Of a stretch of DNA of 64,000 nt, positions 1 to 64,000 are shown one piece after another (the first letter of the stretch is position 1; each line of letters opens with the position of its first letter). The notes beneath the pieces were generated by a model, which saw nothing but the letters and a program-made list of their open reading frames with translations, ran no database searches and was not told the DNA's origin. The stretch is from Antedon bifida (taxonomy: Eukaryota > Echinodermata > Crinoidea > Comatulida > Antedonidae): NCBI GenBank assembly GCA_963402885.1, contig OY727095.1:11537001-11601000 (forward strand), read 5' to 3'. The position numbers were made by a program, and so were the translations under genes.

Positions 1-4808
<4,808 letters not shown>

Positions 4809-5494
4809 TTCCTTTGAATATTTGCATTAAAAATGTGTTGCTGAATTGCCAAAAGATTTATTTATTATTATATTTAAAAGTGCTACTACTGTATAAATAA
4901 TTTGCGTTAAATTTCAGGTTTTTAAATAGACATAATGAAGTATGAACTATTTTTAAAGTAGTTCACGCTTGACGATCAATTGTTAAAATGTTGTTGAAGT
5001 TGATCCACAAATAATAATTGGAAAAACCATGCGCAGTATTTTTAGAAGAAATTTAATTTCGGGCAGAAGGCTGTTTGTGTAGCTAAAGTCACAACAAACA
5101 TTCCAATCATTGTATTTGATGTAGTGTTATACACCACTCAGGAAGTTTTGAGCCCCCCCCCCCCCCCCCCCCACTATTGAGGAAACCCACAATTCAGTAA
5201 AATATAATGTTTAAATACGATTTCATATATTATAGTCGTTATAAAGAGAAGATGAAAAAGAGATAAATGAATGAATTAAGATTTAGCAAATTTTATTCAC
5301 TTTATTATAAGAACAAAATGCATTGCATAGATATTTTCAAATGTTTTAATTGTAAAGTTTTATATATTATTTTATACAGTATTTCAAAGAAATAAATATT
5401 TATTATTAAATGTAGTGTTGTTTTGTGCATTTCTTTTCATTTTATTGGTTACGTTTTTAAAAGCTTCCATTTTGTAAGGGGCGGGTTTCCCGCT
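4809..5494. other. CDC7 3' UTR and intergenic sequence, with 20-base poly-C tract
   Basis: No gene is seen. The stretch holds the CDC7 3' untranslated sequence and an uninterrupted run of 20 C at 5153-5172, flanked by ordinary AT-rich DNA. Such a run is prone to length error in sequencing. Confidence 0.6.
5391..5396 (+). terminator. Candidate polyadenylation signal of the CDC7 gene
   Basis: An AATAAA hexamer lies 583 bases after the CDC7 stop codon in AT-rich sequence. Nothing between the stop and this point looks coding. Other AATAAA words occur further on (near 5511), so the choice is tentative. Confidence 0.35.
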
Positions 5495-5526
5495 GTTGAA
5501 TGAGATTATTAAATAAATAAAAAAAG

Positions 5527-6580
5527 TATAGGCTTACATTGAGTGCACGATTAAACACAATTACATGTAAGATTTAAAGAAAATATATGTAGCATTAATA
5601 ATGTTTACGAAGTTAACTTTCAAAAGAATATCACATGTATAATTAGGAATTAAGGAATACTTTACAGCTCAGGTACAGGCATGAATTTTAAATATAATAT
5701 CTGATTAATTGTACATAAATTAAATAATTGTAATAGAAATCAAGACGAAAAATCATGAATTTTCCTTAAATGGTAAAATACAAAATTTGGCAAAATTCTG
5801 CTACAAAAACCAGGAAGACCTTTTTTCAGTAGTTATGTAGTTTAACCTAGTGTAATAACATGTCTGGTGACTCCCTAGAAGGTGAAAAAAGATGGTGGAT
5901 ATATGGTGGATAATTTTGTTATATTTAGTCATCTGATAACATTTTTACCACACCGTTTATTTTTCATAGCTTTTTAAAATGCCTCTCTATTTACAAAATT
6001 TGTGTACAAAAGAATAGAGATTGTACTGTGTAATTTGAAAGTGCTTATTTTCAAAAAGCTTGTGTAACACAAATAAAATCCCAAACATTATGAAACATAG
6101 GGGAAACTATAGATCGATAATTATTGGAATGTATGATCAATAGAAATTGTTTGCCCGCACCTGGCCTTTAAAAATAATTGTAGCCTATAATTATAATACT
6201 TAGATATCTTGGTGTTCTGTCAGAGGCAATTATGTACAATAATTTCTTGTTTATGATTGGTTCACATAATGTCAAATCATTCGTTTATAAGCAAAGCATC
6301 AGGCCTTGAAATCCATTACCTAGAACCTGGGCAAATTTAAGTATTGTTGTTTCAGGTAGAACTGATTGTATGTCATGCAATTGTACACCTTTTGATCAGT
6401 TAGGGTCATGTATTGATTAATTCAATTGTCACTAGGATTGTCATAAAACATGTTTGCTCGTTGCTTATTATATATTCGTTTCTAATAATAACTCTGAACT
6501 TTCCTAACTCTATTATCGTGTTAAAAGTTGATGTGAATAAAAACTGTTTACCCGAGAATCTTCGTCAGTTCGGTAATCGT
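5527..6580 (+). repeat. Orphan partial copy of the giant gene's 5' flank
   Basis: Bases 5527-5700 match the copy A upstream region near 9552-9700. Bases 6165-6579 match about 9705-10118, including the block gtttacccgagaatct that lies just before the ATG of both copies. The match stops before the start codon, so no coding exon follows. The segment is bounded by two near-identical copies of a 31-bp AT-rich direct repeat, at 5495-5526 and 6579-6609. It appears to be a dispersed or transposed duplicate of promoter-proximal DNA. Confidence 0.6.
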
Positions 6581-6614
6581 TGAATGAGATTATTAAATAA
6601 ATAAAAAAGAAATT

Positions 6615-6730
6615 TGTTTACTTTAAGTTTGGTTCTCACTTGCACCCAACGCAATGACGCAGGCACAACGCAAGTGAATTGACCAATCACATTGACAGTT
6701 CGAGTGATCCATCGAGTTGTAAAAATTACT
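6615..6730. mobile_element. Fragment of a MITE-like element (related to the one at 46931-47088)
   Basis: After ttactt, the sequence taagtttggttctcactt is followed by acgcaatgacgcaggcac and ttgaccaatcac. This matches the 5' half of the foldback element at 46931-47088 and a third fragment at 36390-36480. The 3' inverted end is missing or decayed, so it is a broken copy. Confidence 0.5.
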
Positions 6731-6830
6731 TACGGTGCGCTTACGTCTTTGTGTTGCTTCCATTTGTATTGATAGGCCGTGGTTTAAAAATATCGTGCGT
6801 AGCCATAAATACGTGTTTTTGGCCTTCTAT

Positions 6831-6895
6831 CCCGTAAGCGGTCACTTTTCCCGGTCCCGACGATGGCCGCTTACGGGAGGTTCAACTGTAAAAAA
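6831..6895. repeat. Hairpin with 11-bp perfect arms (cccgtaagcgg / ccgcttacggg)
   Basis: The arms are 6831-6841 and 6867-6877, with a GC-rich 25-base loop, followed by aggttcaactgta. A GC-rich hairpin of this type in AT-rich DNA is typical of the end of a decayed dispersed repeat. I cannot assign a family. Confidence 0.45.
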
Positions 6896-8699
6896 TAAAA
6901 TATATGATTCAAATTCCCTGCAAAAAAACTACAATTCCCAGATTTAGCCCCTTCCCGACCTTCGATCATAAACTCACGAACAAGATACGGATGGAAAGGT
7001 AAGCCGGACAAGATACACCAGGTCGCAATTTCATCAAATGTCTTGTTCACAACTAATAATGTAGGATCGTTTTCGCCATTATTGGAAAGAAGGAGAGTCT
7101 TGTTTGTTAAACAGAACCCCCGGTCAACAGTAGTTACTGGATAATAAACAAATAAAATATTTTAAAAACCATTTAGTTTTTTGCCAAATTATTTGGTTAA
7201 AATTATGTTACATTTTTCAAAAAAATGCTGAATTAAGGGAATTATGCCAAATTATGCTAGATTTTCCAAAATATGCTAGATGCTGCAGCTAAATTGGTAA
7301 AAAGTATGCTATATAGCATAATTATGCTATATTTAGGTAATATTCGAAGGAATTGGTACCATTGGTTTCTCTGATAATTCCACCAAATGTCACAAGTTTT
7401 CCTCACACAAATCCGGCGATCCCGCCCAATGAAACTGTTTCCACCATACACGACTATTTTACAGTTGTTGGTAGGAGGCATTCAGCTTTACAAACGAACG
7501 CGAATTTATAGACTTTTCGACAGATAAATTTTAAGAGAGCGCGTAAATCTGAATGCTTATTTTGAAACATGGTATGGATATTAATTTTGAATAAACATAA
7601 ATGTAGTCGCTTCATATAATTGTGGGTTTTGTTAATTTTAAGTCTGTCATTTTACTCCTTTAATAGGCCTAGTATGTTGTAACCCTCTATAATATAAAAA
7701 TAATATAGTAGTAACAAGTAGTATATACTCTGTAGACCTACCAGGAAGTAAATTAATATTTATTTGATTTTTGTTCTCTATTGTTCAGTATAATATCTCG
7801 GATTCACAACAATGAATCTAGTTGCATCGCTAGAGGCACTGAGTGCCTCGCTTCGCCTCGCCTCGTCTCGCCTCGTCTCGCTCAACTGAAATAAAGTTTT
7901 CAACATTGTAAAAATACTGTACTTAGATCTTATTTCAACAAAGATAATTTCTATGGCACCAATGACAAAGGCACTGTATAATGTACAAAATAATATAAAT
8001 AAGGTCGACGCAACGGTACGTTGAAATGTCGTGACAAACACCAATCTGTCTCCTATTATGAAATGTTATGTCGTGACAAAGTATTTAACTTCCCTAATCT
8101 ACCAAACAAATGAATATGTACGTATCACAATACATTTCAACACGAAACCTGTGTAATAACGAGTTTTTAATTGATGTATGTGTGGATTTAGAGGGTCTTT
8201 GGAGACTGGAGTTGACCCAGGTACACGGTACTCTTCGTGACCGTGTTAAAAATGTCGTAAACACAATCAATTGAATCGACGTTTCCTACATATAAATAAA
8301 AAAAGAAATGCATAAAATGATAAAAATATTATACTACATGCCATCTTGCAAGATCTTTGCTTTGCTCCATTTTTCTGTGGTAATAGAATCATTCAGTTTT
8401 ACTGTGAAGATGTCGATTTTGATAAATATGCCATTATGAATAAATGAATCATCTGTACATATCAATCGACAATTATTTACTTTATATCAGTAATTTATAA
8501 TTTTATTGCCTTAAAGTCGTATCTGACATTGTTAAAATAAATTTGAATATTTTAACAAGATGTTGCACCACGTTGATACATTTTATTTCTGGTTTTTAAA
8601 ATATAAAAAACTTTTGTAAAATTTCAATAGACTGACTAATTTGAAGTAGAGATATCTAATGATATAGATGTACCTTGATACATGATATTAAGATAATGT
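6896..8699. other. Intergenic DNA; far 5' flank homologous to the DNA before copy B
   Basis: No gene is seen. Stretches from about 7566 to 8640 match 37670-38640 upstream of copy B, for example aataaacataaatgtagtcg and the block near 8395 beginning agttttactgtgaagatg. The tandem duplication therefore included several kilobases of 5' flanking DNA. A short CTCGC-type simple repeat lies at 7845-7881. Confidence 0.55.
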
Positions 8700-9433
8700 A
8701 AAACAAGGCCATATAGATGGCTGCAGTCGCGTGCTCATTAGTGTTTACCGACCGACCGACCAACCTACCAACTGACCGAAATTACTGAACATGTTTAAAA
8801 ATGTTGAAATGTTTAAAAACATTTATATCTTTTTAATTTCCACGTGCGTAGCCTGTCACTTTTGACGTGCTCGTATAACGTAATTTCGAGTTGAAAAGTA
8901 AGTCAAGAAAACAGAAATCGCAAAAAGAAAAAAAATGCGCAATAACATTTAACGCGCAGTGCGCGCGCAAAAATATGCGCACTCATGGCAATTTTGTAAA
9001 CGCTTAAAATTGCCTGAAACGTACTCTTATTTCATCGAAAATAAATTTTGAAAATTTTAAGCGCGCGTACGCATGCGTTACATGCGCTACGCACGTAATT
9101 GTATTGCCATATGATGATTTATGCCCTGAAATTTATGAGTACCAAATTTTATTTAATTGTGATTCATGGTTGTGAAGATATGATTACAAACGTGATTTCG
9201 TTACATCGTGCGTACACCGCGTAATTTGTTATTGCGCACCGTGAAAACATAACCACATCGATTCCTGGCCATAAGGAATATACTGTGAAAAATTGACTTA
9301 GCTAGATTAAACTGATATCAAGATAAGGTCAGAAAGCGATAAAACGCATAGTGATACCGGACCGACAGACAGACCGACAGACAGACAGACCGACCGACAT
9401 AGTGAACTATAGAGTCGCGTCCATGCGACTAAA
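8700..9433. mobile_element. Dispersed CG-rich repeat element with GACC/GACA tetranucleotide tracts
   Basis: The segment opens with aaggccatatagatggctgc, has a GACC-type tract at 8749-8765, a middle full of CGCG/GCGC words, and a second GACC/GACA tract at 9359-9400. It closes with a small hairpin (agtcgc...gcgact) before taaaaa. A shortened, opposite-strand copy of the two ends is present at about 60003-60106. It has no coding capacity and is absent from the corresponding place before copy B. The type (non-autonomous transposon or Helitron-like) is not settled. Confidence 0.55.
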
Positions 9434-9549
9434 AAGAAATTCGTCCATCCATCATTTACAATTCACCAAGCCATTGTTAATAGTTTTTTATCCCTGCTAA
9501 TTCATCCACTTGAACTGTTTACACTGAAAAAAAAGAGGATTAGAGTGAA

Positions 9550-10175
9550 AAGTATAGGCTTACATTGAGTTCACGATTAAACACAACAGATGTGCAATTA
9601 TATGTAAGATTTAAAGAAAATATTTGTAGCATTATTAATGTTTACGAAGTTAACCTTTTAAAAGAATGTCACATGTATAATTAGGAATTAAGGAATACTT
9701 TAAAAATAATTGTAGCCTATAATTATAATACTTAGATATCTTGGTGTTCTGTCAGAGGCAATTATGTACAATCATTTATTGTTTATGATTGGTTCAAATA
9801 ATGTCAAATCATTCGTTTATAAGCAAATGCACCAGGCCTTGAAATCCGTTATCTAGAACCTGGGAAAATTTAAGTATTGTTGTTTCAGGTAATTGGTTGT
9901 ATGTCATGCAATTGTACACCTTTTGATCAGTTAGTGTCATGTATTGATTAATTCAATTGTCACAAGGATTGTCATAAAACATGTTTGCTCGTTGCTTATT
10001 ATATATTGGTTTCTAATAATAACTCTGAACTTTCTTAACTCTATTATCATGTTAATGATTTAGCAAGTTGATGTGAATAAAACTGTTTACCCGAGAATCT
10101 TTGTCAGTTCGGTAATCGTCACAGAGATCGATTAAACATGTTTCGATTATTGATATTTGAAAAACTCCAATAAAG
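9550..10175 (+). promoter_or_regulatory. Conserved 5' flank (putative promoter and 5' UTR) of copy A
   Basis: The 400-500 bases before the start codon are shared with the copy B flank (about 38690-39128) and with the orphan copy at 5527-6580. Conserved blocks include ttagatatcttggtgttc-like sequence and tacccgagaatctttg about 60-90 bases before the ATG. I see no clear TATA box. Assignment as promoter rests on position and three-way conservation only. Confidence 0.4.
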
Positions 10176-11396
10176 ATGGAAACACTTAATAAAAATTTGT
10201 TGTCCGTTATTATATTTGGATTTTGTTTAAGCTTTTCAGCTGGTGAAACATTCATCAGTGGAGAAATTTCAGAAGATGTAGAGTTTGTATCTTCTGATAG
10301 TCCTGTGTTTGTGACAGATGACCTGTATGTACAGAGCAATGCTACTGTAACCATTCAAGCAGGAGTGCAGATGTTCTTTGCAGAAGGAACAGGCATCTTT
10401 GTTAATGGAACTTTGATTAGCAATGGAACAGACGACAATCATGTTGTGTTGACCAGTTATGGAAATTCAACATTTTTGAAAGACGAATGGCATCTCAAAT
10501 GGTCACACGTAAGGCTGGTGAACGGGGGTAATGAACGCCAGGGTCATGTGTTAGTGTATACAGCTGGTAGATGGGGCAAAGTGTGTGCAAATCGTTATGC
10601 TCGTACAAATGCTGCTTTAGTAGTATGCCGTCAACTTGGATATGAAAGTGGGTCCTACAATGGGTTCGGTTCAGGGCCAGAACCAATCAATCTTTATGAG
10701 GTTTACTGTAATTCCAACGAGAAATCTATCTTTGATTGTTTCCGCAGTGAAAGCTATTGTGATTGTAAGTTAATGAATTTATTTTTTTAAATATTTTTAT
10801 TATAGACATTTTTAACATAAATAAATAAATACAAATAAACGCTTTAATGTTTTCCTTTCGTAGGGTATTTAGGGGTCGTGTGTTCAACAACAATAAGTTC
10901 CCCGCACAACTTGACATTCTCCAATACCTCGTACTGGGCTGGTATAAGTTGGCTTAAAAGCGATGCAGATCAAGACAAACGCAGCTTCCTAAGATATACA
11001 GATATATCATTGGCTGGAGCAAACGCAAACGGCGAAGCTGGTAATCCCGCCATTTATTCACATTCTAGACGCTTTCCATATTTATCCAATGTCAATATTA
11101 CTGATTGTGTTGGGTCAGGAATATGTTTCTCTGGCGTCGTCTCAGATATTGACATTAATGAGGTTGTTGTTAAAGGCAATCGCGGTTATGGAATGGAAAT
11201 GTCTACTTTAGGATCAATTTCAATACAGAATTCAAGATTTGAGGATAACGAATTTGATGGACTTGCAATTTTTGATGTTGATCATGGTACTCCTAATTAT
11301 GACATACTGTGTAATGATAATGTTACATATATTGCTTCATTCGAAACAGGATACTATACAGATAATGGTAACAGCTATTCTCAATCTTGTCGACAG
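10176..11396 (+). CDS. Copy A exons 1-2: signal peptide, first beta module, SRCR 1, start of beta-helix
   Basis: Residues 1-23 form a hydrophobic signal peptide ending near SFSAG. Residues ~24-105 form a module (SPVFVTDDLYVQSNATVTIQ, then GVQMFFAEGTGIFVNGTL) that recurs before each SRCR domain. SRCR 1 spans residues ~112-203 (VRLVNGG, GRWGKVCAN, VVCRQLGY, then LGVVC). Intron 1 cuts between SYCD and WYLGVVC, and the joined codon restores the final SRCR half. Exon 2 continues into right-handed beta-helix-type repeats such as NSRFEDNEFDGLAIF. The protein is extracellular; SRCR domains usually bind proteins or glycans. Confidence 0.85.
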
Positions 11397-14300
11397 GTAG
11401 GCCTATTTTTTTTAAATAAATATTTTATCGTGATAACTTGCAACAAAGCCAACGGAAATAACCTGTTTAATTAGCTAGTTTTTGCGCTCCTGGTCAAAAT
11501 TATAGTGTTCATATAATTATAGTGATCCTATATTATACTATTTTTTCTTGTATATTATTATTGATATTTATTTTAACCAAATAAATGAATTAAAATGTAT
11601 TAATTAATAAAACAAAACAAATGTTTATTGTGCACGATAATATAGGGTAATAACTCTGTGCGGATCACGACTTTGTTCACGAATTATTCTTTTGTATGTG
11701 GAAGGTGGGTGAGAGATATCCTGAATTTTTCAATTAGTCGGAAATAATGCCTAATAGAAAAAATAATGATTTTGTAAATGTCAGTTGTTTTATGCAGACC
11801 AAGGATACTTGCTAAAAGTGAAAGTCCTCCAATACAACTGGTACCATAGTTACTATAGTTACGTGATCCTCTATAATGGTAATGACACCTCAACCGCTGT
11901 TGGCAAAAGGTTTACAAAACAAGACGAGGTAATAATGATCACGAACAATGTGATGCTTATTGAATATCGATGCGATTACTACTACTACTGGAGAAACGAT
12001 TTAAACTTAGTGATTTGGAGTGAGCGTAAGTATATTACAAAATATTCTTACTTCTTCAATATACTTCTTACTGGTAATTGTTTTGTAATAACATTTAACC
12101 ATGCAAATGTGTTTGTTCTAATTATGCTATATTATGTGAGGTACTGTACGTATCATGTCGCGCCCATTAAAGAAAAGTATGTTTATTATAATGGTTGTAT
12201 AAATAATTATCATAAACCAAAATAGTTTTCTTCAGATTTTTAAATTAACTACTTTGTTTCATAACATTAAATGTATAAATTGAGTCGGCCATGTTTCCAA
12301 ATTAACAATGTCCATTACAGTGCATTTTTGAATTTCAATTGATTTTGATATGAGAACTTATGTGGAAAATAAACTAAACTAAACTATAAGTATAACGGTA
12401 GTAAAATGTCAAATTTTGAGTTTTTTGTTGTTATTTCAAGATTATTATTTGTTATTTCAGCAATACAAGGGTCTCATGTAATCAAAAATTCAGACTTTGT
12501 TGGCAACAATGGGAATGGACTGACAGTGCATCCAACGTACATGCCGGAATTACGTGTGAACAACGTACAAATGATGTTTAATAATGGGAATGGATTTCAA
12601 ACATACGCCAGGATTGATGAACTAACTCTCGAATTAAGTGATTTTATTGCAAACTCTTTAAATGGAATTAGCATTTATGAAGCTCAGAACATTGTTATTA
12701 ATGCATCATATGTTTCAGAAAATAATATGAATGGGTTGATTTCGAGAAGAGGTGATCTGAACATAATCAATAGTGTGTTTGACGGGAACTCCGATTCTGG
12801 GCTGTTTGTCTACGATAGTAACAGCAATACTTTGCAGGTTGAAAATAACTCATTCTCTTATAATAACGGATGTGGAATCGTTATAACTGGTGCATATTCA
12901 AACTCGTACATCTATAAAAATTCAGTTGAATACAATACGAACGGTGCAATTAAGTTTGGAGCTGGCATAAGCCCACGTTTATACGATATCATCATCTCGG
13001 GAAATAATATATCGTTTAACACAGGAGGTTTCCTTGTACATGTAGATGTATATCAAGTATATCATGAAAATATGATAAAAATAACTGATAACGTTTTTAG
13101 AAACAATACATGTGAGCGAGTCCTTTCTCTTGATGTATCATACAACTACAACTACTATACTATAGTTGTTGGGAAAAACTTCATAACTAACAATCAGCCA
13201 CGATTGAGATTTCCAAACTCTGTGTGGCCGTCATCTGTTTTGTTCTTACAATACTCAAAAGTATCAATGAAGAGCAACACTCTTGTTAATCCTGATTTCA
13301 TGTATGAAGTTGTTGCTGCTGGTCAAGAAGAACTATCAACAACGGTCATTAACGCTAGCCTGTCTTGGTGGGGATCTGATAACTGTTCTGTCATCAAGTC
13401 TCGTATCATTGATGGCGAAACACGACCGTCGTACCCAAAGCTTTTAATATCGCCTTATCGTGTCGTCAATGACACCTCTGAACTTGCAAATCAAGAATGT
13501 AGTCTAATTGGAGTTTTTCAGTTCGGTCAAACGATAGGTGGCAGTATATACAGTCATGTGACATTATCTTCTGACGGTAGTCCGTACGTTGTCAGTAACG
13601 ACATTTTAATACACTCAGATGGTGTGCTGGTAATTGAACCTGGTGTAACCTTATTGTTTGACTACTATACTGGAATATTAGTTCGTGGAAGACTTTTAGC
13701 CAACGGTAACCACACAGATATGATCAGAATGGCGCCATTTTATAAAAATATGTCTACTCCTATTCGATTATCTGATGGAAAAAATCAATGGGAAGGAGTC
13801 TTAGAGGTGTTAAAAGATGGAAACTGGGGCTCTGTCTGTTATTATTCTCATTCTTATTATTATTATGACGTTGCTAGTGTTGCGCGTATAGCGTGTCAGC
13901 AACTTGGATACACCGGTTATCTTGATTATTACACTGTCACATCCACCAGAATGACCGTCTTAGATTATTTTGAATGCAATGAAGACACTCATACAAATAT
14001 CTTAGACTGTGCTTTCAACATTCAACTGTATGTTTGTCCGTCATATCGTAAGCTTTATTTAGTATGTAATCCTGGAAAGTGGAGTGGTATCAAGTACACG
14101 CTTTCTAGTAAGCAGAGTTCGCTGGAATTTGCTTACATTAGTCAAACTGGTGGTAATCTTGAGAAAATGAATGTGTATTCCAGTGCTGCTATTAAAGTTG
14201 ACTTTAATCATCATCATTTTGCTAATCTTAACCTTCATAATGTCCACAGAGGCTTTACACTCTACATAGATAACCCATTCATCGATAAAGATCCAACTAC

Positions 14301-17300
14301 CAATACTGATATCATCTGTGCTGCTCCCGGATACGGTATTACAGTTTATTCCCTTTCCTATCACTACTATCAGGGATCTATTAACTGCAGTGGAGGTATT
14401 TACCTGTCGACACTGCCGTCGGATGATTTCAATGCTATCAAGCATTACACCGATCAACAAAATGTTCTTAGTTTTGCGGAAGCTGACCAATCGGTATTCG
14501 TTGAAGACATTCTCTATCTGGATGTAATATATTCAGGTTACTACCTTTACGTCACACATTCCCATAACTTTACCGTGCAGGATGGTCATACAATTGCAAT
14601 TTTTGTCTACAATGATTACTTTTCATATAATGGTTATTTGTCTTTCACCGATCCTTCAAGCGGAAAGACACTACTCTCGTTGGATTCTTCATCATCTAGG
14701 CGGCAACAACAATGGATTCAAACGACCTCAAATGAACTCACTGTTACCTTTTCGTCAAATTACTATTATTATTACACTTCTAATAAAGTTGGAATCGTTA
14801 TTCTGTCTTTAAAAGGTACGTAATTTCACATTTAGCACATTTAATTTTAAATTAATTTTCAGTTTAAATGATAAATAGGCCTACCTGTTTCTTCAACTTA
14901 TGTTTTATGTTCTTGAAAAAAATATATTGCTTGATTGGCAAAAGAGAATCGAGTTTTCACGTGCAGGAATATTTATCTACGATATAATATTATGTGAGTA
15001 AAAGTACATATAACATTATTATTTCTGTTTTCATACACAGACCCGGTTAAAAACATAACGAACAGCATTGTGTTGGATTCCATCAAATACGAAAGTAGTG
15101 GTTCGTACGCAATAGAAATGCAATCCGGATCAAAATCGACATACTTAAAAGTTTTGAACTGTACACTATTTGATAACACGTATGGATACGACATTGTGTA
15201 TTTAAATAATGGGGGTCGCGTTCTGTTTGAAGGATGTAACTTGTCTTCGATTAATAACTATCGTCCTGATGGCGTTAGAATTCGTGGTACATTTGAAGGA
15301 ATCACATTTTCTAACTGTGAATTTAAAAATATTTACAGAGGTATTGACCTTTACAATAGCAATATACTACCACTTAAAATCATGGATTGTTCATTTTTAA
15401 CGGTCAGTTATGCCATATACATTTATGGAAGCCAACATTCATCGAACATCGAAGTGTATAAATCAAGATTCGAAGATTTTTATAATGGATTGAGAACCAC
15501 ATCCTTTGATAATATTTTCATCGATGAATGTGACTTTCAAGATGGAACTTATGGTGTGTACGTTGATACATCGTTTGGTTATCAAAGTAATAATCACTCG
15601 ATAATCTTGCAAAATATTAATTTCCAATCGGTACACCGATCAGTTTATGCGGACATTGATATTGATGCATATCAACCGTCCGAATGGGTTTATCTAAGTT
15701 TAAAGAAATGTATTGTTGAAGATAGCGATCGCTTTCTGGAAACATATATATTTACGGAGACAATGAATATTGAAATGGATATAAAAAACAATATGATAAT
15801 GCACGGTAGAGATGTTATCTCAATAACGATAAATAACCAAATTGACAATAGCTACATTGTTAACATTGCGAATAATACAATTATGAACAACACTGCTGAT
15901 AACGCTATTGTTTCAATTGGACAACACTACCCTGCATTCATGTCATCTTCAACAGGCTTACAATTTAATTTCAGGGACAACATTTTACAACATAATTTAG
16001 CAAACCACATTATAAATGATCTTACATGTGCCTTGGAACTTGGTGTTCATACAGCATCCTTATCTGGAAATGTGTTTGATAACGTTGGAATCGATGTGGA
16101 GATCTGTAGTGCGCATGTCTTTACTGACCCTAATCATTATATTGATGCACGGTTTAACCAATGGGGAAACGTTGAAGAAGATAAAGTACGCCACAGAGTT
16201 TTTGACAATGAAGATTGGAATAACCTTGTGTACATTATTACGGATGATGAGAATACTGTAACTGATGAGTTGAGTAAATGTAGTTCGTCTAACATAGGTG
16301 GACGAATTAATGGCACATGTCACCTGACATTGCTAAATAGTCCTTATATGATCCAATCTGACATCACAGTTTTACCAAACGCAGAGTTAATAATAGATCC
16401 GGGTGTAAAATTGTTTTTTAAAGAAGATAATGGAATTACTATTCTTGGAAGGTTATCAGCAGTAGGTAATCCTAACGAAGAAATAACTTTTGATTTAACA
16501 GAAGATTTTGGTTCAGTAGATAGTGATAAGATACGTTTGGTTGAAGGTAATAGTCGAACCGAAGGACGTCTTCAAATATATGTGAATGGTGAATGGAAAA
16601 ATGTTTTTAACAGATATTTTGGATACAGTGAAGGCCAGGTTGCTTGTCGACAACTTGGTTTTACTTATGAAGGTTATCGTGGCATTGCACGCACTACAAA
16701 TTCAGAACCTACCTGGCAATATTATTTATATTGCTATGGATATGAGTTAAGTTTATTTCACTGTAGAAGCTACACCTACTACAATTATCATTCCAATGTA
16801 TGGTTGACCTGTAAGAGCTCACATTGGGGAAATATTCAATTGTACACCGATTCAAACTCTGAACGGTCTACCATTAAACATGTTAACATATTAAATACCG
16901 GTCGGCTACATGGTGTGGATGGTGTACCTTCAATATATGCGTTTGGACCTGTAATTCCGCTCACAAAAGACATCTATTTTGAGAATTGTACCGGACAGGC
17001 ACTTGTCATTGATAGTACGACAGAAATTGAACTAGAGAGAATTACCGTAAAGCACTGTTGGTCAGGTTTTGCATCACGAATTTATTCAGAAGTCAACATT
17101 TTGGAGAGCTCGTTTGACCACATTGATTATTCTGGCCTATTAATGACTACGAGAATAGCCAGTTTTTTTCCTTCACAGTCGTTCTTTCATTCCAGATGTG
17201 GTGGACATCATCTGGTTAATCCGGGAGACCAGTTAATTCTTTCTGACAGTATATGCGGAGAAAAGGACTGCATCAGTGTTATTGAATGTGTACACAATTG

Positions 17301-20300
17301 TACAATTATTATGGCTTTTCACCCCGTTAATTATTATTATTCTCGCATTTATATTTATGACGGAACTTCCATTTATTCTAATCAAATTGGATATGTAGAC
17401 CGATATTCTTCGAACAGCAACAAGATTACGTATATTCCTACTTTGAGCGCGGTAACTATTAAGATAGACTATAATTATTATTATCGGAGATATTATTTCT
17501 GTAAAAATACAAATAATTATCAACCACTTGAATTTCACATCTCTGTTTATGAAAAAGGTAAGTCATTTGATTATATAATGTACAGAATATGGAGTTTGTA
17601 GTTTCTAGTTATGTGTGTAATAGCAGTATTTTATATATATCGAACTATTTTCAATTTATTAAGCTCAATTAATGGAATAAATTTAGGCCTACATATTTCT
17701 GACGACGCATCGTAAGAAATTGCAATACTTTAGGTACTACCAGCAATGAAATTCATACGTGTCAAACGTCAATAGTTTATATATTTCCGCAATGTATAAT
17801 TTTGTTGCGCACATTTTCAAAAATCAAATTAATTATTATAAGTTCTGAATTGAAATGTATTGAGTGATATGTTTGGCTATTTATTTTGTTGTATCTTAAT
17901 ATTGTAGAACATCTGAAGTCGTCCATAACTGTAGCCGATTCGACTATCAAGAATGTTGTTGGATCTTTTGTTTCAATCGTGGATAATGAAATTGAAGATA
18001 AAATTCCTGTTGATGTCAGCATATCAAGATGCTATTTTGAAAAGTGTTCTCGAACAAACCACAGTGTTATCGGCATTGGTCGCAAAGATGGTAACTGTTC
18101 AATAACTGAAAACTTTTTCAATGAAAACTACGGTACAGTAAACATTAGTCAAGGAGGAACCGATGCTTCAACAATAATTGTTGCACGGAACTATTTTTTA
18201 TCAACAAAACAGAGTAACATATTGTATATACAGTCTCCAGCTGACTCAATAAGAATACAGGTGTTTGATAACCACTTTATTCAAAACATACCATCAGCTA
18301 ACAACGATGTAGTCACCATTCAAGGAGGCAACGCTAGTATTAATAACAACTTATTTTATTATAACCATGGACGACATTTGATATTCATTGGAGGAGAAAC
18401 TGCCAATGGAAACCGACTCATCTATGGTAACATTATGATTTATAACACTGGCCAACGCTCTGATGAAACATTCACAATATTATTAGATGGTACCAATACT
18501 GGCATTAATGGAAATTATATAGTAAATGCTGGAAATGAATTTGAAATAGCTCTTACTTCTCGGGTAACGGAGACGGTTGATGCTACAAATAACTATTGGG
18601 GAGTTCGTTCCTTAGAAGAGGTCAGAGGTCGAGTGCGTGATGGAAAGAGTATTATTGGTCACGCAGATATCGAACAGGAACCTTTTCTTACTGAACCATC
18701 AGATATCGAATTCTTTAGTTGTAAGTTTAAACATTTTACTACCCTATATTAGCAGAGAAACGAATATTTAGGAAGAAGAGATATTTTGTTTTATTACTAT
18801 AATTTAATAAAGGTTTATTATTAGCAAATGTAGTGAAGAAAAAATAAAAGGATTAAAAGATAACACAGTTTTGAGATACTACTGTTTATATGAGGGAAGG
18901 AAATCTAGAAAGAAAAGATCATGTTAAATGTTAAATCATTAATTAATTAAGTAATCAATAATTGTTTTTAAAGCATCATGTCAGCCAGGCTATACCTTAG
19001 AAGGAAGTCAGTGTTTCAGTTACAAACCAGCTGCCGTCGACTACAATACAGCGAAGTCAATTTGCTTTGTATGTATACATTTATTATTACTATTAATTAA
19101 AGTAATTAACCAAAGAGAGCACACTTTGTGTATACAAACAGTGTTCTCGTCTTCCACTAGAGACATTTTCCTTTTTACCATTATATCTATACTTTAGTTT
19201 ACGTTCCCATTCATATTCCCACTTTAAACAAATCAAGTACAGAATATCATTTTGTTATTTCGGAATTTTTTTTTATAAACCTTATGTTCTTGTACTAAAT
19301 CATAATTTGTATATCTATATTAATTTTTTGTAATAATTCACAGTCGGAAAGAAACGCAGTGTACCGGCTAGTTTGCAATAATTGTATTGGTCCTACCAAG
19401 AACTCGGATGTCAACGAATTAAAGAAGTATTTAAGAATGAAAAACGGTGGATATGTTGACACAAGTCGTATTTGGATAGTAGATCAGGATTTATTTAAAA
19501 AGGTAACAATACATTGGGCCATAACAGTCTTACGTCATTTCTGTTGCAACGTGGATAGTCGGGAAACGGCCATCATGAAGAAAATATCATTTTGTTATTT
19601 GCTCCATGAGTCACTAATTTGAGGTATTCTTATGGAGTTCCCACTTGCCGCCAATTGTTTATTATTATGCTAAGTGTTTCTCTGATAAAAAAATGACGTG
19701 AGCTCACATGTTTTGCTTATAGAACAATACACATTGTGTTGATTAATCTATTAGGTAGAAGGTTTATCATTACAATTTATCATATGTTCGACAAATTACC
19801 ACAATAAAGGTCATCTTTTATTGCCTTCAGCACTACTCACACAGGTTATTCATGGTTGGCTAAAATCATGATCATTTTGTAATGAGTAAATTATTACATT
19901 TGTCTAGTGTCGATATTTGGAAGTACATCATATCAGTGGTAAATACAGTACAGGAACAGCTGATTGTGGCCAGCGATACCCAACTGTCTGCGAACGTCAA
20001 GCAGGTAAGATAACCCAAGAAAGAGTGATTACTCTTCCATAGAGTAATGTTGTATTACGTAAGTATAATCTGTATATAATAGCAATTATTCAGCAAAATT
20101 GTGTTTGTGTTTAAATCTTTCTCTCCTTCTGTAAATTTAGTGAATCGATGTCCTAATCAATGTATGGGTAACGGGCTATGTGGAAGGGGTTATTGTTTCT
20201 GTAACACAGGCTGGACAGGTAAAGATTGTTCTCAGTTTACATGTTCAGGTGGTTGCGGAAACTATGGCACTTGTCAGGGACCAAATGTATGCCGATGTAG

Positions 20301-23300
20301 GAGTGGCTGGCAGGTAAAAGCTTAAGCTTTCTGTTTTTAATATTTGGTAGTCTAGATGATAAATATGATAGTACGTGGAGCATGACGAAAATATAGTAGG
20401 GACTACTTTTATACTTCCATACTGTACAATCATGTGTATAATATATTCCAAGCAGCAGACTTACTACAAAATTACTATGACAGTTGTTAGCCTATGATTA
20501 TGATATAATTTTCTTTTAAAGGGATCAAGATGTACTTCTAGTTACTGTATCAGGTTCAAAGATTGTAAGTCATGTGCAAAGGTTGAAGGATGTGGTTGGT
20601 GTGATTCAACTCGTACCTGTCTGCCAGGTACAAGCACAGGGCCCGATGATGCAGTTACCTGCCATGCATGGTTTCACAACTATTGTTTTACCACCGGGAC
20701 ATGCTCCAGCAATATCGAGGTAGACTTTTAATTTTTTGTTTAAAACGTTTAATTCACATTCAGATTGGTATAAAACTATACACATTCTATACAATTTAAT
20801 TCGTCGAGTTTCAAACATTACTTATACGATGTTGAAAGCCTTATCGAAACGACACAATAAATAAATAGGCTTATTTATAACCGAAGCATATCGTTCATTG
20901 TTAACATCACCATTTATACATAATCTCTAAAATCAACTTAGACATTAGATTGTGAACGAACACACTGCAATTTTACAAGATTAAGTACTACAACGGGATC
21001 ATGCCAGAGTTGTCTGGATTTGAAGCAGTGTTTTACTAATACAGTGAGTATAATTTATATTAGGTTTATGCAATTATTTAAGACGCTTTTTTGGGGGATC
21101 ACGTTTATTCTAGTTAATGCCTTATAAACTTACTGCAGTAACAGCAGCAGTATAATTTTGACATTATCCCTTATAAGAACTAAAAACGTAAGTGTTCCTT
21201 TCAATGTTTTGTTCCTTGTCTAATCTACGAATTCAATGCACACATACTTTTTTTCATAAATTTAGAATACATAATGTGTCTGATATTTGTCTACTTCATC
21301 ACAGCACATCCATTATAATCTACTGATTTAAACTTACAATGTCTTGTTTCTAACCCTGAATATTTTATATTCGATCTAGCCGGACGGATGTAATGTTTGG
21401 ATTCCAGATAAATGCCCATCTAATATTGTGAACCCCAACTATGCTGACCCAGAAAGGAAGAATAAAATAGACATTGACGACAGAGTTAAATTAATACACG
21501 TTGGTGTGAATTCTACAACTATTTATAATTGTCCCGTAAGAATAGATGGAAATGTTCTGATGATTACTAACAAGAGACTAGATCACATAGATGCGTTTGA
21601 TGTTCTAGTCTCAAGCCAAGGACAGGGCGTATTTCACACTGTAACATCGGTACAACACTTGTGTAAGTAGTGTTTTCTTTATTTACAATATTATATAACA
21701 TTATCATTTATTATATTTCTTGTTTTTTATTTTCGATACCTTCATTCTGTGTTGGCAACCGAGTTTTGATAATCCCTTCAACTTTTGAACATTCCTTCTT
21801 GATCACTCATTCATTCAGTTCCTTTTTGATAATTACTTTTTGACAAGATATTGACAATCACACTCTTTGTCCTTATGTCCCTATTTATATTTTGTTTTTC
21901 TTTGACTGTCGCTCCAGACAATAAACTAGTCTTTGATTGAGTCGTTCTTTGACATTTTTTCTCTTTTTCTACATATTTTCTATTCATTTCCTTCACAATC
22001 AATTCTTTTCCTTCTTTTTTAATTCATTTAATGATCCGTTGCAGAAAATGTTAAAATGATGTTTATGGCATTATATTATAGGGAGACACAGTATGATTAA
22101 AGCAAGATTAGGGAGATTAGATGAAGTATTTGCATATGCAAATTTCCAAGATTTGTTAGATATCACTCCAATGGTTGATTCAAGTGATACCCCAGATGCT
22201 TCATTTTTGGCTGACGTCATCAATGATCGAGTGTCATATCCAAATGAAGACATTGTCATACTCAAAGGTTTTTTTGTGTCATTTCATTTTAAAAAGTATT
22301 ATCATGAATCGTATTTTATGGAAACTGTAAACATAAAAAAGACACATTGTGCCATCGTTTAATAATTTGTCGTCGCCTAATGTTATTTATTTCTTTTTTT
22401 AATTACAGACGTTCCTTTTCATAAATGTCTTGGAAGTAGAAATGTACCTGAAATAAGTAGCCTTCATTCAACAGTTGTCGTTTTGACTCTTGAAGTAGCA
22501 AGTTCATACGATATATCTGTTGGGACGATAATAGTTCTAGATTCTATTGGAAACTTCATCGAATCTGTTGTCGACATTGTTGAAGAGCAAAACGCTACTT
22601 TTATTGAAACCATGATTGTCGACTGCAGTAATAAATCCACATGGAAAGACATGTTAGTTACTTTATGTTTCTAATAACATTGTTATGTGGTAGTGTAATG
22701 ATAATAATGATCTGAAAGGATACATTAATGATTTCTTGCAGCTTGGCAACAACTCCTTCTGCCGTTATTTCTGAAAAAGCAACACTTGGATGCAGTGGAG
22801 GTGAATATGACCAAGAAGGACTGTTTATAATCGATGGAAAAATAACAAAAGAACAAATAGACAATGACAGCACAGTTACTGGGCGTGAAACAAGTGGTTT
22901 AATCGGCAAGGTACAGTTTTTAACAGTCAAGATACCCAATACTGGTCTTTAAAATGTCTTAATCAGATTTACTGTTATTTGCCATTATTGAAATTAATAA
23001 ATGTTTTGAAATTTGTATTTGTTTTTCTTCCCCATTACCTTAATAGGTTACAGAATATAAAGTTCAAGATAATTTAGTATTTATAGAACTTGTTGTCATA
23101 CGAGATCATCAGGAGTTTGGTGACGTCATTAACAATGTTACTGCAAATCGTAAATCGCCAATAGACATACGTCTTACTGAACCACAGACATACAAAGTAA
23201 GTGCTTTTCGAATGTTTTTATGTTAATAATGTAGCTAGCCTACGTATTATGTGATCGTGAAATACAAAACGGCTGATCTCGGAACGTAATCAATTGCCAT

Positions 23301-26300
23301 CAACAAATTGATATATGTGTATCAATGGTGTTTTTTTAATAAAGGTTATAGGATTATACATCGGTATGTAAATAATATCAATACTTAACTATGTTGCTAT
23401 TTTTAAATTCAGAATGGAAACATTTCCTATGAAATCAAGCCAGACTTTAAATTCAATCCATCTCTGAGACTAACTTTTCAAAATGATGTAGTAAAATTCA
23501 ATCAACTTGATGTGATATATGAGGGTATTGTAGAGGCGGGTATTCATATGAAAATCAAGGCGGGAGATCGGTAAGTGTAATTTTACCGAAAATAACAAAA
23601 TAATCACGATACAATTGGAAACATTGCAAGCATGCAAAGCAAGACTTACAGTACAATTTACTAATAATAACATACAGACATTATTACAACAATGTTTCCT
23701 CTGTCGCCCTTTGGAACGGTTTATACCAATCTCTACTGTGCAGAAAGTAGACGGAAAAGGTACAATCTCTTAAAAAAATACTTTTTAAGAAATAAAAACT
23801 ACTTCTAGTATAATAGTTTAATTTGATTTTATTTATAGATTTGATTACGTTACTGAAAATCAATTTGTTGATAAAGGAAGAATTGGTTCTTATTACGTTG
23901 CGTTGGGAAATGTAGCTATTCCTCTATCTGTTGATATCCAGGTCAAGTATTCCGTATCTGTTGACCTGCCTGTAAGCATATTGATTATGACATGATGAAA
24001 TGATAATTTATATCAATCATAGAGGTTCATTATACTAAGTATCAATCAATCTATTTTAGAAAAAAAAAGGTATCGTTATGCCTATATTGGATTGTTATAG
24101 TTTATAATAGTCCAGTACACTTAGACATCATTAGTATTTAATATTTTATTTCAAATTATTGATAAAGAAATACACAAATCATTACCGTATTGTACTATTT
24201 GTCTTTAAGGCTTCGTTGGAAACCATTTTTGGTGTTACCTCTAGTGGATATATAAGCGTTGGTTCAGGTCTCAGACCACAGAAGGATAGATTGGTTGTAC
24301 TGCCTCCAACGGTTTGTATCATTATTTAATCACTTAGATAATCAAGTTAAATTAAATGATAGTTCTATATGTTACATTTCTTTTGTGATATTGAAGGTGT
24401 ATGAAGTTTAAGTTGTCATGAGTTGGCAAATATTGTTCCTTCCGGGTTCTGTAGAGACCCTATTATTTGCTTTATAATGTAAATAAAACGCACCATTCAC
24501 TTTGTACTATTTATAGGTAGCTAATGCAAATACAAGTTCAACAAGAGCGGTGTATTCAACACAACTTGAAGAAAAGAACAACACAATATCCGTGAATGCC
24601 ACATTGATACCAACAATAGTGTTTACATTTCCATCTGAACCTGTGGCACCATTCTGCACTACTAAATCTTCTCTGCCTGATTGGCTGGCAAATTTTGGTA
24701 GGAAAATTGTAGCGTCTAAATATAATTGAAATACTTGTATTTAATATCGTTTATTAAATATTTTTTTTGTATACTGAAATGTGTTATACACAGAAGCTTT
24801 GTTTTCTATAATTTTACTTGTTTAGTTTAGTATATCGCTCTTTATTTATTTATTAATGCTATAGCAATCAGTTCGCACATTTTATCATGCTAATGTAGTG
24901 TATTGAAGTTTCATCTTACATTATTGATCCTTTATTTAGTTGGAGTAAATGAAACGAGATGTAATTCAGAAGAGGAAACATCATCTGCTTTTCAATTTTC
25001 TACTACATTCGATATTCAGACAAACTATACAGTTTTGATGTGTGATGATGTTTGTAATAAAGATGATAGTCTACCTTGTGATATACCAAACGCTGACATA
25101 TTATATGGTGGTCTTACAAACATGAATATGCTCACAACATATAACCAAGTCGACCTAACACAAGTCGCATACAGATCAAAAACGAATGATTTAACGGTTA
25201 ACACAAGGTAATATTTTCATAACTTACTGATTCTTTACCATCCTCCTGCGTATTAATTATGATTTGTGGCCAGCTGATCCCACTTTCCAACTAATATCAC
25301 TTCCTAACTGATATCACTTTACAACTATGGACTCGGTTTAAAATGTACTTATTTTCTTTAACAGAGAGTGCAGAGCTCAACCAATACCTAGTGTTACCAC
25401 AGAGACTACAACTGGCATGCCTAATTTTTGTCCTAACGGCTACACAGTCTCTCAAACCAATGCTGTAATGAAGTGCCCATGTACATGTCTTGATACTACT
25501 CTGAGGAATATGTCTCCAGATGGATCATGCCCGGTTTGTTCATTCTACATTTTTTCACCAAACTAAACACTCACTATATATACACGTTTATCAATGTTAT
25601 ACTAAACAATATCTAATAAAATGACGTGTAGTGGTCAATTTCAAGCAACCACTAGTGAAAAAAGAATTTGAACATTTGAGTTACAAATAAAGTTACAGTA
25701 CCATATCATTTCACCAGAGTACATCTTCTAGATTACATATATAAATGTTGAAAGAATTTGAATTGGTTAGCGTGTTGTAGAACATTCGGAACTTCGGAAT
25801 ACGAACGGTGTATTTGAATATAATATATTTAACATTAAGCTATTTTTTCCGTTAGTGTTCATGTCAATGCGCTGATGGGTCATATGACATCATAGCACCA
25901 GATGGAAGCTGTCCTTGTGAATGCAAATGTTCTGACTGTCAAACTTACACTATCGGTTCAAACGGTTGTCCGTGTCCGCTGATGAATGACATCTGTCCGC
26001 CATGTTTGATTGGTGAAGTTCAAGTTATCAACAATTGTCTTTGTCAATGTGTACCAGATGACCAATGTGGAATTCCACCAATATGTGTGACTGGACGCCA
26101 AGGTGAACACTGTGATAGACCCGACTGTCGACCATGTCAAGGTAACAACATTTAACAAAGGCGATAATCAATTCAATCTAATCAAAACTCTAATTAATCA
26201 GTATTGACTAAAATACTATTTCATGATAAGTATTGATACAATGCACATTATTTACTTTGTTCAGGTTGCTCTGGGAACGGTGTCTGTACTTCGGTGCCAA

Positions 26301-29300
26301 ACAGCTGTCAATCGCGATGTCAGTGTAATCGAGCTTGGATCGGAGAATGCTGTGACATTAGAAGACCAGCTAGAACTGGAGGAGATCCTCATCTTGTGAC
26401 ATTAGACGGTAATAACTTTATTTAACAAATTTTTTCCTTTTCTTTTTTATCTTGTTATTTTATCTTCATTTTTTCTTTAAATTGTTTGTTCCTTTTCATT
26501 TCTTTTGTCTTTTTTTCCCTTTTTTTCTATTTTTTTAAAATAATGAATGGAATTGTCATTAAATTATTATTTACGAGATTAAATTTTGTTTTATTAAGTA
26601 ATCACAACAAAGACCATGTACAATTTGAGTTCATATTGTGTTCTCCCAGAATATAATAAATAAGTTATTAAAATAGATTTTTTAAATTGAAGCAAACATC
26701 GAGATATTAAGTCTTTCTTAAGTACACTCCATATAACTATCTATTCCTTGTAGGTGTGGAGTACGATTACTATGGAAATGGCGAGTTCTGGTTATGCAGA
26801 AGCATTGGTAATGATTTTGGTATACAAGCAAGATTTTATGAAAGCCACAGATCTTCATTAACGGGAGGAATTTCCATGAAATTGAAAGAAGATGTTTTGA
26901 CAATTACCACTCCAATGATAGCGGATTATGAAACATTGCCAATTCTAAGGTAGGTACACATGAAATTATAATATTGTACAAACCTAAAGAATATGAGAAA
27001 AAAACATTTTCCAATTTTAAGCCTTTAAACAAAGTGTTTAACTTTGATTTTTCAAACATTTCTAGACTAAATGGTGAATTACTGGATATAAGCACTGAGC
27101 AGAAAATCCAACTGGCAAATTCAACAGTACTATTAGATGTTCAGCTGAGAAACAGCAGTAACTCGTCAAGTCCCATAATGATTTTGGCATTCGAATACCA
27201 ATCAGGTGATTTTTTTGTATTTGTTTAAATTATTGATTTTCTATTTTTGTTGTTGCCAAAAACATGTTAACCTCTATTTCTAAAGTGGAATATTGCAGTG
27301 TTTATTGGACAGAAAACATATCCAGAAACGACTTTCATACTTTTGAAACGAATAAATTATTTACATTAAAAAAACCCCACACTTTTACTGATTTAAAAAT
27401 AGTCTTATTTTTATTTATCAATACGGCTTTAAAGTTTTAACATTGTCAATCTTTATTGACATTGCCTTATTAATTATCTAGTGTTTTGTTGTCTAACTAT
27501 CAGTTATTTATTTTTAAGGTGTGTCAGTAGGTATCGAAGTACAGTTTAGTGAGTCGATCGAGAGACTATACTTCAACTTATTAGTCACACCTACACTCAG
27601 CTTTATTGGTAAAACAGAAAGCCTCTGTGGTCTTATGGATGATGACACGGACAACGATTTTATTGGTTCGGATGGCGCCCTCTACCATCTCAATAATGTC
27701 ACTGAATTTGTTGAAACATGTAAGACAGATTACATATTATTGATTCATTGAATATTAAATAATTGACTCCCACATTTGGAGAAAACTGCAGCAATATAAA
27801 AACAACAAAAGCCGTAACTTCAGAAAAACATAAACATTTTTGTGAGAATAGTATTTTTTCAGTTTCATAGTCAACATTTCTTCTTTTTCCGAAACTAGGG
27901 AAAATTTCAAGCTCTAATTCTAATGGTGGACTGCATGGTTCTTGGTCGTGGAATTCGTCCAATTTTCATTCATTAGATGAGTTGGATAGTTCTTACACGA
28001 GGATATATGAACCGATCTACAGTTCAGATGACTTAGATCAAGATATTGTGGAGGTAATAAAGATTAATAGATTAAATTATTTAGTAATAATTGTATGCAT
28101 ATCATTTTCTTTTAAATATTGATAACATGTTATTTCCTCAAAAACCTGTGGATGTGAGAGCAATGCTATTTTTTTAATGTGGAGTTTCTATAATTCGACA
28201 GGTTATTAGATTTTTAACTTTCAATCTAGTAATCTTTTTCTTTCTTTTCTTTTATTCAATTTTTCACACTTCAAAAATAATACAAGTTATGTGAAACATT
28301 AAGGTAATCAAACTAATTTAAACAAAATATATAGATATACTTGTACAACAAAGAAATGTGAAAGGAGGTCAAATAAGTATAATACTTTAAGCTTGACCCC
28401 CTAACAAGACTGCAGGTTACGGTACATGACAAAAAAACAGCACATGAGGTAATGATATTTGCTGTACAAAATGCCTAGTAAAAATTAGAAAATAACAATA
28501 TCAGTAATAGTTGTGATTAAATATAATATATAAAAAATAGAATAACAATAAATTAACATTATTAAAAATAATCATAACACCTTATTCATCATATGCCTGG
28601 ATTAGAGATTGCTTATATGTAATTTTAAAACTAAAAGGTGAAGGTTTCTTTATCAGTGAATGTGAAAGACTTTCCCACAGTTTAAGTCCAGTATAAAGTA
28701 TTGAATGACGTCTAATGTGCGAGTCGCAGTTTTTAACAGTGTATACATTAGTATTGGAAAAACGGGTAAAATGTGTATGAGTATCAGAAGGTTTAGTAAA
28801 GAGTGAACATATGTGGGTCGGAAGTAGATTATTTGTAAGTCGGTACATGAATAGTGCAGTTTGAAGTTTATTGACATCAACACTTTAATTCGATATATGA
28901 GATTTATTTTTTCAATATGCATAGTGTTTAGTCGTTTAATTTGCTCATCACGGATACATTCAAAACATTGTTACTTTTTTACTTAATAAACAGATGGCAA
29001 CGACTGCATGCCTTAAAACACTACAAAATACAATAGAAAATGCTGTTCTTTTTCAATCTTGTGTCTACGACGTCGCTGTAACAAATGATATGTCATTCTC
29101 AAATCAACAGTCACTGCAAATAGGTAAGTGACTACTAGCGTCATTTTCTCATGAAGTTTATGAAACGCCAAACGGAATTCATTTTTATCGAATTTTATTT
29201 ATACAAAGTAAAATGTACACGACTATTAAAGTATTGTGCAATATTTGTGCATTTCAGGATGTCCACAGCAGTGTTCAGGTCGTGGAGTATGCATCGATAG

Positions 29301-32300
29301 TGTATGCCAATGTCTACCGGGATGGTCTGGAAATAGTTGTAACAATGGTAAACTTCTCTGCACTTGGATTTTATCAATTTAATTGTTTTTAAACCCGAAT
29401 TTAATAATCCATGTTAACAATTATGCAATAATAATAATTGAATTTAATTTCTTTAGGTACCTGCACCTCGAATTGTGTTAATGGAGATTGCATATCTGGG
29501 TTTTGTCGATGTAACGTTGGCTGGGAAGGCGATACATGTGAAGACAAAGGTACATATTATTATATATTATTTTAGGAACACAATATTAACTTTATGTTAA
29601 AGGTATTGTTAATTATTAAAGTTTTAACTTGTATATTTATATATATACTAATTGCAGGGTAAAATGCCAGTAATATTTTATTTAGTTCAATGAACTTGAT
29701 GTTATTATATGCTTGTGTTTTAAGTAGTAATTAGACATTGAGTATTAAACATATATTTTTAGCCACTTGCTATAGTGTAAATAACTGTACAGACGAGCAA
29801 CACGGTGAATGCCTTTCAACGGATGTATGTTTATGCAAGAAAGGGTTTACAGGTAACGATGGTATTCTGTAATTTCTAGACATAAATTCTATTTGTTGAG
29901 AGTATTGAACTCTTTTTACGCTAGTCAAGCAACCACTTCTCTGCGCATGTGCAAATGAATAGAATTAGCCATTCAATCTGAGACAACCTTTTCACACTTA
30001 TTAGAAATAATGTAGGATAACGAGTGTATGATTGTACCTATCCAAAGGCAAATTACTAAAAATATGACAATGTATCAGTTGGTGGATCTCAATGGAGATA
30101 CAAAATAAAATAAGCAAAAAGCTAAATCAAAACGATAAAGTAAAACAGCCAGAAAAATGAGCAGAGCTTTCGGGCAACACTAGCCCTTGCTCAGTTGACA
30201 CTTGGACAAAGTAGATATAAAGCAGACAAGTACTTAACTTAACTTAATATATATAATATTAATAACTGTGATTTCAGGTGATGATTGTAGTATCGTTCCA
30301 ACGTGTCATGCAGTTTCTGATTGCTCAAGTAACGGAATCTGTGTTAACTTTGATGTATGTGAATGTCAGGAACAATGGAAATCTTCAGCTTGTGACGTGT
30401 TATCTTGTCACAACCTTGACGGATGCTCAGGTAAAATCTGAAGTGAATTAACAATTTAGTCTAGAACAGTTGATGTGAAAGAATATTTGTTATGGACTTG
30501 AAAATATTCCCTCCATTCAACTCATAAGCATTCATTATTTTGGATATCTTTATTTTATGAAGCAAATGTATATAATATGAAATTCAGTTATCATAAATAG
30601 CGTAAATTGTTCAGATAGACAGTATAATTTTCAATAGTATACAGTATACGAAATTAACAACATTTGAAATGTAAAAATGTTAAGAACATAAAAAAAATAG
30701 TAAAAAACAAAACCAATATTGTCCAAGAAAATATTGTTTCTTTTTTGATTAACATAACATAAGAAACTGCTAATTGCCTTTATTTATGACAGGTAATGGC
30801 ATATGCGTCAGTATCGACGTTTGTATGTGTAATAGTGGATGGACTGGCGAATCTTGTGCTTTGCCCGATTGTTCTGAAATGAACTATTGTAGTGATCAGG
30901 GAGAATGTACAGGACCGAACCAATGTAGTTGTTATGTGGGGTACCAAGGAGATAACTGCACTGAATCAATTGACTGCATTGAATTGAATAATTGCAATGG
31001 GAGTGGAGTTTGTATTGAAGACGCCTCTTTGGATAATGGAACATTTTCTTGCGAGTAAGTTCAGCAACTGTAGTTTGTAGAAACTAAGGGAAAGGTACGA
31101 GTGCATGATGGGTGGTGGAAGTGGTTGGGTTTCTCAATGCTGTTGGCTAAACTGTGTACTCTCCTCTTTCTCCAATCAAATATCTGGAAACACCCCACGT
31201 TTATATTTGGCGTATTTAGATCTTTAGAACACTTCGGCCACAATCTACTGTATATTGGTCCTCTCAAGATAATAAGTTATTTATAGCGTATGATGATGAT
31301 CACAGTGTCTTACTTATACTACAGCTCTTTCACATAAACAGATGTAGTCCCTTTGAAAACAGACAAGAGGTTTTTTTTTATAGCTATATTAATGTATTGG
31401 TCTTTTTTCTAGGTGTTTTAGTGGATATTCAGGTGTGAATTGCTCTGTGTTTTCATGTGAACAGTTAAATAATTGTTATGACCATGGGACATGTATTGAA
31501 TCCAACGTTTGTCAGTGTGATGTTGGTTATACTGGACAGAATTGCTCACTTCCTTCTTGTGAAAATCTTGCGTTTTGTACTGGTAAGTGCCGTCTAAAAA
31601 CAATTTTATTATACATTTTTGATGAGATAAAAACATATAACAACCTAATTTCTTTTTTCCATTCATCTTTCCATTTCACTTTATTTATTGAAGGTAATGG
31701 AGCATGTGTATCATATGACAAATGTGAGTGCTACGCTTCCTGGTCAGGGGATAAATGTGACATTGCATTTTGTAGTGATGACTGCAATGGACGTGGAGAT
31801 TGCGTTGATGAAGAAACATGTCAATGTTATATAGGTTATGAAGGTGATAGATGCGAACTTGTTCAACAAGAAAATCTAAACCAACCTGTATTTGATAACG
31901 ATGCATTGAATGTCACATTTTACGAAAATCTACCGATTGGAACCTTTTTGATCACTGTAAAAGCACGGGATAACGACACTGGTCAGAATGGGATGGTATC
32001 ATATCGATTACTACAGTCAGAATATTCAAACCTTTTTCTAATCGATCAACAAAATGGAAATTTGATTACTGCTTGGGTATTTGATTTTGAAACACCATAC
32101 TCGGATATCTCGCTTACAGTAATTGCTGAAGATAATGGTTTCCCACCGATGAGTGCATATGCTATGGTTAACCTAACGCTACTGGATCAAAATGATAACT
32201 GTCCAGTATTCTTAGGAGATTATCCAGATATAACTATTCATCTTAATACCACCAATGCAACAGTCATTAGTAATATTTCAGTTGTAGATGAAGATAGTGA

Positions 32301-34711
32301 TGAAAATGGCAATGTTAAATTATCAATGAAGGTCGAAGGTGATATGTCAGGTTCAATATTCGAGTTATTAGACACTGGTGAAATATTGGTAGCTGGTGAT
32401 CTTCAGTCAGGACGGTACGTAATCAAATTAGTTGCATCAGACAATGCCCTTCAGCCGTGTAAAACAAATCAAGAATTTTCTGTTTACGTTCCATTTGTTC
32501 AAAATTACGATTTAACAACGCCGGGCTTAACAACTGAACAACGTGAAATTACAACTCTTCGAGAAACCACAACTAAAGATGTTACCACAGCTCCAGACAT
32601 AACAACTGAACAGCGTAAAACAACTCCTTTAGAAACTACAGTTAAAGATGTTACCACAGCTTCAGACATAACAACTGAACAACGTGAAATTACAACTCCA
32701 GGAACTACAGTTAAAGATGTTATTACAACTCCAGACTTGACAACTGAACAGCGTAAAACAACTCCTCGAGAAACTACAGTTGTTACCACAACTCCCGACA
32801 TAACAACTGAACAACGTGTAATTACAACTCAAGGAACTACAGTTAAAGATGTTACAACTCCAGACATAACAACTGAACAACGCGTAGTTACAACTCAAGG
32901 AACTACAGTTAAAGATGTTACCACAAGTCAAGGAACTACAGTTAAAGATATTACCACCCCGCACTTAACAACAGCTGATACTACTTCTCCAAATCAAGTG
33001 ACAACTGTTCAACAAGGATCTACCCCCAAAGAAGTCACTACAACCATTATCGACAAAACTGATACTACATCACCAAATCCAACAACTGAAGCCGATAACG
33101 TAGTTACAACTCCACAAGTTTTGACATCAGAAGACAGTCGTACTACTGCTCAAGATCTGAGAACCGAAAAAGAAGGTAAATTATTGAATATATTACTAAT
33201 TAAGTTTGATAAACCAATAGTTTATTCACTCAAATATATATATCTAACACCATTTAGAATATTATTAAAAACGTTGATTGTTGTTGTTAAAATGTGCAGT
33301 AGATCCTGTGATTTTGTGTGTTTGTTTTACAGGAGATTGTACAACAGATGCAGAATGCAATAATGGCGCAAGTTGCTATATTGGTGTATGCGCTTGTCTT
33401 TGTCCGTATAGTGGCACAACGTGTAATGAAGGTATTTACCATTAGTTCGTCATAATCACAAACATAAATTATAATTTTTTATCAACGATTATGAAACAAA
33501 TCATCTTCCTTATTATGATTATCATCTATAGATTAGGTAATATATTATATTATTACAATGTCATCAATAATCAGTAGCAGCAACATTACAGATTATCAAT
33601 ATCTTTATACTACTACAAGTAAATACCTATTATTAATACATTATGTACTTTTAGTTGGACAGTGTTTTGAGACATCTATCATGGTTACTAATCTTCAGTC
33701 CGTATTTGGTGATAATGAGGCCGAGTTTTCACCTGAATTAGACGATCCTTCAACTCAGTTGTTTCAAGATGTATACAAAGTGGCTAAAGATACTGTAAGC
33801 ATTTCTCACAACCACATATAATATGCTCTTCCACGAGGTATTAAGTACCATTACTACTGTGACATTTAAAAAGACAGTCCTATGTTGCATTGACATACAT
33901 GCGACATTCATTTTTTCAAATAAGCTTTCCCAATGAGTTATATATGATACTGCTAATATTATGAACCTTTGGACACTACAAATTTCTCAATTACCACTCT
34001 TTTTAGAGTTTGGTTTAAAATAAAATAAAAAGGTTACTTATATATACGATTGGTATTATGCGAAGATTGATGTTGATGTATGTTCTGATGAATCATATCC
34101 AAATACCTTTAATTAAAAATACCTCTCACTAAATGATTTATATCGTGTCTTCTTTTTTCTTAAGATGGCAACTATTGCTGCAAATTCTGATATTGTGAAA
34201 GAGATCAAAATCGTGAGATTTAGACAAGGAAGTCTACTTATGGACATGAGCATAGTAGCTGTAACTGGACAATCTGAACAACAGATTAAGGAGGAGTTCA
34301 CACGGGCGCTGATGGCTACAGATAGTAAAGATATTACTTTTGATTTAGACACCATACAGGTTAAAGAGAGTAAGTGTAAAGAAACAGATTTAGATTAGTT
34401 TGGAAATATCACTTTTAATTGCTGCTAATAATAGTATGGAAATGAGTGTGTAGGCTTATGTGTGAGAGATACTTACTAATTGTTTATTTATTACAGTAAA
34501 TGAAGAATCCGATGTATGGATTATTGTCTTTATTTTGGCATCCATCGCATTCTTGGGTATCTTCGTAATATGCATAGCTGTTTGTACTATGCTTATTTTG
34601 AAAACACAAGCAAAGAAAAGACATTTGAGAGATATGGCCGTATCAAGACAAGGTTTCATCTACAGAGATGAACGAATGAATTGGGGACAAGGTGGAAAAA
34701 GATATAAATAA
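10176..34711 (+). CDS. Giant multidomain transmembrane protein, copy A: Bark beetle/Anakonda-like triple repeat plus CTLD, EGF, PSI, VWD, cadherin, mucin stalk, SEA and TM
   Basis: The 41 exons are 10176-10764, 10864-11396, 11785-12025, 12461-14815, 15041-17557, 17908-18720, 18974-19068, 19344-19502, 19908-20004, 20141-20313, 20522-20719, 20942-21043, 21380-21662, 22082-22267, 22409-22652, 22742-22910, 23047-23196, 23413-23570, 23839-23971, 24210-24311, 24517-24697, 24940-25207, 25365-25533, 25856-26141, 26265-26408, 26754-26949, 27066-27205, 27519-27719, 27899-28053, 28994-29123, 29258-29347, 29457-29549, 29763-29852, 30278-30430, 30793-31054, 31413-31582, 31694-33175, 33333-33431, 33655-33794, 34165-34369, 34497-34711. 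All junctions are GT-AG with agreeing phase, and the sum is 4721 codons plus stop. Copy B independently supports each site through exon 34. The start ATG has A at -3 and G at +4 and opens a signal peptide. The SRCR/beta-helix repeats followed by a C-type lectin fold recall Bark beetle/Anakonda, which organises tricellular junctions. The adhesive or junctional role here is inference. Confidence 0.88.
11785..12025 (+). CDS. Copy A exon 3: CUB-like beta domain of repeat 1
   Basis: The 80-residue exon reads LFYADQGYLLKVKVLQYNW, then YVILYNGNDTSTAVGKRF and ITNNVMLIEYRC, a pattern like the second half of a CUB domain. The acceptor is tcag at 11784; the nearer tgcag at 11797 would shift the frame. 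Copy B uses a tag at the equivalent place, which confirms the choice. A four-tyrosine run (YYYY) follows the Cys. Related sequence ends the second and third repeats. Confidence 0.75.
12461..14815 (+). CDS. Copy A exon 4: beta-helix, second beta module, SRCR 2, beta-helix, CUB-like domain
   Basis: This single 2355-base exon (residues 455-1239) holds most of repeats 1 and 2. It starts with parallel beta-helix repeats rich in N-G-N and N-S patterns (NGNGLTVHPTYMPEL, NSFSYNNGCGIVITG). The second module starts near residue 813 (TIGGSIYSHV, VIEPGVTLLFDYYTGILVRG). SRCR 2 is at ~887-992 (IRLSDGKNQWEGVLEVLKDG, IACQQLGYTGY, LDYFECNE). A beta-helix and a CUB-like end (LSFTDPSSGKTLLSLD, then a five-tyrosine run) follow. 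Phase 1 at both ends makes it a symmetric module. Confidence 0.82.
15041..17557 (+). CDS. Copy A exon 5: beta-helix, third beta module, SRCR 3, beta-helix, CUB-like domain
   Basis: This symmetric phase-1 exon of 2517 bases covers residues 1240-2078. Beta-helix repeats (FEGCNLSSINNY, FSNCEFKNIYRGIDLYN) are followed by the third beta module near residue 1657 (NIGGRINGTCHL, LIIDPGVKLFFKEDNGITIL). SRCR 3 is at ~1736-1830 (IRLVEGNSRTEGRLQIYVNG, VACRQLGFTYEG, YELSLFHC). Beta-helix sequence and a CUB-like end with CISVIECVHNCTIIMAF follow. Copy B carries its transposon inside the homologous exon. Confidence 0.82.
17908..18720 (+). CDS. Copy A exon 6: final parallel beta-helix segment
   Basis: Residues 2079-2349 contain coils with recurring Asn and short beta strands (CYFEKCSRTNHSVIGIG, CSITENFFNENYGTVN, NHFIQNIPSANNDVVTIQGG). 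The exon ends with NNYWGV and EVRGRVRDG before the lectin fold. Both boundaries are phase 1. It is nearly identical in copy B. Confidence 0.8.
18974..20004 (+). CDS. Copy A exons 7-9: C-type lectin-like domain
   Basis: Exons 18974-19068, 19344-19502 and 19908-20004 encode ~117 residues. They open with CQPGYTLEGSQCFSYKP, which has the CTLD N-terminal Cys pair and Tyr, and close with DCGQRYPTVCERQ, which matches the usual C-terminal (F/V)CE. No EPN/QPD plus WND calcium-sugar motif is seen, so it is probably a non-sugar-binding CTLD. A CTLD after three SRCR/beta-helix repeats is also the order in Bark beetle. Confidence 0.78.
20141..21043 (+). CDS. Copy A exons 10-12: two EGF-like repeats, PSI domain and a second Cys-rich PSI-like piece
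   Basis: Exon 20141-20313 encodes two EGF-like units (CPNQCMGNGLCGRGYCFCNT, then GGCGNYGTCQGPNVCRCRSG). Exon 20522-20719 encodes a plexin/semaphorin/integrin (PSI) type motif (CIRFKDCKSCAKVEGCGWCD, then RTCLPG). Exon 20942-21043 adds CERTHCNF and GSCQSCLDLKQCF, resembling another partial PSI. All are extracellular disulfide-rich modules. Confidence 0.77.
21380..25207 (+). CDS. Copy A exons 13-22: large extracellular region without a recognised domain
   Basis: Ten small exons (residues ~2625-3248) encode mostly beta-rich, Cys-poor sequence: NKRLDHIDAFDVLVSSQGQG, GRLDEVFAYANFQDLL, EKATLGCSGGEYDQEG, FNPSLRLTFQNDVVKF, SVGTIIVLDSIGNFIESVVD. Alternating hydrophobic residues suggest several Ig- or FN3-like sandwiches, but I cannot name a family. 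N-glycosylation sequons are frequent. The region lies between the PSI/EGF block and the Cys-rich/VWD block, and it is highly conserved in copy B. Confidence 0.7.
25365..26141 (+). CDS. Copy A exons 23-24: Thr linker and dense Cys-rich repeats
   Basis: A short Thr-rich linker (PSVTTETTTGMP) precedes repeated Cys motifs: CPCTCLDTTLRNMSPDGSCP, CSCQCADGSYDIIAPDGSCP, CECKCSDCQTYTIGSNGCPC. The recurring P-D-G-S-C-P-C core, about every 25 residues, indicates an internal repeat. It is an extracellular disulfide-rich stalk before the VWD domain; the family is uncertain. Confidence 0.68.
26265..27719 (+). CDS. Copy A exons 25-28: EGF-like unit and von Willebrand type D (VWD) domain
   Basis: Exon 25 encodes CSGNGVCTSVPNSCQSRCQC and then GGDPHLVTLDG, the classic VWD start. 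Exons 26-28 continue with YDYYGNGEFWLC and end with SLCGLMDDDTDNDFIGSDG, matching the VWD LCG(x)nND(D/F) motif. VWD domains often mediate multimerisation or adhesion. Intron 25 (26409-26753) holds a T-rich tract. Confidence 0.83.
27899..29123 (+). CDS. Copy A exons 29-30: post-VWD segment
   Basis: The two exons encode a Ser/Asn-rich stretch (NSNGGLHGSWSWNSSNFHSL) and then TACLKTLQNTIENAVLFQSC with VYDVAVTND. The latter resembles the segment after VWD in VWD/EGF and mucin-4-like proteins, where a Cys-containing helix precedes EGF repeats. The 940-base intron between them contains an old LINE fragment. Confidence 0.7.
28560..28900 (-). mobile_element. 5'-truncated LINE fragment (reverse-transcriptase C-terminal end) in copy A intron 29
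   Basis: The minus-strand reading at 28848-28582 gives 88 residues with MYRLTNNLLPTHICSLF, HTHFTRFSNTNVY, SHIRRHSILYTGLKLWESLS and KITYKQSLI. This is the typical C-terminal tail of non-LTR retrotransposon ORF2 of the CR1/jockey type. The same fragment sits at the matching place in copy B (62032-62298), so it was inserted before the gene duplicated. Confidence 0.7.
29258..31582 (+). CDS. Copy A exons 31-36: EGF-like repeat array
   Basis: Six exons (29258-29347, 29457-29549, 29763-29852, 30278-30430, 30793-31054, 31413-31582) encode about nine EGF-like units: CPQQCSGRGVCIDSVCQC, CTSNCVNGDCISGFCRC, CSSNGICVNFDVCECQ, CNGSGVCIEDASL, NCYDHGTCIESNVCQCDVG. Exons 31-34 are all phase 1-1, so any of them could be skipped in frame. 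Confidence 0.82.
31694..33175 (+). CDS. Copy A exon 37: EGFs, two cadherin repeats and Thr-rich mucin-like stalk
   Basis: This 1482-base exon covers residues 4009-4502. After two EGF-like units (CYASWSGDKC, RGDCVDEETCQCYIGYEGDR) come two cadherin repeats (NQPVFDNDALNVTFYEN, KARDNDTGQNGMVSYRLL, ...LLDQNDNCPVF as the calcium linker, then VVDEDSDENGNVKL). From residue ~4278 a tandem Thr-rich repeat (TTEQRKTTP, ETTVKDVTT, DITTEQR) runs for about 220 residues and should be heavily O-glycosylated. Confidence 0.82.
32511..33170 (+). repeat. Coding minisatellite for the Thr-rich mucin-like stalk
   Basis: Degenerate tandem units of roughly 70-75 bases carry acaactgaacaacgt and gaaactacagttaaagatgt and encode alternating TTEQR and TTVKDVTT blocks. 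Five to seven units are recognisable, with later copies shortened. The frame is kept throughout. Copy number is likely to vary between alleles, as in mucin genes. Confidence 0.7.
33333..34711 (+). CDS. Copy A exons 38-41: last EGF, SEA-like domain, transmembrane helix, short tail
   Basis: Exon 38 encodes an EGF-like unit (CTTDAECNNGASCYIGVCAC). Exons 39-40 encode ~115 residues with the SEA pattern (LFQDVYKVAKDT, EIKIVRFRQGSLLMDMSIV); the G-S within RQGSLLM sits where SEA domains self-cleave. Exon 41 encodes one membrane helix at residues ~4657-4685 (VWIIVFILASIAFLGIFVIC), a basic stop-transfer cluster KTQAKKRH, and a ~35-residue tail ending GGKRYK. Topology is type I. Confidence 0.82.
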
Positions 34712-34972
34712 GTTAATAAGTAATATACATGGCAACCTCTTAAAAAAAATACCTGTCGCGAGCAGAAACAGTTTTATAAGAATTGATCGAACATAACTTT
34801 TTAAAACTTACTCAGAATTATTAAACCATCTAGTGCATTTAGTTATTGTATTTATGTGGAGAAATAATGATGGTTAAGGGTTTTTTTAAAAAATAATACA
34901 ACATAATATATACTTGGAATTCAATCCAGAACTTATTTGACTATTATACATTGACCACGGTGAAGGATCGAC

Positions 34973-35026
34973 TGTGACGCTTATTCGTCTGCGACGCTTA
35001 TTCGTCTGCGGCGCTTATTCGACTGC
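34973..35026. repeat. 17-bp minisatellite, about three copies
   Basis: Three near-exact units of tgcgacgcttattcgtc (variants tgtgacgc..., tgcggcgc...) follow each other without a gap, within the copy A 3' untranslated region or just beyond. They are GC-richer than the surroundings. Confidence 0.75.
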
Positions 35027-35080
35027 GGTGTTGCTTTTATAAACTTGTTTAAGTGCACATGGGTGAATTTATACTACTAC

Positions 35081-35086
35081 AATAAA
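35081..35086 (+). terminator. Candidate polyadenylation signal of copy A
   Basis: This AATAAA hexamer lies 370 bases after the stop codon, in non-coding AT-rich DNA and beyond the 17-bp minisatellite. No closer canonical hexamer was noted. Assignment is by position only. Confidence 0.35.
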
Positions 35087-35589
35087 ATATAACTACTACA
35101 ATAGCAATATCCTAACTTCTTTATTTCCAAATCTTAATATTATACTAGAATTTATATTGACTTGTCACTAATGTCAAATCAGACTATTATTAAAATGTAG
35201 GTTGTGTTTATTACTACACAGTTTTGTGATTATTGTGAGCAATTATATATGCCGTGAACGTATAGGCTACCGTACAGTTTATTATTGTCAATTCTTTCAA
35301 CATGAATTATAGATATGCAAGCCTATGTAGGATAAGTTTGCTATTTTATTTGTGGATAAACAGCTTTGAAACATGTATATGTGACATAGTGTGTACAGAG
35401 CACTTGTCAACAATTTGCAAAAATATTGAATTTGTAAAATGATAGGCCTAATACAGCTTTTGAAAATGTCCCTGTAGGCCTAGAGGGATTTTTTTTACTA
35501 ATTTTGGTTTTTGAAAAAAAGGCTAAATATTGGTCTTTTTAGAATATGCATTAAAGTAACATTAGGCCTATATTAAAAAAAATTTAAAA

Positions 35590-36345
35590 GATCGAAATTT
35601 GGCATGTAGATGATGACTTTTTGAAATTAGTACTGAGGTACAGGTATGCGCAGACCACATTATGTGATTCTGCGCATGTTATAAAAAAAATAATAAAAGG
35701 GTCGCCACCACGGCTGTTTAAATTATGTATTGTAACATGCACAGACCACATTATGTGATTCTGCGCATGTTTCATTATGATAAAATAACCAGTTGCCTAA
35801 ATCCATATTTATTTTATGTGATATAGTGACCCATTTTGTCAAAAACAAAGGGGTCGAAATTTGGTCATTTTTCGAAAATGTTTTAAAATGATGTATTGAG
35901 ATATTAAACAATGGTTATTATATCATGTGACATGCGCAGAATCACATAATGCGGTCTGCGCATGTCACATGATATAATAACCATTTGTCAACAAATAAAA
36001 GGTAGAAATTTGACATTTTTTCCAAATTTGCCTGTACTATTAATCGACTATTATCGACTTTAAAAAATGATGTATTGAGGTCTTTACATGCGTAGACCAC
36101 ATTATGTGATTCTACGCATGCGCAGACAACATGTGATGCCTGCGCATGTCATATTATGATATAGTAAATTCATTATGTGCTCCTACGTATGTAATTTCGT
36201 AAAAAAGTAAAAGGGTCGAAATTTGATCCTTTTTTCGTACTACAGTACAGGGATTTTTCCGAAAAGTAACCAAATAGACTGTTTAACATTATGTTTTGAG
36301 GTAGCGTGCGCAGACCACATTATGTACTTTTGCGCATGCCATTTC
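35590..36345. repeat. Cluster of near-palindromic hairpins around gcgcagaccacattatgtga
   Basis: Imperfect palindromes with outer arms of the atgcgcaga/tctgcgcat type and an inner cacattatgtg core lie at 35645-35679, 35735-35770, 35911-35984, 36086-36121, 36117-36150 and 36306-36340. The third has perfect 30-base arms (35911-35940 and 35955-35984) around a 14-base loop. Between them, (a)agggtcgaaatttg and atgtattgagg recur, so this is a diverged tandem repeat with hairpins as its core. No coding function is visible. Confidence 0.75.
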
Positions 36346-37660
36346 TCAAAAAATAAAATGGTTCAAATTACCTAGTACTTTTACTTTAAGCTTATACGCA
36401 ACGCAATGACGCAGGCACAACGCAAGTGAGTTGACCAATCACATTGACAGTTCGAGTGATCCATCGTGTCGTGATTTGTATAAATGAGTGGCTGAAGTGT
36501 TTGATTTAACTAATGGAGTTTCTTAGAATTAGTAGCAGAGTACTGAATGGGTGAAATTTCTGTGCAAATAGACCCACAAGTTGATGTTTTCAAATTCTTT
36601 GGATAGAGTCTCTCCGCAGGTGGTGGAATCATGACAAATATCTGCATAATTAACTACGCTACGCAACATATGCAGTGACTCTATCATGTTCCGCCGAAGC
36701 AGCAATGCTGTCACGTTCTGTATACAATATTGTATAGGAATTGTTTACATCGTGTACTGTAAATTTTCATGAGTTTATATTCCATGCGAAAACACAAGCT
36801 GGATTTATTAGTAAAGCCTTTAATTGGAGAAGTTATGTACGCTTACAAATGAGTGTGTGGTAAGTACAGGCATTGAATACTTACTGACGCCCTGTGTTTG
36901 ATACCCATCAAAATCATTCGTGGTTTTTTTTAATAGTTGAGAGAATATTTCAAGGATTAGGTTATGTTATAATTTAGGAAGTAGATCAGCTATCTTTGTA
37001 ATTCGTTATCATAGAAAATAATTATTCCTGATTTCTGCCATAACCTAAAGAAGAAAAAAATAATAATACGTCCAAGAAATAGTCAAGTGTATTTTCTTGA
37101 TGAGGTGTTGGGTGTTGTCCAAATAGGGCCTTCTGTTGACAGATGTTTTTGTGTGTTAATTTTGCTAGGCGGCAGCACAACATTATGCCAGATTATGCTA
37201 GATACAAGTTATGGGCAATTGTCACCAAACTCTTGTACCTGAGGGCGGTATATAGGTATGTACTACTAGACCCCTAAATCAGAATGCCAAAAATAATTAA
37301 ATACAATTTTTTTTTAACAGTTTTTGCTAGATTCGGTTAACATTTGGTAGATTTTCCTAAAAAAGTTTTACTGTGAAGATGTTGATTTTGATTAATATGC
37401 CATTATGAATAAATGAATACATAGTTATCGATAATTATTTAATTTATATTAGTAATTTATCAAGACCTAAAGTCGTACCTCACATTTATAAACTAATTTG
37501 AATATTTTAACAAAATATAAAAAACCATTTTTCAAATAAGCTGACTAAATACTGTATTGTAAATTGTGTAAGATTACAAATGAAAATCAAATGCTTCATA
37601 GGCCTATACAATGTCGAAATTGGTAGATCTCTTAGGAATTAAGGAATACTTTTAAAATAA
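36346..37660. other. Intergenic DNA with a MITE fragment and decayed repeats
   Basis: At 36390-36480 a fragment (acgcaatgacgcaggcac...ttgaccaatcac) matches those at 6615-6730 and 46931-47088. The block 37365-37660 is a direct duplicate of 38347-38690 upstream of copy B. No gene is seen. Confidence 0.5.
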
Positions 37661-37669
37661 AGTAAATTT

Positions 37670-39128
37670 TGAAACTTGTTATGGATATTATTTTGAATAA
37701 ACATAAATGTAGTCGCTTCATATAATAATTGGGGGTTTCAGTCTGTCATATGACTCCTATAATAGGCCTAGTGTGTCATTCCCTCTATAATATAAGTAGT
37801 AACAGTAAACACTAGTAGTATTAACTCTGTACCAGGAAGTAAATTAATATTTATTTTATTATTGCACTCTTGCTCTCTATTTGTTGAATTAGTAAATAAT
37901 ATGACGGATTCACAACAATCATTCTGGTTGCATTGCTATAGGCAATTTAATGCCTCGCTGGTTTCCCTATTGACATAAAGGGTGGGGGGTGGGGGTCGTC
38001 TACATTGTGAACATACTGTACTTCAATCTTATTTCAATAAAGATAATTCAATTCAATGACAAAGACACTGTATAAAATACAAAATACAAACCATTGAAAA
38101 GGTTCTGGCAACGCAACTGTACGTGTGAAATGTCGTGAAAACACGAAGTTGTCTATTATAAAATGTCGTGAAATGTTTCACTTCTCTGATCTACTAGAAT
38201 ATGGCAATAAACTTAATTAAATAATAGTTATTGAAATGAAGTTTCTTACATTATAGATAAAACAAAAATGCAAAGATAAAGATATACTAGATGCTTTTTT
38301 ATGCACGATCTTTGCTTTGCTCTGTTTTTCTGTCGTAGTGGAATCATATAGTTTTACTGTGAAGATGTTGATTTTGATTAATATGCCAATGAATAAATGA
38401 ATACGTAGTTATCGATAATTATTTAATTTATTAGTAATTTATCATTTTAAAATGCCCAAAGTCGTACCTCACATTGATAAACTAATTTGAATATTTTAAC
38501 AAGTTGTTGAACCAGTTTTTAGTTCTGGTTTTTAAAAAATAAAAAAACTATTTTTCAAATAAGCTAACTAGATACTGTACTGTAAATTGTGTAAGATTAT
38601 AAATGAAAATAAAATGCTTCATATGCATATACAATGTCGCAATTGGTAGATCTCTTATGAATTAAGGAATATTTTTAAAATAATTAATATAATTATAGCT
38701 AATTATAATATTTAGATATATTGGTGTTCATTATAATTAAGTTGGTCTGTCAGTGACAATTATGTAGGCCTACAATCATTTCATGTCTGTGAATCAGTTA
38801 ATAAGCAAATTTTACAAGCCATGAAACCCGTTACATTGTCATGTAGAACCTTTGAGACTTGTTGGTTCAGGTTGAACTGAGTGTATGTCAATTGTGCACC
38901 TTTTGATTCGTTGGTTAATTCAATTGTCGCTAGGTTTGTCATAACACATGTTTGCTCTTTGCTTATTATTCGTAATCAAATAATAACTATGACTATCTTA
39001 ACTCTATTATCATTTTAATGAGTTAACGTGAATGTGAATAAAAACTGTGTACCCGAGAATCTTTGCCAGTTGGGTAATCGTCACAGAGATCGATTATGCA
39101 GGTTTCGATTTGAAAAACTCCAATACAA
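37670..39128 (+). promoter_or_regulatory. 5' flank (putative promoter and 5' UTR) of copy B
   Basis: Bases 37670-38640 match 7566-8640 and about 38690-39128 match 9690-10175, so the flank was duplicated together with the gene. The repeat element at 8700-9433 is absent here. Conserved blocks near the ATG include gtacccgagaatctttgc and gtcacagagatcgatta. Promoter identity is inferred from conservation. Confidence 0.4.
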
Positions 39129-42100
39129 ATGGAAACACTTAATCAAACTGTGTTGTCCGTTATAATATTTGGATTTTGTTTAAGCTTTTCAGCTGGTGAA
39201 ACATTCATCAGTGGAGAAATTTCAGAAGATGTAGAGTTTGAATCTTCTGATAGTCCTGTGTTTGTGACAGATGACGTGTATGTACAGAGCAATGCTACTG
39301 TAACCATTCAAGCAGGAGTGCAGATGTTCTTTGCAGAAGGAACAGGCATCTTTGTTAATGGAACTTTGATTAGCAATGGAACAGACGACAATCATGTTGT
39401 GTTAACTAGTTATGGAAATTCGACATTTTTGAAAGACGAATGGCATCTCAAATGGTCACACGTAAGACTGGTGAACGGGGGTAATAAACACGAGGGCCGT
39501 GTGTTAGTGTATAAAGCTGGTAGATGGGGAAGAGTGTGTGCAAATCTTTATGGTCGTACAAATGCTGCTTTAGTAGTATGCCGTCAACTTGGATATGAAA
39601 ATGGAAATTTCAATGGGTTCGGTTCAGGACAAGAACCAGTTAATCTTTATGATGTGTACTGTGATTCCAACGAGAAATCTATATTTGATTGTTTCCGCAG
39701 TGAAAGCTATTGTGGTTGTAAGTTAATGAATTTGTTTTTTCAAATAATAATTGTAATTGTAGACATTTCTAAAATACGCCTAAATAAATACAAATACACG
39801 CTTGATTTTTCCTTTCGTAGGGCATTTGGGAGTCGTTTGTTCAACAAACATAAGTTACCCGCACAACTTGACATTCTCCAAAACCTCGTACTGGGCTGGT
39901 ATAAGTTGGCTTAAAAGCGATGCAGACAAACGAAGCTTCTTAAGATACACAGATATATCATTGGCAGGAGTAAGCGCAAATGGCGAAGCTGGTAATCCTG
40001 CTATTTCTTCACATTCAAGACGCTTTCCATATTTATCCAATGTTAACATTGTTGAATGTGTTGGATCAGGAATACATTTCTCTGGCGTCGACTCGGATGT
40101 TGACATTAACGAAGTTGTTGTTAAAGGCAATCTCGGTTATGGAATGGAAATGTCTACTTTAGGATCAATTTCAATAGAGAATTCAAGATTTGAGGATAAC
40201 GAATTTGACGGACTTGCAATTTTTGATGTTGATCATGGTACTCCTCGTTATGACAAACTGTGTAATGATACTATTACATTTATTGATTCATTCGAAACAA
40301 GATATTATACAGAAGATGATAATAGCTATTACCAACCCTGTAGACAGGTAGGCATATTTCTTTCAAATAATTGCATCAGAGTTGAAACAATAAGAAAGTA
40401 AAATCAAATAATGGTTCTAGCATGATACTAATGGATCAAGGATGTAGTATCCTTAAATTGGTGATCTCAATTTAAGTTTGTTTGAAATAATATTTTTGTG
40501 AATGTGTAGTTGTTTTATGCAGACCAAGGATACTTTCTAAAAGTAAAAGTTCTGCAATACTACTGGTACCATGGTTACTATAGTTACGTGACCCTCTATG
40601 ATGGTAATGACACTTCAACTGCTGTAGGACAAAGATTTACAAAACAAGACGAGGTAATAACGATCACAAACAATATCATGCTTATTGAACATCGCTGCTC
40701 CAGCTACCACTACTGCAATCAAAACAGTTTAAAATTATTGATTTGGAGTTTGCGTAAGTTTAATGTTATTTTTTTAATGGTTTTTAAACGACATTATTAC
40801 ATTACATTATACAGAAATAAGTTAGTAACTTTTCTTCTTGATTACATTAAATCTACAGAAATTGTTTTAAATTGACAAATCAATATCCAAACAATAATAT
40901 AGCAATTAATATAAATACGGGAAAAAAACCCTTGTTATTTAAAACATTATATATGGATCATAATTCAGAAATACGGTGGTACGGTAAAATTGATTTGAAT
41001 ATGGTACTGTTTGTGAAGTATAAAAAACACTTTACAAATAAAAAAGATTAAAGTTGAAGATTGGGAAAATTTCGTTGAATATCCATGTCTGCACCGTAAA
41101 CAATTCAAATATTGTTACATAAGCGAGGAGGTGCAAATGTATTTATACATTAACACGCTACAGTAGAGCATAATCTCTGCGTTTTATAAATTCCATTTAT
41201 TTTGTTTAATTGGATCCTCTACCTGTACTCCTCAAACCTGTTATTTACGATGATTGTTTTGTTGTTATTTCAAGCAATGCAAGGATTTCAGAAAATAAGC
41301 AAGTCCGACTTTGTTAACAACTTTGGGAATGGTCTGACAGTACACCCGACATACATGCCGGAACTGAGTATGAACAACGTAAAGGTGATGTTTAATAACG
41401 GAAATGGATTTCAAACAAACGGCAACATTGCAGAAATAGCTGTTGAATCAAGTGATCTTGTTGGTAACTTGTTAAATGGAATAAGCATTTATGAAGCTGA
41501 CCACATTGTTATTAGTACATCATATGTTTCAGAAAATAATTTGAATGGATTGTTTTTGAGAATAGGTGATCTTAACATATTCAATAGTGTACTTGACGGG
41601 AACTCCAATTCTGGGCTGTTTGTGTACGATAGTAACCGCAATACTTTGCAGATTGAAAATAACTCATTCTCTTATAATAACGGATGTGGAATCGTTATAA
41701 CCGGTACATATGATTCAAACTCCTACTTCTATAAAAATTCAATTGAATACAATCGGAACGGTGCAATTCACTTTGGAACTAGCCAATACCAATCTAATAT
41801 CATCATCTCTGGTAATTATATATCACTTAACACGGGAGCTTTCATTATAAACGTAGAAATGCATTATGCAATTGCCACAATAACTGATAACGTATTTCAA
41901 AACAATACCTGTGAGAGAGTACTTTCTTTTGCTGTATCAACCAGCTATGATATTCATAATATAATGGTCATTGAGGAAAACGTTATGACTAACAATCAGC
42001 CACGATTGAGATTTTTAAACTCTGTGTGGGCGTCATCTGTTTTCTTCTTACAATACTCAAAGGTATCAATGAAGAGCAACACATTTGATAATCCTGATTT

Positions 42101-44875
42101 TATGTATGAAGTGGTTGCTGCTGGTCGAGGACTATCAACAGATGTCATTAACGCTAGCCTGTCTTGGTGGGGATCTAACAACTGTTCTTTTATCAATTCT
42201 CGTATTATTGATGAAAAACGACCGTCGTACCTAAAGCTTTTAATATCGCCTTATCGTGTCGACAACGACACCTCTGAACTTACATATCAAGAATGTAGTC
42301 TAATTGGAGTTTTTCAGTCTGGCCAAACGATAGGTGGCAGTATATATGGTAATGTTACATTATCTTCTGACGGTAGTCCCTACGTAGTTAGCAACGATAT
42401 TGTAATACACTCAGGAGCTCTGTTGGTAATTGAACCTGGTGTAACATTATTGTTTGACTACTATACTGGAATATTAGTTCGCGGAAGACTTTTAGCAAAC
42501 GGTAACTACACAGATATGATCAGAATGACGCCATTCGTTAAAAACGTGTCTACTCCTATTCGATTATTGGATGGCAAAAATCAATGGGAAGGAGTCTTAG
42601 AAGTGTTGAAAGATGGTAACTGGAGTTCTGTCTGTTATTATAATAATTATGACGGTGCTAGTGTTGCGCGTATTGCGTGTCAGCAGCTTGGATACACAGG
42701 TTATCTAGATTATTACACTGCCACATCCACCAGAATGGCCGTCTTAGATTATTTTGAATGCAATGAAAACATTCATACCAATATCTTAGACTGTGGTTTT
42801 AACTATCCATCTTATGTATGTCCGTCATATCATAAGCTTTATTTAGTATGTAATCCTGGAAAGTGGAGTGGTATCAAGTACACACTTTCTAGTAAGCAGA
42901 GTTCCCTGGAATTTGCTTACATTAGTTATACTGGTGATCTTGAAGAATTGAATGTGTATTCCAGTGCTGTTGAAATAGACTTTAATATTCATCGTTTTGC
43001 TAACCTTAAGCTGTATAATGTACACAGAGGCTTCACAATCTACATAGATAACCCATTCATCGATAAAGATCCAACTACCAATACTGATATCATCTGTGCT
43101 GCTCGTGGATACGGTATTACAGTTTATTCACTTTCCTACAACTACTATCAGGGATCTATTAACTGCGATGGATTTGTTTACGTGTCGACACACTCTTCGG
43201 ATGATTTAAATGCTATCAAACATTACACCCATCAGCAACATGTTCTTAGTTTCCTTGAAGGTGACCAATCGGTATTCGTTGAAGACCTTCTTTATCTGGA
43301 TTTGATATATTCAGGTTACAATTACGTCACACATTCCCGTAACTTTACCGTGCAGGATGGTAATACAATTGCAATGTTTGTCTACAATGATTACGTTTCA
43401 TACAGTGGTTTTTTGTCTTTCATCGATCCTTCAAGCAGAAAGACCCTACTCTCGTTGGATTATTCATCATCTAGGCAGCAACACTGGATTCAAACGAGCT
43501 CAAATGAACTCACTGTTACTTTTTCGTCAAATTATTATTACGCTTCTACTAACATTGGGGTTGTTATTCTGTCTTTAAAAGGTACGTAATTTCACTTTCA
43601 CAAAATTGGTTGTAAATTGATTTTCAGTTTAAACTTATATTGCTTGATTGACACAAGATAATCGAGTTTGGGAATATTTATCTACGATATAATAGTATTT
43701 GAGTAAAAGTACATAACATTATTATTTCTGTTTTCAACACAGATTCGGTTAAAAACATAACAAACAGCATTGTGTTAGATTCTATCAAATACCGGTGGTA
43801 CGAAAGTAGTGGTTCGTACGCAATAGAAATGCAATCCGGATCAAAAGCGACATACTTAACAGTTTTGAACTGTACACTATTTGGGAACACGTATGGATAC
43901 ATTGTGTATTCAAATAATGGAGGTCGCGTTCTATTTGACGGATGTAATGTGTCTTCGATTAATAACTATCGGTCTCATGGTGTTTTAATTCGTGGTACAT
44001 TTGAAGGAATCACATTTTCTAACTGTGTATTTAAAAATATTGACAGAGGTATTGACCTTTACTATTACGATAAAAATTCACCTCTTGAAATCCATGATTG
44101 TTCATTTGTAATGATTAATACTGCCATATACATTTATGGAACCAATTCAAACATCGAAGTGTATAAATCAAGATTCGAAGATTTTTCTTATGGATTGAGC
44201 ATCGGATCCTTTGATAACATTTTCATCGATGAATGTGACTTTAAAGATGGAACGTATGGTGTGTATGTTGATGCATCGTTTGGTTATCAAAGTAACAATC
44301 ACTCGATAATCTTGCAAAAGAATAATTTCCATTCGGTAAACCGATCAGTTTATGCAGGCATTGATATTGATACACATCAACCGTCCAAATGGGTTTATCT
44401 AAGTTTAAAGAAATGTATTGTAGAAGGTAGCGATCGCTTTCTGGAAACATACATATTTACGGAGACAATGAATATTGAAATGGATATAAAAAACAATATG
44501 ATAATTCACAGTAGAGATGTTATCTCAATAACGATAAATAACCAAATTAACAATAGCTACGTTGTTAACATTACGAACAATACTATTATGAACAACACTG
44601 CTGACAACGCTATTGTTTCAATTGGACAACATTACCCTGCCTTCATGTCATCTTCAACAGGCCTACAATTCGATTTCATGGACAACATTTTACAACATAA
44701 TTTAGCAAACCCCATTATAAATGGTCTTAGTTGTGGCTTGGAACTTGGTATTCCTACGGCATCCTTATCTGGAAATGTGTTTGATAACGTTGGAATCGAT
44801 GTGGAGATCTGTAGTGCGCATGTCTTTACCGACCCGGATCATTATATTGATGCAAGGTTTAACCAATTAGTGTAG
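39129..44875 (+). CDS. Giant multidomain protein copy B, 5' part up to the transposon (premature stop)
   Basis: Exons are 39129-39717, 39821-40347, 40510-40753, 41275-43581 and 43743-44867, then into inserted DNA with an in-frame TAG at 44873-44875. Sizes and phases match copy A. The protein has a signal peptide (METLNQTVLSVIIFGFCL...), beta module, SRCR 1 (GRWGRVCANLYGR, VVCRQLGY), CUB-like exon 3, the second module and SRCR 2 (IACQQLGYTGY), and beta-helix repeats up to DARFNQ. Sequence has drifted from copy A, with exon 4 shorter by 16 codons. If translated as read, this would be a secreted protein of ~1600 residues lacking SRCR 3, the CTLD and the membrane anchor. Whether it is expressed is unknown. 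Confidence 0.8.
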
Positions 44876-46034
44876 GCCACTATGTAATTTCGTGTCATTT
44901 TTTTGTTAAAAGCAAAATTCCAGCTGATTTAGTGTCTTTAGGATGTAAAGTAATAAAAAAAATATGTTGCCATTTTTTTAAAAAAGCTTAAGGGTGTCAA
45001 ATCCAAGATGGCCGCCAATACGTAAAATATCCAATAAATGTACCATATTGGACAAAGTAACACCCATTATGAATAATATTTTAAGTTAAAATTAATGCTA
45101 TATGGGTTCTCTGCTATATAAAAATTATTATAAACCTATATTCATTAGTATTTTGACATTTTGAATTTCAAAATGGCCGCCATTTTAAAAAAATGGATTA
45201 CATTTCTTATTAAAACATATGCAAGTTATGACGTTGATTGAAATCACATAAAATGATAGGCCTATGACAACAACACGGTTATTAACACAAAATGGTGGCC
45301 ATTTTGAATTTCAAAATGGCCGCCATTTTTTTAAAAAGGGTTAAATTTCTTATTAAAACGTGTGTAAGTTAAATTCAATTAGATTGAAATGACACAAAAT
45401 GATATGCCTACAACAACATGGTGATTAACTAACTCTGCCAAATGAAATATTTCTAATCAGTGCGCTGTCTTGAATGCATATATTATGCATGCAATATAGT
45501 AAGTTGACCTTCCTTCGTTCTCTACTATTGTATCCATCAAACTTCAACAGACTGATCTGTGATCCCAACAGCTTGTTCAGAAACAAATTGGCAAAAGTAC
45601 TGCAATCAATACCTCATTTCACCCCCAAATGCTCATACGTTCTTATATACAGTACTGTACCAGCTGACTATGTGATAGAATCTCTATTGGAGTCCTTTTT
45701 TACTTTGATAAGTTTGTCACCTGTATTCACCGTCATATATATTTTTTGCCAATATTCATCCTTTTCTTAGGATCCCATATAGTTTGCCTTCTACAAAACT
45801 TTTACCAATGCCTCAAACATTTTCTGTCCAATGTCATCATGCCATGGCCAACAAACACCTCTGTGGGATTTGCAGCATTCTTCATTAATCAAGATATCAT
45901 CTCTCTTTAAATGTTGGCTTTCAAACTCATCAACTAGATTTGCCAGCTCTGATGAAATTATTAATTTGTGTTATTCCAATGATACCATGCTCAATGACCT
46001 TGATCAATTGATGTAAATCCAGCAATTCCCTTTG

Positions 46035-46200
46035 TCACACATACATGTCGTCTCTCAGCTGAAGTAACCGGCCATAGTTCAGGTGGTCATGAGCAAAGAA
46101 ATATTTTATAAAAGCATGTGTACTTTCCATGTGTGCAGATATCGTTGTCTTGTGTCTCTGACATATATAGGGATAGTTTAACCACATCTCTCTGTATTCA
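46035..46200 (-). pseudogene. Coding fossil in the transposon with an HDHLNYGR motif
   Basis: On the minus strand about 50 codons read YREMWLNYPYICQRHKTTIS and then AFIKYFFAHDHLNYGRLLQL before a stop. The (A/F)-x-D-x-x-N-Y-(A/G)-R pattern after a W/L/H-rich helix resembles an uncharacterised protein family I recall as common in transposon-rich invertebrate genomes. Another open piece in the same orientation lies at 46727-46464. Stops and frame changes between them show it is dead. Family assignment is tentative. Confidence 0.35.
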
Positions 46201-46839
46201 AGTTAATATCTTTATGATCAGCGTTTTTCCAACAAAATGATACGTCACTTAGAATCATTTTCTCTGTCTGAATTTTTTCGAGAAAAGTGTCAGAAGTTGT
46301 AGAGAGAAAGCAGAGTTTTTAAGATATTTGTGTCACTGTTGTATAGGTGATACAATACAACAAAAGCACTGGCCGCAACACTATTTTCACAATGCTACAT
46401 GTTTAAAAGCCATATAATTCACCAGGTCGAAATAATTGCTTCTTGATGTCTGTCCACCTCCACTCATCTCGGGCAAGAGTCATCACCAGGCATTATCTTG
46501 TATTTCCCTAGTACATGAGTTTTTATACCACAACCATGTGCACTCATCAAACCAGTGAAATCGGTTGAGATTATAGAAGATGAGAAGTGGGAGTTAATGC
46601 TGCCCATGAAGCTTGTGAATGAGCTGTATCTTTCTTCAAGCTTCTGCCAAAAGTTGACAGGTTGAAAACTTACCAACCATACTGGTGACCATGGCCTTGA
46701 AGTTTCAGACATTGAATTACATGGCAATAACGCATTTATTATTGAACACCATATTTATACAGGATTTCACAATCTATATTATAAGTTAGAGAGTTTGTAC
46801 GTTTGTTTGTTTGTTCGTTATACAAATTTTTGTTACTGC

Positions 46840-47530
46840 ACATAACCTTACATATTGGGTATCAAAATGACCAGAATTGTACCGGGAAAGTTCTAATTTG
46901 AACATCATCCGCCATCTAGGATCTAAGTTAAGCTTGGTTCCCACTAGGACGCAATGCAAGGACGTAGACGCAACGCAAACCAGTTGACCAATGACAAGCG
47001 ACCGTCAAATAAATCCATCGCTTGTGATTGGTCAAATCCCTTACGTTGCGTTACGTCGTTTTGTTGCGTCTCTAGTGGGAACCAAGCATTAGGGGCCAAA
47101 ATGTGGTCAAAATGGCCCACTTTTCCTCACTTTTGATGTTAGTTCTGTTTCAGCACGTAACCATGCATATGGGGTATCAAAATGACCGCAATTGTACCGG
47201 GAATTTAATTTTGCTTAGGCTAGGGGTAGTAAGCTATCAAATTGACCAGAACTGTGTGGTAGGAAATTGTTATAAGGTATTTTAAATAGCCCTGGAAAGG
47301 GGGTGGGGATGTATGCCTGTCACCAAGACCGAAACTGTACTGTGAATGTTTTAAACTACATCTGAAAACAGGCACTGAGGGATTATGAGTTGGTAGTGAT
47401 GGCTAACATAATTTGTACTGGAAACGTCTTAAACACAATCACCCAGTATCTGGGATGTGTTGGGAGGGAGGAAGAGGGGCGGAAATACTGGCGTAATGAA
47501 GTATAACGTGATTGGAATTGTACTAGGAAA
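46840..47530. repeat. Degenerate tandem repeat in the transposon interior
   Basis: The phrase gggtatcaaaatgacc followed by (a/g)aattgtaccggga recurs near 46857 and 47173. Weaker versions follow (ctatcaaattgaccagaact, ccaagaccgaaactgtac, tttgtactggaaacgt). This non-coding repeat is interrupted by the MITE. Confidence 0.5.
46931..47088. mobile_element. 158-bp MITE nested in the transposon, TTA target duplication
   Basis: Terminal inverted repeats (gcttggttcccactag and ctagtgggaaccaagc) enclose foldback DNA with ttgaccaatgac / gtgattggtcaa and acgcaacgcaa-type inverted pieces. TTA lies on both sides (46928-46930 and 47089-47091). The size, the TTA duplication and the structure fit a PIF/Harbinger-type MITE. 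Fragments of the family occur at 6615-6730 and 36390-36480. Confidence 0.75.
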
Positions 47531-48524
47531 AGTTACTACATTTGAACTGTCCATGGGAGGAGTTTGTTTTTGTGGCTGGGATGGTGATAGGAGAAAGAAG
47601 GCTGGGGGCCGCAGTATCTAAATTATATATATCAGCCAATATGACACCTATTCATTTACACAGTTTACAACGTACTTAAAACATAGGCCTATCATAGCTA
47701 TGTATACCCCTAACCCTAAAGTTGAATTGACATTTGTCCTGGGAAGAATTTGTTTTTAAAAAGAGTGTGGGATGTTATTGAAGAGGGGTGGAGGTTGGCG
47801 GGTATAGGGACACTGGGGTCTGAGAAGGCTTTAAACTAATTTAGAAAGCCGCCCTGTGGCGGGTATAATTGCCAGTAAGGTATAAATACACTTGTTTTAT
47901 ATTGTGGTCCTGTCTGAGATACAAACATTGAAATACAAGTTTCACTTTTATGAAAAGAAATGAGATCTATAATTTAGATTTAGAATTAATTGTTGCTGAA
48001 TATTTGATATCAATGTAAGTTGTTCCATACTTTTGCAACTCCAACTTTGAACGATTAGGTAATTCAAGGGTCATAGTAGGGGTATTATATATCTATTATA
48101 TAGAGAACATCGACAACTTTAGACAGCCTTATGTTTAGACAATCCTATGAGAAGTGACTATTTTAGAACATTGTGTTGAAGCAACAAAAATTATTTAAAT
48201 TTATTTTTTAGTGGCGGCCATTTTGAAATCCAAGATGGCCGACAGATTATCGCTATACATAGTTAAGATTGTATAATGTGTAATACCATCAAAACGGACT
48301 TGTTCCACATTCATAATTTGTGTTATTGGTGATATTCTGGTTTTAAATAGGGTTATTTGAGTATTGGCGGCCATCTTGAATTTGGTCCTTTAAATTTCTT
48401 TAGAAAAAATGGCAACATATTTTTTTTCATTCCTTATATTATCAAGATATGAAATAAAGTCAAAGTTTGCTTTTAACAAAAAATATACACGACATTCATA
48501 TAAACGACATACCAGCCTACATTA

Positions 48525-51500
48525 AATGGAGAGATTTTGAAGATAACGTACGCTACAGAGTCTTTGATAATGAAGATTGGAATAACCTTGTGTACATTAT
48601 TACGGATGATGAGAATGCTGTAACTAATGAGTTGAGTAAATGTAGTTCGTCTAACATAGGTGGACGAATTAATGGCACATGTCACCTGAAATTGCTAAAT
48701 AGTCCTTATCAGGTCCAATCTGATATCACAGTTTTACCAAACGCAGAGTTAATAATAGATCCGGGTGTAAAATTGTTTTTTAAAGAAAATAATGGAATTA
48801 CTGTTCTTGGAAGGTTATCAGCAGTAGGTAATGCTAACAAAGAAATAACTTTTGATTTAATGCCTGATTTTAGTTCAGTCGATAATGATGAGATACGTTT
48901 GGTTGAAGGTATTAGTCGAACCGAAGGACGTCTTCAAATAAATGTGAATGGTGAATGGAAATATGTTTGGCATCTAATCTTTAATTCCAATGATGCCCAG
49001 GTTGCTTGTCGACAACTGGGTTTTAGCTATGAAGGTTTTACTAGAGTTTCTCTTAATGCAGATTTTGAACATACCTGGAAAAATGTTTTCCTTTGCAATG
49101 GATATGAGTTGAGTTTATTTGACTGTCTAGGGATCTACTTCAACTCCCATTACTATTTTTATAATGTATGGTTGAATTGTAAAAGGAATTGGGGAAATTT
49201 TCAATTGTACACTGATTCAAACACCGAACGGTCTACAATTAAACATGTTAACATATTAAATACCGGTCGGCTACATGATGTGAATGGTGTCCCTTCAATA
49301 TATGCGTTTGGACCTGTAATTCCGCTCATGAAAGACATATATTTTGAGAACTGTACCGGACGGGCACTTGTCATTGATAGTACGACAGAAATTGAACTAG
49401 AGAGAATTACCGTAAAGCAGTGTTGGTCAGGTTTTGCATCAAGAATTTATTCAGAAGTCAACATTTTGGAGAGCTCGTTTGAACATTTTGATTCTTCTGG
49501 CCTATTAATGACTACGAGAATAGCCAGTTTTTTCCCTTCACAGTCGTTTTTTTATTCCAGATGTGGTGGACATCATCTGGTTAATCCGGGAGACCAGTTA
49601 ATGCTTTCTGAAAGTGCATGCGGAGAACAAGACTGCATCAGTGTTATTGAATGTGTACACAACTGTACAATTATTATGGCTTTTCAACCCGTAAATCATT
49701 ATTATTCCCGCATTTATATTTATGACGGGACTTCCATTTATTCTAATCAAATTGGATATGTAGACCGATATTCTTCGAAGATGACGTATATTCCTACTTC
49801 GAGCGCAGTAACTATTAGGATAGACTATTATTATTACTCTTCAAGATATTATTACTGTAAAAATACGAATAATTATCAACGACTTGAACTTCACATCTCG
49901 GTTTATGAAAAAGGTATGTCACTTGATTTTTAAATCTTTATAATTGTAAAATTCACCGAATATGGAGTATGTTTATCCATTTATCGTCAATCGTTTTAGT
50001 GCGTAGTTATTGTGTATACTATTTCCTATTTATTAAGCTCAATTTATGGAATAAATTTAGGCCTACGTATTTCTGACGACCCATCGTAAAAAATTGCAAT
50101 ACTTTAGGTACTACCAGCAATGAAATTCATACGTATCAAATGTCAATAGTTTATACATTTCCGCAATGTATAATTTTGTTGCGCACATTTTTAAAAATCA
50201 AATATTATAAATTCTGAATTGAACTGTATTGGATGATATGTTTGGCTATTTATTTTGTTGTATCTTAATATTGTAGAACATCTGAAGTCGTCAATAACTG
50301 TAGCCGATTCGACTATCAAGAATGTTGTTGGATCTTTTGTATCAATTGTGGATAATGAAATTGAAGCTAAAATTCCTGTTGATGTTACCATATCAAGATG
50401 CTATTTTGAAAAGTGTTCTCAAGCAGACAGCAGTGTTATTGGCATTGGTCGCAAAGACGGTAACTGTTCAATAACTGAAAACTTTTTCAATGAAAACTAC
50501 GGTACAGTAAACATTAATCAAGGAGGAACCGATGCTTCAACAATAATTGTTGCACGTAACTATTTTTTATCAACAAAACAGAGTAACATATTGTATATAC
50601 AGTCTCCAGCTGACTCAATAAGAATACAGGTGTTTGATAACCATTTTATTCAAAACATACCATCAGCTAACAACGATGTAGTCACCATTCAAGGAGGCAA
50701 CGCTAGTATTAATAACAACTTATTTTATTATAACCATGGGCGACATTTGATATTCATTGGAGGGGAAACTGCCAATGGAAACCGACTCATCTATGGTAAC
50801 ATCATGATTTATAACACTGGCCAACGTTCTGATGAAACATTCACAATATTACTAGATGGTACCAATACTGGCATTACTGGAAATTATATAGTAAATCCTG
50901 GAAATGAATTTGAAATAGCTCTTACTTCTCGGGTAACGGAGACGGTTGATGCTACAAATAACTATTGGGGAGTTCGTTCCTTAGAAGAGGTCAGAGGTCG
51001 AGTGCGTGATGGAAAGAGTATTATTGGTCACGCAGATATCGAACAGGAACCTTTTCTTACTGAACCATCAGATATCGAATTCTTTAGTTGTAAGTTTAAA
51101 CATTTTACTACCCTATATTAGCAGAGAAACGAATATTTAGGAAGAAGAGATATTTTGTTTTATTACTATAATTTAATAAAAGTTTATTTTTAAAATCAAA
51201 GGATTAAAAGATAACAAAGTTTTGAGATACTACTGTTTATATGAGGGAAGGAAATCTAGAAAGAACAGAGATATAAAGATCAAAGTTAAAAGATCATGTT
51301 AAATGTTAAATCATTAATTAATTAATTAATCAATAATTGCTTTTAAAGCATCATGTCAGCCAGGCTATACTTTAGAAGGAAGTCAGTGTTTCAGTTACAA
51401 ACCAGCTGCCGTCGACTACAATACAGCGAAGTCAATTTGCTTTGTATGTATATATTTACTATTACTATTAATTAAAGTAATTAACCAAAGAGAGCATACT

Positions 51501-54500
51501 TTGTGTATACAAACAGTATTCTCCTCTTCCACTAGAGACATTTTCCTTTTTACCATTATATCTATACTTTAGTTTACGTTCCTAGTATTCGTAATCCCAC
51601 TTTAAACAAATCAAGTACAGTATATCATTCTGTTATTTCTAAATTTTGTTATAAACCTTATGTTCTTGTACTAAATCATAATTTGTATATTTATATTAAG
51701 TTTTGGTAATAATTCACAGTCGGAAAGAAACGCAGTGTACCGGCTAGTTTGCAATAATTGTATTGGTCCTACCAAGAACTCGGATGTCAACGAATTAAAG
51801 AAGTATTTAAGAATGAAAAACGGTGGATATGTTGACACAAGTCGTATTTGGATAGTAGATCAGAATCTATTTAAAAAGGTAACAATACATTGGGCCATAA
51901 CAGTCTTGGAAAACGGCCATCATGAAGGAAATATAATTTTTGTTTTCTCTTTTGTGGCGCAAACACCACTTTTATTCACATTCATATTATCTCATGTCAT
52001 TACATAAAATCATATTATTTAACACATTGTAAATGTCGTTACAATTTATAAGTAACATTTACATATATGAATTCCGTATTACTCCTTTTTTCATTAATTT
52101 TCTTATATTTTTCTATACACTTGACATGATCATCATTATCATCTATCCCGTTTTAAAATAGTTCACACATTTTCATTTGTTTGTTTTCATTTTACAACCC
52201 GGATTATACAATATCACATTCAATGTTATATAGCATATTGCTTTTAAATGAATGTAGATCCATAAAGATTTACCCACTGGCTTATTTAGTGCTGATAACA
52301 TTTTTATTCTATAAATGTGAATGAAAGTGTAAAAATAATTTACTAGCTCATCTCCCGTTCCTAGTATTAATTGCTTAAATGATATATTATTGTGGTTTAA
52401 ACTTACAAAGATACTAAGCATTTCCCTCCAAAATTTCTGAATAAATCTACAACTAAAAAACAAATGATTTTCATTTTCAATTTCTCCACATTTGTCACAC
52501 GTTTGTGTTTCCTTAACTTTCCACTGATACAGCCGTTTGTTGGTAGGCAGTATTCTATGTAACATTTTATAATTGAATTGTGCTAGTTTCTTATCTTTCA
52601 TTTTACATACTTTCCGTAACCAAGATGTTTTCCAATCTATGTTGTTATCATTGAATTACTCTTCCCATTTTAGTTGTGACATTGGAATAATGAAATAATA
52701 TTATTTCACAAACCATGAGTATATTAGTTTGGTAGTATTATATAATTTAGTTGAATAATTTCATTTAGTTATTTGCTCCATGAACCACTAAATTGAAGAG
52801 ACCGTAATTCGTGAGGTATTCTCATTGAGTTCCACTTCCCACCAATTCATTATTATTATACAAAGTGTTTCTCTGATCAAAACATAACGTAAGCTCACAT
52901 GTTTTGCTTATAGAACAATACACATTATGTTCATTAAACTAGTAGATAGAAGATTTATGAATGAAACATCATATTTTCGACAAATTATCACAATAAAGAT
53001 CATCTATTATTGCATTTAGCACTACTCACACAGGTTATTCATGGCTAACTAAGATCATGATCATTTTGTAATGAGTAAATTATTACATTTATCTAGTGTC
53101 GATATTTGGAAGTACATCATATAAGTGGTAAATACAGTACAGGAACAGCTGATTGTGGCCAGCGATACCCAACTGTCTGCGAACGTCAAGCAGGTAAGAT
53201 AACGAAGAAAGAGTGATTACTCTTCCATAGAGTAATGTTGCATTACGTAAGTATAATCTGTATATAATAGCAATTATTCAGCAAAATTGTTCTTTTGTGT
53301 TTAAATCTTTCTCTCCTTCTGTAAATTTAGTGAATCAATGTCCTAATCAATGTATGGGTAACGGGCTATGTGGAAGGGGTTATTGTTTCTGTAACACAGG
53401 CTGGACAGGTAAAGATTGTTCTCAGTTTACATGTTCAGGTGGTTGCGGAAACTATGGGACTTGTCAGGGACCAAATGTATGCCGATGTAGGAGTGGCTGG
53501 CAGGTAAATGCTTAAGCTTTCTGTTTTTAATATTCGGTAGTCTAGATGATAAATATGATAGTACGTGGAACATGAAGAAAATATAGTAGGGACTACTTTT
53601 TTACTTCCATACTGTACAATCATGTGTATAATATATTCCAAGCAGTAGACTTACTACAAAATTACTATGGCAGCCTATGATTATGGTATAATTGTCTTTT
53701 TAAGGGATCAAGATGTACTTCTAGTTACTGCATCCGGTTTAAAGATTGTAAGTCGTGTGCAAAAGTTGAAGGATGTGGTTGGTGTGATTCAACTCGTACC
53801 TGTCTGCCAGGTACAAGCACAGGGCCCGATGACGCAGTTACCTGCCATGCATGGTTTCACAACTATTGTTTTACCACCGGGACATGCTCCAGCAATATCG
53901 AGGTAGACTTTTTATTTTTTGTTTAAAACGTTTAATTCACATTCAGATTGGTATAAAACTATACACATTCTATACAATTTAATTCGTCGAGTTTCAAACA
54001 TTACTTATACGATGTTGAAAGCCTTATCGAAACGACAATAAATAAATAGGCTTATTTATAACCGAAGCATATCGTTCATTGTTAACATCATCATTTATAC
54101 ATAATCTCTAAAATCAACTTAGACATTAGATTGTGAACGAACACATTGCAATTTTACAAGATTAAGTACTACAACGGGATCATGCCAGAGTTGTCTGGAT
54201 TTGAAGCAGTGTTTTACTAATAGAGTGAGTATAATTTATATTAGGTTTATGCAATTATTTAGGACGCCTTTTTGGGGTATCACGTTTATTTAAGTTAATG
54301 CCTTATAAATGTACTGCAGTAACAGTAGCAATTTTGACATTATCCCTTATAAGAACTAAAAACGTAAGTGTTCCTTTCAATGTTTTGTTCCTTGAATAAT
54401 CTACGAATTCAATGCACACATACTTTTTTTGCATAAATTTATAATAAATAATGTGTCTGAGTTTTGTCTAATTCATCATCACAGCACATCCATTATTATC

Positions 54501-57500
54501 TACCGATTTAAACTTACAATGTCTTGTTCTAAACCTGAATATTTTATATTCGATTTAGCCGGACGGATGTAATGTTTGGATTCCAGATAAATGCCCATCT
54601 AATATTGTGAATCCCAACTATGCTGACCCAGAAAGGAAGAATAAAATAGACATTGCCGACAAAGTAAAATTAATAAACGTTGGCGCGAATTCTACAATCA
54701 TTTATAATTGTCCCGTAAGAATAGATGGAAATGTTCTGATGATTACAAACAAGAGACTAGATCACATAGATGCGTTTGATGTTCTAGTCTCAAGCCAAGG
54801 ACAGGGCGTATTTCACACTGCAACATCGGTACAACACTTGTGTAAGTAGTTTTTTCTTTATTTACAATATTATATAACATTATCATTTATTATATTTCTT
54901 GTTTTTCATTTTCGATACCTTCATTCTGTGTTGGCAACCGAGTTTTGATAATCCCTTCAACTTTTGAACATTCCTTCTTGATCACTCATTCATTCAGTTC
55001 CTTTTTGATAATTACTCTTTGACAAGATATTGACAATCACACTCTTTGTCCTTATGTCCCTATTTATATTTTGTTTTTCTTTGACTGTCGCTCCAGACAA
55101 TAAACTAGTCTTTGATTGAGTCGTTCTTTGACATTTTTCTCTTTTTCTACATATTTTCTATTCATTTCCTTCACAATCAATTCTTTTCCTTCTTTTTTAA
55201 TTCATTTAATGATCCGTTGCAGAAAATGTTAAAATGATGTTTATGACATTATATTATAGGGAGACACAGTATGATTAAAGCAAGATTAGGGAGATTAGAT
55301 GAAGTATTTGCATATGCAAATTTCCAAGATTTGTTAGATATCACTCCAATGGTTGATTCAAGTGATACCCCAGATGCTTCGTTTTTGGCTGACGTCATCA
55401 ATGATCGAGTGTCATATCCAAATGAAGACATTGTCAAACTCAAAGGTTTTTTGTGTTATTTTATTTTAAATGTATTATCATGAATCATATTTTATGGAAA
55501 CTCTAAACACAAAAAAGACACATTGTGCCATCCTTAATTGATTTGTCGTCGCCTAATGTTATTTATTTCTTTTTCTATTACAGACGTTCCTTTTCATAAA
55601 TGTCTTGGAAGTAGAAATATACCTGAAATAAGTAGCCTTCATTCAACAGTTGTCGTTTTGACTCTTGAAGTAGCAAGTTCATACGATATATCTGTTGGGA
55701 CGATAATAGTTCTAGATTCTATTGGAAACTTCATCGAATCTGTTGTCGACATTGTTGAAGAGCAAAACGCTACTTTTATTGAAACCATGATTGTCGACTG
55801 CAGTAATAAATCCACATGGAAAGACATGTTAGTTACTTTATGTTTCTAATAACATTGTTATGTGGTAGTGTAATGATAATAATGATCTGAAAGGGTACAT
55901 TAATGCTTTCTTGCAGCTTGGTAACAACTCCTTCTGCCGTTATTTCTGAAAAAGCTACACTTGGATGCAGTGGAGGTGAATATGACCAAGAAGGACTGTT
56001 TATAATCGATGGAAAAATAACAAAAGAACAAATAGACAAAGACAGCACAGTTAATGGGCGTGAAACAAGTGGTTTAATCGGCAAGGTATAGTTTTTAACA
56101 GTCAAGATACCCAATACTGACTGGTCTTTAAAATGTCTTAATCAGATTTACTGTTATTTGCCATTATTGAAATTATTATATTTTTTGAAATTTGTATTTG
56201 TTTTCCTTCCCCTTTACCTTAATAGATTACAGAATATAAAGTTCAAGATAATTTAGTGTTTATAGAACTTCTTGTCACACGAGATCATCAGGAGTTTGGT
56301 GACGTCATTAACAATGTTACTGCAAATCGTAAATCGCCAATAGACATACATCTTACTGAACCACAGACATACAAAGTAAGTGCTTTGCGAATGTTTTTAT
56401 ATTATTAATGTAGCCTACGTATTATGTGATCGTGGAATACAAAACGGTTGATCTCGGAACGGAATCGATTGCCATCAACAAATTGATATAAGTGAATTAA
56501 TGGTGTTTTTTTAATAAAGGTTAGAATACATATACATCGGTATGTAAATAATATCAATACTTAACTATGTTGCTATTTTAAAAATCAGAATGGAAATATT
56601 TCATATGAAATCAAGCCAGACTTTAAATTCAATCCATCTCTGCGGCTAACTTTTCAAAATGATGTAGTAAAATTCAGTCAACTTGATGTAGTATATGAGG
56701 GTACTGTAGAGGCGGGTATTCATATGAAAATCAAGGCGGGGGATCGGTAAGTGTAATTTTACCTTATATATTAAAATAATCACGATACAATTGAGGTACA
56801 TTTCAAGACTTTGACAAGACAAGTACAATTTACTAATAATAACAAACATTATTACAGTAATGTTTCCTTAGTCGACTTTTGGAACGGTTTACCAATCTCT
56901 AATGTACAATGAGTAGAAGGAAAAGGTACAAGATCTTAAAAAAATACTTTTTAAGAAATAATAATAGTTTAATTTAAATTTTTATTAATAGATTTGATTA
57001 CGTTACTGAAAACCAATTTGTTGATAAAAGAAGAATTGGTTCTTATTACGTTGCGTTGGGAAATGTACCTATTCCTCTATCTGTTGATATCCAGGTCAAA
57101 TATTCCGTATCTGTTGACCTGCCTGTAAGTATATTGATTGTAACATGAAGAAATGATAATTTATATCAATCAATCTATTTCAGAAAACAGTAGACTTAGA
57201 CGTGATTAGTGTTTAAGATTTTATTTCAAATTGTTGATAAAGAAATACACAAATCATTACCGTATTTTACTATTTGTCTTTAAGGCTTCGTTGGAAACCA
57301 CTTTTGGTGTTACCACTAGTGGATATATAAGCGTTGGTTCAGGTCTCAGACCACAGAATGATAGATTGGTTGTACTACCTCCAACGGTTTGTATCATTAT
57401 TACAATCATGTTAAAACATTTAATCACTTTGATAGTCAAGTTAGATTAAATGATAGTTCTATATATTACGTTTCTTTCATGAAGCTTAAGTTGTCATGAG

Positions 57501-60500
57501 TTGGCAAATATTGTTCTTTCCGGGTTCTGTAGAGACCCTATTATTTGCTTTTCAATAAAACGCACCATTCACTTTGTACTATTTATAGGTAGCTAATGCA
57601 AATACAAGTTCAACAAGAGCGATGTATTCAACACAATTTGAAGAAAAGAACAATACAATATCCGTGAATGCCACATTGACACCAACAATAGTGTTTACAT
57701 TTCCATCTGAACCTGTGGCACCATTCTGCACTACTAAATCTTCTCTGCCTGATTGGCTGGCAAATTTTGGTAGGAAAATTGTAGACTCTCAATAATAATT
57801 TAAATACATTACCTGTATTGAATAAAGTGTACTAAACAATTTGTAAACTGCAATGTGTTATACACAAAAGCTTTGTTTTCTGTAAATTGTACTTGTTTAG
57901 TATATTTCTGATGGAAACGAGCAAGTATTTTAGTATATCGTTCTTTATTTATTAATTCTATAGCAATCAGTTTGCACATTTCATTACTCTAATGTAGTGT
58001 ACTGAAGTTTGATCTTACATTATTAATCCCTGATTTAGTTGGAATAAATGAAACGAGATGTGCTTGGAATTCAGAAGAGGAAACATCGTCAGCTTTTCAA
58101 TTTTCTACTACATTCGATATTCAGACAAACTACACAATTTTGATGTGTGATGATGTTTGTAATAAAGATAATAGTCTACCTTGTGATATACCAAACGCCG
58201 ACATATTATATGGTGGTCTTACAAACATGAATATGCTCACAACATATAACCAAGTCGACCTAACACAAATCGCATACAGATCAAAAACGAATGAGTTAAC
58301 GGTAAACACAAGGTAATATTTTCATAACTTACTGATTCTTTACCATCCTCCTGCGTATTAATTATGATTTGTGTCTAGCTGATCCCGCTTTCCAACTAAT
58401 ATCACTTCCAAACTGATTTTCTTTAATAGAGAGTGCCGAGCTCAACCAATACCTAGTGATACCACAGAGACTACTGAAATGCCTAATTATTGTCCTGACG
58501 GCTACACAGTCTCTCAAACCAATGCTATAATTGAGTGCCCATGTACATGTCTTGATGCTACTCTGAGGAATATGTCTCCAGATGGATCATGCCCGGTTTG
58601 TTCATTCTACATTTTTTCACCAAACTAAACGCTCACTTCACACTATATACACGTTTATCAATGTTATACTAAACAATATCTTCTAAAATGACGTGTAGTG
58701 GTCAATTTCAAGGAACCACTAGTAAAAAAAGAATGTGAACATTTGAGTTAAAAACAAAGCTACAGTACCATATCATTTCACCAAAGTACATCTTCTAGAA
58801 TACATATATAAATGTTTACAGAATTTGAATTGGTTAGCGTGTTGTAGAACATTCGGAACTTCGGAATACAAACGGTGTAATTGAATATAATATATTTAAC
58901 ATTCCCTTAGTGTTCATGTCAATGTGCTGATGGGTCATATGACCTCATAGCACCAGATGGAAGCTGCCCGTGTGAATACACCTGTTCTGACTGTCAAACT
59001 TACACAATCGGTTCAAACGGTTGTCCGTGTCCGCTGATGAATGACATATGTCCGCCATGTTTGGTTGGTGAAGTTCAAGTTATCAACAATTGTCTTTGTC
59101 AATGTGTACCAGATGACCAATGTGGAATTCCACCAATATGTGTGACTGGACGACAAGGTGAACTCTGTGATAGACCCGACTGTCGACCATGTCAAGGTAA
59201 CAATATTTAACCAAGGCAAATAATCAATTCAATATAATCAACACTCTAATTAAGCAGTATTGACTAAAATACTATTTCATGTATAAGTATTGATACAATG
59301 CACATTATTTACTTTGTTCAGGTTGCTCTGGGAACGGTATCTGTACTTCGGTACCAAACAGCTGTCAATCGCAATGTCAGTGCAATCGAGCATGGATCGG
59401 AGAATGTTGTGACATTAGAAGACCAGCTAGAACTGGTGGAGATCCTCATCTTGTGACATTAGACGGTAATAACTGCATTCAACTACTTTTATTTTGTTCT
59501 CATTCTTTAAATTCTTTCGCTTTCTTTTTTATTTCATTATTTTCTCTTCATTTTTGTATTTCTTTCCTATATTTTTCTTCTTTTTCTCTGTTTCATTTCT
59601 TTTATCTTTTCTTTTTTTTTCTCTTTTTAAATTTCTTCCCATTCGTGCGTTTTTCTGTTTAGTTTCTCTTTTCATTTCTTTTCTATTTATCTTTTTCTCA
59701 TTTCTATTATTTTTTTTGGTAGAACTAAAAACTAACGAAACCAAAGTTAGGGATTAGATGAGTGATTTTTTTCTATTTTTTCTTCTCTTTCTAATTTTTA
59801 AAGGATTTTTATGAAAAATTCAAAATAATGGAACTAAAGTTAAGGATTGGATGGGTGATAAAAAAATATTCTGTTTAAATGTTTATAATTACTCATCAGA
59901 AATCTCTTTTAGACCACATTGTATTCCTCCAAAATATAATAAATACGTTATTAAATAGATTTTTGTAATTGAATCAAAACATCGAGATTTTAAGTTTTTA
60001 AGACTCTACAGCTCACTATGTCGGTCGGTTGGTCGGTCGGTCGGTAAACACTAACTCAAATTTAAGCACGAGACTGCAGCCATGTATATGGCCTTGTTAT
60101 TACCACAGTACACTCCAAATAAATATCTATTCCTTGTAGGTGTGGAGTACGATTACTATGGAAATGGCGAGTTCTGGTTATGTAGAAGCATTGATAATGA
60201 TTTTGGTATACAAGCAAGATTTTATGAAAGCCACAGATCTTCATTAACTGGAGGAATTTCCATGAAATTGAAAGAAGATGTTTTGACAATTACCACTCCA
60301 ATGATAGCGGATTATGAAACATTGCCAATTCTGAGGTAGGTACCTTTAATATAATAATATTGTACAAACCTAAAGAATATGAAAAAATAATTATACTATA
60401 ATTTGATAATTCTAACTCATGGCCCATGGTGTTGATTTCAACACCAAAAAACACTAAATTTGCTTACCATTTTTAGACTAAATGGTGAATTACTGGATAT

Positions 60501-63500
60501 AAACACTGAGCAGAAAATCCAACTGGCAAATTCAACAGTACTATTAGATGTTCAGCTGAGAAACAGCAGTAACTCGTCAAGTCCCATAATGATTTTGGCA
60601 TTCGAATACCAATCAGGTGATTTTTTTTGTATTTGTTTAAATTATTGATTTTCTATTTTTGTTGTTGCCAAAAACATGTTAACCTCTATTTCTAAAGTGG
60701 AATGTTGCAGTGTTTATTGGACAGAAAACATATCCAGAAACGACTTTCATACTTTTGAAACGAATAAATTGTTTACATTAAAAAAACCCACACTTTTACT
60801 GATTTAAAAATATTATTTATTAATTATTAAATAATATTTTATTATTTTTATTTATCAATACGGCTTTAAAGTTTTAACATTGTCAATCTTTATTGACATT
60901 GCCTCAATAGAGTTGTATTATTAATTATCTAGTGTTTTGTTGTCTAACTATCAGTTATTTATTTTTAAGGTGTGTCAGTAGGTATCGAAGTACAGTTTAG
61001 TGAGTCGATCGAGAGACTATACTTCAACTTATTACTCACACCTACACTCAGCTTTATTGGTAAAACAGAAAGCCTCTGTGGTCTTATGGATGATGACACG
61101 GACAACGATTTTATTGGTTCGGATGGCGCCCTCTACCATCTCAATAATGTCACTGAATTTGTTGAAACATGTAAGACAGATTACATATTATTGATTCATT
61201 GAATATTAAATAATTGACTCCCACAGTTGGAGAAAACTGCAGCAATATAAAAACAACAAAAACCGTAACTTCAGAAAAACATAAACATTTTTGTGAGAAT
61301 AGTATTTTTTCAGTTTCATAGTCAACATTTCTTCTTTTTCCGAAACTAGGGAAAATTTCAAGCTCTAATTCTAATGGTGGACTGCATGGTTCTTGGTCGT
61401 GGAATTCGTCCAATTTTCATTCATTAGATGAGTTGGATAGTTCTTACACGAGGATATATGAACCGATCTACAGTTCAGATGACTTAGATCAAGATATTGT
61501 GGAGGTAATAAAGATTAATAGATTAAATTATTTAGTAATAATTGTATGCATATCATTTTCTTTTAAATATTGATAACATGTTATTTCCTCAAAAACCTGT
61601 GGATGTGAGAGCAATGCTATTTTTTTAATGTGGAGTTTCTATAATTAGACAGGTTATTAGATTTTTAACTTTCAATCTAGTAATCTTTTTCTTTCTTTTC
61701 TTTTATTCAATTTTTCACACTTCAAAAATAATACAAGTTATGTGAAACATTAAGGTAATCAAACTAATTTAAACAAAATATATAGAGATACTTGTACAAC
61801 AAAGAAGTGTGAACGGAGGTCAAATAAGTATAATACTTTATGCTTGACCCCCTAACAAGACTACAGGTTACGGTACATGACAAAAAACAGCACATGAGGT
61901 AATGATATTTGCTGTACAAAATGCCTAGTAAAAATTAGAAAATAACAATATCAGTAATAGTTGTGATTAAATATAATATATAAAAAGTAGAATAACAATA
62001 AATTAACATTATTAAAAATAATCATAACACCTTATTCATCATATGCCTGGATTAGAGATTGCTTATATGTAATTTTAAAACTAAAAGGTGAAGGTTTCTT
62101 TATCAGTGAATGTGAAAGACTTTCCCAAAGTTTAGGTCCAGTATAAAGTATTGAATGACGTCTAATGTGCGAGTCGCAGTTTTTAACAGTGTATACATTA
62201 GTATTGGAAAAACGGGTAAAATGTGTATGAGTATCAGAAGGTTTAGTAAAGAGTGAACATATGTGGGTCGGAAGTAGATTATTTGTAAGTCGGTACATGA
62301 ATAGTGCAGTTTGAAGTTTATTAACTTAAATAAACTTGAATAACATATTCAATATGCATAGTGTTTAGTCGTTTAATTTGCTCATCACGGATACATTCAA
62401 AACATTGTTACTTTTTTACTTAATAAACAGATGGCAACGACTGCATGCCTTAAAACACTACAAAATACAATAGAAAATGCTGTTCTTTTTCAATCTTGTG
62501 TCTACGACGTCGCTGTAACAAATGATATGTCATTCTCAAATCAACAGTCACTGCAAATAGGTAAGTGACTACTAGCGTCATTTTCTCGTGAAGTTTATGA
62601 AACGCCAAACGGAATTCATTTTTATCGAATTGTATTTATACAAAGTAAAATGTACACGACTATTAAAGTATTGTGCAATATTTGTTCATTTCAGGATGTC
62701 CACAGCAGTGTTCAGGTCGTGGAGTATGCATCGATAGTGTATGCCAATGTCTACCGGGATGGTCTGGAAATAGTTGTAACAATGGTAAACTTTTCCCACT
62801 TTAATTTTATCAATTTAATTGTTTTTAAACCCGAATTTTATTAATCCATGTTAACAATTATGCAATAATATTGAATTTAATTTCTTTAGGTACCTGCACC
62901 TCGAATTGTATTATTGGAGATTGCATATCTGGGTTTTGTCGATGTAACGTTGGCTGGGAAGGCGATACATGTGAAGACAAAGGTACATATTATTATATAT
63001 TATTTAAGGAACACAATATTAACTTTATGTTAAAGGTATTGTTAATTATTAAAGTTTTTAACTTGTATATTTATATATATACTAATTGCAGGGTAAAATG
63101 CCAGTAATATGTTATTTAGTTCAATGAACTTAATGTTATTATATGCTTGTGTTTTAAGTAGTAATTAGACATTGAGTGTTAAACATATATTTTTAGCCAC
63201 TTGCTATGGTGTAAATAACTGTACAGACGAGCAACACGGTGAATGTCTTTCAACGGATGTATGTTTATGCAAGAAAGGGTTTACAGGTAAAAATGGTATT
63301 CTGTAATTTCTAGACATAAATTCTATTGGTTGAGAGTATTGAACTCTTTTTACGCTAGTCAAGCAACCACTTCTCTGCGCATGTGCAAATGAATAGAATT
63401 AGCCATTCAATCCGAGACAACCTTTTCACACTTATTAGAAATAATGTAGGATAACGAGTGTATGATTGTACCTATCCAAAGGCAAATTACTAAAAATATG

Positions 63501-64000
63501 ACAATGTATCAGTGGGTGGATCTCAATGGAGATACAAAATAAAATAAGCAAAAAGCTAAATCAAAACGATAAAGTAAAACAGCCAGAAAAATGAGCAGAG
63601 CTTTCGGGCAACACTAGCCCTTCCTCAGTTGACACTTGGACAAAGTAGATATAAAGCAGACAAGTACTTAACTGTAATATATATAATATTAATAACTGTG
63701 ATTTCATGTGATGATTGTAGTATCGTTCCAACGTGTCATGCAGTTTCTGATTGCTCAAGTAACGGAATCTGTGTTAACTTTGATGTATGTGAATGTCAGG
63801 AACAATGGAAATCTTCAGCTTGTGACGTGTTATCTTGTCACAACCTTGACGGATGCTCAGGTAAAATCTGAAGTGAATTAACAATTTAGTCTAGAACAGT
63901 TGATGTGAAAGAATATTTGTTATGGACTTGAAAATATTCCCTCCATTCAACTCATAAGCATTCATTATTTTGGATATCTTTATTTTATGAAGCAAATGTA
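48525..64000 (+). CDS. Giant multidomain protein copy B, 3' part after the transposon, running off the window
   Basis: Exons: 48528-49913 (rest of exon 5), 50277-51089, 51349-51443, 51720-51878, 53097-53193, 53331-53503, 53705-53902, 54123-54224, 54559-54841, 55260-55445, 55584-55827, 55917-56085, 56226-56375, 56589-56746, 56992-57124, 57285-57386, 57589-57769, 58039-58312, 58430-58595, 58911-59196, 59322-59465, 60140-60335, 60477-60616, 60970-61170, 61350-61504, 62431-62560, 62695-62784, 62890-62982, 63197-63286, and exon 34 equivalent 63708-63860. All keep the copy A phases and are open. Lengths match except exon 22 (+6) and exon 23 (-3). They encode SRCR 3, beta-helix, CTLD, EGF, PSI, the unrecognised region, Cys-rich, VWD and EGF units. 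The acceptor before exon 34 reads AT instead of AG. Exons 35-41 would lie past 64000. With the exon 5 insertion, this half may be a pseudogene or need unusual splicing. Confidence 0.8.
48528..51089 (+). CDS. Copy B exon 5 remainder and exon 6: third beta module, SRCR 3, beta-helix
   Basis: The reading resumes at RVFDNEDWNNLVYIIT as in copy A. SRCR 3 (IRLVEGISRTEGRLQINVNG, VACRQLGFSYEG, YELSLFDC) differs from copy A at many exposed positions while the flanks are nearly the same. Exon 50277-51089 (final beta-helix) differs from copy A at only a few residues. Confidence 0.8.
51349..53193 (+). CDS. Copy B exons 7-9: C-type lectin-like domain
   Basis: Exons 51349-51443, 51720-51878 and 53097-53193 encode the same CTLD as copy A almost without change (CQPGYTLEGSQCF ... 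YPTVCERQ). Intron 8 is 1218 bases against 405 in copy A because of a LINE insertion. Confidence 0.78.
51940..52768 (-). mobile_element. 5'-truncated LINE insertion in copy B intron 8
   Basis: Minus-strand 52601-52173 encodes 142 residues with KLAQFNYKMLHRILPTNKRL, TCDKCGEIENENHLFFSC and FIQKFWREM. This is the zinc-binding C-terminal end of an L1/Tx1-type reverse transcriptase ORF. Comparison with copy A intron 8 places the borders near 51940 and 52768, with a likely short duplicated target (attttgtt-like). The left, T-rich border is the 3' end of the element. Copy A lacks it, so it arrived after the duplication. Confidence 0.75.
59322..61170 (+). CDS. Copy B exons 25-28: EGF-like unit and VWD domain
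   Basis: The exons encode GGDPHLVTLDG, YDYYGNGEFWLC and SLCGLMDDDTDNDF as in copy A, with very few substitutions. Intron 25 is enlarged to 674 bases by the T-rich tract and the short repeat copy. Confidence 0.8.
59470..59820. repeat. T-rich low-complexity tract in copy B intron 25
   Basis: Long pyrimidine-rich sequence made of cttttt and ttcttt words, with a shorter counterpart in copy A (26430-26550). It creates spurious long open frames on both strands but shows no protein-like composition. Confidence 0.6.
60003..60106. mobile_element. Short internally deleted copy of the 8700-9433 repeat in copy B intron 25
   Basis: On the minus strand it reads aaggccatatacatggctgc, a GACC tract, then cgaccgacatagtgagct. 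The two ends of the ~730-bp element are thus joined at the tetranucleotide tract with the middle missing. Copy A intron 25 lacks it. Confidence 0.65.
62010..62330 (-). mobile_element. LINE fragment in copy B intron 29 (same insertion as in copy A)
   Basis: The minus-strand reading 62298-62032 gives 88 residues that differ from the copy A fragment by about one residue (LYTGPKLWESL for LYTGLKLWESL). Same place and same truncation show shared descent with the insertion at 28560-28900. Confidence 0.7.

Follow-up and report, generated by a model that had tools for sequence, protein, structure and literature searches.

The window, a stretch of 64,000 nucleotides (C8:11537001-11601000 in a 315.6-Mb assembly of 27 contigs that was also the genome searched), carries on its + strand a 41-exon gene that runs from an ATG at 10176 to a stop codon ending at 34711, both exact, and reads without an internal stop into a predicted type I membrane protein of 4721 amino acids. 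The gene model was obtained by exon chaining trained on long open exons followed by manual curation, and its exons have counterparts in the further copies described below (copies 2, 3 and C14). A previous sequence-only reading of the same DNA had proposed one continuous reading of 41 exons and 4721 residues, and we obtained the same count and length. Our first model comprised 42 exons and 4744 amino acids and contained a guessed bridging exon at 23678-23746, which was removed because the exon search did not find it in copy 3 and found only a poor fragment of it in copy 2. From the amino terminus, the predicted protein (hereafter the window protein) consists of a signal peptide, three repeats of the order beta-module, SRCR, beta-helix and CUB-like domain, a degenerate C-type-lectin-like domain (CTLD), EGF modules, a PSI domain, an unmatched region of 624 residues, Cys-rich repeats, a VWD domain, further EGF modules, two cadherin repeats, a Thr-rich stretch, an EGF module, a SEA domain, one transmembrane segment (TM) and a short tail, with the signal peptide, TM and tail recognized by inspection of the translation. 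A motif scan found 64 N-glycosylation sequons. The domains listed in the sequence-only reading were called by Pfam for the three SRCR domains, Beta_helix, the EGF modules, VWD and the two cadherins, while SEA and PSI scored below the cut-off.

The head begins with the signal peptide and the beta-module of repeat 1 (10176..10505), identified by inspection of the translation and by aligning the beta-modules of all three repeats with one another and with those of a relative on contig C15. SRCR 1 (10506..10890, end approximate; Pfam 5.7e-14) spans intron 1, and exons 2-3 (10864..12025) encode the first part of beta-helix 1, for which Pfam gave a Beta_helix score of 2.8e-4 over exons 1-3, below the cut-off, together with CUB-like domain 1, assigned through a weak match of a CUB profile to PDB. 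Exon 4 (12461..14815) contains the rest of beta-helix 1, beta-module 2, SRCR 2 (approximately 13777-14082; Pfam 1.5e-8), the start of beta-helix 2 and CUB-like domain 2, and gave a Pfam Beta_helix call of 2.3e-11. Exon 5 (15041..17557) contains the rest of beta-helix 2, beta-module 3, SRCR 3 (approximately 16528-16818; Pfam 1.7e-13), beta-helix 3 and CUB-like domain 3; Pfam did not call Beta_helix in this exon. An SRCR domain is called by Pfam in each of the three repeats (exons 1-2, 4 and 5). The last part of beta-helix 3 was assigned to exon 6 (17908..18720) from its place in the repeat and from the equal phases of exon 6 in the C15 gene. Within this gene, exon 5 resembles exon 1 (3.1e-15) as well as exon 4 (3.0e-14), and judged by these matches the three head repeats are homologous to one another. 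An AlphaFold model of exon 5 alone was of low confidence (mean pLDDT 44.7), with approximately the first 170 residues moderately confident, and a Foldseek search with this low-confidence model returned mostly beta-helix proteins as top matches at a best E value of 0.034, which is not significant (0 of 297 matches at E<=0.001). A model from four aligned segments of the window had a mean pLDDT of 35.7 and was set aside.

The CTLD is encoded by exons 7-9 (18974..20004). Neither this domain nor the CUB-like parts, both proposed in the sequence-only reading, were called by Pfam, and both were indicated weakly by profile searches against PDB. The CTLD profile matched C-type-lectin-like chains in 22 of 23 matches at E<=1 (best 0.0021), in agreement with a C-type-lectin-like domain after the third repeat. 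For the CUB-like parts, a profile of six segments had as its best 4 of 20 matches at E<=5 enteropeptidase heavy chains (8.1e-4 to 1.1e-3), and three further CUB chains appeared lower down among unrelated chains such as antibodies. The matched stretch of enteropeptidase is presumably its CUB domain. The EPN/QPD and WND motifs are those of sugar-binding lectins, and by eye the CTLD contains neither. Runs of three to five Tyr residues occur in the CUB-like domains and in SRCR 2, near 11977, 13855, 14758, 17329 and 17470 (residues 439, 920, 1221, 2003 and 2050).

Downstream from the CTLD, exon 10 into exon 11 encodes EGF-like modules (Pfam EGF_Teneurin 4e-7, two stretches), followed by the PSI domain in exon 11 (Pfam 1.1e-4, just below the cut-off) and a Cys-rich exon 12 (20141..21043 in all). 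Exons 13-22 (21380..25207) encode the 624-residue region, which had been described as an unrecognised region of about 620 residues and which indeed produced zero matches in Pfam or NCBIfam and only one chance-level match in PDB (0.83). A genome search with this region, in which 29 of 29 candidates were scored, gave 41 matches, all lying within the four copies of the gene; in both the Pfam scan and the genome search the query still contained the 23 residues of the removed exon. No internal repeat was found in the region by BLASTP at E<=10. It is followed by Cys-rich repeats in exons 23-25 (25365..26408), seen in the sequence while Pfam was silent, and by the VWD domain with a Cys-bearing segment after it, from the end of exon 25 to exon 30 (26375..29123, start approximate; Pfam VWD 1.9e-9, FCGBP in PDB 1e-11). 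Besides the copies, the VWD part matched the genome only over 42 residues on contig C10 (E 2.3e-4 to 6.3e-4). EGF-like modules occupy exons 31-36 and the start of exon 37 (29258..31878; Pfam EGF_Teneurin, nine stretches, 4.8e-45), and the two cadherin repeats follow at 31879..32514 (Pfam Cadherin, two stretches, 3.2e-25), the first ending in a DQNDNCP linker found by motif scan. A C-terminal profile searched against PDB matched cadherins and protocadherins among the 60 listed of 138 distinct sequences. The remaining parts are the Thr-rich stalk (32515..33159; 215 amino acids, 35% Thr by composition), an EGF-like module in exon 38 (33333..33431) recognized by alignment with exon 11 of the C15 gene, the SEA domain in exons 39-40 (33655..34369; Pfam 6.8e-5, below the cut-off), and the single TM with a cytoplasmic tail of approximately 36 residues in exon 41 (34497..34711).

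Genome searches together with tblastn showed that the gene described above (copy 1) is the first of three tandem copies on contig C8, and that a fourth, divergent copy is present on contig C14. The earlier reading of a single gene unit is supported, and this gene is one of several copies. Copy 2 occupies 39129..64000 on the + strand and passes the end of the window (to approximately C8:11605149), copy 3 lies at C8:11610891-11638595, and the C14 copy at C14:10748572-10784342. In the exon search, which covered the whole 41-exon gene, copy 3 and the C14 copy each contained counterparts of 41 of 41 exons, in order and stop-free between AG and GT, and 29 of the 41 C14 exons have exactly the length found in copy 1. 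Because the search in copies 2, 3 and C14 imposed the phases of copy 1, the phases found there are no independent evidence, and what counts is that the exons exist in the copies, in which order and at what length. Copy 2 has a counterpart of every exon, with only a partial exon 5 and the other exons open. An insertion of approximately 3.6 kb (44867..48505, edges approximate) breaks up exon 5 of this copy; the inserted element has inverted arms at 44886-45035 and 48347-48496 that are 74% complementary, and a stop in frame follows shortly after the insertion point near 44867. Copy 2 may have been lost recently or may give a truncated form. A fragment of a reverse-transcriptase-associated zinc-binding domain (Pfam zf-RVT 1.8e-9) lies within the span of copy 2 at 52176-52655 on the - strand.

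When copy 1 was compared with the C14 copy, dN/dS was between 0.14 and 0.37 over 12 of 12 gene segments. Because the ratio is this low in every segment, the head, the unmatched region, VWD, EGFs, cadherins and SEA/TM are by this measure all under purifying selection, and since the 41-exon reading recurs in the other copies at such ratios it is, on this evidence, more than chance.

A shorter relative was found on contig C15 by a genome search with exon 5 followed by exon chaining (C15:20794404-20809641, - strand; 14 exons, 3146 residues). The chaining was carried out without the phase template of the window gene but with parameters trained on that gene, and one of the 14 exons was chosen by hand to fit the phases of its neighbours while two long ones were assembled manually from pieces that had been split. 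The C15 protein comprises three repeats, a CTLD, EGF, a single cadherin called by Pfam, a linker, EGF, SEA (2.6e-4, below the Pfam cut-off) and TM, with approximately 100 further residues where a second cadherin would lie; Pfam called SRCR in repeats 1 and 3 and none in repeat 2. Identity between the two heads is only about 23%, and BLASTP against the 4744-residue form of the window protein gave 6e-59 and 3e-52 for the heads, 2.8e-16 for EGF-cadherin and 3.1e-6 for EGF-SEA. A search with the C15 beta-helix scored 18 candidates, from which 10 matches resulted; each of these fell in one of the five loci already known, and no further Bark-like gene was found this way.

Between the two genes, 13 of 13 comparable intron phases are equal: C15 exons 1-9 have the exit phases 1,0,1,1,1,1,0,0,1 of window exons 1-9, and C15 exons 10-13 have the exit phases 1,1,0,1 of window exons 37-40. 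Because the phases correspond in this way, the window gene is, in terms of exon structure, a gene of the C15 type plus a cassette of 27 exons (exons 10-36, 20141..31582), phase 1 in and phase 1 out and absent from C15. The C15 gene shares the triple-repeat head, CTLD, EGF, cadherin, EGF, SEA and TM, but has neither the 27-exon cassette nor the long Thr-rich stretch. The sequence-only reading had envisaged a much larger relative of Bark beetle whose stalk has mucin-like and calcium-adhesion parts; its VWD, EGF, cadherin, Thr-rich and SEA parts are there, but since the shorter C15 gene also has EGF, cadherin and SEA, what has been added is better described as a cassette of EGF-PSI-unknown-Cys-VWD-EGFs than as the entire stalk. 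It is possible either that the cassette was gained in the window family or that it was lost from the C15 gene.

The assembly also includes a mitochondrial contig (C27) of 15,844 bases, on which the frames, with gene names assigned by eye and ND3 tentatively, give the order COX1-COX2-ATP6-COX3-ND3-ND4-ND4L-ND5-ND6(opposite)-CYTB, with ND1 and ND2 on the other strand. Compared with the COX1 chain of PDB 7o37, 4 of 5 AAA codons of its COX1 stand at Asn, 5 of 5 AAG codons at Lys and 12 of 16 ATA codons at Ile, and the COX1 strand of the contig is 46% T. One study cited in PMC5856267 reports, by its title, that crinoids have a signature nucleotide bias and a unique nad4L rearrangement. The mitochondrial code and gene order fit an echinoderm, probably a crinoid (the feather stars and sea lilies).

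The protein that the head resembles is Bark beetle/Anakonda (Aka) of the fly, which has been counted among the proteins of tricellular septate junctions and contains SRCR and parallel beta-helix domains (PMC8006247). The Fig. 5 legend of PMC11698045 gives the composition of Aka as signal peptide, SRCR, CUB, beta-helix, CTLD and TM, and according to the same paper Aka mediates homophilic adhesion via its triple-repeat ectodomain, is required on three adjoining cells, and accumulates at vertices in dependence on the ectodomain and not on the cytoplasmic domain. The window protein likewise has a signal peptide, a triple-repeat head with SRCR, parallel beta-helix and putative CUB-like parts, a CTLD and a TM, but differs in its EGF, PSI, VWD, cadherin, Thr-rich and SEA parts, none of which is named in that legend (PMC11698045), and in having approximately 2200 residues between CTLD and TM. 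The likeness to fly Aka is one of domain set and order. This domain content and order, as had already been proposed, support the assignment of the window protein to the Bark/Anakonda kind, and this indicates that the triple-repeat head of a fly tricellular junction protein is present in an echinoderm.

Other known systems share single parts with the window protein. It has a VWD domain in common with mucin/FCGBP-type proteins, but here the domain forms part of the stalk below a Bark-like head, and NIDO and AMOP were absent from the Pfam scan. A catalogue of echinoderm cadherins uses as superfamily criterion at least two repeats, a TM and a short tail, all of which the window protein has, and the ten cadherins given in the catalogue are CDH23, CDH88C, CSTN1, DCHS2, Fat1, Fat4, GCDH, PCDH9, PCDH15 and UECDH, while the term SRCR occurs 0 times in its main text (PMC10734073). 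The catenin-binding tail of classical cadherins differs from what we found, since the tail here is about 36 residues long and the Pfam scan of the piece containing it showed no cadherin cytoplasmic domain. As the sequence-only reading had supposed, no described protein with the full domain order appears among the titles and abstract beginnings listed from open-licence literature. An echinoderm Bark-like protein is likewise absent from these.

With a probability of about 0.62, these comparisons point to the window protein being a long type I surface protein of the Bark/Anakonda kind, encoded by a single gene and serving adhesion or recognition in epithelia, possibly at junctions. Adhesion or recognition by the head in trans is favoured because the protein shares an Aka-kind head and a short tail, with a longer stalk between them. 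By analogy with fly Aka at three-cell contacts, the heads of neighbouring cells would meet in trans, and the stalk of VWD, EGF, cadherin and Thr-rich parts would set the reach; the cassette, sitting between the lectin-like domain and the EGF-cadherin-Thr-rich-EGF-SEA-TM stalk, could act as a longer spacer, and the SEA domain would anchor the protein and may be cleaved. We infer adhesion, trans contact and a junctional site from this analogy. The genome contains PLP/M6-family loci (four matches in two places on contig C10, best 2.2e-9), members of the family to which M6, the partner of Aka, belongs.

Between copies 1 and 3, intron identity is 95.8-100% in introns 27-38, 85-89% in introns 1-3 and 99.6% in intron 4, and dS is 0.16 in exons 1-4, 0.10-0.13 in the EGF/PSI, unmatched and Cys-rich parts and 0.02-0.03 from VWD to the cadherin exon, with zero changes in the CTLD. 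Within the head, dS is highest in SRCR3 (0.34), SRCR1 (0.34) and CUB1 (0.26), lies at 0.12 to 0.19 in SRCR2, beta-module 2, CUB2, CUB3 and the second part of beta-helix 1, and is lowest in the beta-helix 2 part of exon 5 (0.01) and in beta-module 3 (0.02). In windows of 120 bases, identity has a low point in all three copy pairs in SRCR3 near residue 1779 (0.72, 0.72 and 0.84) and in CUB1 near residue 357 (0.79, 0.77 and 0.81), while near residue 615 the low point differs among the pairs (0.75, 0.92 and 0.74). The divergence of the head thus comes in patches, which are most marked in the SRCR and CUB-like domains but also occur outside them; its simplest reading is gene conversion that spared patches of the head. 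Counts of nonsynonymous and synonymous changes, rounded and with sites treated as independent, gave an odds ratio of 1.44 (p 2.3e-6) for exons 1-5 against 6-41 between copy 1 and C14, and 1.57 (p 0.009) for exons 1-4 against 6-41 between copies 1 and 2.

Instead of a junction protein, the gene may encode a scavenger-receptor-like surface receptor of recognition or immunity. Its SRCR and CUB-like faces would then bind to microbes or to non-self, held out beyond the surface coat by the Thr-rich/VWD/SEA stalk. This alternative, which we consider unlikely although the strongest of the three weighed here, would accommodate the tandem expansion, the concentration of dS in SRCR3, SRCR1 and CUB1, and the evolution of the head in copies 1 and 3, which is faster than that of the stalk (odds ratio 2.5 for exons 1-5 compared with exons 6-41, p 5.5e-7, with the same treatment of counts), and SRCR proteins are opsonins in a starfish according to PMC13409769. 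On the other hand, 14 of the 15 head domains have a dN/dS below 1 in this pair of copies, the exception being beta-module 3 with a dN/dS of 2.34 but with only 1.0 synonymous change, and because of this the comparison does not demonstrate positive selection. Moreover, SRCR2 (dS 0.12) falls outside the group of most divergent domains and beta-module 2 (dS 0.19) falls within it, the domain order is that of the junction protein, and the C15 relative with the same head is unexpanded.

Somewhat less credible is that the gene is an ordinary Bark beetle orthologue with lineage-specific lengthening only and no new role. The architecture of the head and the purifying selection seen throughout against C14 agree with it, but the shorter C15 gene, whose head is of this kind too, is a likelier choice for the plain orthologue, and the window family has both the 27-exon addition and separate tandem copies. 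Least credible by far is the wrong joining of two adjacent genes, of which the first would be Bark-like and stop behind the CTLD and the second would comprise VWD, EGF, cadherin and SEA. One could cite for it that the cassette is without a counterpart in C15 and that the gene model comes from genomic sequence. Against it, all 41 exons recur collinearly both in copy 3 and in C14, which is divergent, and a fusion of the head to EGF-cadherin-SEA-TM is seen in the C15 gene as well. The comparison thus argues strongly that 10176..34711 is one gene and not two run together, and by eye the head alone would be without a membrane anchor and the second part without a signal peptide. A short separate transcript ending after the CTLD is possible.

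Returning to the favoured reading of a Bark/Anakonda-kind protein of adhesion or recognition, the presence of both forms in one genome makes the phase-1 cassette a clear example of how domains are gained or lost. A more speculative extension, to which we would give slightly less credence than to the plain orthologue, is that the cluster on C8 is a diversifying adhesion or recognition system in which gene conversion keeps the stalks uniform, whereas differences are maintained in patches of the head and chiefly in its SRCR and CUB-like domains. If this were true, neighbouring cells, or individuals, with different copies would differ in binding, and a junction protein would have been turned into a recognition set in an echinoderm. 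Tandem copies with patchy divergence of the head make such reuse of junction proteins for recognition testable.
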